Shown here: positions 1-64,000 of the stretch, in pieces
Layout: each line of letters opens with the position of its first letter
Numbering within the stretch: position 1 is the stretch's first letter
DNA from: Siphonodentalium dalli
Taxonomy: Eukaryota > Mollusca > Scaphopoda > Gadilida > Siphonodentaliidae
Reading direction: 5' to 3'
NCBI GenBank assembly: GCA_032622095.1
Contig: CP136061.1
Span: 15,562,440-15,626,439, forward strand
Length of the DNA stretch: 64,000 nt
The notes under the pieces: model-generated
The model's input: only the letters and a program-made list of their open reading frames with translations
The model's database searches: none
What the model was told of the DNA's origin: nothing
Position numbers and translations under genes: made by a program

Positions 1-930
1 ACTGCTTTGAATAAGAAATAGAACGCTCTTTATACACGACACACGTTAGTTATAAGATTATACAGGCACATTTGACAGCATGACCGGGGTCACGTCACCA
101 AAGTTGCATACACAAGCTCACAACCCTAAATAAACTAATTAAGCTATTGATGATGCATGGCTCAAATCAGAATGAACAGAAGTGCATATAAACAAAACAA
201 GTGTGCATATAAATAAACAATGGGCATTTTGAGAATAATTGACATCAGATCCCAATTGAATGTGAATTGTTTACAATTTAGCACGTCACAGTTTGTGATT
301 CTACACACTGTAGTATTTGTCTACGAATCTAGGTCATCACTCCATCGATGCGCGACTTGGTCAAGCGATAATTGAATAGCACAATAGTTTGCCTGCACAC
401 TGCACTGGATCAAACAATCACTGAACGAATAGATCACACGGGCGACACATTGTTGTTACTGCGTGCGCGTCCTCAGTTGACAGGTTGGGATTTCCCAGTT
501 TCCAGCAACAGTTATCTTTGGGCTGGTTTACCAGTTTCACTTAAAGAAACACAACTTCTTCGAATTTCCAAGAGTTCTGGAAGCCACTGCCATTACCACG
601 GTGAGCGCCAAATGTCATAGGGTTACTATGGGTCCATTTATATTATTAAATGTCCTTGAGCCTTTGACATTAAATTTATAAAGTTAGCCTTGGCAGTATG
701 GGCTCCGTCAATGAATTCTCAGTGTTGGTGGGCAGGGTCTATGGAAAGTTCATATTACCTTTTGTAGTCTTCAATAGCATTTATTCATCTTAATAACACA
801 TCTTGATTATCATCATCATCACCACCAACACATACAATCAAACATCATCCACAGACTGGCATAGTCTGTTCACATAACACAGAGAGTGTTATCATACATC
901 ACTATAGGCATAGAATAGGCCCTGCAACCA
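1..930. other. No gene recognised; probably MCM3AP intron
   Basis: AT-rich sequence with short open frames that resemble nothing known. No GANP exon preceding the VINGGPLP exon could be found here, so that exon presumably lies upstream of the window. The first bases contain the motif ACGCTCTTTAT, whose reverse complement recurs inside the TTAA element at 28872-30940, hinting at a related element end. Confidence 0.4.
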
Positions 931-2310
931 AATGACATGTAGATGGGAACGAGTCATTTTGGGGTCATTCGGCCAAAAAACATGGCCGCCAGCAGGCATC
1001 TTTGATTTCACTCTTTGTATGACTAAATCCTTTAGCACGGGCTACAGGTCGTACCTTTAGTCCGATCATCATAAAATTTGTCATGGCTGTTGAAATTGGA
1101 ATGTAGATGGGAACGAGTCATTTTGGGGTCATTCGGACAAAAAACATGGCCGCCAGCGGCCATCTTGGATTTCAAAATTCAATCCATTAGCACGGGCCAC
1201 AGGTCGTACTGTTCGTCTGATCATCATGAAATTTGTCATGGATGTTAATATTGACATGTAGATGGGAACGAGTAATTTTGGGGTCATTCGGCCAAAAAAC
1301 ATGGCGGCCAGCAGCCTTCTTGGATTTTACTCTTTGTATGACTAAATTCTTTAGCACGGGCTACAGGTCGTACCTTTAGTCTGATCATCATCAAATTTGT
1401 CATGGATGTTAATATTGACATGTAGATGGGAACGAGTAATTTTGGGGTCATTCGGCCAAAAAACATGGCCGCCAGCAGCCATCTTGGATTTTACTCTTTG
1501 TATGACTAAATCCTTTAGCACGGGCTACAGGTCCTACTTTTAGTCTGATCATCATAAAATTTGTCAAGAATGTTAATAATGACATGTAGATGGGAACAAG
1601 TCATTTTGGGGTCAATCGGCCAAAAAACATGGCCGCCAGCAGCCATCTTGGATTTTACTCTTTGTATGACTAAATCCTTTAGCACGGGCTACAGGCCGTA
1701 CCTTTAGTCTGATCATCATAAAATTTGTCATGGCTGTTGAAATTGGAATGTAGATGGGAACGAGTAATTTTGGGGTCATTCGGCCAATAAACATGGCCGC
1801 CAGTGGCCATCTTGGATTTCAAAATTTAATCCATTAGCACGGGCCACAGGTCGTACTGTTCGTCTGATCATCATAAAATTTGTCGTGGATGTTAACAATG
1901 ACATGTAGATGGGAACGAGTAATTTTGGGGTCATTCGGCCAAAAAACATGGTCGCCAGCAGCCATCTTGGATTTTACTCTTTGTATGACTAAATCCTTTA
2001 GCACGGGCTACAGGTTGTACCTTTAGTCTGATCATCATAAAATTTGTCGTGAATGTTAATAATGACATGTAGATGGGAACGAGTAATTTTGGGGTCATTC
2101 GGCCAAAAAACATGGTCGCCAGCAGCCATCTTGGATTTTACTCTTTGTATGACTAAATTCTTTAGCATAGGCTACAGGTCGTACCTTTAGTCTGATCGTC
2201 ATAAAATTTGTCATGGATGTTAACGATGACATGTAGATGGGATACAATCATTTTGGGGTCATTCGGCCGAAAACATGGCCGCCAGCAGCCATCTTGGATT
2301 TTACTTTTCT
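931..2310. repeat. Tandem repeat, period about 155-167 bp, roughly 9 copies
   Basis: The phrase ATGTAGATGGGAACGAGT recurs at about 939, 1101, 1257, 1422, 1586, 1749, 1904, 2067 and 2234. Units share a core with AACATGGCCGCCAGCAGCC and a tail of TTAGCACGGGCTACAGGTCG. Two unit lengths alternate irregularly because some copies lack a short stretch after the CATCTTGGATT core. The 60-codon open frames on the minus strand are by-products of the repetition. Satellite-like; no coding role is seen. Confidence 0.85.
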
Positions 2311-2576
2311 CTTCATGTCTATAAACTAGTATTAGGCATTCAACTTTCCACATTCCTAATCGCTCCATTGACTGTAATACATTAAATTATTCCCTTTCCA
2401 AGTTGAGCTACAGTGTCATTGACACTTTCATTTGTATCCGGAGTGGAAATTCATATGACTTTAATGTGTCTTTTAAACATTGTGTCTGAGAAACAGATAA
2501 TTAACTTTGTGTAGCCTTGATACCTGGAATGGAACATAATCAAAGTGAGCTTCATTAGGTTAAATATTCAGCTTAA

Positions 2577-3155
2577 TCCTTCCATGACGGGAGCTTCCTG
2601 AAATTTTGCAAAAACCCTGTGTCAATGCATTCTATTAAAACCCTGTGTGTCAATGCATTCTATTAAAACCCTGTGTCAATGCATTCTATTAAAACCCTGT
2701 GTCAATGCATTCTATTAAAACCCTGTGTCAATGCATTCTATTAAAACCCTGTGTCAATGCATTCTATTAAAACCCTGTGTCAATGCATTCTATTAAAACC
2801 CTGTGTCAATGCATTCTATTAAAACCCTGTGTCAATGCATTCTATTAAAACCCTGTGTCAATGCATTCTATTAAAACCCTGTGTCAATGCATTCTATTAA
2901 AACCCTGTGTCAATGCATTCTATTAAAACCCTGTGTCAATGCATTCTATTAAATATGCGAGTCTCCCTAAGAGTCCCTATAAGAGAATGCATTGGCTTAA
3001 CAATTTAACAGTATTTACCTTGACCTTGTAAGCCAGTGCATTCTCTTATATATGTGAGGCTCCCTATGGGAGACTTGCATATATAAGAGAATGCACTAGC
3101 ACATGATCTTTAATGCTGTACCAGTGCAGTTCCTGTTATGACCCTCATGAAAGGG
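2577..3155. mobile_element. TTAA-flanked MITE, CCTTCCATGAC subfamily, with internal minisatellite
   Basis: It is flanked by TTAA at 2573-2576 and 3156-3159. The left end reads TCCTTCCATGACGGGAGC and the right end GACCCTCATGAAAGGG. Inside are palindromes of the family core (ATGCATTCTCTTATATATG and complement). A TTAA target with CCC/GGG-type ends is the signature of piggyBac-like elements; there is no transposase, so it is non-autonomous. The 26-bp array at 2608-2955 sits within it, and it abuts the next MITE at a shared TTAA. Confidence 0.7.
2608..2955. repeat. 26-bp minisatellite, about 13 copies, inside a MITE
   Basis: The unit is CCCTGTGTCAATGCATTC followed by TATTAAAA; the first copy carries an extra TG. 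The unit resembles the outer part of the MITE palindromic core (CCCTGTGCCAATGCATTCTC elsewhere in the window), so the array most likely arose by local amplification of the element's own sequence. Confidence 0.9.
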
Positions 3156-3159
3156 TTAA

Positions 3160-3505
3160 CCCTTTACCCAACAAACCGGCCAAAACCGGCCAAATAAAGC
3201 TTCAACCGCCTAAAATATCTTCGGTCTGTCTCAATAGAACCATACAAATATGGATATCATTGGAACCGGCTCCTTGACCACATTGTGATAGTTACAGTTA
3301 TGCCCTGTGCCAATGCATTCTCTTATATATGCGAGTCGACCATAGGTCGCCTCGCATATATAAGAGAATGCATTGGCCTAAAACAAATCTTTTTTTAACA
3401 CTTTTTACCATTTTTTCTTACATTCTTTAACAATTTTATAATTTTTAATGTGTTAAGCCAATGCATTCTCTTATATATGCGAGGGCCCTTCTGTTGGGTA
3501 AAGGG
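3160..3505. mobile_element. TTAA-flanked MITE, CCCTTTACCCAACA subfamily
   Basis: Flanked by TTAA at 3156-3159 and 3506-3509. The termini are CCCTTTACCCAACA and TGTTGGGTAAAGGG, a perfect 14-bp inverted repeat. It has two internal palindromes and is in inverted orientation to the copies at 20852 and 35583. It ends 29 bp before MCM3AP exon 1, so the exon-1 acceptor lies just beyond the MITE. Confidence 0.85.
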
Positions 3506-3534
3506 TTAAATGAACGATTCACATTAATTTTCAG

Positions 3535-3643
3535 GTTATTAATGGTGGTCCGCTGCCAAACGCTCCCTTAATTCAACCTTTATCAAGCTTCGATTCTTCT
3601 GGTACATTCATCGGGTTTAACCAACTTAAGGCTCTACTCCCAG
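3535..3643 (+). CDS. MCM3AP: MCM3AP exon 1 of window (residues 1-36)
   Basis: The acceptor is TTTTCAG at 3528-3534 and the donor is CCCAG|GTATGT at 3643/3644. It starts in phase 0 and ends after one base of the next codon. The protein begins VINGGPLPNAPL, matching the IVNGGPLP motif that follows the SAC3 domain region in vertebrate GANP, and ends NQLKALLP. The donor chosen is the first of 112 near-identical copies. It gives the shortest protein, and exon 2 supplies the two bases needed to complete the codon. Reading past the donor stays open to a TAA at 4084-4086. Confidence 0.88.
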
Positions 3644-6600
3644 GTATGTATATAGTGATTAAAGTCACAGTTAAGGCTCTACTCCCAGGTATGTATATAG
3701 TGATTAAAGTCACAGTTAAGGCTCTACTCCCAGGTATGTATATAGTGATTAAAGTCACAGTTAAGGCTCTACTCCCAGGTATGTATATAGTGATTAAAGT
3801 CACAGTTAAGGCTCTACTCCCAGGTATGTATATAGTGATTAAAGTCACAGTTAAGGCTCTACTCCCAGGTATGTATATAGTGATTAAAGTCACTGTTAAG
3901 GCTCTACTCCCAGGTATGTATATAGTGATTAAAGTCACAGTTAAGGCTCTACTCCCAGGTATGTATATAGTGATTAAAGTCACAGTTAAGGCTCTACTCC
4001 CAGGTATGTATATAGTGATTAAAGTCACAGTTAAGGCTCTACTCCCAGGTATGTATATAGTGATTAAAGTCACAGTTAGTGTTTAACCAACTTAAGGCTC
4101 TACTCCCAGGTATGTATATAGTGATTAAAGTCACAGTTAAGGCTCTACTCCCAGGTATGTATATAGTGATTAAAGTCACAGTTAAGGCTCTACTCCCAGG
4201 TATGTATATAGTGATTAAAGTCACAGTTAGTGTTTAACCAACTTAAGGCTCTACTCCCAGGTATGTATATAGTGATTAAAGTTACAGTTAAGGCTCTACT
4301 CCCAGGTATGTATATAGTGATTAAAGTCACAGTTAAGGCTCTACTCCCAGGTATGTATATAGTGATTAAAGTCACAGTTAAGGCTCTACTCCCAGGTATG
4401 TATATAGTGATTAAAGTCACAGTTAAGGCTCTACTCCCAGGTATGTATATAGTGATTAAAGTTACAGTTAAGGCTCTACTCCCAGGTATGTATATAGTGA
4501 TTAAAGTTACAGTTAAGGCTCTACTCCCAGGTATGTATATAGTGATTAAAGTCACAGTTAAGGCTCTACTCCCAGGTATGTATATAGTGATTAAAGTCAC
4601 AGTTAAGGCTCTACTCCCAGGTATGTATATAGTGATTAAAGTCACAGTTAAGGCTCTACTCCCAGGTATGTATATAGTGATTAAAGTCACAGTTAAGGCT
4701 CTACTCCCAGGTATGTATATAGTGATTAAAGTCACAGTTAAGGCTCTACTCCCAGGTATGTATATAGTGATTAAAGTCACAGTTAGTGTTTAACCAACTT
4801 AAGGCTCTACTCCCAGGTATGTATATAGTGATTAAAGTCACAGTTAAGGCTCTACTCCCAGGTATGTATATAGTGATTAAAGTCACAGTTAAGGCTCTAC
4901 TCCCAGGTATGTATATAGTGATTAAAGTCACAGTTAGTGTTTAACCAACTTAAGGCTCTACTCCCAGGTATGTATATAGTGATTAAAGTCACAGTTAAGG
5001 CTCTACTCCCAGGTATGTATATAGTGATTAAAGTCACAGTTAAGGCTCTACTCCCAGGTATGTATATAGTGATTAAAGTCACAGTTAAGGCTCTACTCCC
5101 AGGTATGTATATAGTGATTAAAGTCACAGTTAAGGCTCTACTCCCAGGTATGTATATAGTGATTAAAGTCACAGTTAGTGTTTAACCAACTTAAGGCTCT
5201 ACTCCCAGGTATGTATATAGTGATTAAAGTCACAGTTAAGGCTCTACTCCCAGGTATGTATATAGTGATTAAAGTCACAGTTAAGGCTCTACTCCCAGGT
5301 ATGTATATAGTGATTAAAGTCACAGTTAAGGCTCTACTCCCAGGTATGTATATAGTGATTAAAGTCACAGTTAGTGTTTAACCAACTTAAGGCTCTACTC
5401 CCAGGTATGTATATAGTGATTAAAGTCACAGTTAAGGCTCTACTCCCAGGTATGTATATAGTGATTAAAGTCACAGTTAAGGCTCTACTCCCAGGTATGT
5501 ATATAGTGATTAAAGTCACAGTTAAGGCTCTACTCCCAGGTATGTATATAGTGATTAAAGTCACAGTTAAGGCTCTACTCCCAGGTATGTATATAGTGAT
5601 TAAAGTCACAGTTAAGGCTCTACTCCCAGGTATGTATATAGTGATTAAAGTCACAGTTAGTGTTTAACCAACTTAAGGCTCTACTCCCAGGTATGTATAT
5701 AGTGATTAAAGTCACAGTTAAGGCTCTACTCCCAGGTATGTATATAGTGATTAAAGTCACAGTTAAGGCTCTACTCCCAGGTATGTATATAGTGATTAAA
5801 GTCACAGTTAAGGCTCTACTCCCAGGTATGTATATAGTGATTAAAGTCACAGTTAGTGTTTAACCAACTTAAGGCTCTACTCCCAGGTATGTATATAGTG
5901 ATTAAAGTCACAGTTAAGGCTCTACTCCCAGGTATGTATATAGTGATTAAAGTCACAGTTAAGGCTCTACTCCCAGGTATGTATATAGTGATTAAAGTCA
6001 CAGTTAGTGTTTAACCAACTTAAGGCTCTACTCCCAGGTATGTATATAGTGATTAAAGTCACAGTTAAGGCTCTACTCCCAGGTATGTATATAGTGATTA
6101 AAGTCACAGTTAAGGCTCTACTCCCAGGTATGTATATAGTGATTAAAGTCACAGTTAAGGCTCTACTCCCAGGTATGTATATAGTGATTAAAGTTACAGT
6201 TAGTGTTTAACCAACTTAAGGCTCTACTCCCAGGTATGTATATAGTGATTAAAGTCACAGTTAAGGCTCTACTCCCAGGTATGTATATAGTGATTAAAGT
6301 CACAGTTAAGGCTCTACTCCCAGGTATGTATATAGTGATTAAAGTCACAGTTAAGGCTCTACTCCCAGGTATGTATATAGTGATTAAAGTCACAGTTAGT
6401 GTTTAACCAACTTAAGGCTCTACTCCCAGGTATGTATATAGTGATTAAAGTCACAGTTAAGGCTCTACTCCCAGGTATGTATATAGTGATTAAAGTCACA
6501 GTTAAGGCTCTACTCCCAGGTATGTATATAGTGATTAAAGTCACAGTTAAGGCTCTACTCCCAGGTATGTATATAGTGATTAAAGTCACAGTTAAGGCTC

Positions 6601-9600
6601 TACTCCCAGGTATGTATATAGTGATTAAAGTCACAGTTAAGGCTCTACTCCCAGGTATGTATATAGTGATTAAAGTCACAGTTAAGGCTCTACTCCCAGG
6701 TATGTATATAGTGATTAAAGTCACAGTTAGTGTTTAACCAACTTAAGGCTCTACTCCCAGGTATGTATATAGTGATTAAAGTCACAGTTAAGGCTCTACT
6801 CCCAGGTATGTATATAGTGATTAAAGTCACAGTTAAGGCTCTACTCCCAGGTATGTATATAGTGATTAAAGTCACTGTTAAGGCTCTACTCCCAGGTATG
6901 TATATAGTGATTAAAGTCACAGTTAAGGCTCTACTCCCAGGTATGTATATAGTGATTAAAGTCACAGTTAAGGCTCTACTCCCAGGTATGTATATAGTGA
7001 TTAAAGTCACAGTTAAGGCTCTACTCCCAGGTATGTATATAGTGATTAAAGTCACAGTTAGTGTTTAACCAACTTAAGGCTCTACTCCCAGGTATGTATA
7101 TAGTGATTAAAGTCACAGTTAAGGCTCTACTCCCAGGTATGTATATAGTGATTAAAGTCACAGTTAAGGCTCTACTCCCAGGTATGTATATAGTGATTAA
7201 AGTCACTGTTAAGGCTCTACTCCCAGGTATGTATATAGTGATTAAAGTCACAGTTAAGGCTCTACTCCCAGGTATGTATATAGTGATTAAAGTCACAGTT
7301 AAGGCTCTACTCCCAGGTATGTATATAGTGATTAAAGTCACAGTTAAGGCTCTACTCCCAGGTATGTATATAGTGATTAAAGTCACAGTTAGTGTTTAAC
7401 CAACTTAAGGCTCTACTCCCAGGTATGTATATAGTGATTAAAGTCACAGTTAAGGCTCTACTCCCAGGTATGTATATAGTGATTAAAGTCACAGTTAAGG
7501 CTCTACTCCCAGGTATGTATATAGTGATTAAAGTCACAGTTAGTGTTTAACCAACTTAAGGCTCTACTCCCAGGTATGTATATAGTGATTAAAGTTACAG
7601 TTAAGGCTCTACTCCCAGGTATGTATATAGTGATTAAAGTCACAGTTAAGGCTCTACTCCCAGGTATGTATATAGTGATTAAAGTCACAGTTAAGGCTCT
7701 ACTCCCAGGTATGTATATAGTGATTAAAGTCACAGTTAAGGCTCTACTCCCAGGTATGTATATAGTGATTAAAGTCACAGTTAAGGCTCTACTCCCAGGT
7801 ATGTATATAGTGATTAAAGTCACAGTTAGTGTTTAACCAACTTAAGGCTCTACTCCCAGGTATGTATATAGTGATTAAAGTCACAGTTAAGGCTCTACTC
7901 CCAGGTATGTATATAGTGATTAAAGTCACAGTTAAGGCTCTACTCCCAGGTATGTATATAGTGATTAAAGTCACAGTTAAGGCTCTACTCCCAGGTATGT
8001 ATATAGTGATTAAAGTCACAGTTAAGGCTCTACTCCCAGGTATGTATATAGTGATTAAAGTCACAGTTAGTGTTTAACCAACTTAAGGCTCTACTCCCAG
8101 GTATGTATATAGTGATTAAAGTCACAGTTAAGGCTCTACTCCCAGGTATGTATATAGTGATTAAAGTCACAGTTAAGGCTCTACTCCCAGGTATGTATAT
8201 AGTGATTAAAGTCACAGTTAGTGTTTAACCAACTTAAGGCTCTACTCCCAGGTATGTATATAGTGATTAAAGTTACAGTTAAGGCTCTACTCCCAGGTAT
8301 GTATATAGTGATTAAAGTCACAGTTAAGGCTCTACTCCCAGGTATGTATATAGTGATTAAAGTCACAGTTAAGGCTCTACTCCCAGGTATGTATATAGTG
8401 ATTAAAGTCACAGTTAAGGCTCTACTCCCAGGTATGTATATAGTGATTAAAGTCACAGTTAAGGCTCTACTCCCAGGTATGTATATAGTGATTAAAGTCA
8501 CAGTTAAGGCTCTACTCCCAGGTATGTATATAGTGATTAAAGTCACAGTTAGTGTTTAACCAACTTAAGGCTCTACTCCCAGGTATGTATATAGTGATTA
8601 AAGTCACAGTTAAGGCTCTACTCCCAGGTATGTATATAGTGATTAAAGTCACAGTTAAGGCTCTACTCCCAGGTATGTATATAGTGATTAAAGTCACAGT
8701 TAAGGCTCTACTCCCAGGTATGTATATAGTGATTAAAGTCACAGTTAAGGCTCTACTCCCAGGTATGTATATAGTGATTAAAGTCACAGTTAAGGCTCTA
8801 CTCCCAGGTATGTATATAGTGATTAAAGTCACAGTTAAGGCTCTACTCCCAGGTATGTATATAGTGATTAAAGTCACAGTTAAGGCTCTACTCCCAGGTA
8901 TGTATATAGTGATTAAAGTCACAGTTAAGGCTCTACTCCCAGGTATGTATATAGTGATTAAAGTCACAGTTAGTGTTTTAAATTGAAAGGGGTACTGTAC
9001 ACTCAATCCGGCCATTTATGGGACCATCTCCTTTTTAGCTCACCTGAGACGAAGTCTCCGGTGGAGCTATAGTCATCACTCCTCGTCCGTCGTCCGTCCG
9101 TCCGTCTGTCTGTCTGTCTGTCCGTCTGTCCGTCTGTCCGTCCGTCAACTTTTTTAAAAACATCTTCTCCTCTGAAACCATCATACCAAATTGGTTCATA
9201 TTTGGTGTGGATGTTCCCTAGGTGACTCTCATTCAGATTTGTTCAAATGAGGTCACTGGGTCAAATAGTTGCCAAACCAGGGTCATAACTCTATTCCTCC
9301 ACAGTAATTCTTACAACAACTTCTTGTCCATAACCATTGTGCCGATTTAGCTAATATTTGGTATGGAGGGTCCTTGGGTGACTGGTGTTCAGATTTGTTC
9401 AAATGAGGTCACCCGGTCAATTAGTTGAGAAACCAGGGCCATAACTCATAGTAATTCTTACAATGACTTCATCTACAAAAATATTCGGCCGATTTAGCTT
9501 ATATTTGGTACTGAGGGACCTTGGGTGACTGGGAATCAGATTTGTTCAAATTGGATCACTGGGTCATTAGGGGCAGAGCCAGGGACATAACTCTAAAAAC

Positions 9601-12600
9601 CAAAAAATTACATTTTTGTATTTTGATCATATTTGGTGTGGATGTTCCCTAGGTGACTGTCATTCAGATTTGTTCAAATGAGGTCACTGTGTCAAACAGT
9701 TGCGAAACCAGGGCCATAACTATATTCCTCCTTGGTAATTCTTATAACGACTTCTTGTCTATAACCATTGTGCCGATTTAGTTTATATTTGGTATGTGGG
9801 GTCATTGAATGACTGGGGTTCAGATTTGTTCAAATGGGGTCACTGGGTCAAATTCGGGTGCAGGCAGGGCCATAATTCCCCAAAAAATAATAAAAAATTC
9901 AGGAACTCCTTGATCAATTTAACATACAAAAAAAATTATCACCCTCCCCCCACATGACCCAGAACCCCACCCTGCCCCCAACCAACAGCATTCCACCCTA
10001 TCTCATTTCCTAACTCACAGGATCTCCCCCACCAGCATATTAAGTCAATTGTATTAGCTACAGACAGAGAGAGTTAATATAAATACACACACAGGCATCA
10101 ATTGAGATGTTTATCAGGCTGACAGGTGTGAACTTAATGCACCAGACAGCACTCATGCCAATGTGTGTTATTAAAATAAAAACAAATTATTGTTCTCTAA
10201 CCTGAATTTAGTGTGTCTGGCATTTGCAGAATGAGGTTCCCAGAGGGTGAATTTAGTTATGCTACCCTGCACAGCAGTCTAGCATCACCAAATACACTAG
10301 CCAGGGTCCTCATTCTGCTTAAGCCTCATCTTCTGGGAAGTATATAGGCACTTAAATTGACATTTTTACTTACTTTTTCCCTTCTATTTAGTTTCTATAT
10401 CCCCTAATTTGTGAATATAAAATGCATAATTGAGGTGCCCAGTGGGTGCACATCACCAACTTTAACTGGAGAACTTCAATCTAATGCTATGTCTCCCATA
10501 GCAGTTGAGGCCTACACAGAATGAGGTCCTCAGAGGGTGAATTTGGTGATGCTAGCCCGCATTGCAGGATTGTGTCATTAAATTCACCCTTATGGGACCT
10601 CATTGTGCAAATGTCAGACACTATGTTCAGGCTTGGCTGTTCGAATATTATGTTCTTAACCACCAGTATCCAATTGAACTCATTATACCCTGAAAAGAAA
10701 ACTTGGGGGGGGGGGGGGGGGTATATTGGATTGAATTTGTCAGTATCTATGTCAGACTGTTTTCCCATCCATCCATCTGTCATGTCTCTATCCGTCCATC
10801 AATTGTTTTCTTCTCCAGATACATATTAAAGACCAAATGGGTTTAAATATTTAGGTGTGGATGTAAATCCTTGTTTTGAACACAGCTGTAGGAGTAACAC
10901 AATACATTGGTATCACTGGGCAAATGTTTGTGCCATCATTAATTATCTTCATGTCAACAGGTCTCCCAGACATTCTTGTTGCTGATAGTGGCTTTATGAA
11001 TGGAATTTTATCCCATGTTTATCTCAGATACAAATTGCCTGTTTGAAAGATAAAGTTTATTTTTACTATTAATATTAACCATTTCATGACCAGAGTTGTG
11101 CTGGTGAGACCCTGTGCTTGTGCATTCTCTTATATATGCTCCCATGGGAAGCCTCCCATATAAAAGAGAATGCACTGGCTTTCCAGGTCATGGTAATTTT
11201 GTTAAGGCAATAGGCATCCAAATAAATGATGTATGTCATATTCTTGCAGGGATGTCGCCACTGTGTTGGGGGGGGGGGGGTGATTTACAGATTTGTTCAA
11301 TGAAATGTAATTTTTGAGCTCACATCTTCTCTAGACTGAATGGGTTCATATTTGGTGTAGATGTTCCCTAGGTGACTTACATTCATATTTGTTTAAATGA
11401 GGTCACTCTATCAAATGGTTATGAAGGCAGGGCCATAACTCTTGCTCTCCATAGTAATTCTTAAAAACTACCTCTTCTGCTGTACCATCAGGTTGAACGG
11501 GTTCATATTTGGTATGAACAGTCCTTGGGTGACCTGGAGTTCAGATTTTTTTTTCAAATGGGATCATTGGTTTTAAATGGGGTCAACTTGTCAACTAGGG
11601 GTCAAGCAAAGGAAAGTTTTCCTCTTAATATGCTTCCTTCACACAGACCATCAGGTCTATTTTATTGATATTTAGTATGAAGGGTTCTTTGGTATCTGGG
11701 ATTCAAATTTATTCAGATGGGGTCACCAGATTAAATAGACTGGGGCCAGGGACATAACTGTATGTCTCTATAGTAATACTTAAAAATGTCTTCTCAAGAG
11801 AGGTTTGACTATTTAGCTTACATATAGTATGGAGGATCCTTTAGTGACTGAGATTCAGATTTTTTAACATGAGGTCAACCTGTCAAGAAATGAAGGGGCT
11901 ATGGGGACTTCACTTAAAACATCTACCTTGGAACTACCTGACTGATTAATCTTGACATATATATGTTGTTTTCGGGTTCATGGATAATTGGGCTTCAAAC
12001 ATGTCTAAATAGTTTATAAAACGGTGCTTGTGAGATTGGAAATTTCGAACAATTGAGAAAGTTTGAGACGTCAGTTGTGAAATTCTAACCTAAGACTTGG
12101 GAATCTGGAGCCCGGTCTGGAGGGGATATGTTTAGCTGGAGGGGGATCTGTAGTGTTCCATTGGTAATTTAAAGGTAGATATTCGCTGATCGACATGAAG
12201 CCTCTCTAGCCACATATCCTGTGTAGATCCGCTTCTTTTAAAGTGATTATGAAAAGTTCTGACTGTTATGGTCTCAAGAGTCCCAGTCTTATCAGTCTTT
12301 GCAGTCTGGTGAGCGACCCCACAGGTTTTGACTGTCTTGTATACTCAACAGAATATATGCAACAATTAATTTGAGCCATGGATTAGTGCAAAATAAACTC
12401 ATGTGATCTATGAACAATGCAAACAATTGTATGAACATGAATAAATGGCTGGAGTCCTAAATGCATTTTCATTATAATTACACATCGTTCAAAAAGTAAA
12501 TGCGTGTATTTTACACTCATCCATGGCTCAAATTCATTCAATTGTTGCATATATTCTGTTGAGTATAAAAGGAGATGGTCCCATAAATGGTCAGATTTAG

Positions 12601-14293
12601 GATGCATTTCCTGTTTAAAATTTTCAAGATATGAACAGTATCAGATCAACAGGTAAAGTTTGACTCTTTCAGTTTGATACAATTGATTTTGTCAGTTTGT
12701 CTGTTTTGATTTGATTTATTTTGTCAGTTTGTCTGTTTCAAATCCCCAAGTATTATGGTTTCCCGATCAGAACTTGTGTTTTCTAGACCAGATCAAATTT
12801 GTACATAAACGTTTAAGATGAATGTAAAGGTAAATCTGGACTAATTCCCTTTTTAGAGTTGTTCCCCCTTTCAACTCAGATTTTACAATTGATTTTGGTT
12901 TCCATATCATGATTTTTTATCCATATTTGTTTCTATAAACGCCGTTTGGTTTATATTTTTTCTGAAAACATTCCAGAAATGGACGCAACAAACAATGCGA
13001 ACCAGCAGCGACAAGCTACACCAGAGCTTCCGCAGACGATATCAACTATTATTACCACAGGAATCGTCCCAGCATCAGACTCAGAATCACCGCCCACGTC
13101 GTCAGAAGAGCGTCTACCGAAACCCAGACCAGTATATTCGGGAGAGGTATGTCTCAGTCAGTCCTTTGATTTTAAAATATGTAAGTGCTTTGTTTTACTT
13201 TTTGTGGCTGGTAAATAACATAAAGAGGGACTGTACACTAAATCCGGCCCTTTATGGGACCATCTCCTTTTATACTCAACAGAATATATGGAACAAATGA
13301 ATGAATTTGAGTCATGGATTATTGCAAAATATACTCATGTGCTCTATGAACGATGCAAACATGGTAACTATAAACTCATTTTCATTATAATTACCATGTT
13401 GTTGCATCGTTCATAGAGCACACACGTGTATTTTGCTCTGAGCCATGGCTCAAATACATTCATTTGGAGGGACTGGAGCAGATGGCACTCCACAGTTCAT
13501 GCTTCCATCTGTGTGGGGCTCCCTGTGGGTTACCTATATTTTGCACTGATAATGAAGTGCAGAAGATATTCCCGTCAAAGATACGTTACACACTGAACTA
13601 CATGTTATCTTCATTTTTATTCACAAAGAGAGGATCTATGAGATCCGTTTAAAATTTATTATTTTGGTATGAAATAACTTAAGTACCTTTTTGAATCATT
13701 ATTATGACGTAGCAGGTCACAGGTCACGTGTCCACTAGCAGTAAGGCCAAAAAAAAAAAAGGTTTTGGTTCTCAGGCACCGCCGCATTGAATAAAAAGGG
13801 CCGCATTAGGCCTTTTTATTGCAATGCCCGATGTTACGACAAAAAAACTTACGAAAATTTTTTTTTTTTTTGGGGGGATTTAATCAACATGTCCATAGCA
13901 GATATGTGTTGAATATTAGTGTTCATTGAGCTCTAACATGTAATGTGTTAAAAAGTGACTTGCAGGCTTACAACATAAAGTAGATGACTACAATTAAGAA
14001 AATGATTAGCTGATCCTCATGCTCCTCTTACAATTAGTCATTGTGAACAACTTACACTAATTGTAACTTTATACAATTGAAAGGCACAGGACTAAATTCA
14101 GGATCACATATTAGAATGGGGAGTTATCAGTTTTTAGACAACAATAACAGTAGTTAATGTCAGGGGCATTATATATTGTTAGGTAATCCCAGTCATACAC
14201 TGGTAGTACAATGTCATTTTTATGTTTACCCATACCATAGTATGGTAAACATAATGTCGACGTCCGGATTGACCACTCGTCGTGCGTCCGTCC

Positions 14294-14332
<39 letters not shown>

Positions 14333-17300
14333 CGTGGACACTTTACGCATGGTGCGATAACTCAAATATTTTCTATCCGATCGGAACTAAATTTTGTATA
14401 TGAGCTTCTCAGACCGTAATACAGATCGAGTTTTTTTTGACGGAGTTATGGCCCTTTTTCAACTTCGAATTCACGCATGCTGTCATAACTCAAACAATTT
14501 TTATCTGATCGGAACCAAATTTGGTATGCGAGTTTCAGAGCCCAAAATACAGATCGAGTTCGAATATGGGTTTGATCCGAGTTTTTTTTACGGAGTTATT
14601 GCCCTTTTTCGACTTAGAATTCATGGATGCTACAATAACTAAAAAAAATATTATCTCATGAGAAACAAATTTGGTATGTGAGTTTCTCTATCTAAAATAC
14701 AATTCGAGTTCGAATATGGGTTTGATCAGATTATTTTTAATGGAGTTATGGCCCTTTGATATAGAATTCATCCATGCTTCGATAGCTCAACCAGTTATCG
14801 TCTGATAGGAACCAAATTTGGTATGTGAGTTTCTCAACTCAAAATACAGATCAAGTTTGAATATGGGTTAGAACCTGTTTTTTATACCAGAGTTATGGCC
14901 CTTTTTAACTAAGGATTGAACAGATTCGATATTTTTATGCTTATCATGTAGAACCATAGCAGATATATAACCCCTGTGATATCAGTTAGCACTGAGAGAG
15001 AGAATAGATTAACTTGTATTATTGGAAATTAGAGTTATTTTTAGCCATCATATTGTCAGGGCACTGTGGAAGCTGTAATTGGACAGAGAACCATCTGTTG
15101 TTTATTGTATTTCCATACAGCTCTCTGGTTTAGGATATCAATGCAGTGTTCCAGTGACATACCTGTACCTAATTTTATTGAGTTAAAATTGTTAACCCTT
15201 GTCATCAATTTTATGCTTTTGTATATTTTTCATGTAATCATTCTCCTATTATATCCCTTTCACTTGTATGGATTTTTGTGGTTAAAATGAACCCTTAATT
15301 CTCAACATTCCTTATACTTAGCAGAAATACCTTTCATCGGATATATCTCATTTTATTGAGATGTATGTAAATTTTGTATGTGAATTTCTCAGCCCAAAAT
15401 ACAGATAGATTTCGAATTTGGGTTTGATCCATTTTTTTATATTTTAAACAGAGTTATGGCTTTTGGATATTCGTGTCAGAACTGAAAATAGCTGATCACT
15501 ATCGCCAAGGTATGGGTTAAACATCTGCCGATCGTGATCGGCCTCTCGTTATATAAGACTAAATGAGTTTATATGCATAACAGTTCCCTCTACCTTTCTG
15601 GTTATTACAAGACAGAGGAAGGTATCTTTGTCCATGCTTACTATGCGCAGAAAAAAATAAAAAATAAAAATAAAACCCTCCCTCCCTCATTGATTTGAAA
15701 AAAAAATTGCCCGAGAACCAAAACACTTTTTTTTTTTGGCCTAATATAAGCGAGAGGACACACAGGTAACGTTCTCTTTTCATCTTTGTGCGACAAGATC
15801 GAGGGAAGTAAAACGCTATGAGGAAATGAACCACATTACTGTCGGGTTCATTTTTTAGTTTAACCTAATCCGTTCTATATTTTTAACTTGTTGTGACTAC
15901 GTTTCAATTTGAGAAACGACACAATACTTGTTAAATTAATATCAGAGTGACAATTTCATACTTGAATTTATTTGTCTTACGTAAATAAAATTGAAAAATA
16001 TCTTTGTTCTGTTGAGAATTGTGGGAAATTTCCCAACTTCCGGTAACGGCGCACGTGGTTTACATTTCCGAATTGAATTCGTCTTTTCCGGTTCGCGTGT
16101 TGAACTCTCTTCTGGAACAATGTGTTATCTCTGTTCATTTGGTTTTAGAATGTAAGTATTATTTCGAACCTTCGATCAGCGAGACAACATTGGATTTGTA
16201 GCTTTGTTTATGTTGAAATTGTAACGTGACAACAGTCAACATTGGTTTTGTTTACGTTGAAATTGTCACTCACAAATATGTTTCATGTTGACAAATGTAT
16301 AGAATGCGTAGGGAGCAAATTAACTGGCATTGCATCGCAATTTGCTACCCACATTTGTATGGATTATAGCTATGTAATTTGTCATGACTTTGCTATGAGT
16401 TTAGCACAATGATATCTAATTAACTTATTTGCTAATCCAAATTTTAACAGTGATTTGCTCCCTGCATAATTAGGGATCAGGTTTGGGTCCATTTTCGTTT
16501 ATCTATGAATTAACTCACTTTGTGTGGTTTTGCTTGGTTCATAGTTTACTATGAATTAGTTTACTATACACACTGAGGTTGTTTGCCAACAAAATAACTT
16601 GGTGTCCAATGATAAGATCGCTCTGACACAAGTCATAACGTGACTCATCAGTCACCTAATTTCATGGTAAATTTTGAGGTCCCTTTCCTGATCCTTATCA
16701 ATGGTCAAAAAACAGGCTAATTTTCTTCCTCGTGTGGCCTCGGCTTCAGTAACCCCATTGTCCAGCAGGCTCAGGCTAATCCAATTATCCTCATTCCATG
16801 CTGACCTTGAGGTGGCCCCGCCGCATACTTCACCAATGTCACTAGGCAAAAGGCGCCATACTGTTCCGAGGGTAGGTTCCAGTGTTCACGGATCCAACCA
16901 TGCTTGACCGCTCCTGCTGGATCCTACCTCAGATTTTCGTCCTCCCACATCCCTTTCACTAGCATGTGCGATGTACCAAGATCTGTCCGCCCCCCAGGGA
17001 ACATCACAATTTGCCATCCAAATTTGGATAATAGCCATGCAATTTGGTATGAATTTGATGTGATTTGAGATTGAGAACAATGCTCCAGTCCATCCCACGA
17101 GGACAGCGAGAGCATTTATTTGCTCCCGTAATTCGGACGACGGGTGTAATATTGCACCCATACTTTTTCTCAAACAAAAAGGCATTGTGGAATAGGCCTA
17201 TGTCTAGTTACACTTTAATATGCCGTAGTTGAACTGAGCTGGTAAAGGATTTAAATAAACCTTCAAATAGTTCACTGTTGACCCAACAATTATAGTCTCC

Positions 17301-20300
17301 ATTAGTATTTAATGAGATGAGGGTCGGGTGCGAAATTTAGCACCTGTGATTTGAAAATTACGAGTGTGTACGGGTGCGCGAGCAATCACTCCCGTCTCCT
17401 GGGAAGGACTGTTGCTCTCTAATCATGTCAATGAGAGGCTATTTGATAATCAAAATTTCCAAAGTAATTTGCTCCCTGGAGTCCACCCTCGGGTGGAATT
17501 GCTGATAAGACCACTTCCCGGGACTCTGCATGACCTTAAGATGCTTGATATTAGGCGGAAGGCAATTATCGCAAGTGTAGCAGCTGGGGCTGTAGCTATT
17601 CATCGTAAATTTCATTGGAGTGATACTTGTATAGCGATACACGATTCAAGTAATATCTGCATATCTATGGGCTAGTGTAAACCAACGTTTCGGTTTATTC
17701 TATGTAAACTGTTTGACTGATCTGCCCCATAACCATGTAGTTCAATGCAAATAGTGTTCATTTAGAAACACTAGTGGAGTGTATCGTTATCTGTATCGTT
17801 TCATTGGTCGGTTATCTGGATTTGTATCGTGTAATGACCTAGTGTGTCGCACTAATGGCTGCACAGCATGATTCTGCTTCTCGTCCGATTTTAAGCTGGC
17901 TCCGGGTTAGGGGGAAACAGTCTGTACATTAATCATACCTCGATGCCTCTTTCCAGGTTTTACTCAGCCCTGTTTATTCAGTTTAGTACTATACAGAAAA
18001 AAAACCATTGGTTGGGTATGATGATCTGACATTTAGTTACAATTCTAATTAGCAGGGCTGATTGCCATCTGATGTGCATTATGTTTCTCACTTGGGATTT
18101 CGGAAAACACTTGCTGATACATGTATTTCTGGTGTCTGTATGGAAAAAAAAAAGAAATCGAGACAATTGCAGGGCATCGAGGAAAATCAGACGCAGTTTC
18201 TCTCCTCCGGTATGTGTCCTGGGGGGTTCGAGGGGGAACCGAGCGTTGGGCCATCAGACAGCGCGCCGTCTCATACCGGGTTTTCTCGGGTGCTGTACGT
18301 AACAGTTAACATAGCGCAGTCATCGGCCTGGGCAGAGACTTTTAACAGACGCTCAATTTGTTGTTTAAACCATGGAGTTACCAGGGCTCAAACTTATTAC
18401 CTTTCACTTGTCCCTGATTGGCATCTACTTTGTTTATGGGTAACCAATCGATTCTTCTGAATGTAAATTCTCCTCTTTACACAGATCATCTTTCACCCTT
18501 ACTAAAGGTTCCGTGTGGCGGAACTCCAAGCCTTGGAATCCTTCCAACAAATTTGCGAAGGTCAATCTGGTTTTCTACAGCGATCAGCTGCTTTTCCGCA
18601 AACCAAGCTGCGAATCACATTTCTAATTGCGTAGAGCATTCATTCTTTCAACCAGTTTATTACCTCAGACCCGAGGAAATTGTTTTAATTTACAAAAACA
18701 CCATTCATCGACGGATGTCGGGCAGTATTTCTTCACCAATCGCGTGGCAGAAATGTGGAATAAACTTCCAGAATATATTGTGATCGCAGAGACAGGTGCA
18801 TTTCAGAATTTTGAGCCCTGCGTCATGCCAACGACATACCGTGATGCCCTGAATGATTGAGTCCTTCGCCGCCGGGGGGTTGTGGATCATTTAGGGCATT
18901 GCTGTACTCAGTGCTCCTTTTTGACATGCTGTCTTGAATAACTCAAACAGGCGGGCACTCCGTCTAACGGCGCACATGAGGCAATCACCGTTGGCGACAG
19001 ATGAGTCTCTGCCCACGGGGAGGAACTAGGGTCCGGGTCCTCGCTGTATGATAGACAGACAGCCGTCAGACCATACGCACATGTGACTGGTCTTCCGTAC
19101 CATGACATCTCTCGTACAACTGTCGAACGAGATTATGCCTTCACCTTAGTGGCTACGGTGGGTTGGAAACACGAACAGCTCATGGACCCGGGCCCTTCGT
19201 CTGTTAAGAACAATCAGTGAATAACAAGAAGACACTTTCTTCTTGTTATCAACATTCTGGTTGTTTTTAGACCTTCATCCTCCACAGCCTGTTCATCCTT
19301 TCCGACCGTTTGAAGTTGTTCCATCTCGATGGGCTTCCTCCTTCCAAACATTTTCTAATATATTACATTCAGGCCTCCAAGTGTCCCTTTCCTTCAAGGT
19401 AACTGAATACACTCGATTGAATCGACAGGCTGTGGAGGCAGTTTACAACTCGGGACTCTCCGGACTTATTTTCTTCTCGATTGTTTCGATACCAGAAAAC
19501 ATTTTAGGAATTTCAAACTCCTATCACGCTAGGGGTTTTTTTCCAACCAGTTTCACGGCTCATAGTAAATGCTGGTCATGTCATTGTCCGATGGAGATGG
19601 TTTATCTCCGGTGTATTTCGTACTCGAAGTAAAGTTTTTGAAAACAATAACATGGGTTTTCCTGGGCAGCAATTGGACGCTCACTACACTTTGAAGCCTC
19701 ATGGACTACTAATACGTCGATTGGACATTTAACTACTGTCATTTTGACAGTCAGTTACAAAATAATTATTTTGAGCCTTGACCGGTTGTTAACAAAATTG
19801 GGTTTGTACCTGACAGTATGTCGTAAAAACTCACAATCATGGTTATGCAGCTATTGAAATCTGGGTTTCTTCGCCTGAAATGAGGTTTGGTCTGTTTCTA
19901 ATCGTATTTACATTCACCTCTTCCTCATTTTACATCCAGATTGTCTATTCAGGTAGCAATAGATTTCCTTCCTCTGGTGTCAAAACGTCGGGATATCTTG
20001 GTTTGTTCAGTCACAAGCATGGATCAGAGTGGTCTATGCTTTCTGCATATGACCAGCTTGCTCCATGGAGGAGGCGGCACCTGCATGTACATGCATATGA
20101 CCTTTGGGCGATTTCTACCAAATGAGTTTTCAAAATTACTGGTTACCTGACTTCAGGAATAAAAGGGGGGGGGGGCTAAGATTCAGCCATTGGGCTCATT
20201 CATCTACTTTCTCCACTTTACCGTGTATCATAAATCAAATCTGCGAATCGGTACCTTTTGGATTCATTTGTTGCTACTCAGCAGGTTCAAAAGAATTGCT

Positions 20301-23300
20301 CTTAATCAAAATACAATAGTATCTCATTCCTCGCAGCCTCCTCCTATGAGTTGATTCTAACATGTAGTTCAGTGTGTAACGTATCTTTGACGGGAATATA
20401 ACATTTTCAATAGAAAATACATATTCCCTAATAAGATACTTATACACTGAACTCACATGGCCCTCCCAAATTGGGATTTCCCCTCCCCGCTGCTCGGTCA
20501 CACCCCTCGAATCTTGTAAGAGGATGAAAAGAGAACGTTACCTGTGTGTCCTCTCGCTTATATTACTGCTAGTGGACACGTGACCTGTGACCTGCTACGT
20601 CATAATAATGATTCAAAAAGGTACTTAAGCTATTTCGTACCAAAATAATAAATTTTAAACGGATCTCATAGATCCTCTCTTTGTGAATAAAAATGAAGAT
20701 AACATGTAGTTCAGTGTGTAACGTATCTTATTAGGGAATATGTATTTTCTATTGAAAATGTTATTTCATATTCATTGATGGAAATGTATAGATAGTAAGT
20801 TAAACAAACGGAACTTATTATCTGAACAATATTTAGTATAGAATGGTTTAACCCTTTACCCAACAGAACGGCCCTGTGCCAATGCATTCTCATATATAAG
20901 AGAATGCATTGGCTTAACACATTAAAAATTATAAAATTGTTAAAGAATGTAAGAAAAAATGGTAAAAAGTGTTAAAAAAGTGTTTTTTTTAGGCCAATGC
21001 ATTCTCTTATATATGCGAGGCGACCTATGGTTGACTCGCATATATAAGAGAATGCATTGGCACAGGGTATAACTGTAACTATCACAATGTGATCAAGGAG
21101 CCGGTTCCAATGATATCCATATTTGTATGGTTCTATTGAGACAGACCGAAGATATTTTAGGCTGTTGAAGCTTTACTTGGCCGGTTTTGGCCGGTTTGTT
21201 GGGTAAAGGGTTAATAAGGGAACTACTCGTCAATGAGTATTTAGTATAGAATGGGTTAATAAGGGAACTACTCATCAATGAGTATTTAGTATAGAATGGG
21301 TTAATAAGGGAACTACTCATCAATGAGTATTTAGTATAGAATGGGTTAATAAGGGAACTACTCATCAATGAGTATTTAGTATAGAATGGGTTAATAAGGG
21401 AACTACTCATCAATGAGTATTTAGTATAGAATGGGTTAATAAGGGAACTACTCGTCAATGAGTATTTAGTATAGAATGGGTTAATAAGGGAACTACTCGT
21501 CAATGAGTATTTAGTATAGAATGGGTTAATAAGGGAACTACTCATCAATGAGTATTTAGTATAGAATGGGTTAATAAGGGAACTACTCATCAATGAGTAT
21601 TTAGTATAGAATGGGTTAATAAGGGAACTACTCATCAATGAGTATTTAGTATAGAATGGGTTAATAAGGAACTACTCATCAATGAGTATTTAGTATAGAA
21701 TGGGTTAATAAGGAACTACTCGTCAATGAGTATTTAGTATAGAATGGTTTAATAAGGAACTACTCATCAATGAGTATTTAGTATAGAATGGGTTAATAAG
21801 GGAACTACTAATCAATGAGTATTTAGTATAGAATGGGTTAATAAGGGAACTACTCGTCAATGAGTATTTAGTATAGAATGGGTTAATAAGGGAACTACTC
21901 GTCAATGAGTATTAAGTATAGAATGGGTTAATAAGGGAACTACTCGTCAATGAGTATTTAGTATAGAATGGGTTAATAAGGGAACTACTCGTCAATGAGT
22001 ATTTAGTATAGAATGGGTTAATAAGGGAACTACTCGTCAATGAGTATTTAGTATAGAATGGGTTAATAAGGGAACTACTCTTCAATGAGTATTTAGTATA
22101 GAATGGGTTAATAAGGGAACTACTCGTCAATGAGTATTTAGTATAGAATGGGTTAATAAGGGAACTACTCGTCAATGAGTATTTAGTATAGAATGGGTTA
22201 ATAAGGGAACTACTCGTCAATGAGTATTTAGTATAGAATGGGTTAATAAGGGAACTACTCGTCAATGAGTGTTTAGTATAGAATGGGTTAATAAGGGAAC
22301 TACTCGTCAATGAGTATTTAGTATAGAATGGGTTAATAAGGGAACTACTCGTCAATGAGTATTTAGTATAGAATGGGTTAATAATGGAACTACTCGTCCA
22401 TGAGTATTTAGTATAGAATGGGTTAATAAGGGAACTACTCGTCAATGAGTATTTAGTATAGAATGGGTTAATAAGGGAACTACTCATCAATGAGTATTTA
22501 GTATAGAATGGGTTAATAAGGGAACTACTCATCAATGAGTATTTAGTATAGAATGGGTTAATAAGGGAACTACTCATCAATGAGTATTTAGTATAGAATG
22601 GGTTAATAAGGGAACTACTCGTCAATGAGTATTTAGTATAGAATGGGTTAATAAGGGAACTACTCGTCAATGAGTATTTAGTATAGAATGGGTTAATAAG
22701 GGAACTACTCGTCAATGAGTATTTAGTATAGAATGGTTTAATAAGGAACTACTCATCAATGAGTATTTAGTATAGAATGGGTTCATAAGGGAACTACTCG
22801 TCAATGAGTATTTAGTATAGAATGGGTTAATAAGGGAACTACTCGTCAATGAGTATTTAGTATAGAATGGGTTAATAAGGGAACTACTCGTCAATGAGTA
22901 TTTAGTATAGAATGGGTTAATAAGGAACTACTCATCAATGAGAATTTAGTATAGAATGGGTTAATAAGGGAACTACTCGTCAATGAGTATTTAGTATAGA
23001 ATGGGTTAATAAGGGAACTACTCGTCAATGAGTATTTAGTATAGAATGGGTTAATAAGGGAACTACTCGTCAATGAGTATTTAGTATAGAATGGGTTAAT
23101 AAGGGAACTACTCGTCAATGAGTATTTAGTATAGAATGGGTTAATAAGGGAACTACTCGTCAATGAGTATTTAGTATAGAATGGGTTAATAAGGGAACTA
23201 CTCGTCAATGAGTATTTAGTATAGAATGGGTTAATAATGGAACTACTCATCAATGAGTATTTAGTATAGAATGGTTTAATAAGGAACTACTCATCAATGA

Positions 23301-26300
23301 GTATTTAGTATAGAATGGGTTAATAAGGGAACTACTCGTCAATGAGTATTTAGTATAGAATGGGTTAATAAGGGAACTACTCGTCAATGAGTATTTAGTA
23401 TAGAATGGGTTAATAAGGGAACTACTCGTCAATGAGTATTTAGTATAGAATGGGTTAATAAGGGAACTACTCGTCAATGAGTATTTAGTATAGAATGGGT
23501 TAATAAGGGAACTACTCGTCAATGAGAATTTAGTATAGAATGGGTTAATAAGGGAACTACTCGTCAATGAGAATTTAGTATAGAATGGGTTAATAAGGGA
23601 ACTACTCGTCAATGAGTATTTAGTATAGAATGGGTTAATAAGGAACTACTCGTCAATGAGTATTTAGTATAGAATGGGTTAATAAGGGAACTACTCATCA
23701 ATGAGTATTTAGTATAAAATGGTTTAATAAGGGAACTACTCATCAATGAGTATTTAGTATAGAATGGGTTAATAAGGGAACTACTCATCAATGAGTATTT
23801 AGTATAGAATGGGTTAATAAGGGAACTACTCGTCAATGAGTATTTAGTATAGAATGGGTTAATAAGGGAACTACTCGTCAATGAGTATTTAATATAGAAT
23901 GGGTTAATAAGGGAACTACTCGTCAATGAGTATTTAGTATAGAAAGGGTTAAACTTATTATTATAGTATAGAAAGGGTTTAATAAGGGAACTACTCGTTA
24001 GAGATGGGCGGTACTCGGTATTTACCGTGCGGTATCGGTATCAGCGTAATACCGATTTACCGTACCGAATCAAAACTAAAAATACCGAATTTCGGTACTG
24101 AAATTATTCATGTGTTGCCCAACTTGTGTGTCTTCGTATTGAGTAAAGGTTCTCAGTAAACAGTTTTGATTCGGTACTTTAATTAAAATTAATCTCAGAA
24201 TTATACAAATCCATTAGACCATCAGTTTGACAGGCCTTGAGCGAGCAAAAGGAATAAACACTCACAGATGGCTGACCTAGTTACGGGCCTAACAATCAAT
24301 GCAGTTGTTAGAATAGATACACACTACACAGTGTATCAAAGAAGCAGTGCTGTGACTTATTGCTACATTGTAACGTGGACAATACCACATTGACTGTCAC
24401 TGTGTAATACTCAGGTGGTGGCAGTCTGTATAGCACGTGGCTTTGGTGACTTCAAAGACACCGACAATGCAAGCGGCATAAACAGAAATAAGGTCTGATT
24501 TCATTTATACAGTGAATCAAATCTACTTTCACTTTCTAAAAATAGAACAGATCCATCAATTGATTAAATTCTAAGATTTATTTCGGCGTTGCGGCTATTG
24601 ATTGGGATTTGTGAATTGTGATCACTGATTACTACTCACAATTCTATCCACTCGCGAAAATGTGACGAAATTGACACGTATATATATTGTAGCCGTGCAA
24701 TGATGCAATCTCTTATTCTTTTCAAAAGCGGTGCGACGGCCTGCGTGTACATGTAAATGATCAAAGAGATGTGTGATTATTGTGAATATCACTTAATTGA
24801 ATAATTGTGTAGGTCATTGTGTTCCTCATTTAGCTGTTGTCGCGAATGTTGTAAATCCATGGGCATATTTTCATGTATATTGGTCAGTTAAAAACTTGAG
24901 TTACCGCAATTTACCGGGAATTTCTGCTCTGGTTTTGTAATTTAATAGCAATACCGATTACCGTACCGATACCGCGGTAAATCGACGAAAATTTACCGAT
25001 ACCGATACCGAGCTTAAAATTTCAATACCGCCCATCTCTACTACTCGTCAATGAGTATTTAGTATAGAATGGGTTAATAAGGGAACTACTCGTCAATGAG
25101 TATTTAGCATAGACTGGGTTAATAAAAATATATATGTGTCTAATTTAGTAGCGAACTAGAAATTGATGCTCATGTTTCACAAATTTCATGTCTGGTAACT
25201 TGTTGTTATGGTACACCATTCGAGGGCATATGTTCGACTCTCAGTACTGATCACACCAAGAATTCACTTCTACAAATAATGTTCAGGAGTGAATTTTAAG
25301 GCTGATTTCATAATGAGGGATGTAAATAATATTTTTAAAAGCCGGACTCGGTCGAATCAGATGAAAATTAATAATTGTCCTCTAATGTGTACCATTTCGT
25401 TGATCGTTCTCTCATGTTTGAAGTTTCTCAAGAAAAATATAATCGTATTTTCAGGCAATTAAGGATATCGCTCGATCCATGTTCCTCGATGTTATTAGCG
25501 GGATTGCACGGAATGTGGCTGTGGAATGCAAGCATGCTGTGGACACTATTCTCGATACCCAGACTGCATTGATGGATAGCATAGTTAGAGACACTACAGA
25601 CAGCATGTTAAGGTTAGTGATCCATACCTCTCAAGGTCTATATAAGCATGCAGTCCAAGCCATTCTCATTACCCAGAATGCAATAGTGAATAGCATGTTA
25701 AGGTTAGTGGTCCATACTTCTCGAGGTCTATATAAGCATGCAGTCCAAGCCATTCTCGATACCCAGAATGCAATAGTGGATAGCATGTTACGGTTGGTGG
25801 TCCAATTCGGCTGGTTAAACAACACATGTGGCGGCCCACGTCCGGAATTTTCCCGGTCTTCCGATCGGCCATGAAGTCCGCCTCTGCCCTCATGAATTTA
25901 TGTGAGAAGAGTACCATCTTATTGGATACACGGCTGGTTAAACAACACATGTGGCGGCCCACGTCGGTTTCATTTGCGGCCCAAGTTGTGGTTGGGCGGC
26001 CCAACCACATATACCCCCCCCCCCCCCCCCCCCCCCCCCAACCGTAAAAAAAAAACCCTCGGATTTTCGCTTGATAGAAAATCACGTGGAATCAGAATTT
26101 TTCCGGCCTCCGGCCCATCGGGTAATTTCCCGGTCTCCCGATCGGCCAGTCCGCCTCTGCTCCTGGGACCTCATTCTGCAAATAACAGACACACAATTTG
26201 ATCAAAATAGACTGATTTATGGATCATTGAAATGTAATTTGATGATTAAACATTCCATGACTGGAGCTTCCTGATATTTTGCGAAAACCCTGAGCCCAAA

Positions 26301-29300
26301 GGGCACCTCGCATATTTAAGAGAATGCATTGGCTTAACAATATTTACCTTGATCTTGTAAGCCAGTGCATTCTCTAAAATATGCGAGGCTCGAATATATA
26401 AGAGAATGCACTGGCATAGGGTCTTTAATGCTGCACCAGCACAGTACAGCTCCTGTCATGATATGAAAGAGTTAAGGCATGAGAAAAACAATTGCATAAA
26501 AGATATGCAAATAAAAAAAAGATTATATTTGAAAGATATCTGCATTTGTTTCTATTATAGATCTGTCTGCAAAGATGTTTGGTTAGGTGAAATGAAGCAT
26601 GCTGAGAGAAAAGCACTGGAGCGTGAGAGAGAATATACTCTCAACAGACTATCTATCGAGTTAATGGACGATATACTGAAAACCAGCGTCGACAAACAGA
26701 TAGATATCATAGTAAAGGATGAGAATCGGTGAGTTAATATACCATGGGTAAACAGATAGATATCATAGCAAAGGAATAGAATCGGTGAGTTAATATACCA
26801 TGAGTAAACAGATAGATATCATAGCAAAGGAATAGAATCGGTGAGTTAATATACCATGAGTAAACAGATAGATATCATAGCAAAGGAATAGAATCGGTGA
26901 GTTTAAAGGTGCCTTTGTATTAGATTATATTCTATAAAAAAAGTTACCGAATTATTCAAATTTTCCTCAAGAGTATACTAATATAGTAGTATAATGTTAG
27001 TATGAATGCGATATCCACAAAACACGCTTTGTTTGAGAGAAAATTTAGTTTGATTATGTTATCTTTTTGTGAAATAGAACAATGTTACTTTATCATCAGA
27101 GAGTCATGAAGTTAGCCGTAGATTTCCCAAAATCTTCGGCTATTGTCGCGAATCTTCTCTCATAAACAACAACCACGTGTTCACCAAACACAAGGCTCAT
27201 ACCTCCATCAAGCTGGTTTGGGGGCAAACAATTTCTCCTTCACAGGATTTTTCATAAACTCAAAAGGTAATCACTACGTAGAGCTACAAAAATGTACGAT
27301 AAACATAATTAAACAAGAACGAAATGATAAAATGATAAACTCGCTATCTCTTATGCATGTGCTATTGAAATGACATACTGTTGCATCATCTCCTTATTTT
27401 GACATGAGCATGTGTAAATATTCCTTATTTGGTGTGTGACCTAATTATATATGTTATATAGAACATACAATTGACAATGCTATCATTGTTAATTCCTTAG
27501 TTTGTGTAAGATAAGATAAGATAGATAAAGATAAACTTTATTTAAAAGTCGGAGGTATTTAAACATAATTTGACATAATTATAATATATGAGGAGAAAAC
27601 ACAAACTGGATTAACACAATTTGATCTCTTTGCAAAAACAATTCTATTAGGTACAAGCTTTCTGTCTGATCATTCCCCAATCATGAAGTAAGTTCCATCC
27701 AAGTAACATACTAGTACATTAGCTGGATTTTTAACTGACATCAACTTAAAATGTGCCGCTTCTCCCCATTTTTGACCTCTCTCATATAACAGTATGCATA
27801 TGTTCCATCAGAATATTTAACCCTTTGAGTGCCAGGTCGATTTTTGTATCAACCCATATACCCTGTGCCAATGCATTCTCTTATATATGCGAGTCGACCA
27901 TAGGTCGCCTCGCATATATAAGAGAATGCATAGGCCTAACAATTTTTATTTTATTTTTTTACAATGTTTTATTTATTTATTTTTTTTACAATTTTTTACA
28001 ATTTTAATAATTTATTCTTATATTCTTTAGCAGACTTATTTTGTAGGTTTAGGGCCGATGAGATCGGCCCCTGGCACTCAAAGGGTTAAATTGTATTTCT
28101 GTTTATAATGGAGTCCTTAATCATTATAATCTTATGATTTTCTGTTTTCCAGTTATGTCCAGGGAGAGCTGAAGAAGCAGTGCATAGAGAAAGCTAGCGT
28201 TGATTTGAGTGAGGATTATGTGACTCAGTGCGTCGCTTGCATAGCTCTCGAAGTGGGCGTCGACGTCCACCAAACCGATGTACTCAATAGACTCGAGGAA
28301 CTTGAAGAATGTGAGAAATGTATCATGCTCTACAGGAAACATAAATTCTTCTCACACTGGAAATCACTGTTCTCAAAACGGACTAAAATCAAACGATTCA
28401 TGCAGACCTTCCCACAAGCACCCTCCAGAGCGAGCCTCGGTGAAATCAGTTCGGCCATGTTTAATGGACAAGCGACTCTCAACCTTTCCGAGAGCATGTG
28501 GTATGTGGATGAGAAGGCTGTCATGTCGATAGGTTCGCTTTCATTGGCCGTGAAGAACAGATGGTGCGATATAGCATTGAATGCATATAGTATATACCGG
28601 AGGAAGCGGGAAGAGAAGGCATGGCAACCATTAGACATCCCTAAAGTCATAGGATCTTGTATAAACAAGTCCAAACCAGGTTAGTCTCACGTAACATTTA
28701 TATATCTGACATTTGTGACCCGCCATATCAAAACCAGTCGTAAGTCAGGATTTTTTTACCCTGTGCCAATGCATTCTCTTATATATGCGAGTCGACCATA
28801 GGTCACCTCGCATATATAAGAGAATGCATTGGCCTAATACAATTTTAATAATTTTTTCTTGTATTCTTTAAAGGATTACAATGCTCATGAAACAACAAAA
28901 CTCTATCGGAAAGCCACCCCTATTGTTATCACAATAATCCAAGTCCCATAAAAATCGCGTAATAAATAAGCCGAGAAATAAATAAATAATACCGGCACCG
29001 GTTGTCGGCTATCTCCGTCGCAAAACCTCGCATGACGTCAAGCGAGGTAAACTAATTAAAAACACGGAATCCGAGTCGGATTTAATTGTGTCTACCTATA
29101 TGACGATGGAAAATCCGGAATAGACATCAGCGCGTGAGAGTGATGGAATTACTGCGGGGCATATCAATAGCATTGTGTACTCATGCATGGTTAATTGTCA
29201 TCGCGCGGTGAGTTATATTCACTTGTGATTTGTCTTAAGCGCTGTTTGGAAAGTTATTGTTTTGACAAAAAAAAACGAGTGTCCCGTATTTACAATCATT

Positions 29301-32300
29301 CATTCGTAACAATGCCATATAAATGCAGTGTTTTCGGCTGTGGCTGGTCTTGTGACTTTCAGTTAGGTATAATGCTGTATTCATTTCCAAACGATGTTCG
29401 TTTACGTGCCATTTGGCAGGATTTCTGTGGGAAACCCGTTGCGCAAAATCAGAAACCGATTACATATACCAAATAAAGAGCGTTTAATTTGACAAGTCAG
29501 TCATGGTTACGAATACATACAATTGCAGTTAAAGTGGAGAGTATGTTGAATAATTCACGATAACAACTATTCTAAGTTGATTACACATTTCCTTCACCAT
29601 GGCTCAATAAAGAGCGTTCCATGTTAAGAGTTTTCCTAATATGGTACGAATAAAAAGAGTTTAATAAAGTGGAAATTGCTATGACTTGGAAGGGTATATA
29701 AAGCATGCATATCGGAAGTTCGTGTACATGTATTGACCTGTATTGGTGTCATCAGTAAAACAATCACGATGACAACTTTACCTTTACCTTGACGCAATAA
29801 AGAGCGTTCACTATTACGATATATTGCGAATAAAGAACGCTTGTATATGTGCTTACATATTAAACTGGATTATTATCCCTCCTTCAAAAAGTGTTATATA
29901 TGATTGGATGTTTAAACGAACCACAGCGAACGTTGATATATTTTATAATCCTATTGTTATGCGTAATTGACACATAGAGGTCGAGTTATGACCTGCATAT
30001 TGAATAGACCGCATCGCTAGAGTATTAATTTTATAGGCCAATAACCACGCATACACGCAGTTATTTCATCAGTGACAGTCGGCAAGATAGTTTGGGGGTA
30101 GGGGAAGCAATATTCCGAAATATATATAAACACCATATTGCCCTAATATATACATGATTCATAACCAAGAAAAATAAACTTATCATATCATATTGGTAAT
30201 GAATGACTTGATTATAATTGATTAAATCCGACAGCAATAAACCGATTTTGTTTTGTTTTACCGCGTTACGATAAATTAAAACGAAACGCTCTTTATTGAC
30301 ACAAGGTCATCTGGAAATTGGAATGTTTACAAGATGATAATTGCCTAATAACTGTGCAAGTCTTCGCATATATATGCAATCTTTATATGAATATATAATA
30401 TATAATATAACTTGGACTATTCCGGTAACGAAAAAAAATATATAAACACGAGCACGTGTTTATATAGATAAATGAGCGCAAAACTGAATAATATACGGGC
30501 ATTGCTTTATAGTAACAACACATCGCGATACATATAATAATAATAACACGATAAAGACATTTAATTACGAGAACGTCGATGTTTTCGGCAAAGTTTTGCA
30601 TTCGTAGTGTGATAACGCGACAATCTTCAAAGGCCGCGATCGACTACATGCAAACTTAAAATACTGCCGTAGCGTATATATGCGTTGTCGATGGGTTACC
30701 ACGTGATCGATCACGTGCTATGCTTCTGTTTACATGTGACAATCACGTGATCGGGCCGATGATCACGTGACTTCGTCTACAACAAAATCTTCGGCTAACT
30801 TCGGAATTTTTTTATAATCGTTATAAAAATAACGAATGGCGGCCGAATATTAGATTATATGCACCCAATGGACATTATATATATATATTATCGGTATATT
30901 GAAAGAAAATATTATTGTTTTTTTTCAGCACCCTATTCCTTTAACAATTTTATAATTTCACCCATACAGAGCCCCAGACAAACATGAGCAGATGACACTC
31001 TTCTATATGCTTCTATATATGTGTGGGGCTCCCTGCAGGGTAATGGATGTTTTTTATTTTATGTCCTAAAAATTGTAAGAAACATTTTTTGTTTTTAAAT
31101 GATAAAAAATTGTTAGGCCAATGCATTCTCTTATTTATGCGAGGCGACCTATGGTCGACTCGCATATATAATAGAATGCATTGGCACAGGGTAAAAAAAT
31201 CCCAACTTAGGACTGGATTTGATATGGCGGGTCACATTTAATATCTAATAACAGTTGTGATAATCACTTTAAAGAGAGATGTACCTAAATCGAGCCATTG
31301 TATAAACCATCTCCTACTCTATTCAACAGAACTTAAGCAAGAAATGAATGAATTTGAGTCAGGGATGAGTACAATATACATAGGGACCTACGAATATACG
31401 AGATTTGATTCGATATCGACATAGGCCATTGCTTTGAGATCGACAGGGAATTGGTCCACTGATTCTGATATTTCTAATCAGCATGATTTATTGCCGTCTC
31501 GATTTGCATCTAGATAAAATTTCACCAAGTGCATGCAATCACAAAAATTGAAGCACAACATTGCCAACGTGGGCAATTTTTTTGTATTGGCAATTTATGG
31601 TTTATTTACAAAGTGTGTGATCGCTAGATGCTGAACTCAATTAATTATATATAGATATCCAATTCTCATTTTGTCATATTAGGTATTCATGCTCATGTTC
31701 AAGAATCGAATAAATAACAACCTGTGAGGCATGCCTGACCAAGGCTCAAAATAAGTGGTCTGACACGGACAATTGTCAGATGCCAAATTTGAATTTGTAT
31801 AGGTTGTCAGGCTCTGCTTTGAAACTGTCTGACATAATGTCAGGTTGAAATATTGATATATTTTAAAGAAAAATATCGCTGGTAATGTGATATTTTGCAA
31901 AATAAATTAGTTTTTAATTATTTGTTTTGCCAAAATCTGGGGTTTTCAGATGTATGATTATTAGAACTTGAATGTCTACAAAATATTGGAATTGGAAAAT
32001 TTATGGAACAACTTTTTCCTCCCGGTCAAATTATAACATACTCCTGTCCTGCGTTCCATACAGTCATATGTTCATAATGATAGGCATACCCTTAGATGGT
32101 ACTAGTAATAGCGATGGGATCAGAGCAATTAAAGCATGTTTGATGTTGTGGCCAGGGTGAGCAGATTTGCATTATTTATAGTAAAAAAGTGACAATTGAG
32201 AGGAGGAACATAATTGAGGGATAATACATCATTATTAGTTTCACTTAGTATTATATTTTGGGTGATAAAAAAGACATGTCAGGCCTCATTTTGAAATGTC

Positions 32301-35300
32301 ATACCATGTCTGTTTGGTGCCTGACAAAATGTCAGGCAGTCAAATAAAAATTATTTTAAGGTTTGCGCCTGACACTTCTGAATTACCCAAGGTCTATCTA
32401 ATGGACCTCCGAGGATTCCAATCTTAATTATAAACAAATTGTGCCCCATTCCATCAATGTTATCTGACACTTGATACTCAATTGTTTTACAATGGTGAAT
32501 TATCAGAACATGATGATATTTTCACCAGATTTTACAGATGGATAAATGTCTAATCACATACAGTATTAAACGATAGAGTTATCTCCCTTGGAACATCATA
32601 TACTTTTTATAATGATGGTGTGAACTGCACAATATTTTCTGGTAAACAATGAACATTGTAATATTTGTTAACAATTCTTGTTTAGTTGATGGTTGGGTAA
32701 TAATTAATGTTTGTCTTATTATAATATTACCTTTATTAAATTCATTTCTGACATATATTTTATTGAATAAATTCTGAATATAGTAATGCGTGTAGTGATT
32801 ATACATAAAATGGGGGTTACCGTTCCTGGTCAGTGATTATACATAAAATGGGGGTTACCGTTCCTGGTGAGAAAATAGTTTTATTCTTGAACATTATTCC
32901 ATTGCAGTAGATATAATATGAAATTAAATTAAATTACTAATTAATACACATTGGGCTCTTTATCGACATTATACAGTTATCGCATTGTTTCGAGGTTGAC
33001 ACGAGGAATTGTCAACCCGAGGAAGTCAAAATTCACCAAGGCCGTAGGCCGAGGTGAATATTGACTTCCAAGGGCTGACAATTCCTTGTGTCAACCAAGA
33101 AACAATGCGATAACTGTTTTATTATATGAAACGCGCTTTGATTGGACAAGACGTTGTGACGTTGAACGTCGCTGGGAAAATCCTATCTATTTTCAGGTCT
33201 GATAATAAGTTATGTTAACCCCTGAAGTATCTGACGTCACTCAGAACTGTTATTAACCTCTTATTTGATTAATGAGGTGAACATCATTAGATATCTCAAT
33301 TTTTTCATTACGTTTTAACATAGGAATTGGGAAAGAAACTTGTGATCATATAATAAAATTATTAAGTGATCTCTGTAGTTTCAATTGGTGCAAAATCCAT
33401 GATTCGCAGGACACCAATACACTAATATACTCTATGAACGATGTAAACAAAATGGTAATTATAATGAAAATGAGTAAATAAAGACTTCAGCCTTTCACTC
33501 ATTTTTGTTATACATGTACATGGTTCATTTTTATTTAACTCTCATTCTTGACTCATAATAATTATGTTATTGGATATCTATTATAGGACACGAGTTCTTG
33601 AATTCGACCGATATAGTCCTTCAATTAGTCCTTCAATAGTCCTTAAATCAAATCATGAAAATCCTGTACAAACCTTGGACTATATTTTTTGACAGTTTAT
33701 CATATGAATGGTTTGTGACAGCCTTGACTATATTTTTCTACAGGTTATCATATGAATGGTTTGTGACAGCCTTGGACTATATTTTTTGACAGGTTATCAT
33801 ATGAATGGTTTGTGACAGCCTTGGACTATATTTTTTGACAGGTTATCATATGAATGGTTTGTGACAGCCTTGGACTATATTTTTCTACAGGTTATCATAT
33901 GAATGGTTTGTGACAGCCTTGGACTATATTTTTTGACAGGTTATCATATGAATGGTTTGTGACAGCCTTGACTATATTTTTCTACAGGTTATCATATGAA
34001 TGGTTTGTGACAGCCTTGGACTATATTTTTCTACAGGTTATCATATGAATGGTTTGTGACAGCCTTGACTATATTTTTCTACAGGTTATCATATGAATGG
34101 TTTGTGACAGCCTTGGACTATATTTTTCTACAGGTTATCATATGAATGGTTTGTGACAGCCTTGGACTATATATTTCTACAGGTTATCATATGAATGGTT
34201 TGTGACAGCCTTGGACTATATTTTTCTACAGGTTATCATATGAATGGTTTGTGACAGCCTTGGACTATATTTTTCTACAGGTTATCATATGAATGGTTTG
34301 TGACAGCCTTGGACTATATTTTTCTACAGGTTATCATATGAATGGTTTGTGACAGCCTTGGACTATATTTTTCTACAGGTTATCATATGAATGGTTTGTG
34401 ACAGCCTTGGACTATATTTTTCTACAGGTTATCATATGAATGGTTTGTGACAGCCTTGGACTATATTTTTCTACAGGTTATCATATGAATGGTTTGTGAC
34501 AGCCTTGGACTATATTTTTCTACATGTTATCATATGAATGGTTTGTGACAGCCTTGGACTATATTTTTCTACAGGTTATCATATGAATGGTTTGTGACAG
34601 CCTTGGACTATATTTTTCTACAGGTTCTTCAATGACAACTTACTGGAAGCTACTGTTGGCACTACCTGAGTCTGGAGGCAAAGATAAAACAAACAACTTG
34701 TTATGTAAATGGTTAAGGTCAAAGTTCAGCAAAGGAAATCCCAAAGACTACACAGACATTTACAAGGTTGGTATTACAATAATTCATTTGGCCCACCTGG
34801 ATTTGTGGCGCTGCCAGTGGCTCAGTCAGTAGCATGCATAACACATAAGATACATTGGCTGTTATGTGCCATCCAGAAATTCAATAGGCAATTACTTTTA
34901 TCAGATTTCTTTTCTTATAATTTGCGAGTGAATTTCTGGAGCAGACGACACTCCGTAGTGCATGCTTCCATCTGAGGCTCCCTGCGGGTAACCTATAAAA
35001 CATTCATGAGTTATTTCACTTATCCGAGTAGGAGGAAGGCTGGATATAGTGTGTCTTGACATCTGCAGAATGAGGTCCCCAGAGGGCGAATTTAATGACA
35101 CTATCCCACACAGTGGGCTAGTATCACCAAATTCATCCCTCTGGAACCTCACTATATAGTCCAAGCCTTGAAATAGTGTGTCTGTCATTTGCTGAATGAG
35201 GTCCCCAGAGGATGAATTTAGTGCAGGCTGGCATCACTAAATTCACCCTCTGGGAACCTCATTCTGCTTTGGCCTCAACTGCTATGGGAGACCTAGGATC

Positions 35301-38300
35301 AGATTGAAGTTCCCCAGTTGAAGTTGGTTATGTTCACCATCAGTCACCTCGATTATGCATTTTATCTTCTGCAAATAGGGGATATAGAAACTGAACAGAA
35401 GGGAAAAAGTAACATAAAAACAATGTTAATTTGAGACTATAGATACTTCCAGAAGATGAGGCCTAAGCAAAATGAGGTCCCCGGAGCGTGAATTTTGTGA
35501 TTCTAGCACCATGTGCGGGATAGTGTCACTAAATTCACCCTTTGTGGAGCTCATTCTGCGAATGTCAGACACATTATTTTAACCCTTTACCCAACAGAAC
35601 GGCCCTGTGCCAATGCATTCTCTTATATATGCGTCGACCATAGGTCGCCTCGCATATATAAGAGAATGCATTGGCTTAACACATTAAAAATTATAAAAAT
35701 TGTTAAAGAATGTAAGAAAAAATGGTAAAAAGTGTTAAAAAAAGTTTTTTTTTAGGCCAATGCATTCTCTTATATATGCGAGGCGACCTATGGTCGACTC
35801 GCATATATAAGAGAATGCATTGGCACAGGGCATAACTGTAATGTGATCAAGGAGCCGGTTCCAATGATATCCATATTTGTATGGTTCTATTGAGACAGAC
35901 CGAAGATATTTTAGGCTGTTGAAGCTTTATTTGGCCGGTTTGTTGGGTAAAGGGTTAAGGGAAGTATCTATAGCCTCAAATATGTGGTTTGCTAACACCT
36001 TATTATTTGTTCTTGTTATTATAGAGCGATCTCTTGAGCCATTATCGAGTGGAGATTGATGAAGGTAGTAAGCGACAGTTAGCTGTATGCGTACGTAGCG
36101 TGTACGGAATGCTGGATGAGCAGGATACACTAGAGATCGAGGATTTCCGAGCTTTCTCAGGCACCAGTGCTATTCTGTTTGTAATGAAACCAATACCAGA
36201 CGATGACGAAACACTACTCGTGAGTACAAATAACATGTATGACGTCAAAGGCCTCTGAAAGTTCTAACCATATATTTAGTGCTTACTTTCATCATGTTTC
36301 ATATAGAATATTACAGGATATTCTCTAATTATCACACATCCTCTGCATTCACACAATTAAAATCAGTCCAAATCGCGATATTGTTACACGAACATTTCTG
36401 ACATTCATCAGGCAATAACTGACGTTGCCATTTCGCCACTTCATAAAAAGCGATGAACCATGGATGCCTCTATAATCCATATACCTGATTGTTGTGTGTT
36501 ATTAAATTGGGCACACTTAGGCCAAAACAAATTAATTAATTGATTCTCAGGCACCGCCGCTCTCATAAAATAGGGGCCGCCTAACTCTTTTTATTTTAAA
36601 TCCAAACAACCAACGATCAAATAATTCAAATCGAAGCCGATTCGCGTTCAAGTGGCGAGTTCTCCGTTTGCGGAAGTGCCGGAATTCGCTATTTCCTGTT
36701 TACAATTTTAGCACGTGGTAATGTAATAATTACGACAGGAATACCACTTCGAAACGAACTACGGCGAGTTATGGCAGTGCGCTGCTGGGGAGATGATAGG
36801 CCTCGGTATTTACGCAAAAAACATGATTAAATAAAGCGAACTAATGTCATTCATTAAAGCAGGTTGCATTATTTACAGTTATTTATAAGTTCCCAAACAA
36901 ACGAGTCGTGCCGTTTCTTCACCGGCAAATTCCGTGATTTGTGAGGGTGTATGTTCGACAGAACTTTAAATGCTCTGACCAAATCGAAATTCCATATTTC
37001 AGCTGTAAATCCTTCCCAGACATCTGCATAAAATGTGGTGGAATGGAAGATTTGGACAAGGTTGATGGTTGCCATCCACAGTGTAAGACGTGTCTTGAAA
37101 AATTTCAGACAGTGCTATCTCGTAAGCGCAACTTCTCTAGTGAGAAACAGGAGAAGTTGAAAGCTAAACGAAACAAGGCAAAATGAGCATGTCTGCAATT
37201 TCCCAAGATGCATTTAAACAGTGTGAATGGCAAACATCAGTTTAATACCTCACTATATTTAATATAATCATTCCATTTTCCGTCCTTTCATTTGCTTAGC
37301 TTTAAGAGGAACAACCTCGATGTTATTTTAGAAGTAGGATACTTCAATGCATATATTTTATTTTATACACTTTTCCAATTTTATTTCACTACTAGTCTGT
37401 TGTTTTGTTTTGTTTATTGGTTCGCAGTTTCAATTATAATGATTCCACAATTAATTGAGCCTTCTGGTCTTGATTTCGGGGATCCCAGATGTATGTCTGA
37501 ACTGGCCGCTGGAAATAAAAAATAAAAATAAAAACCGCCCTCCCTCATTCATTTGAAAATAAAATTGCCTGAGAATCAATTCAATAATTTTGTTTGGCCT
37601 TACAATTCCAGTTGTTGAAATTTTCCAGTCAGCTGTTATGACCCCGGTTTGTTTATCTTTGTGCTTTTCGTGTTTTGTGCTCATTTGTGTTGCGATATGA
37701 ATTAACTCTGTTGATGCTGGCAAAAATCATAGAGAATATTTCAGAAAATGTCCAGTTTTATTTGCAATGATGCTGGTGAATATACCAGTATATGATTATA
37801 AGAAATGACTGGCAGATCCATTGGGGTTATGACCGGGACAGTAATTAAACAAAGTTTGTGGGAACCTTGCATATTAAGAGAATGCACTGGCTTAAAAGTC
37901 AAGGCATATATTGTTAGGCCAATGTATTCTCTTATATATGTGAGGCTCCCTATGGGAGACTGGCATATATAAGAGATTACATTGGCACAGGGTTTTCGCA
38001 AAATTTCAAGAAGCTCCAGTCATGGAAGGGATAAAGTCGACAGTTATAATCTCAAACTGAACCTGGTAATACTTGCCTTTGTATCATTCCATACATCATA
38101 TGACAAGATACTCCTTATTATGTTTGTTATGAAACCAATACCAGATGGCAATGAAACACCACAATAAGTACAGTAATGCTCTAAGTAATCGACTTCTTAA
38201 CCACAGCAGAATTATGGGTAACTTTTCAGGATAAATCCTGAAAAGTTACCCATAATTCTGCTATGGTTAAGAAGTCATTTACTTATAGCATTACTGTATG

Positions 38301-41300
38301 ACTTCAAAGAGTTCATTTATTAGGATGAGAAAAACCAGAATTCTCTCATTTATCCCTTTCTATACCAAATGGATTCTCCCAGTCAGTTAAAAAGTGTTCA
38401 TCGGAATGGTCTATTATTCACTTGCAGGGCTGTACATGTAATATAAACAGATGACAGGTAAATAAAATTAAGAAGGAGTGCTATATATTGAGGAAATGTT
38501 GGATAATTTTCAAGTTCAACAAATGACCGATATTTTTTATCTGAACATTTCCTAAGGGATAACTACTCATCAATGATGCTTTAGTATAGAAAGGATTAAA
38601 CTTATTATCTGAACATTTCCTATGGGATAACTACTCATCAATGATGCTTTAGTATAGAAAGGATTAAACTTATTATCTGAACATTTCCTATGGGATAACT
38701 ACTCATCAATGATGCTTTAGTATAGAAAGGATTAAACTTATTATCTGAACATTTCCTATGGGATAACTACTCATCAATGATGCTTTAGTATAGAAAGGAT
38801 TAAACTTATTATCTGAACATATTCCTATGGGATAACTACTCATCATTGATGCTTTAGTATAGAAAGGGTTAAACTTATTATCTGAACATTTCCTATGGGA
38901 TAACTCTCATCAATGATGCTTTAGTATAGAAAGGGTTAAACTTATTATCTGAACATTTCCTATGGGATAACTACTCATCAATGATGCTTTAGTATAGAAA
39001 GGATTAAACTTATTATCTGAACATATTCCTATGGGATAACTACTCATCTATGATGCTTTAGTATAGAAAGGGTTAAACTTATCATCTGAACATTTCCTAT
39101 GGGATAACTACTCATCAATTATGCTTTAGAATAGAAAGGGTTAAACTTATTATCTGAACATTTCCTATGGGATAACTACTCATCAATTATGCTTTAGTGT
39201 AGAAAGGGTTAAACTTATCATCTGAACATTTCCTATGGGATAACTACTCATCAATGATGCTTTAGTGTAGAAAGGGTTAAACTTATCATCTGAACATTTC
39301 CTATGGGATAACTACTCATCAATGATGCTTTAGTGTAGAAAGGGTTACACTTATTATCTGAACAAATCCTATGGGATAACTACTCATCAATTATGCTTTA
39401 GTGTAGAAAGGGTTACACTTATTATCTGAACAAATCCTATGGGATAACTACTCATCAATTATGCTTTAGTATAGAAAGGGTTAAACTTATTATCTGAACA
39501 TATTCCTATGGGATAACTACACATCAATTATGCTTTAGTATAGAAAGGGTTACACTTATCATCTGAACATATTCCTATGGGATAACTACACATCAATTAT
39601 GCTTTAGTGTAGAAAGGGATAAACTTATTATCGAAGCATTTTCTATGGGATAACTACTCATCAATCATGCTTTAGTATAGAAAGGGATAAACTTATTATC
39701 TGAACATGTCCTATATCATATCTACACATCAATTATGCTCTAGTATAGAAAGGGATAAACTTATTATTGAAACATTTCCTATAGCATTTAAGAGTTACCT
39801 TAACCCTTTACCCAACAGAACGGCCCTGTGCCAATGCATTCTGTTATATATGCGTGTCGACCATAGGTCGCCTCGCATATATAAGAGAATGCATTGGCTT
39901 AACACATATTAAAAATGATAAAATTGTCAAAGAATGCTGAAGAATGTAGAACAATATTATAAAAATTGTTTAAAAATGTAAGAAAAAATTATAAAATTGT
40001 TAAAGAATGTAAGAAAAAATGGTAAAAAGTGTTAAAATGCATTCTCTTATATATGCGAGGCGACCTATGGTCGACTCGCATATATAAGAGAATGCATTGG
40101 TACAGGGCATAACTGTATCCATCACAATGTGGTCAATGAACCGGTTCCAATGATATCCATATATGTATGGTGTTATTGAGACAGACCAAAGATATTTTAG
40201 GCCGTTGAAGCTTTATTTGGGCGTTTTTGGCCGTTTTGTTGGTACGTACAAAAACTGTAGATATTCAGCCCCCTTAACTCGAAGTTTCTCAATTTAATTT
40301 CAGGAATATTGGTTGGAAGAACAAGACCGACTCCTTACCATTCTTAATTCCAAACCAACTAACCCGGTCGTACCGCTCGTTGTTTTGGTTCCGATCCAGC
40401 GTGAGCAATACAGCTTACTTGAGTCGATGCAAGACTACCTTGACCTTGAGCAGTGCGTCCAGCAGGGGCTCTTAGATAACGTACAGATTATCCCCCTTGA
40501 TCTGAGCGACACTCATCCAGATGGCATCAATGTTGTGGCTGCTGACGCCAACGACAAGGTATATATTAAATCTATAATCATAACCCAGTTTATAAATAGC
40601 TGCAGTTTATTGTAAGGACCAGCCTGGTGGGCGTCTTATGAGAAGACTCCTTAAAATGTGTCACTCCCTAATTTGTCATTGGCAAGTCTTAACAAATTTT
40701 GTGTACATAAACTTTTTTCCATACGTGCAAAAAAGAAAAAAAAATTTATGCCTGGATAAACAAAATAGATTGTTTCTCAGGGATCGCAGCATCAGCAAAA
40801 AAAAACGTGTGACCTTCCATAAATAAATATATAAATACCACCATCCCCCCAATTGATTGGAATGAAGACTCGACCTAGAATGTTGTCACATGCAAATTGC
40901 AAATCTTGTGATATAGACCAGCTGTTACATTCACCCGGCCAAAGGGAGATAATTTGGCAAACCTCCCTGAACTTCCTGTTGTTTTTCGAACTCAGAACTG
41001 ACGGTGCCAAATGTTTTATAATTTTTTTAATTTTTTCTTACATTTTTTAACAATTATAAGAAATAATATAAAATTTGTTGGGCCAATGCATTCTCTAATA
41101 TATGTGAGGCGACCTATGATCAACTTGCATATATAAAGAGAATGCATTGGCACAGGGTTAAAACCTTAAAATATATAATATATCTATAAATCCTATAGTT
41201 ACCTGACAATACTGTAATGTATTTGTGGTGTTGACGTTTTTTGAGCTATAGAGAAATAAACTTTTCTAGTTAAGGTGCTAAAGGTCTTCCAAATGATTTC

Positions 41301-44300
41301 ATGAATAACGTTATAAAAAGTATGTAAAACAACTCTCATCAACAAGTACATGACAAAATAGATTTTGGGTGTATATAGTGTTTGTCTTTTCTGTCTGTCT
41401 GTCTGTCCATATGTAAGATTGTTTGTATTTCTGCATAACATCGGGTTGCTTTATTGGATTCTGTTAAAACTTGCCATAGTTGTTCCTAATGAGACGATGT
41501 GTCGCCCACAACAGTTTTTTACAATTGTTGAAGATCAAGGTCACAGAGTAAGGTCGTTCTCTCGATTAAGGCTCCAGATACTACCTTCATGTCCACTCCA
41601 TAACTACTTGAGGGTAAATTTGGAAAAGGTCAAAGCATTGAAAAATATTCTGAAAATTATATTCAGATTAAAATATTTTAAATTAATATACATTTAACGA
41701 TATTTGTTGACAAATCACTGTAACAGTTTTGTTTAGATAACAATGGTTTCAACATGAAAACTTTTGTTATTGGAGAATTATCAATAATGAATATAAGAAC
41801 AGTTTATCTATTTCTCCATTAACAGAGTTTAATCATTGACCCACTACGAGTGCCTCGAGTCTTGGTGGTGATGTCTTAACCCTTTGAGTGCCACGGGCCG
41901 ATCTCATCGGCCCTAATTTACGGTGTGTAAAATCGGCCCTTAAAAAACATTTAAATTTGTTTGTTTTTTTTGGGTTTGAATTTTTTTTTTTTGGGTTGAA
42001 TTTTTTTTGGGTATGCTTAAGCATGCTATAGCGAATTTAAAAACAAACTGGATAACACCTTAGGGGCATGTTATAACTCAAAACTATCACCAAGTATTCA
42101 TATTAATAATTTTGATGCCCATGAAAAAGTGAGATTCCCTGGCACTAAACCTACAAAATAAGTCTGTTAAAGAATATAAGAACAAATTATTAAAATTGTA
42201 AAAAATTGTAAAAAATAATAACAAATGATGAAAAATTGTTAGGCCAATGCATTCTCTTATATATGCGAGGCGACCTGTGGTCGACTTGCATATATAAGAG
42301 AATGCATTGGCACAGAGTATATGGGTTGATACAAAAATCGGACCTGGCACACAAAGGGTTAACAGATTTTTAAATTTGTGCACATTTACCCACTGAGTGC
42401 CTTGTGTTCCATTAACCACACATTTCTATTATCAATAGCAACATGCCATTTACTTTCTAATTTAAGCTGTGTGATGCTATCCAGTGGTTGGCAAGATTTA
42501 AACCATCAGAGCTACATTTAGAAGCAAAATATGTGCAGGACGTCCTCAACAACTTCCTTCAAGATTCTTTCTTCACTCTCGTTCTACAAAATCTCAAGGA
42601 ACGGAGACAAAAAGGATACCTTCATCATGTGAGTATCTTTATTTAAAGGATATCTTCATCATGTGAGTCTCTTATTAACACGTTGAGTGCCAACTATGAG
42701 TTATCTCGTACTTTTTGCATATAATTGAATGGGAGCTGGCACTCAACGTGTTAAACAAAAACACAATCTTTGAATTTAGTAAAATTGTAAATATTTATCC
42801 CTTCATTGAGACCAAATTAACCCTTCCATGACTGGACCTTCCTGAAATTTTGCGTAAACACTGTGCCAAGGCATTCTCTTATATATGCAAGTCTCACATA
42901 GGGAGTGTCTCATATATAAGATGATACATTGGCCTAACAATATTTACCTTGACTTTGTAAGCCAGTGCATTCTCTATGTCCCTATGGGAGACTCGCATAT
43001 ATAAGAGAATGCACTGGCACAGGATCTTTAATGCTGCACCAGCGCAGCTCTCATCATGAAAGGGTTAATCCATGAGAAGCACGTGAATTGATTCGATCAA
43101 GTATGTTTTTGGCATTCCACAAATATTGTAGTGGAAAATTTGTAGCAGAAAACGATTTTCAGTCTGCATTATTATGTTTAATAATTTTTATTAATGAAAA
43201 TTAGAGTTGAAATAAATATTGTTTAATCCAAACACTTTATGTATAGCTAATCTTGCTAATCTATAAAATATTTGTAGAAATAACCATGTTGAATAATATT
43301 ATTGGCTTTGGACATATGAACACTCCCGTGGAGTTTCTTCACAAATTTCATCAACTTGTGTTCAATCTCCTCCGTTACGTTCTATTGATAGGATCCGAAT
43401 TTGCTGATTAACTTCTACAATCACTGTGTTGAATTCCTGATTAACCTGCTTAGCGATCACCACCTGAAGGATTATTCCTGGCCGGTCTCAGAATACTGTA
43501 ACAGCCATGCTCCAGGTACAGTTCTATTTATAAAGGATTATTCCTGGCCGGTCTCAGAATACTGTAACAGTCATGCTCCAGGTACAGTTCTATTTATAAA
43601 GGATTATTCCTGGCCGGTCTCAGAATACTGTAACAGTCATGCTCCAGGTACAGTTCTATTTATAAAGGATTATTCCTGGCCGGTCTCAGAATACTGTAAC
43701 AGCCATGCTCCAGGTACACTTCTATTTATATAGACAATAGTTTACTCAGTGGCAATTAGAACCAGGTTAACGGGTTCTGTATAGTATAAACCCTGAATCT
43801 GACATGGTATGGCAACAGGAGTCTTACCACTAATTAGGTCACTAGATCACTGAATCTGACATGGTATGGCAACAGGAGTCTTACCACTAATTAGGTCACT
43901 AGATCACACCAGTTCTTCATTCAAAATGATTTTCAAAATGATATATACACACAATTCACAAAAAGATAATAATGTAAGTCACAACGCTGGTCCATTTGTG
44001 GAATGGGGATGATTGGGCTTTGCTTCTTGCTGCAGTGGGTGCATGCCACTGCAGCAAGAAGCAAAGCACAGTAGTCAAACACCTATTGTGTATGGGTAGA
44101 TATGAATTTATTTACAAATTATACATATGCTCTTCAGCGGCAATATAACCAAAGTGGGTTGGGCTGACAGCCCTATCAAATCCTTCCGGGAGTGGTGATA
44201 TGATTTATATTTTGACTGAAAAAGTTAATGAAAATATAATAAGCTAGCTTTGGGAGCCTTTATTCAGCATCGGAGAGGCCTATGAACCCTGCACAAAGAG

Positions 44301-47300
44301 GCCTGCTGCGCATTTCACACACGTTTTGACCTTAGACAGAGGCGATTTGGTGACTCGAATATATAAGAAAATGCACTGGCACAGGATCTTAAATGCTGCA
44401 TCACTGTAGCTCCTGTCATGGAAGGGTTAAGAATTAATATAATTTACATTTCAGAATTACCACCACATTACTGGAATCATGACGACCAGCTTCAGAATAT
44501 CGCAGAGCGTCTGGGTACACTCGGACTACCAGCGTTTATCTTCGGCAAGGAGTCGGAACAATGGACAAATGTGACCGAAGATATCAATAAATTTATGAGT
44601 GCCGTGACTGGCAACGACACTTCATCATCAAGTGTCTTCCTAAAATCAAGGTGAATATCATCCCAAATCTTTTGACAAGTGAATCATACAGCAATGCTAA
44701 TTCAAAATATATCAACCAATCTAAGAGTAACATCCATGATTTGTGGAGATATATGGCCTGTTAAAGACCCAATTAATTTTTGATTGCCCAGTTCACATTA
44801 TACACGACATATTTCATATTATATACACCCCCCAGATCACATTATACACGACAATATATAGAGGATCTACAATGAGTCTCCAGTTTTTGTGGAATTTACA
44901 GACGAGTCCAGTAAATTAGGTCTGGACCAAGCCTTTGGTGAGGCCCAGACCTAATTTCCTGGAAGAGTTTTGTAAATTCCACTATAAACTGGGGACGAGT
45001 TGTAGATTCTATTTATTACATGATCCAGAACCTCGACAAAACAAATTTAAATCAACAAATGGGACATAAAACTGACATCGGGTTCCATAAGACATGCAAT
45101 GACGTTTCACGTAACTATGCATTGTTTGCCCATGTAAAGAAATAGTCCCAGATAAAGACTCTGACATATTTAATGGCATATATTTAATTACAGAACTTTT
45201 CAAACTCTTCATTCATTATAGTTTGTTGGAAAAATATAGGAAACCATAGTATTTTGAGACATAGCATATGGATTGTAAAACAACATATTGGAAGTCAACG
45301 GTCACCAGGAACTATTTCCTGTTATTAAACGTACGTTTAATATCACAATTTATAGAATGTGTTTATTGAATGGAATAAATATAAATTAATTATTAAACCA
45401 GAATACAGAACAGCTGTGGTCTAGGAGTGTCCCCCAAGTGATAGAGATTCTCAGATTCACCCCAAGACTTCCCCTGTTAGTTACCCAAGATGCATCGTAA
45501 TTCACAACTAAGAGATAGAGTTATTCCCCTTCCATTGAGAATAATAAACTATCTGTAAAGACCAGATCGAAAAAATGCACACAACACATGTCGGTACCTT
45601 GACAAAAACAAAATGTTCACAGTTTAATCGAATAGATCAGTGATAATATAATGTTTTGGAGCTCCTCTTTCAAATGGTATATTATAAGGATATCTGGATC
45701 TGGGGATTCGAAGATTAAGTGGGTCTTTATGGTCTATTGGATGTGGTGACAAGAACAAAACACAGCCAGGTCAGGTAAAATTATAATTTAATGCCTCAAG
45801 TTCATTTACATACCTGTTCTATACCCTAGAAGAAGCATGTAAATTAACCCTCACATGACTGGAGCTTCCTGAATTTTTTTTAAAACCCTTTGCCAATGCA
45901 TTATCTTATATATGCGAGGCTCCCTATGTGGGACTCGCATATATAAGAGAATGCACTGGCACATGGTATTTAAGCTGCACCAGCTCAGGTCCCATCATGA
46001 AAGTACATGGTCGACTTTCAAACAGGAAATGGATAGTTTTCGAGAAATTCGCTGGAATTTTTGGTGTGTTTCCATTAGTTCTAAAACTACTCCACATTTA
46101 TGTGCCATCAGGTTGTAATCATTCAATTGGATCGAGCCATCAGGATTTAATCATTCGCTTGGATTGAGGCATGTTTTTATATCACGAAAACAAAGATTGT
46201 ACCAAATTAGTGTGAAACTGATTTTGAATTATTTTTGTGAAACTGATTTTGAATTATTTTTGTGAAATATGATTTTGGGTTATCCCTCTTATATTAAACT
46301 AGAAGGTGACCCGACTTCGTCCTGGCTTTGACCTTGAATTGTCCATTTTGAAGGTCAAGGTCAAGTGGGGTCACGATTTGACCAGTCCAAAAACACTGCC
46401 CGGACAAAAGTACCCGACAAACGTGCCCGTCGAAATCCATCCGGTTTTACCCGATTTGACCTTGCATTGATAATTTTGAAGGTCAAGGTCTGGTCGGGGT
46501 CACGATTGGACCCGTCCAAAACAATCAGTGGACAAAAGTAACCCCACGTATCAAATTTCGTCGAAATCCCATCAAAATTGGCGATTTGACCTTGAAGTTA
46601 CCCGATTTCAAGGTCAAGGTCACGTCGCACGGGCAAATGAATATGCTTATGAGACTCGCCATAAGAAAGTACCCCCACATACCAAGTTTCATCGAAATCC
46701 TGTGATATTCTGGCGTTTGACCTTGAAATGACCCGATTTCAAGGTCAAGGTGACGTCGCACGGACAAATTAATATGCCTATGTTCGTCCCCGGCCGAAAA
46801 TACCCCCACATACCAAGTTTCATCGAAATCGGGTGTGCCGTTTTCGAGTTCATCGCGAACAGACAGACAGACACACAGACAGATCTTCCAAAATATATAA
46901 TAGAAGATTTGTAAAACGGCAAAAATAAAAATAACTCAATCAACGAAAAAGTGAGAACAGTATCATTCTCCGTTATTCCAGGGTGAACAGGCTGTTGGTA
47001 AAAGCTTGTGAAGACTTTGAAGACTCATGTTATCTGATTTCTATGTCTTATTAATTCCAGGGTAAACAGGCTGTTGGTTAAAGCTTGTGAAGACTTTGAA
47101 GACTCAAGTTATAATTATCTGATTTCTATGTCTTATTAATTCCAGGGTAAACAGGCTGTTGGTTAAAGCTTGTGAAGACTTTGAAGACTCATGCTATCTT
47201 ATGGAGAAGGAAGAAGGTTGCCAGCCGATGTACGTCAACGCTCCATGGACCGATGTCATCATGTCATGTATAGACTACAAAATCAAAATGGTTGACTTCT

Positions 47301-50300
47301 CCGACCCAAATATAGAATCCGAGGTACGCCTTCATTGATGAGTAGTTATCCCTCATGAAATGTTCAGATAATAAGTTCATCAAATGTCCATAGGACGAAG
47401 TTATTATCTAAACATTTTCCTCAATAAAAAGGGCTCCTTCTGTACTTTTATTTATCTGTTGTCTGCTTTTATTACCATAACATCCCTCCAAATCAATAAT
47501 AAACTGAATAAATAATGTGATGTACACAGTCAAATTGGAACACACCTCTAATTATACCCCCACTCTAGAAGATAATGGGGGGTATACTGGATTGACTGTC
47601 TCTGTCCGTTTGTCCGTCCGTCTGGCTTGATAACACGGAACAAATATGAACCAATTAAAAAAAAAAATTGTTTACAAGTTGCTTGTCACAGTATCTCAAA
47701 TCAGTGAGTAAACGATGTTTGTCCCAAATTTTTTGCCTGAGTTATGGACCTTAGAGTGTCATTTTTTTGTGATTTTTGTCCATTCAGCTTTCAAACAGAT
47801 ATGAACTGATCTCAATAATTTTTGGTACACAAGTTGCTTGCCACACTCTCTCAAATTATTGCGAAAATAAAGTTTATCCCAATTGTTTTGTCTGTGTTGT
47901 GACCCTTAGTTTATAAATTTTTGGCAATTTTTTTTGGTCAAATCAGTATTTAGGTTTGCAAACTCTTGTTCAGCCTAACCCTTTGTATATTAAATACTCA
48001 TTGATGAGTAGTTCCCTTATTAACCCTTTCTATATTAAATACTCATTGATGAGTAGTTCCCTTATTAACCCTTTCTATATTAAATACTCATTGATGAGTA
48101 GTTCCCTCATGATCCCTTTTTTTTGGTCAAATCAGTATTTAGGTTTGCAACCTCTTGTTCAGCCTAACCCTTTGTATATTAAATACTCATTGATGAGTAG
48201 TTCCCTTATTAACCCTTTGTATATTAAATACTCATTGATGAGTAGTTCCCTTATTAACCCTTTCTATATTAAATACTCATCGATGAGTAGTTCCCTCATG
48301 AACCCTTTCTATACTAAATACTCATTAATGAGTAGTTCCCTTATTAACCCTTTCTATATTAAATACTCATTGATGAGTAGTTCCCTTATTAACCCTTTCT
48401 ATACTAAATATTCATTGAGGAGTAGTTCCCTTGTTAACACTTTCTATATTAAATATTCATTGATGAGTAGTTCCCTCATGAACCCTTTCTATATTAAATA
48501 CTCATCGATGAGTAGTTCCCTCATGAACCCTTTGTATATTAAATACTCATTGATGAGTAGTTCCCTTATTAACCCTTTCTATATTAAATACTCATCGATG
48601 AGTAGTTCCCTCATGAACCCTTTCTATACTAAATACTCATTAATGAGTAGTTCCCTTATTAACCCTTTCTATATTAAATACTCATTGATGAGTAGTTCCC
48701 TTATTAACCCTTTCTATACTAAATATTCATTGAGGAGTAGTTCCCTTGTTAACACTTTCTATATTAAATATTCATTGATGAGTAGTTCCCTCATGAACCC
48801 TTTCTATATTAAATACTCATCGATGAGTAGTTCCCTCATGAACCCTTTCTATATTAAATACTCATTGATGAGTAGTTCCCTTAGGAAATGTTCAGAATAA
48901 TATGTTCAACATCTTATTATCTGAACTTTTCCCCACAAAAGAATATGAATCCTTCTGCATTTGTATCTTCTTTTTGTTTGTTTGTTGTCTGGTCCTATTA
49001 CCTGAACATCCCTCCAAATTAATAATAGACCATTCCGATGTATACTATTATAGTTGAATGGAAGAATCCATTTAGTACAGAAAAGGTTAATATGCCGTCT
49101 GAATTTACATAATTTTATTGACAGGATGTTATGGATGACATGGTTGTTGTGTACAGTGAAGACAATATGAAGAGATTTACTGTGACGCAAGAATGGAAGA
49201 ATGCTGTCAGGGACGCTCAGTTACAAAGTGAGTTCCATCATTGCAAAATGGCATCAGAACATGGCTCACATGGTCATGTGACATCAGGAGGCCAGGCTTA
49301 AAATTAAGAGGACGAAACCCACCATCACGTTAGGCTGGTTCCCTTCAATCCATTCTAATTAACAAATCCCACCATCATGTTAGACTGGTTCTCTGCCATC
49401 CATTATAATTAAAATCTGGTCCATAAAACTGTAAGGTAGAATGAAATCAAGAACGTCGAGATCGAGTTGAGGAATAAGTTATATTGTTCTATTTATTGGA
49501 AATGTTCAGATAATAAATTCAAAAGACAGTCATTTGTTGAACTTATTATTTAAACATTTCCCTGAATAAATAGGGCTCCTTCTGCACACTTATTTATCTG
49601 TCGTCTGTCCATATTTCTTAGACCTAATTGTGTAAAAATCAACCAATATTAACATTATTTAGGTCAATTATAAGTGTCATATATTAACCAGTTCTGTACA
49701 AAAGCATCATGAGTAGTTATCCCTTAGGAAATGTTCAGATAATATGTTCAACAAAGGACAGTCTGAATATTTCCCTCTATAAATAGGGCTCCTTCTGTAC
49801 TTTTATTAATGTGTTGTCTGCTTTTATCAGCTTAACATCCCTACAAATTAAGCATAGACCATTCTGATGTACACTTTTTAACTGAATGGGAGAATCAATT
49901 TAATATAGAAAGGGATATTTGAGGATTTGCCTGACCTGTTTATCTACTGCATGGTTTATTTACAGTAACGTCAACATACAGATTATTCATTGTTGGTGAT
50001 CTTCCCTGGAGATTCACATCTCACCTCTCTTTATATATATTTACAGGAACGTCAACATACAGATTATTCGTTGTTGGTGATCTTCCCTGGAGATTCATAT
50101 CTCACCTCTCTTTATATATATTTACATTAACGTCAACATACAGATTATTCATTGTTGGTGATCTTCCCTGGAGATTCACATCTCACCTCTCTTTATATAT
50201 ATTTACAGGAACGTCAACATACAGATTATTCGTTGTTGGTGATCTTCCCTGGAGATTCATATCTCACCTCTCTTTATATATATTTACATTAACGTCAACA

Positions 50301-53300
50301 TACAGATTATTCATTGTTGGTGATCTTCCCTGGAGATTCACATCTCACCTCTCTTTATATATATTTACAGGAACGTCAACATACAGATTATTCGTTGTTG
50401 GTGATCTTCCCTGGAGATTCATATCTCACCTCTCTTTATATATATTTACATTAACGTCAACATACAGATTATTCATTGTTGGTGATCTTCCTTGGAGATT
50501 CATATCTCACCTCTCTTTATATATATATTTACATTAACGTCAACATACTGATTATTCATTGTTGGTGATCTTCCTTGGAGATTCATATCTCACCTCTCTT
50601 TATATATATTTACAGTAACGTCAACATACAGATTATTCGTTGTTGGTGATCTTCCCTGGAGATTCACATCTCACCTCTCTTTATATATATTTACAGGAGC
50701 GTACAGATTATTCATTGTTGGTGATCTTCCCTGGAGATTCACATCTCACCTCTCTTTATATATATTTACATTAACGTCAACATACAGATTATTCATTGTT
50801 GGTGATCTTCCCTGGAGATTCATATCTCACCTCTCTTTATATATATTTACAGGAACGTCAACATACAGATTATTCATTGTTGGTGATCTTCCCTGGAGAT
50901 TCATATCTCACCTCTCTTTATATATATTTACATTAACGTCAACATACAGATTATTCATTGTTGGTGATCTTCCCTGGAGATTCATATCTCACCTCTCTTT
51001 ATATATATTTACGGGAACGTCAACATACAGATTATTCATTGTTGGTGATCTTCCCTGGAGATTCATATCTCACCTCTCTTTATATATATTTACATTAACG
51101 TCAACATACAGATTATTCGTTGTTGGTGATCTTCCCTGGAGATTCATATCTCACCTCTCTTTATATATATTTACGGGAACGTCAACATACAGATTATTCA
51201 TTGTTGGTGATCTTCCCTGGAGATTCATATCTCACCTCTCTTTATATATATTTACAGGAACGTCAACATACAGATTATTCATTGTTGGTGATCTTCCCTG
51301 GAGATTCATATCTCACCTCTCTTTATATATATTTACATTAACGTCAACATACAGATTATTCGTTGTTGGTGATCTTCCCTGGAGATTCATATCTCACCTC
51401 TCTTTATATATATTTACGGGAACGTCAACATACAGATTATTCATTGTTGGTGATCTTCCCTGGAGATTCATATCTCACCTCTCTTTATATATATTTACAG
51501 GAACGTCAACATACAGATTATTCATTGTTGGTGATCTTCCCTGGAGATTCATATCTCACCTCTCTTTATATATATTTACAGGAACGTCAACATACAGATT
51601 ATTCGTTGTTGGTGATCTTCCTTGGAGATTCATATCTCACCTCTCTTTATATATATTTACATTAACGTCAACATACAGATTATTCATTGTTGGTGATCTT
51701 CCCTGGAGATTCATATCTCACCTCTCTTTATATATATTTACAGGAACGTCAACATACAGATTATTCATTGTTGGTGATCTTCCTTGGAGATTCATATCTC
51801 ACCTCTCTTTATATATATTTACAGTAACGTCAACATACAGATTATTCATTGTTGGTGATCTTCCTTGGAGATTCATATCTCACCTCTCTTTATATATATT
51901 TACATTAACGTCAACATACAGATTATTCATTGTTGGTGATCTTCCTTGGAGATTCATATCTCACCTCTCTTTATATATATTTACAGGAACGTCAACATAC
52001 AGATTATTCGTTGTTGGTGATCTTCCCTGGAGATTCATATCTCACCTCTCTTTATATATATTTACATTAACGTCAACATACAGATTATTCGTTGTTGGTG
52101 ATCTTCCCTGGAGATTCATATCTCACCTCTCTTTATATATATTTACGGGAACGTCAACATACAGATTATTCATTGTTGGTGATCTTCCCTGGAGATTCAT
52201 ATCTCACCTCTCTTTATATATATTTACAGGAACGTCAACATACAGATTATTCATTGTTGGTGATCTTCCCTGGAGATTCATATCTCACCTCTCTTTATAT
52301 ATATTTACAGTAACGTCAACATACAGATTATTCATTGTTGGTGATCTTCCTTGGAGATTCATATCTCACCTCTCTTTATATATATTTACAGGAGCGTCAA
52401 CATACAGATTATTCATTGTTGGTGATCTTCCCTGGAGATTCATATCTCACCTCTCTTTATATATATTTACATTAACGTCAACATACAGATTATTCGTTGT
52501 TGGTGATCTTCCCTGGAGATTCATATCTCACCTCTCTTTATATATATTTACAGGAGCGTCAACATACAGATTATTCATTGTTGGTGATCTTCCCTGGAGA
52601 TTCATATCTCACCTCTCTTTATATATATTTACAGGAACGTCAACATACAGATTATTCATTGTTGGTGATCTTCCTTGGAGATTCATATCTCACCTCTCTT
52701 TATATATATTTACAGGAACGTCAACATACAGATTATTCATTGTTGGTGATCTTCCCTGGAGATTCATATCTCACCTCTCTTTATATATATTTACATTAAC
52801 GTCAACATACAGATTATTCATTGTTGGTGATCTTCCCTGGAGATTCACATCTCACCTCTCTTTATATATATTTACATTAACGTCAACATACAGATTATTC
52901 ATTGTTGGTGATCTTCCCTGGAGATTCATATCTCACCTCTCTTTATATATATTTACAGGAACGTCAACATACAGATTATTCATTGTTGGTGATCTTCCCT
53001 GGAGATTCATATCTCACCTCTCTTTATATATATTTACATTAACGTCAACATACAGATTATTCATTGTTGGTGATCTTCCCTGGAGATTCATATCTCACCT
53101 CTCTTTATATATATTTACATTAACGTCAACATACAGATTATTCATTGTTGGTGATCTTCCCTGGAGATTCATATCTCACCTCTCTTTATATATATTTACA
53201 TTAACGTCAACATACAGATTATTCATTGTTGGTGATCTTCCCTGGAGATTCACATCTCACCTCTCTTTATATATATTTACATTAACGTCAACATACAGAT

Positions 53301-56300
53301 TATTCATTGTTGGTGATCTTCCCTGGAGATTCATATCTCACCTCTCTTTATATATATTTACAGGAACGTCAACATACAGATTATTCATTGTTGGTGATCT
53401 TCCCTGGAGATTCATATCTCACCTCTCTTTATATATATTTACATTAACGTCAACATACAGATTATTCATTGTTGGTGATCTTCCCTGGAGATTCATATCT
53501 CACCTCTCTTTATATATATTTACGGGAACGTCAACATACAGATTATTCATTGTTGGTGATCTTCCCTGGAGATTCATATCTCACCTCTCTTTATATATAT
53601 TTACATTAACGTCAACATACAGATTATTCGTTGTTGGTGATCTTCCCTGGAGATTCATATCTCACCTCTCTTTATATATATTTACGGGAACGTCAACATA
53701 CAGATTATTCATTGTTGGTGATCTTCCCTGGAGATTCATATCTCACCTCTCTTTATATATATTTACAGGAACGTCAACATACAGATTATTCATTGTTGGT
53801 GATCTTCCCTGGAGATTCATATCTCACCTCTCTTTATATATATTTACATTAACGTCAACATACAGATTATTCGTTGTTGGTGATCTTCCCTGGAGATTCA
53901 TATCTCACCTCTCTTTATATATATTTACGGGAACGTCAACATACAGATTATTCATTGTTGGTGATCTTCCCTGGAGATTCATATCTCACCTCTCTTTATA
54001 TATATTTACAGTAACGTCAACATACAGATTATTCATTGTTGGTGATCTTCCCTGGAGATTCATATCTCACCTCTCTTTATATATATTTACAGGAGTGTCA
54101 ACATACAGATTATTCATTGTTGGTGATCTTCCCTGGAGATTCATATCTCACCTCTCTTTATATATATTTACAGGAACGTCAACATACAGATTATTCATTG
54201 TTGGTGATCTTCCCTGGAGATTCATATCTCACCTCTCTTTATATATATTTACATTAACGTCAACATACAGATTATTCGTTGTTGGTGATCTTCCCTGGAG
54301 ATTCATATCTCACCTCTCTTTATATATATTTACGGGAACGTCAACATACAGATTATTCATTGTTGGTGATCTTCCCTGGAGATTCATATCTCACCTCTCT
54401 TTATATATATTTACAGGAACGTCAACATACAGATTATTCATTGTTGGTGATCTTCCCTGGAGATTCATATCTCACCTCTCTTTATATATATTTACAGGAA
54501 CGTCAACATACAGATTATTCGTTGTTGGTGATCTTCCTTGGAGATTCATATCTCACCTCTCTTTATATATATTTACATTAACGTCAACATACAGATTATT
54601 CATTGTTGGTGATCTTCCCTGGAGATTCATATCTCACCTCTCTTTATATATATTTACAGGAACGTCAACATACAGATTATTCATTGTTGGTGATCTTCCT
54701 TGGAGATTCATATCTCACCTCTCTTTATATATATTTACAGTAACGTCAACATACAGATTATTCATTGTTGGTGATCTTCCTTGGAGATTCATATCTCACC
54801 TCTCTTTATATATATTTACAGGAACGTCAACATACAGATTATTCGTTGTTGGTGATCTTCCCTGGAGATTCATATCTCACCTCTCTTTATATATATTTAC
54901 ATTAACGTCAACATACAGATTATTCGTTGTTGGTGATCTTCCCTGGAGATTCATATCTCACCTCTCTTTATATATATTTACGGGAACGTCAACATACAGA
55001 TTATTCATTGTTGGTGATCTTCCCTGGAGATTCATATCTCACCTCTCTTTATATATATTTACAGGAACGTCAACATACAGATTATTCATTGTTGGTGATC
55101 TTCCCTGGAGATTCATATCTCACCTCTCTTTATATATATTTACAGTAACGTCAACATACAGATTATTCATTGTTGGTGATCTTCCTTGGAGATTCATATC
55201 TCACCTCTCTTTATATATATTTACAGGAGCGTCAACATACAGATTATTCATTGTTGGTGATCTTCCCTGGAGATTCATATCTCACCTCTCTTTATATATA
55301 TTTACATTAACGTCAACATACAGATTATTCGTTGTTGGTGATCTTCCCTGGAGATTCATATCTCACCTCTCTTTATATATATTTACAGGAGCGTCAACAT
55401 ACAGATTATTCATTGTTGGTGATCTTCCCTGGAGATTCATATCTCACCTCTCTTTATATATATTTACAGGAACGTCAACATACAGATTATTCATTGTTGG
55501 TGATCTTCCTTGGAGATTCATATCTCACCTCTCTTTATATATATTTACAGGAACGTCAACATACAGATTATTCATTGTTGGTGATCTTCCCTGGAGATTC
55601 ATATCTCACCTCTCTTTATATATATTTACATTAACGTCAACATACAGATTATTCATTGTTGGTGATCTTCCCTGGAGATTCATATCTCACCTCTCCTTAT
55701 ATATATTTACAGGAACGTCAACATACAGATTATTCATTGTTGGTGATCTTCCTTGGAGATTCATATCTCACCTCTCTTTATATATATTTACAGGAACGTC
55801 AACATACAGATTATTCATTGTTGGTGATCTTCCCTGGAGATTCATATCTCACCTCTCTTTATATATATTTACAGGAACGTCAACATACAGATTATTCGTT
55901 GTTGGTGATCTTCCCTGGAGATTCATATCTCACCTATCCTTATATATATTTACAGTAACGTCAACATACAGATTATTCATTGTTGGTGATCTTCCCTGGA
56001 GATTCATATCTCACCTCTCTTTATATATATTTACAGGAACGTCAACATACAGATTATTCGTTGTTGGTGATCTTCCCTGGAGATTCATATCTCACCTCTC
56101 TTTATATATATTTACATTAACGTCAACATACAGATTATTCGTTGTTGGTGATCTTCCCTGGAGATTCATATCTCACCTCTCTTTATATATATTTACATTA
56201 ACGTCAACATACAGATTATTCATTGTTGGTGATCTTCCCTGGAGATTCATATCTCACCTCTCTTTATATATATTTACATTAACGTCAACATACAGATTAT

Positions 56301-56952
56301 TCATTGTTGGTGATCTTCCCTGGAGATTCATATCTCACCTCTCTTTATATATATTTACAGGAGTGTCAACATACAGATTATTCATTGTTGGTGATCTTCC
56401 CTGGAGATTCATATCTCACCTCTCTTTATATATATTTACAGGAACGTCAACATACAGATTATTCATTGTTGGTGATCTTCCCTGGAGATTCACATCTCAC
56501 CTCTCCTCATATATATATTTACAGGAACGTCAACATACAGAAGCACGCTGGATAAAGCTTTAGAAAATAATAAGAAAAAGAATGAGGAAAATAAGGAGAA
56601 TATACCGTTAAAATCTCTGTTAGAGTCGACCAAGGTGAAGGTCATAGAACTCAAAACCCCGACCAAAGCTCTCACATCTGCTCTCCAGGCTGAGAAACAG
56701 AAGGCGCAGGAATTTGATGACTATTTACAGAGAGTTCTGAATGAGGACGTCTGCTACAGTGCGCAGCCAGTACCTATGATGGAGGCGGAGTTAGATTCCT
56801 CTGATTCAACAGATGTTCCACATTCTAATGGAGTTCATGATGATGGCTCACTGAGTGATAGATTGTCGAGTTTTAAATCTGACATGGACAGAATTCGGAG
56901 GTCTGATGAGATGTTCGAGAAGCGATTGAGGAATCTTATGAACTCTTTGTGA
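3535..56952 (+). CDS. MCM3AP: MCM3AP/GANP gene, 3' half: 14 exons encoding the C-terminal 971 residues
   Basis: Join of 3535-3643, 12977-13146, 25455-25612, 26561-26728, 28153-28679, 34624-34766, 36025-36219, 40304-40558, 42467-42628, 43392-43515, 44455-44650, 47146-47323, 49125-49227 and 56525-56952. The sum is 2916 nt, an exact 972 codons with the stop, and all introns are GT-AG. From family knowledge, GANP is the Sac3-type scaffold of TREX-2: it docks mRNPs at the nuclear pore, and its C-terminal part (MCM3AP) binds MCM3. Colinear matches to human GANP as I recall it include VINGGPLP (human IVNGGPLP), the helical CID region, TYWKLLLALPE (human FWKLVLVLPD), YSWPVSEY (human LSWPVTEF) and HAPE (human NAPE). 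The SAC3 domain and start codon lie upstream of the window. The remaining uncertainty is exact exon edges where tandem copies of splice sites exist. Confidence 0.93.
3629..8973. repeat. 45-bp tandem array of the MCM3AP exon-1 donor junction, 112 units in 20 blocks
   Basis: Each unit holds the last exon codons and 5' splice site (CTCTACTCCCAG|GTATGT) plus about 25 bp of intron. Blocks of 10,3,12,3,5,4,6,4,3,4,4,7,7,7,3,6,5,3,7,9 units are separated by a 16-bp spacer TTAGTGTTTAACCAAC, whose second half repeats exon bases (TTTAACCAAC) lying just 5' of the unit. 112 x 45 plus 19 x 16 equals 5344 bp, which fits the observed span. Copies are nearly identical (C/T in GTCACAG or GTTACAG; rare GTCACTG). 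Both strands stay open within a block because 45 is a multiple of three; these frames are not independent genes. Confidence 0.97.
9037..9900 (+). repeat. Dispersed repeat starting AGCTCACCTGAGACGAAG, with GTCC/GTCTG microsatellite
   Basis: The start motif is followed by CGGTGGAGCTATAG and a (TCCG/TCTG)n tract at about 9080-9150. Then come about three diverged internal units of about 170 bp with TTCAGATTTGTTCAAATG and GGCCATAACTC. A second copy without the head lies at 11317-11930. I associate this family with bivalve genomes; no coding frame is seen. Confidence 0.7.
10205..10640. mobile_element. MITE family with GAATGAGGTCC / GGGACCTCATTCT palindromes
   Basis: Inverted segments such as AGAATGAGGTTCCCAGAGGG and CACCCTTATGGGACCTCATT bracket short spacers. 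The same family occurs at 35040-35575 and 56976-57890, with internal phrases on latent host-neutral sequence (GAAGTTCCCCAGTTGAAG in those copies, inverted here). No target duplication was identified. A poly-G run follows at about 10705-10722. Confidence 0.6.
11085..11200. mobile_element. Decayed TTAA MITE copy
   Basis: TTAACCATTTCATGACCAG on the left and GGTCATGGTAATTTTGTTAA on the right enclose the family palindrome (GCATTCTCTTATATATG...CATATAAAAGAGAATGC). The ends are degenerate, so this is an old copy. Confidence 0.5.
11317..11930 (+). repeat. Second copy of the GGCCATAACTC dispersed repeat
   Basis: GAGCTCACATCTTCTC is followed by diverged units with GGTTCATATTTGGT, CCTTGGGTGAC and GGCCATAACTC, paralleling 9160-9880. 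It is preceded by a poly-G run at about 11268-11280. No gene is present. Confidence 0.6.
12977..13146 (+). CDS. MCM3AP: MCM3AP exon 2 of window (residues 37-93)
   Basis: The acceptor is ATTCCAG ending at 12976 and the donor is GAG|GTATGT at 13146/13147. The first two bases complete a Glu codon, and the exon ends in phase 0. The product is low in complexity and rich in Ser, Pro, Thr and Gln, and ends PKPRPVYSGE, which aligns with the vertebrate linker ending PEPVPMYSDE just before the helical CID region. The internal ATG at 12979 is not taken as a start, because the reading continues from exon 1. Confidence 0.87.
13218..13460. mobile_element. Fold-back (palindromic) MITE just after exon 2
   Basis: Inverted arms CTCTATGAACGATGCAAACA and TTGCATCGTTCATAGAGCAC flank about 40 bp of spacer. 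The outer parts match the element split at 8983/12342 and a fragment at 31280-31380 and 33420-33480. It begins about 70 bp into intron 2. Confidence 0.7.
13565..13741. repeat. Long inverted repeat arm, partner at 20575-20740
   Basis: The stretch containing GATACGTTACACACTGAAC, GGATCTATGAGATCCG and GTCACAGGTCACGTGTCC recurs in reverse complement at 20575-20740. The arm continues at 15742-15790 (TAATATAAGCGAGAGGACAC, reverse complement at 20520-20570), which shows that the 13745-15741 element was inserted into the left arm. The two arms may be the ends of a larger transposon or an inverted duplication. Confidence 0.7.
13745..15741. mobile_element. ~2.0-kb DNA transposon with GGCC termini and 3-bp TAA target duplication
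   Basis: Left terminus GGCCAAAAAAAAAAAA then GGTTTTGGTTCTCAGGCA; right terminus GCCCGAGAACCAAAAC then a T-run and GGCC, an imperfect inverted repeat. TAA occurs at 13742-13744 and 15742-15744. The uninterrupted target is seen in the inverted copy at about 20570 (GCTTATATTACTGCTAG), which supports precise insertion. A 3-bp TWA duplication suggests PIF/Harbinger-like, but no transposase is readable. A related element is at 36520-37599. Confidence 0.7.
14215..14950 (+). repeat. Dispersed repeat with TCCG/TGTC microsatellite and ~150-180-bp internal units
   Basis: It has a (TGTC)n tract at about 14288-14332 followed by repeated phrases GGAGTTATGGCCC, GATCGGAACCAAATTTGG and GAGTTCGAATATGGG. A fragment recurs at 15370-15470. 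It lies inside the 2-kb GGCC element. Open frames here are incidental. Confidence 0.6.
15745..18600. other. Intron 2, no gene recognised
   Basis: Apart from the inverted-repeat arm at 15742-15790, I recognise nothing. A phrase on the pattern CATTTGTATGGATTATAGCT at about 16350 has a diverged echo at about 17010 (ATTTGGATAATAGCCATGC), so an old repeat is likely. Open frames are short and featureless. Confidence 0.35.
18627..18860 (+). pseudogene. C-terminal fragment of a non-LTR retrotransposon reverse transcriptase protein
   Basis: The open frame ends TRGNCFNLQKHHSS, then FFTNRVAEMWNKLPEYIV and ETGAFQNFE before a TGA at 18858-18860. The pattern TRG-x-x-F-x-L, then FF-x-x-R-x-x-x-x-W-x-x-LP, then a short spacer and F is typical of the extreme C-terminus of CR1/L2/jockey-type reverse transcriptases (family knowledge). 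A TAA at 18624-18626 closes the frame upstream and no polymerase motifs are seen, so this is a 5'-truncated dead copy in intron 2. Confidence 0.65.
18861..20350. other. Intron 2, no gene recognised
   Basis: GC-richer sequence to about 19210 may be the 3' end of the retroelement fragment just upstream. The 129-codon frame at 19243-19632 resembles nothing I know. A short poly-G run sits at about 20164-20175. Confidence 0.3.
20360..20770. repeat. Inverted-repeat cluster, including right arm of the 13.5/20.6-kb repeat
   Basis: GTTCAGTGTGTAACGTATCT occurs at about 20368 and 20710, and in reverse complement at about 13583. AACATTTTCAATAGAAAATA at about 20401 recurs in reverse complement at about 20743. 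The arrangement reads as two outward-facing transposon ends joined around one short target, meaning nested or rejoined copies of one TIR element. Confidence 0.55.
20852..21210. mobile_element. TTAA-flanked MITE inserted in the 45-bp satellite
   Basis: TTAA at 20848-20851 and 21211-21214; termini CCCTTTACCCAACA and TGTTGGGTAAAGGG. The flanks AGTATAGAATGG and TAAGGGAACTACTC join to give a normal satellite unit, so the MITE inserted at the TTAA of the first unit. Two full palindromic cores lie inside, separated by A/T-rich sequence. Confidence 0.9.
21211..23998. repeat. 45-bp satellite array, about 62 copies, intron 2
   Basis: The unit is TTAATAAGGGAACTACTCGT followed by CAATGAGTATTTAGTATAGAATGGG. 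Variants are CTCATCAATG for CTCGTCAATG, and 44-bp units lacking one G. Read on the minus strand the unit encodes a stop-free 15-residue repeat (SSSLINPFYTKYSLT), but this is a by-product. The same family forms arrays in intron 7 (longer unit) and, inverted, in intron 12. No MCM3AP exon sequence is present in the unit. Confidence 0.95.
23999..25040. mobile_element. 1042-bp non-autonomous hAT-like element with 8-bp target duplication
   Basis: Termini TAGAGATGGGCGGTA and TACCGCCCATCTCTA form a 15-bp perfect inverted repeat, with further GGTATCGGTA / TACCGATACC inverted blocks inside. It is flanked by CTACTCGT at 23991-23998 and 25041-25048, an exact 8-bp duplication, as expected for hAT transposition. 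It interrupts a 45-bp satellite unit. No transposase frame is present. Confidence 0.92.
25041..25125. repeat. Distal end of the 45-bp satellite beyond the hAT element
   Basis: Nearly two further units (CAATGAGTATTTAGTATAG, then TTTAGCATAGACTGGG) continue the array after the insertion and fade into unique sequence. Confidence 0.85.
25455..25612 (+). CDS. MCM3AP: MCM3AP exon 3 of window (residues 94-146)
   Basis: The acceptor is ATTTTCAG ending at 25454 and the donor is TTAAG|GTTAGT at 25612/25613. It enters in phase 0 and leaves two bases of an Arg codon. The protein is helical (AIKDIARSMFLDVISGIARN, then KHAVDTILDTQTALMDSIV), corresponding to the amphipathic segment that opens the centrin/ENY2-interacting region of GANP. 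The last 90 bp of the exon, with the donor, recur twice in the following intron. The first donor is chosen because it gives the shortest form and the right phase; the second donor would also be in frame. Confidence 0.86.
25613..25810 (+). repeat. Two 90-bp copies of the exon-3 end plus donor
   Basis: Donor copies at 25703 (AAG|GTTAGT) and 25793 (CG|GTTGGT) follow the real one at 25613 at exact 90-bp spacing. Each copy repeats exon sequence encoding KHAVDTILDTQ as KHAVQAIL(I/D)TQNAIV and the end SMLR. The frame stays open through both copies to a stop at 25872-25874, so use of the second donor would add 30 residues in frame. Confidence 0.9.
25811..26165. repeat. Short direct repeats and a 26-bp poly-C tract
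   Basis: CTGGTTAAACAACACATGTG recurs at about 25811 and 25931, and CCGATCGGCCA followed by GTCCGCCTCTGC recurs near 25860 and 26138. An uninterrupted C-run spans 26014-26039. This lies in intron 3. Confidence 0.75.
26250..26471. mobile_element. Decayed TTAA MITE upstream of exon 4
   Basis: TTAA at 26246-26249 and 26472-26475. The left end is ACATTCCATGACTGGAGC and the right end GCTCCTGTCATGATATG. The family palindromic core is present but diverged. It ends about 90 bp before the exon-4 acceptor. Confidence 0.6.
26561..26728 (+). CDS. MCM3AP: MCM3AP exon 4 of window (residues 146-202)
   Basis: The acceptor is TCTATTATAG ending at 26560 and the donor is AATCG|GTGAGT at 26728/26729. The first base completes Arg and the last two begin another Arg. 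The product is a highly charged helix (ERKALEREREYTLNRLS) followed by IELMDDILKTSVDKQ, matching the ELSQGLAVELMERVMMEF stretch of human GANP that forms the long helix wrapped by ENY2. Reading past the donor meets TGA at once, so this donor is effectively required. Three decayed copies of the donor follow. Confidence 0.9.
26729..26902 (+). repeat. Three 56-bp copies of the exon-4 end plus donor
   Basis: ATCG|GTGAGT recurs at 26785, 26841 and 26897 after the real donor at 26729. Each copy repeats AAACAGATAGATATCATAG of the exon with small changes (GCAAAGGAATAG for GTAAAGGATGAG). 56 bp is not a multiple of three, and TGA follows the first donor directly, so the extra donors can only yield truncated products. 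Confidence 0.92.
27821..28085. mobile_element. TTAA-flanked MITE, CCCTTTGAGTGCCAGG subfamily
   Basis: TTAA at 27817-27820 and 28086-28089. Termini CCCTTTGAGTGCCAGG and CCTGGCACTCAAAGGG are a perfect 16-bp inverted repeat. It contains one copy of the shared palindromic core. It lies about 70 bp upstream of the exon-5 acceptor. Confidence 0.9.
28153..28679 (+). CDS. MCM3AP: MCM3AP exon 5 of window (residues 202-378), CID and following region
   Basis: The acceptor is TGTTTTCCAG ending at 28152 and the donor is CCAG|GTTAGT at 28679/28680. At 527 nt it is the largest exon. It encodes YVQGELKKQCIEK, then a helical stretch, then FFSHWKSLFSKR and MQTFPQAPS, matching human CKYLQRWREAV and MRAFPAAP around the centrin-binding end of the CID; the Trp is conserved. 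The last part (KNRWCDIALNAY, WQPLDIPKVI) matches the human segment just before the WKLVLVLPD motif. No tandem copies of its splice sites are seen on the donor side. Confidence 0.93.
28872..30940. mobile_element. 2.07-kb TTAA-target element carrying a THAP-like ORF
   Basis: TTAA at 28868-28871 and 30941-30944. Imperfect termini are AGGATTACAATGCTC and GAGC-like CAGCACCCTATTCCT. The bases either side rejoin to TTCTTTAACAATTTTATAA, as found uninterrupted at about 3423-3440, which supports a clean insertion. The interior has repeated AATAAAGAGCGTT motifs and one THAP-like frame; no catalytic domain was recognised. Confidence 0.75.
29312..29476 (+). CDS. THAP-like zinc-finger fragment, 54 codons
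   Basis: It starts ATG at 29312 and stops at 29474-29476. The product MPYKCSVFGCGWSC, then LYSFPNDVRLRAIWQDFCGK, fits the N-terminal half of a THAP domain: Met, Cys-x4-Cys, a short loop, (Y/F)xFPxD and an LRxxW helix. The second zinc pair (Cys-x2-His) is missing, either because the frame is truncated or because it continues in an unseen exon. THAP domains are common in DNA-transposon proteins, and this one lies inside a TTAA element, so I read it as a transposon-derived fragment. Confidence 0.6.
   Translation: MPYKCSVFGCGWSCDFQLGIMLYSFPNDVRLRAIWQDFCGKPVAQNQKPITYTK
31237..32940. other. Intron 5, old repeat fragments, no gene
   Basis: A fragment of the fold-back family occurs at about 31275-31380. 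TGTCAGGC/GCCTGACA-rich segments at 31735-31850 and 32275-32370 look like two ends of an old element. A 38-bp direct duplication (GTGATTATACATAAAATGGG) lies at about 32795-32870. Nothing coding is recognised. Confidence 0.5.
32965..33120. repeat. Fold-back repeat, intron 5
   Basis: ATCGCATTGTTTCGAGGTTG and CAACCAAGAAACAATGCGAT are inverted arms. Between them, GTCAAAATTCACC...GGTGAATATTGAC forms the inner stem around GGCCGTAGGCC. It is followed by CGCGCTTTGATTGGAC. Related fold-backs are at about 44850 and 58430. Confidence 0.75.
33676..34623 (+). repeat. 49-bp tandem array of the exon-6 acceptor region, 19 units
   Basis: The unit is GTTATCATATGAATGG, TTTGTGACAGCCTTGG, ACTATATTTTTCTACAG. The interval from 33695 to 34623 equals 19 x 49 minus 3, matching three units that lack one G. 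Each unit carries a pyrimidine tract and CAG; early copies read TTTTTTGACAG, one near 34523 reads TACATG and has lost AG. The last copy is the real exon-6 acceptor. Every unit has an in-register TGA (GGTTTGTGA), so upstream acceptors would truncate the protein. Confidence 0.95.
34624..34766 (+). CDS. MCM3AP: MCM3AP exon 6 of window (residues 378-425)
   Basis: The acceptor is TTTTTCTACAG ending at 34623 and the donor is TACAAG|GTTGGT at 34766/34767. The first two bases complete Gly. The product SSMTTYWKLLLALPESGGK and the following LLCKWLRSKF match human FWKLVLVLPD and ILANWLKVKF, the start of the C-terminal MCM3AP region. The acceptor is the last of about 20 tandem copies. Any upstream copy would read YHMNGL and then a TGA stop, so the final copy must be used for full-length protein. 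Confidence 0.92.
35040..35575. mobile_element. GAATGAGGTCC MITE family, one long or two joined copies
   Basis: Palindromic modules AGAATGAGGTCCCCAGAGGG and CCCTCTGGGAACCTCATTCT recur, with an internal stretch containing GAAGTTCCCCAGTTGAAG and GAGACTATAGATACTTCC. The same order is seen at 56976-57890 and, inverted, at 10205-10640. It lies in intron 6. Confidence 0.7.
35583..35954. mobile_element. TTAA-flanked MITE, CCCTTTACCCAACA subfamily, intron 6
   Basis: TTAA at 35579-35582 and 35955-35958; termini CCCTTTACCCAACA and TGTTGGGTAAAGGG. It contains two palindromic cores separated by A/T-rich spacer and is nearly identical to 20852-21210. It ends 70 bp upstream of exon 7. Confidence 0.92.
36025..36219 (+). 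CDS. MCM3AP: MCM3AP exon 7 of window (residues 426-490)
   Basis: The acceptor is TTGTTATTATAG ending at 36024 and the donor is CTACTC|GTGAGT at 36219/36220, phase 0 on both sides. It encodes SDLLSHYRVEIDEGSKRQLA and later FSGTSAILFVMKPIPDDDET, which correspond to human [20 protein letters not shown] and GASGLMLLLPP. A 372-bp TTAA MITE ends 70 bp upstream of the exon. Confidence 0.9.
36520..37599. mobile_element. 1.08-kb GGCC-ended element with TTA target duplication, intron 7
   Basis: TTA at 36517-36519 and 37600-37602. The left end is GGCCAAAACAAATTAATTAA then GATTCTCAGGCACCGCCGC; the right end is GCCTGAGAATCAATTC ... TTTGTTTGGCC. The terminal pattern and 3-bp TWA duplication match the element at 13745-15741, so both belong to one family. 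It carries a Cys-rich exon-like frame at 37004-37186. Confidence 0.8.
37004..37186 (+). pseudogene. Cys-rich terminal exon of a transposon gene
   Basis: An acceptor-like ATATTTCAG precedes a frame beginning CTGTAAATCC, read with its Cys as SCKSFPDICIKCGG, then GCHPQCKTCLEKF and a Lys-rich tail ending NKAK and a stop at 37184-37186. Cys-x2-Cys and Cys-x3-Cys-x2-Cys pairs suggest a zinc ribbon. No ATG opens it. It lies inside the GGCC element, so I infer it is a remnant 3' exon of the element's own gene. Family not identified. Confidence 0.4.
37845..38030. mobile_element. Decayed TTAA-family MITE
   Basis: The core palindrome (ATTCTCTTATATATGTGAGG...GGCATATATAAGAGATTAC) lies between AAGTTTGTGGGAACC on the left and GCTCCAGTCATGGAAGGG on the right. 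The right end matches the CCTTCCATGACTGGAGC subfamily, inverted, but TTAA has decayed. Confidence 0.5.
38169..38298. repeat. Near-perfect hairpin, arms about 62 bp
   Basis: TACAGTAATGCTCTAAGTAA at the left is mirrored by TTACTTATAGCATTACTGTA at the right, with GGGTAACTTTTCAGGAT / ATCCTGAAAAGTTACCC at the centre and almost no loop. Only a few mismatches are visible (for example CCACAGCAG versus CTGCTATGG). Probably a very short fold-back element. Confidence 0.85.
38527..39790. repeat. 66-68-bp minisatellite, about 18-19 copies, intron 7
   Basis: The unit is TTAAACTTATTATCTGAACA, TTTCCTATGGGATAACTACT, CATCAATGATGCTTTAGTAT, AGAAAGGA. It is related to the 45-bp satellite (TACTCATCAATGA and TTTAGTATAGAA are shared) with an extra ~21-bp block. 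Diversity increases distally (AATTATGC, TGTAGAAAGGGTTACAC). The tail 38300-38530 matches, inverted, sequences at 47420-47520 and 48900-49090. Confidence 0.93.
39804..40243. mobile_element. TTAA MITE with eroded right end, intron 7
   Basis: TTAA at 39800-39803, then CCCTTTACCCAACAGAACGG. Two palindromic cores are separated by an expanded A/T-rich spacer. The right end stops at TTTTGTTGGTA without the expected AAAGGGTTAA. The exon-8 acceptor lies about 60 bp downstream. Confidence 0.8.
40304..40558 (+). CDS. MCM3AP: MCM3AP exon 8 of window (residues 491-575)
   Basis: The acceptor is TTTAATTTCAG ending at 40303 and the donor is GACAAG|GTATAT at 40558/40559, phase 0 on both sides. EYWLEEQDRLLTILNSKP and NPVVPLVVLVP match human DVYWLSALLQLKQLLQAKP and QPALPLVVLVP; the PLVVLVP block is identical. 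The exon is cleaner and more GC-rich than the repeat-laden sequence around it. Confidence 0.93.
40559..41875. other. Intron 8 proximal part: no gene; one partial MITE core
   Basis: A partial copy of the palindromic core with its A/T-rich spacer lies at about 41020-41165 (GCCAATGCATTCTCTAATAT...AGAGAATGCATTGGCACAGG). A short (GTCT)n tract occurs at about 41386-41405. The Lys-rich frame at 40638-40826 looks like transposon-end sequence (GATTGTTTCTCAGGGATCGC recalls the GGCC element ends). Confidence 0.4.
41880..42358. mobile_element. TTAA-flanked MITE, CCCTTTGAGTGCCA subfamily, intron 8
   Basis: TTAA at 41876-41879 and 42359-42362; termini CCCTTTGAGTGCCACGGG and CCTGGCACACAAAGGG. It contains CCGATCTCATCGGCCC near the left end, T-rich runs, and one shared palindromic core near the right. 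Confidence 0.85.
42467..42628 (+). CDS. MCM3AP: MCM3AP exon 9 of window (residues 576-629)
   Basis: The acceptor is TTTCTAATTTAAG ending at 42466 and the donor is CATCAT|GTGAGT at 42628/42629, phase 0 on both sides. The product LCDAIQWLARFKPSELHLEA matches human [20 protein letters not shown], and FLQDSFFTLVLQNLKERR matches GHEFSGRFFHDRRERR. It contains no ATG in frame, so a start-codon-based ORF search misses it. The donor and some 15 bp of exon end are repeated once 34 bp downstream. Confidence 0.88.
42629..42670 (+). repeat. Single 34-bp duplicate of the exon-9 donor
   Basis: AAAGGATATCTTCATCAT|GTGAGT at 42663 repeats the exon end AAAGGATACCTTCATCAT|GTGAGT at 42629. Thirty-four base pairs is out of frame, so use of the second donor would shift the reading. 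Confidence 0.85.
42679..42750. mobile_element. 72-bp minimal TTAA inverted-repeat element
   Basis: TTAA at 42675-42678 and 42751-42754. Termini CACGTTGAGTGCCA and TGGCACTCAACGTG form a perfect inverted repeat similar to the CCCTTTGAGTGCCA subfamily. It has no palindromic core. It lies nine bases beyond the duplicated donor of intron 9. Confidence 0.8.
42821..43064. mobile_element. TTAA-flanked MITE, CCCTTCCATGACTGGA subfamily, intron 9
   Basis: TTAA at 42817-42820 and 43065-43068; termini CCCTTCCATGACTGG and CTCATCATGAAAGGG. It contains two palindromic cores in the order typical of this subfamily. Confidence 0.85.
43392..43515 (+). CDS. MCM3AP: MCM3AP exon 10 of window (residues 630-671)
   Basis: The acceptor is TTCTATTGATAG ending at 43391 and the donor is GCTCCAG|GTACAG at 43515/43516. 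It enters in phase 0 and leaves one base of a Glu codon. DPNLLINFYNHCVEFLINLL and YSWPVSEY match human [20 protein letters not shown] and LSWPVTEF. Three further donors, each 66 bp on, keep the frame, so the exon could be longer by 22, 44 or 66 residues. The first donor gives the human-like length. Confidence 0.9.
43516..43735 (+). repeat. Three 66-bp in-frame copies of the exon-10 end plus donor
   Basis: GCTCCAG|GTACA recurs at 43582, 43648 and 43714 after the real donor at 43516. Each unit repeats exon codons KDYSWPVSEYCNSHAP followed by GTVLFI from intron. Sixty-six bp is 22 codons and the frame is open until after the last copy (stop at 43731-43733), so all four donors give in-frame splices to exon 11. 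Confidence 0.95.
43790..43908. repeat. 58-bp direct duplication
   Basis: CTGAATCTGACATGGTATGG through TTAGGTCACTAGATCA occurs twice in tandem. It lies in intron 10 with no splice-site content noticed. Confidence 0.85.
44017..44067. repeat. Perfect 22-bp-arm hairpin
   Basis: GCTTTGCTTCTTGCTGCAGT plus GG pairs with CC plus ACTGCAGCAAGAAGCAAAGC around a 7-base loop GTGCATG. It is in intron 10. It is more GC-rich than the surroundings and has no visible transposon family. Confidence 0.9.
44340..44426. mobile_element. Right half of a TTAA MITE adjoining exon 11
   Basis: The right end GCTCCTGTCATGGAAGGG is followed by TTAA at 44427-44430. Only half of the last palindromic core is left (ATATATAAGAAAATGCACTG). 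The exon-11 acceptor is 25 bp beyond the TTAA. Confidence 0.65.
44455..44650 (+). CDS. MCM3AP: MCM3AP exon 11 of window (residues 671-736)
   Basis: The acceptor is TTACATTTCAG ending at 44454 and the donor is TCAAG|GTGAAT at 44650/44651. The first two bases complete Glu to give HAPE-LPPHYWN, matching human WNAPEHLAWLK. The product continues LGTLGLPAF and a Ser/Thr-rich tail ending SSSSVFLKS. The right half of a TTAA MITE ends only about 25 bp upstream of the acceptor. The upstream ATG at 44418 lies in MITE and intron sequence and is not used. Confidence 0.89.
44850..45015. repeat. Fold-back repeat, intron 11
   Basis: GAGTCTCCAGTTTTTGTGGA and TCCACTATAAACTGGGGACG are inverted arms. The inner stem TTAGGTCTGGACC / GGCCCAGACCTAA surrounds a short loop. 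The organisation resembles the fold-back at 58426-58600, which also begins TATATAGAGGATCT. Confidence 0.7.
45016..45840. other. Intron 11, nothing recognised
   Basis: AT-rich sequence without recognisable genes; the weak frame on the minus strand at 45009-45212 shows no family features. Confidence 0.35.
45848..46003. mobile_element. Decayed TTAA MITE, intron 11
   Basis: TTAA at 45844-45847 is followed by CCCTCACATGACTGGAGC. The right end reads CAGGTCCCATCATGAAAG and lacks the final GGTTAA. One palindromic core remains. Confidence 0.6.
46300..46910. repeat. Dispersed repeat rich in TTGACCTTGA / TCAAGGTCAAGG with GACA tail
   Basis: About four diverged units of 100-130 bp contain CATCGAAATC, TACCCCCACATACCAAGTTT and TTTCAAGGTCAAGGT, ending in (CAGA)n at about 46858-46882. 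The plus and minus frames with repeated motifs are by-products. Confidence 0.65.
46975..47145 (+). repeat. Two extra copies of the exon-12 acceptor (79 and 85 bp apart)
   Basis: TTCCAG|GGTGAACAGG at 46981/46982 and TTCCAG|GGTAAACAGG at 47060/47061 precede the real acceptor at 47145/47146. Each copy includes about 45 bp of exon (VNRLLVKACEDFEDS) and then GATTTCTATGTCTTATTAAT. In the register set by exon 11 both upstream copies hit TAA in TCTTATTAA, so they would truncate the protein. Confidence 0.92.
47146..47323 (+). CDS. MCM3AP: MCM3AP exon 12 of window (residues 736-795)
   Basis: The acceptor is TTAATTCCAG ending at 47145 and the donor is TCCGAG|GTACGC at 47323/47324. The product RVNRLLVKACEDFEDSCYLM is followed by APWTDVIMSCIDYKIKMVDF, matching human IPWDDLIALCINHKLRDW. 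Two earlier acceptor copies at 46981/46982 and 47060/47061 carry the same first exon codons but run into TAA within their own repeat, so only the third gives full-length product. Confidence 0.91.
47568..47960. repeat. Dispersed repeat with GTCCGTCCGTC tract
   Basis: Head ATGGGGGGTATACTGGATTG, then CTGTCCGTTTGTCCGTCCGT, then two diverged units with CAAGTTGCTTG, CACAGTATCTCAAATCA and TTGTCTGTGTTGTGACC. The GGGGGTATATTGGATTGAAT motif at 10722 is similar. Confidence 0.5.
47975..48890. repeat. Inverted copy of the 45-bp satellite, about 20 units, intron 12
   Basis: The unit is AACCCTTTCTATATTAAATA, CTCATTGATGAGTAGTTCCC, TTATT, the reverse complement type of the intron-2 satellite. Variation is ordered: a block of seven units (315 bp; with CATCGATG, CATTAATG and TTCATTGAGG variants) is itself duplicated, for example 48231 versus 48546. 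Flanking repeats (GGAAATGTTCAGATAATA) match those around the intron-7 array. Confidence 0.92.
49125..49227 (+). CDS. MCM3AP: MCM3AP exon 13 of window (residues 796-830)
   Basis: The acceptor is TTATTGACAG ending at 49124 and the donor is TTACAAA|GTGAGT at 49227/49228. It encodes DVMDDMVVVYSEDNMKRFTV and TQEWKNAVRDAQLQ, matching human [20 protein letters not shown] and SWEQARLQTQ. One base is left to start the next codon. The following 7.3-kb intron is mostly an 81-bp acceptor array. Confidence 0.88.
49228..49965. other. Intron 13 proximal: dispersed repeat fragments
   Basis: GGAAATGTTCAGATAATA, CTCCTTCTGTACTTTTATT and GACCATTCTGATGTACAC segments at about 49495-49600 and 49715-49915 are copies of the sequences flanking the 45/66-bp arrays. 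A short CCACCATCA(C/T)GTTAG(A/G)CTGG duplication occurs at about 49320 and 49368. No exon is seen. Confidence 0.6.
49966..56524 (+). repeat. 81-bp tandem array of the exon-14 acceptor junction, 81 units
   Basis: The unit is GAACGTCAACATACAG, ATTATTCATTGTTGGTGATC, TTCCCTGGAGATTCATATCT, CACCTCTCTTTATATATATT, TACAG. Span 6559 bp equals 81 x 81 with two +2 indels (about 50520 and the last unit) and one 6-bp deletion (about 50700). The unit ends in the exon-14 pyrimidine tract and AG and begins with the first bases of exon 14. By eye, about 44 of 82 junctions keep ACAG; about 29 read ACAT and about 9 ACGG, which would not splice. The frame in register with exon 13 is stop-free from 50552 to 56563. 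Confidence 0.96.
56525..56952 (+). CDS. MCM3AP: MCM3AP last coding exon (residues 830-971) with stop TGA
   Basis: The acceptor is ATATTTACAG ending at 56524; the stop is TGA at 56950-56952. The first two bases complete Arg, giving R-TSTYRSTLDKALENN, then a Lys/Glu-rich coiled stretch, QEFDDYLQRVLNED (human RFEDQLQQWLSED) and a terminal helix (SDRLSSFKSDMDRIRRSDEM; human LGERLKHLERLIRSS). Its first ~17 bases are identical to the start of each 81-bp repeat unit upstream. A 2-bp insertion in the last repeat puts upstream acceptors out of frame with this exon, so the final acceptor must be used for the native C-terminus. Confidence 0.92.
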
Positions 56953-57990
56953 TTGTGTGATTTTTGTCTGTTGCCATGCCTGGATATAGTATGTCTGAAA
57001 TTTGCAGAATGAGGGTGAATTTAATGATGCTATCCCACACGGGGAGCTAGCATCACCATATAATTCACCCTCTGGGAACCTCATTTTACTTAGGCCTCAA
57101 CTGTTGTGGCAGACCTAGGATCAGATTGAAGTTCCCCAGTTTAAGTTGGTGATGTTCACCCATTAGTCATTATGCATTTTATCTTCTGCAAATTAGGGGA
57201 TATAGAAACTGAACAGGAGGGAAAAAGTAACTAAAAACAATGTTAATTTGAGACTATAGATACTTCCCAGAAGAGGAGGCCTAAGAAGAACGAGGTCCCC
57301 CAGAGGGTGAATTTAGTGATGCTAACCAACTGCGATGTAGCATAATTAAATTAACCCTCTGGGGACCTCATTCTGCAAATGTCAGACATACTATTGAGGA
57401 ATCGTATAAACTCATTGTGATGTTGTCTGTTGCTAGCTATAAACTTTAAAAGGTATGTAGTTAGTGATAATTTGTGCCAGAGGGTGAATTTAGCAACGCT
57501 ACCTTGCATAGTGGGCTAGCATCACTGAATTCAACCTCTGGGAACCTCATTCTGCATGGCGTCATCTACTATAGGAGACATAGTCTCAGATTACAAGATG
57601 GTAAATATTGTGATGTACACCCATTGGGCACCTCGATTTGCAATGTGTCATTGTATATTTGGGGATATAGAGAAACTAAAAAGTAATCTTCGTGAAGAAG
57701 TTTCTAAAGAAACTCAAGAACTTTTTAATTTGATAATAAAGATACTTTCTGTAGAGAAGATGAGGTCTAACCAGAATGAGGTACCCAGAGGGCGAATTTG
57801 GTGGTGGTAGCCCATTGTGGGTGATAGCGTCACTAAATTCACCCTCTATGGACCTCGTTCCGGTCCGGCACCTTATTCTCAGGCCTGAACTAATTGGGTC
57901 ACTCTGAGTATTGTACGCTGTCTTATTGACTACTTATGGCCACTTTAACTCTGCCAAGAAACCATGCGTAGGATAAAAAAAATAAAGCAA
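56953..57990 (+). other. Probable 3' UTR with candidate poly(A) signals
   Basis: Follows the MCM3AP stop. AATAAA occurs at 57735-57740 and 57981-57986. No transcript evidence is available. If the second is used, the UTR would be largely made of the GAATGAGGTCC MITE. Confidence 0.35.
56976..57890. mobile_element. GAATGAGGTCC MITE copies directly downstream of the MCM3AP stop
   Basis: TGGATATAGTATGTCTGAAA begins within 25 bp of the stop. Palindromic modules (CAGAGGGTGAATTTAG and CACCCTCTGGGAACCTCATT) occur several times, with the same internal phrases as 35040-35575. At least two copies appear joined. Confidence 0.7.
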
Positions 57991-58224
57991 CTTTCCTGGT
58001 AAGCAAATGCCTGTTCAATGTAATTACTTTTTAATTACTTTCATGGTACTTTCAATGTTCTTGTAGTTTTCATTGTGAATGGCTCTGTAAACAAAAATCT
58101 TGTCACAGAGAACGTACCAGAACTTACTATAATATGTGTGTCATAAGAATTTTGACTTTCAGACTTCAATTTGAGACATGGATGGATTTGAATCATGATA
58201 TTCTCACTTACTGTTGACACCCAT

Positions 58225-58310
58225 CATTAAGCCTGGGGACCCATCATTAAGCATGGGGACCCATCGTTAAGCCTGGGGGACCCATCGTTAAACCTGGGGG
58301 AGCCCGTCAA
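58225..58310. repeat. ~22-bp minisatellite, 4 copies
   Basis: ACCCATCATTAAGCCTGGGG and variants (CATCGTTAAACCTGGGGG) are repeated in tandem. Intergenic. Confidence 0.85.
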
Positions 58311-58425
58311 TCTTTTGACACAAAAACTTGGGACTAGTCTTTCCTTCGACCCCCGACTAGCAAGATATCAGTTTGCCTTCATTGTGCTAATCTAATGTCA
58401 TGTTTTATATGATATGAATCATGAT

Positions 58426-58600
58426 GTATATAGAGGATCTCACATGAGTTTCTATTTTATACGGAATTTATCAACCGAGTTCACTAAATTCGATTTGAGC
58501 CGAGGTTTACCGAGGCTCAAATAGAATTTAGAGGACGAGGTTGATAAATTACGTATAAAATAGGACGAGTGTGAGATACCCTTTATCACATGATCAAATA
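58426..58600. repeat. Fold-back repeat
   Basis: TATATAGAGGATCTCACATG starts the left arm. ATTTTATACGGAATTTATCA pairs with TGATAAATTACGTATAAAAT, and GCCGAGG(TTTA)CCGAGGC-type sequence forms the tip. Followed by CATGATC, as in the element at 44850. Confidence 0.75.
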
Positions 58601-58902
58601 AACCCGAAGCAACGCGAAATATTCATCGAAAACAACAATCATAAACTACAGCGATCGCAAGTTATTTGAAGAACGCTGTGACGTCATCGCACGCGCTGAT
58701 ATTAAACATGTCTATTACCGATAATTATGAAACTGCTTTTATGGCCAAATTATGTGATAAATTATTGTATTTAATGCAAATAATTTGTTTTGTGTTTTAT
58801 TTATATGTTTGATAAATATTGAAATAAGACACAAAGATTATTTTATATGCTGTAATACAGCATTTTATGAAACACAGGTAGTATTGGGGAAGGTAGTATT
58901 AA

Positions 58903-59124
58903 CCCTTCTATGGCTGGAATTTTGAGAAAACCCTGTGACAATGCATTCTCTTATATATGCGAGTCTGCCATAGGGAGCTTCGCATATATAAGAGATAATA
59001 CATTGGCCTAACTATATTTACCTTGACTTTGTAAGCCAGTGAATTTTCTTATAAAAGCCAGGCTCTCTATGGCAGACTCTCATATATAAGAGAATGCACT
59101 GGCACAGCTTCCATCATGAAAGGA
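58903..59124. mobile_element. TTAA-flanked MITE, CCCTTCTATGGCTGG variant
   Basis: TTAA at 58899-58902 and 59125-59128; ends CCCTTCTATGGCTGG and CTTCCATCATGAAAGGA. It contains two palindromic cores. Confidence 0.75.
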
Positions 59125-59237
59125 TTAATGAGTTTGCAATGGAAATTAGCTGGAGTAATGCTATTTTTGTTCCTGAATTTTGTCATCTTCATTCATAGTT
59201 AACCTGACATCAATGTATACTCGCCCACTAATGGGGG

Positions 59238-59361
59238 TGGGCTTATCTTCGAGGACTACCCCATGATCCGGGCTTATCTTCGAGGACCACCCCATGATCC
59301 GGGCTTATCTTCGAGGACCACCCCATGATCCGGGCTTATCTTCGAGGACTACCCCATGAAT
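59238..59361. repeat. 31-bp minisatellite, 4 copies
   Basis: The unit is GGGCTTATCTTCGAGGACCA followed by CCCCATGATCC; the first and last have ACTA for ACCA. Confidence 0.9.
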
Positions 59362-59394
59362 TTTTGGGAGCAAACACAGAGTTATCCTCAGGGA

Positions 59395-59733
59395 TGGGCT
59401 TACTGATGGGTGTATACAGTATAACATAGACTGGGCTTATCCTCAGGGATGGGCTTACTGATGGGTGTATACAGTATAACATAGACTGGGCTTATCCTCA
59501 GGGATGGGCTTACTGATGGGTGTATACAGTATAACATAGACTGGGCTTATCCTCAGGGATGGGCTTACTGATGGGTGTATACAGTATAACATAGACTGGG
59601 CTTATCCTCAGGGATGGGCTTACTGATGGGTGTATACAGTATAACATAGACTGGGCTTATCCTCAGGGATGGGCTTACTGATGGGTGTATACAGTATAAC
59701 ATAGACTGGGCTTATCCTCAGGGATGGGCTGAC
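59395..59733. repeat. 55-bp minisatellite, about 6 copies
   Basis: The unit is GGGCTTATCCTCAGGGATGG, GCTTACTGATGGGTGTATAC, AGTATAACATAGACT. It shares GGGCTTATC with the 31-bp repeat next to it. The last unit is interrupted by the TA-flanked MITE. Confidence 0.93.
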
Positions 59734-59735
59734 TA

Positions 59736-60101
59736 AGGCTGAATAGGTCACTCTCATCGGTTTTCTGTGATAAAGTTACCCAGGTTCCTGAAATTGTGAT
59801 AAAGTTACCCAGGTTGGAGAGAATTGTGATAAAGTTACCCAGGTTAAGCAAATCTCACAATAAGAACTTGATTTAAAAGTGACTGAGGGAAATACTGTTC
59901 AGTTTTTGGCAAGTAAAAGCCCATATTAAGCACACATTAAGACATATTATAGCAAAAATGAATAATTTGTTGCTAAACATGAAATATTCTTAACCTGGGT
60001 AACTTTATCACAAACCTCTCCAACCTGGGTAACTTTATCACAATTTCAGGAACCTGGGTAACTTTATCACAGAAAACCGGTGAGAGTGACCTATTCAGCC
60101 T
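59736..60101. mobile_element. 366-bp MITE with TA target and triple-repeat inverted ends
   Basis: TA at 59734-59735 and 60102-60103; ends AGGCTGAATAGGTCACTCTC and GAGAGTGACCTATTCAGCCT. Each terminal region holds three direct copies of GTGATAAAGTTACCCAGGTT (or its complement), giving inverted repeats of about 110 bp. The interruption of the 55-bp array supports a real insertion. A TA target suggests a Tc1/mariner-like source. Confidence 0.85.
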
Positions 60102-60449
60102 TACTAACCGGTGTACACAGCAGTGCCATGAATTATGTGCTAAGTTAAGTGCTTTCAATTGTACATGTATTTTTCTGTATATGGATATTTTTCGCCTAAA
60201 ATTAAATGATTATTTTTGCAAATACAGTGACCTTATTTATTAGCCACACAAAGCCAAGAGGTTGGATGCTCAGACACCCGCTCTCATCACGTGATAGGTG
60301 AATATAGCGAGAAAAATAGGTGGTGAAGCTACATAGAGGGAGCCATTACTTCAAACGATATCCCCCACAAGTATTATGGACATATGTTGATAATACAGGT
60401 TGGATGAGTTTTATTGTTTTAGCTGCCAAGATTCGGTATGTAAAGAGTA
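60102..60449. other. Intergenic, nothing recognised
   Basis: No coding or repeat signal noted apart from the tail of the interrupted 55-bp unit (CCGGTGTACACAGCAG). Confidence 0.3.
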
Positions 60450-60450
60450 C

Positions 60451-61445
60451 AGTAAAACCTGTCTTGAGAGACCACCCATTTTTTCGGACAAAAATGGTCT
60501 TTCAGGACAGGTGGTCTTCCAATAGAGTGGTATACCAAAAAAGCTTAAATTATGTACAGTAAGATTGTTGATTATATAGAACATGGATCAGCTATTCAAA
60601 AAGCACAAAGATATAATCTCATTTTAAACAATTTTATTGGTCAAACATAAGATATATAAATTAATGTACATGTCTAAGGTATGTAACGCCACATAAATAG
60701 TTCACATTAATAATCCTTCAGGTAGCTGTCCATTCTGAATTGCTTCTTTTTCTTGTCATCAAGTCTGTTTATGTTTATATTTGCCTCAAATTGACTACAC
60801 ATGAGAAGCATGTCAGGAATTTGCTCCTGCATGGTGTATCCCCTTAGATATTCCAAACACTCTAGTGCCTTGTCGTGTGTATACATGACTGCTTGAATGA
60901 TTGGCACACTCTCATCTTCATCGCTGTCACTGTCTGTAGCTTCTTTGATTATATCAACTGTGTCATTGTTCACATCTCCTGATTCACCTGAGGGAATTTT
61001 CCAGCTGATGTTATATCGTTTACTAAAAGTCTCTAACCACCCATTGTTCACATCTCCTGATTCACCTGAGGGAATTTTCCAGCTGATGTTATATCGTTTA
61101 CTAAAACTCTCTAACCACCCGTTGGAAACAGAAACCAGAAACAGGGACATTTTTAGATCGCGCAACACAGAACCATTGCCACATTCTCTCGTTCAAATCG
61201 CCATACAAAGTACGTCGTGCTGTAACATACTTTCTTGACGAATTGTGTCCATTCTCCCACTCTTTTCGGATGGAATCTTTATTCTGAATAATTTTTTGAA
61301 TTTGCGTCTTGCCAACAGATAGTTCAAACGATATTTTTCGTGCACTTAGACCTTTTTCAGACTTGTCGATCACGTTGATTCTTTCCTCAAGAGTGAGAAT
61401 TTTACGTTTTTTCTGTGGCGTTGCATATTTAGAAAAACGATCCAT
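60451..61445 (-). pseudogene. Tigger/pogo-like transposon relic lacking the DDE catalytic domain
   Basis: The frame on the minus strand starts at 61445 with KKRKILTLEERINVIDKSEK, then LSARKISFELSVGKTQIQKI, a CENP-B N-terminal helix-turn-helix. It continues LYGDLNERMWQWFCVARSKN. A frameshift or deletion near 61110-61168 moves to a second frame with NGWLESFSKRYNISWKIPSG and ESGDVNN, the second CENP-B-type DNA-binding part. An 81-bp tandem duplication repeats this NGWLE...ESGDVNN segment. It then jumps to the acidic C-terminal tail (CLEYLRGYT) and stops at 60707, so the DDE core is deleted. A Tigger-like terminus, CAGTAAAACCTGTC then GAGACCACCC, is at 60451; no matching inverted end was found. 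Confidence 0.8.
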
Positions 61446-62405
61446 GATTTGAAGTTTAAGAACTTACAAACTGCCAGCCACAAACTATCAAATGCTTGTA
61501 TACGACAACACGAGTACATTTACATTAAGTAAGCCACGGGACAGGCATCCACTAAAACCATTTTCACAGTTTGGGCATCCCTCATAATCCCTTATTATAT
61601 TAATTAATTGTTCTCCAACGGGCTGATTGAATCATTTGTCAAAACAAATATACAACCGTGTCTACTTTAACAAAGGACCAATTTGTTAATGGCCTCCAGT
61701 CTGAAGCCAATTAAATATATCAGAAAATAGCACCATACATTGAATAATATTGAGTCGCACTATGCACGCGCACAGAACGTGTCCATTTATGTATGAGGTA
61801 AACGTTAAGACGAGTCCATTTGTCATATCCACTGGGGGGAAAACTGTTTCACCAGGATCGATTCTATCGCCCGTTTGTTCCGTCTCAATCCGCGGCGTTG
61901 AGATCCGACTCCATTTTCACTTTTTAACTTTTTCTAGAAAGATTTGGGCGCCATTTTCACAAAAAGATGACACAAAGGTAAGTTTTAAACTATTAGTATT
62001 GATGTACGAAAGGTTTATAGCAATTCAGGAACAATATTTATGAAATCGATGTTCCGTTACGTGCATATATCCACACATTTAGACCATACAACTCGAGCGT
62101 GTGCATTTCCCATCTAAATTTAGTCTATTCGCCTGTAAATCCAGTCGGAAATGATCAGGATGGTGACAGAGTGTAATGAAACCATCTCCCAAGATTCCAG
62201 CAGCAGAATAACAATCTAAATGAACCGTCAAAAATAGTGAAAAATGTTCCGACTCATTTGTGACTTTCATGTTCTAGATCGATTCTATCGTCCCTTCTAA
62301 AGAGCCGGTTCTATTCGATCGACGCTTGTTTTCTCAGGCTGCCCAGCTTCATTTTTCCAGTTATGACACACCATGACAGCAAGGAACGGGTAACCTAAAT
62401 GGCCA
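61446..62405. other. Intergenic, nothing firmly recognised
   Basis: CGATTCTATCG occurs at about 61858 and 62280, hinting at ends of an unknown element. Open frames are short and featureless. Confidence 0.3.
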
Positions 62406-62951
62406 CTAATATTTATTGAATAGCGCGATGAGATTATGGTCCTTTTGCAGTCTAATGTACCAGTTTTGGATATCTATGGCTTTGGAATTCATATCGTTAT
62501 AAAGATTGCCTCTAAAACTTTTGAATTTGTTTTTCTTCAGAATGTATAATGGAATTAATCGGTGGCGCGATGTTGAGCCTGGAGGACTCGCTGTTCTTAC
62601 TTGATTTATCCGTCGATCTGGTGACACAGGCCGATGCAGCGCCCCCCCCCCCCCCCCCCCCAATGATGATGTGATGGAGGTCGGCGATGAACTTAATTCA
62701 GTAAACACCTTCACCACACCGGCTGCAACCAGCACGCCCGCCAAAGCTGCCCGAATAAAACAAAGTTTATACGAGACGTCGTTTGTGGCTGCACTTTTAA
62801 AATGTTCTATATTTTGACCAATGATTCCTGGTTTGTTGCATTCACTCTCTGGATAATTTAATTTTGTCCTAAGTGTTTTTAAACTGGGGCACACAAAGTT
62901 AATTCGGGCATCTTTGTAGCAACACTTTCCCAATCCTGGAACCCTGCACAT
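62406..62951 (-). CDS. Unidentified ORF, 181 residues
   Basis: ATG at 62951-62949. The product is Cys- and Lys-containing at the start (MCRVPGLGKCCYKDARINFV), has one hydrophobic stretch (CFIRAALAGVLVAAGVVKVF) that could span a membrane, and then a Gly6 run from a poly-C tract at 62641-62661, and a basic tail. I do not recognise a family. With the ORF at 63184-63513 on the same strand it may belong to one transposon or virus-like element or an unknown gene. The homopolymer makes frame continuity uncertain. Confidence 0.3.
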   Translation of the reverse strand: MCRVPGLGKCCYKDARINFVCPSLKTLRTKLNYPESECNKPGIIGQNIEHFKSAATNDVSYKLCFIRAALAGVLVAAGVVKVFTELSSSPTSITSSLGGGGGGALHRPVSPDRRINQVRTASPPGSTSRHRLIPLYILKKNKFKSFRGNLYNDMNSKAIDIQNWYIRLQKDHNLIALFNKY

Positions 62952-63183
62952 TTCGTCCCTCCCATAAACCGAATGAATTCAGAATGAAATAGTCTGCAGC
63001 CAACGGCCCAGAACTGTTTTACCTCCGGAGTATATCGCATTCTTTTGCACCCTCGGATTCAAGAAATCGTACAGCATCTAGAAATAGCTGAACATAGACA
63101 TTATTTATAGCGAATGTGCCCGAGGTTAATTGTTGAAGAAAAGACATCCAGTCTGGACCTGTCTGCGTCTTTTAATTGGTGTA

Positions 63184-63513
63184 TTATTTCTGGCCAGTTA
63201 TCTCGTCCAATATCACAGATATCTCGTTAACTGGATCGCAGCAATCTACATCAATATTGGAGTCGATCGTGTCGGTAAATAATGACCTCCTGGAATGAAC
63301 ATCCTTCATTGGTGTGTTATTTTTTGAAACTTTGGCATATGGACTTACTAATAGATGACATTCTGCCGAAGACACAACTTCAAGCGACATTGTTTCTTTG
63401 TTCAGCACGAATTCTACATCGCCCTGTCTCAGTTCCTTCCCTTGCACCCCAAAACGAACGATTCTGTATCTATGGTTTCCACCCAATTTTTTTTTAAATA
63501 CATTTTTATTCAT
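63184..63513 (-). CDS. Unidentified ORF, 109 residues
   Basis: ATG at 63513-63511. The product has a basic start (MNKNVFKKKLGGNHRYRIVR), then FGVQGKELRQGDVEFVLNKE and an acidic end (DCCDPVNEISVILDEITGQK). It has no recognised domain. It lies 232 bp before the ORF at 62951 on the same strand, and its composition is richer in structured codons than nearby repeats. It could be an exon of a gene or part of a mobile element. Confidence 0.3.
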   Translation of the reverse strand: MNKNVFKKKLGGNHRYRIVRFGVQGKELRQGDVEFVLNKETMSLEVVSSAECHLLVSPYAKVSKNNTPMKDVHSRRSLFTDTIDSNIDVDCCDPVNEISVILDEITGQK

Positions 63514-64000
63514 TAACTCATGAATGAAATTGGACCCAAAACTCAGGCACAGCCTATTTTATTGGGTCCAAACAGAAAAATACAAAAAGTTGACAAACAA
63601 GGACACATGACAATTTCCACCCAATGACTCAACGTCATCTTCTCCCACTAGAATAACAAGTTAATCATCAGGATGTGAATCTACAAAATGTCTAACGTGA
63701 TTGTCAATTGTCTTGCAATAATATCATCTGATTCTCGGGAAATAGAGATATATAAGTGTGTGACTATAAGCTATCTGCAAATGATGATCTTACGATTGAA
63801 ATTTAACTGTATAAATGTTTGATGCAAATAGTCAAGAAACATACATAAGCTTCGGTGGATCCAAAATAAGTTTTGAAGCTCCATGTCCATTTTTATTGCA
63901 TTACTCTGTCTTAAAATCAGAGTCATTTCGTGTCGATTGAACCGGCAATCGAACCGGAACATATCAATTTGGGGTGAGAAAGAGTCGGAACCAAAAATTA
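63514..64000. other. Window end, nothing recognised
   Basis: A small inverted motif ATGAATGAAATTGGACCCAA / TTGGGTCCAA occurs at about 63521-63571. No gene call is supported. Confidence 0.3.

Follow-up and report, generated by a model that had tools for sequence, protein, structure and literature searches.

Tandem repeat arrays spanning exon-intron junctions in MCM3AP and other genes of the scaphopod Siphonodentalium dalli

The window analyzed here is a stretch of 64,000 bp of the S. dalli genome (C1:15562440-15626439; genome 2.23 Gb, 9 contigs), to which coordinates without a contig prefix refer. It harbours the 3' part of an MCM3AP/GANP gene, i.e., its last 14 exons, on the plus strand (3535..56952), as recognized from the reading frame, PF16769 and tblastn with 12 homologues. 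Exons 1-7 of the window are found at 3535-3643, 12977-13146, 25455-25612, 26561-26728, 28153-28679, 34624-34766 and 36025-36219, and exons 8-14 at 40304-40558, 42467-42628, 43392-43515, 44455-44650, 47146-47323, 49125-49227 and 56525-56952. Splicing the 14 exons together yields an uninterrupted reading frame, 971 codons long and closed by a stop, which over most of its length is collinear with MCM3AP proteins of bivalves (28 to 32 % identity), and the PF16769 profile (MCM3AP_GANP) is matched by 4 of the 9 exon ORFs tested (E <= 0.0021), with 2 exceeding the curated cut-off; an earlier sequence-only reading had named the same gene. The SAC3 part of the gene lies directly upstream of the window. 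In quick trees, the gene is sister to nine bivalves (support 91, not starred) on a long branch. The live splice sites referred to below are those predicted from frame and homology; the frame stays intact and collinear with the homologues once the repeat copies described in the following are skipped in splicing.

The window also holds two possible transposase remnants. One is an ORF in intron 5 (29195-29473) that resembles a THAP zinc-finger. The other, 3' of MCM3AP on the minus strand (61101-61460), encodes a CENP-B N-terminal DNA-binding domain (PF04218, E 1.4e-8) and looks like a remnant of a pogo-type transposase.

Tandem copies of an intron's own donor or acceptor junction were identified by TRF and direct reading in 8 of the 13 window introns of MCM3AP, with the copy numbers that the sequence-only reading had given. 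Donor arrays are present in introns 1, 3, 4, 9 and 10, acceptor arrays in introns 5, 11 and 13. The repeat unit straddles the junction and includes 3 to 49 exon bases, rather than beginning or ending exactly at the live exon as had been claimed. Every unit combines sequence of the exon end and of the intron that meet at its junction; the arrays thus represent independent events, in agreement with the earlier view.

The donor-junction array of intron 1 (3626..8972; this and all following window arrays on the plus strand) comprises 112 units of 45 bp (18 exon plus 27 intron bases), with a higher-order level in which a 16-bp spacer carrying 11 further exon bases lies between blocks of 45-bp units. 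It is nearly uniform, and the donor is intact in all 112 units. Fewer copies are found at the other donors: 2 extra, diverged copies of a 90-bp unit in intron 3 (25602..25804), 3 extra copies of a 56-bp unit (35 exon plus 21 intron bases) in intron 4 (26694..26903), and 3 extra copies of a 66-bp unit (49 exon plus 17 intron bases) in intron 10 (43467..43730). In case of the 45-, 66- and 90-bp donor arrays (introns 1, 10 and 3), the reading frame of the exon continues into the array. The donor junction of intron 9 (42611..42674) has 1 extra copy of a 34-bp unit, seen by eye; TRF assigns a period of 17, so that this copy escapes the TRF counting rule given below.

Among the acceptor-junction arrays, that of intron 5 (33673..34626) consists of 49-bp units (19.5 by TRF, 16 units fitting the consensus) having about 3 exon bases in common with the exon, and hence abuts the exon instead of copying it. 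Intron 11 (46975..47199) contains 2 extra copies of a 79/85-bp unit with about 48 exon bases. The array of intron 13 (49957..56541) is formed by about 81 units of 81 bp (81.3 by TRF) with 16 exon bases each, and 80 non-live units fit the consensus. Of these 80, 42 keep the acceptor AG and 38 have lost it; 5 of the 12 variable columns, including the most variable ones, lie within 6 bases around the acceptor. The closest upstream acceptor copy is 83 bases away and out of frame.

A ninth junction array of the gene is located upstream of the window (C1:15533776-15534123; 62-bp unit with 47 exon and 15 intron bases, 5.7 copies). Worn copies of exon ends also occur within introns: that of the exon 7 3' end (38116..38162, plus strand; 83 % over 47 bp) lies 1.9 kb into intron 7, and that of an upstream MCM3AP exon inside the intron of this exon (C1:15544909-15544959; 76 %). 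Downstream of the gene, the end of the last exon including the stop codon is copied (57379..57420, plus strand; 79 % over 42 bp). This exon-end duplication involves no splice site, which argues against a process that operates on the splice junction as such, as the sequence-only reading had envisaged.

Further repeats of the gene are located off its junctions. A 45-bp family (GGGTTAATAAGGGAACTACTCGTCAATGAGTATTTAGTATAGAAT) occupies 21208-23952 and 25040-25125 in intron 2 and, inverted, 47976-48883 in intron 12, and a 68-bp unit in intron 7 (38537-39782) is partly similar to it. In the intron following a SAC3 exon, a 21-bp array of about 91 copies lies at a distance of about 360 bp from the exon (L039:4679-6674, i.e., C1:15547118-15549113).

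For comparison with chance, arrays were counted if they had a TRF score of 50 or more and a period of 20 or more, a rule set after a first look with looser cut-offs (the first 70 loci of the survey described below gave the same five matches both ways). MCM3AP contains 37 such arrays, and 8 of 40 junctions are overlapped, one of them upstream of the window; since 29 of the 37 lie elsewhere, the former statement that repeats sit at the junction every time does not hold. The unit-based expectation is 0.72 junctions versus 8 observed (P about 1e-6), or 0.98 if the junction arrays enter the rate (P about 1e-5). Random placement forbidding exon damage yielded 0.95 expected, and none of 200,000 draws reached 8. 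By contrast, a control counting local direct copies of 80-bp probes in MCM3AP revealed no excess (9 of 37 junction versus 89 of 468 intron probes, P = 0.40). Probes having distant copies were excluded (3 of 40 junction and 457 of 925 intron probes), and the limit was 2.5 kb; the arrays of introns 1 and 13 exceed this limit and hence are missing from the junction positives. The placement test is weighed above this control, because probes inside long arrays cannot represent junctions. MCM3AP having been chosen for being striking, a sample of other genes provides the fairer test.

For this sample, profile matches served to locate exons, which were examined together with as much as 450 bp of flanking sequence at either end (140 loci); exon borders were deduced from profile matches, frame and splice scores, and 249 junctions passed the score cut. 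Junction arrays are present at 12 of these 249 (4.8 %, 95 % interval 2.5 to 8.3 %), the sample being drawn from five protein families: 5 among 127 junctions of 70 TCP-1 and adaptin exons, 1 among 41 junctions of the representatives of 23 myosin head exon clusters, 2 (one marginal) among 50 junctions of 27 class I tRNA synthetase exons, and 4 among 31 junctions of 20 ubiquitin protease exons. MCM3AP is therefore not alone; it exceeds the sample (8/40 versus 12/249, P = 0.002), but was picked as striking. In total, 6 arrays at donors and 8 at acceptors are present in the survey loci; two of these arrays do not enter the count. One locus is marginal (L143, AT-rich and with about 6 exon bases). 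The arrays in the flanks lead to an expectation of 2.48 matches (P 1.2e-5), decreasing to 1.51 (P 7e-8) without five arrays of a dispersed inverted-repeat element and increasing to 3.91 (P 8e-4) if the junction matches are added to the rate. The element in question is short, contains inverted copies of GGTCCCCAGAGGGTGAATTTAGTGATGCTA, lies in introns near exons (L100, L109, L140, L160 and L169) and is scored by TRF as a tandem array, the period being about 87 to 103 bp. When arrays were placed at random within the 140 loci, the outcome was 12 versus 6.0 (P = 0.01); this test is strict, confining arrays to about 450 bp from an exon, and it allowed an overlap of up to 1.6 periods, with the L113 donor set by hand to the first copy and 1 of 38 arrays not fitting the placement rule. 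Over the sampled junctions, the arrays thus amount to 2 to 5 times expectation, depending on the null (P 0.01 to 1e-5), whereas the probe control in MCM3AP did not detect an excess (P = 0.40).

Selection of the survey exons differed between families. From the first TCP-1/adaptin set, 11 of 53 matches were dropped prior to reading, two being long and uninterrupted and nine judged, from coordinates and scores, to be second copies of duplicated segments; the second set lost 2 of 30 (long open), and the tRNA synthetase set 4 of 31 (intronless pieces). The 27 synthetase exons include five near-identical duplicate pairs, both members of which were retained in the count. In case of the ubiquitin proteases, 20 of 63 matches were read, picked mainly for having no internal stop. 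The myosin set comprised 47 exons out of 85 matches (30 loci and, in 12 stretches, 17 more exons), which were grouped into the 23 clusters; L111 to L114 were picked for odd open frames, and L113 is the one counted match of this set. Two more myosin clusters have arrays solely in non-representative copies (L014/L016 and L120). Many similar myosin head exons are clustered at about 274.2-275.5 Mb of contig C4, apparently due to recent gene amplification. Introns seemingly open in frame (up to 1553 aa) in the myosin exon listing proved to be a listing artefact, ordinary stops being present at the four places checked.

Across 17 of 23 arrays, the exon share of the unit, entered by hand, ranges from 0.06 to 0.93 of the period (mean 0.62; KS P = 0.054 versus uniform). 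This wide spread would be expected of duplications falling at any position in the vicinity of the junction, and suggests that where a duplication begins or ends does not depend on the splice site. Of the earlier proposal, an excess over random placement is supported in MCM3AP and in other genes (the probe control aside), a process at the splice site itself is not. Comparison of the live unit with its nearest copy in ten arrays revealed 16 differences in 410 exon-derived positions versus 32 in 209 intron-derived ones, unit limits having been extended from the junction, which somewhat favours fewer exon-derived differences; such a deficit is expected if the exon half is constrained. Among the extra copies alone, exon-derived columns vary less than intron-derived ones in L058, L096 and L113 and more in L125, a mixed pattern not foreseen by the simple form of the duplication model favoured below.

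Decoy sites have decayed in some arrays, namely those of intron 13 and of survey locus L058, where GT is lost in 5 of 10 extra donors and kept in the other 5, but not in the uniform array of intron 1; inactivation of decoys as a general rule was therefore dismissed. Likewise rejected was a preference for donors (13 to 6 at first count with worn copies included, P = 0.17; 14 to 11 with the later sets).

The structure of the junction arrays is already known, under the name mirages, from lancelets. As described in the parts of PMC3087553 and PMC3902484 accessible to us, lancelet mirages are minisatellites with units of 10 to 160 bp spanning exon-intron borders of both types, with regular mRNA reported to be undisturbed, with allele length variation and somatic instability, and with, e.g., 3 and 6 units in BflGb6. 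To this extent, the S. dalli arrays are alike: the unit spans the exon-intron border (intron 5 with 3 and L143 with about 6 exon bases being weak cases), measures tens to about 160 bp and places its extra copies inside the intron, 5' borders (introns 1, 3, 4, 9 and 10) as well as 3' borders (introns 5, 11 and 13) are affected, and many, though not all, copies keep AG or GT (112/112 in intron 1, 42/80 in intron 13, 5/10 in L058). They differ from what these sources describe in belonging to a mollusc genome, in reaching 112 copies and in affecting about 5 % of 249 sampled junctions, here in the sequence of one assembly only. Novel aspects are thus the animal group concerned, the frequency of the arrays, and array sizes of about 80 and 112 copies.

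Two other systems are related to a lesser degree. Intron gain by tandem duplication, of which the accessible text of PMC4974935 presents a potato RdRp case, shares the duplication of an exonic or exon-intron segment together with splice signals, but in S. dalli the live intron borders lie outside the copies. Introners (PMC9860276) likewise bring recurrent splice-site-bearing sequence into many introns, being copies of one element inserted in many genes; in contrast, each S. dalli unit examined comes from the exon that it adjoins, and among these units no related sequence recurs across introns. A literature search at the level of titles and abstract openings retrieved no mollusc case of junction-spanning arrays. 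The available text on an abalone gene reports a 27-bp minisatellite within intron 3, not placed at a splice border (PMC6905558), and that on gastropod hemocyanin contains no junction-spanning repeats (PMC7931591).

Junction arrays are in excess over random placement, the size of this excess being disputed. That there is no real excess, some arrays of a minisatellite-rich genome simply landing on junctions, appears improbable. It would agree with the probe control and with the twofold difference in the strictest survey placement test (12 versus 6.0), but the probe control counts the interiors of long arrays, which can hold no live exon, besides setting aside 3 of 40 junction probes and missing the arrays of introns 1 and 13 beyond its 2.5-kb limit, and both exon-respecting placement (8 versus 0.95) and the unit-based survey expectation (12 versus 2.5 to 3.9) contradict it. 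A mutational process raising tandem duplication around splice junctions, such as transcription-linked pausing, R-loops or a chromatin edge at exons, would, as the sequence-only reading proposed, account for the excess in MCM3AP and in other genes, but is regarded as unlikely: unit offsets are spread over the unit without being pinned to the splice site, donors (6 survey arrays) are affected as well as acceptors (8 survey arrays), the copied end of the last exon spans a stop codon, and the coverage-type probe control lacks an excess. Rather unlikely, too, is that a process linked to transcription or chromatin truly concentrates duplication in this lineage on the DNA near splice junctions, with about one intron in ten carrying a growing junction array as standing raw material for new introns and isoforms.

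Maintenance of the extra copies by selection, be it for splice-site redundancy or for in-frame isoforms, might be read from the intact donors of intron 1 (112/112 units) and from the 45-, 66- and 90-bp donor arrays being in frame with their exon. It is nevertheless very improbable, given that periods are divisible by three in 9 of 23 arrays (P = 0.35), selection for this property hence being rejected, that the nearest upstream acceptor copy of intron 13 lies 83 bases away out of frame, and that AG is lost in 38 of 80 intron 13 units and GT in 5 of 10 extra L058 copies; moreover, the array of intron 1 is so uniform that its intact donors may signal youth only. Collapse or expansion of repeats during assembly can hardly explain the arrays. 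While the copy number of the long near-identical ones is that given by the assembly, unrelated genes on several contigs contain arrays with a small number of diverged copies, and exon ends copied with substitutions are not what an assembly error would produce.

Mirage-type arrays produced by ordinary local tandem duplication, masked by splicing and longer-lived where a constrained exon adjoins, are probably the correct explanation, though our confidence in it is limited. Duplications of about 25 to 145 bp would result from ordinary local slippage or end-joining that strikes the vicinity of the junction at random, with the unit happening to span the exon-intron border. They would be silent, as the live exon-proximal site would still be usable and the extra copies would come to lie inside the intron, while duplications wholly within exons would alter the protein and hence be removed. 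Junction duplications would also outlast purely intronic ones, because selection would hold the live exon half and deletions into the exon would be lost. Once two copies are present, unequal exchange could expand the array, here to 112 and about 81 units. Since duplication ends appear untied to the splice site and exon-derived bases differ less between live unit and nearest copy, ordinary duplication is favoured, a junction-directed process being less likely. Speaking against ordinary duplication, survivorship alone may be insufficient for the roughly 8-fold excess in MCM3AP, though the gene was picked for this excess.

The presence of a mirage-like structure so far from lancelets, at about 5 % of the sampled junctions and with as many as 112 copies, suggests that it is a general outcome of duplication and splicing, and gene annotation may overlook such arrays. 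Identical donors or acceptors beside a live exon represent natural experiments on spliceosome choice among many sites, as well as on the tandem-duplication route to new introns, and the variable columns at the acceptor of intron 13 could serve to test whether decoy sites are selected against.
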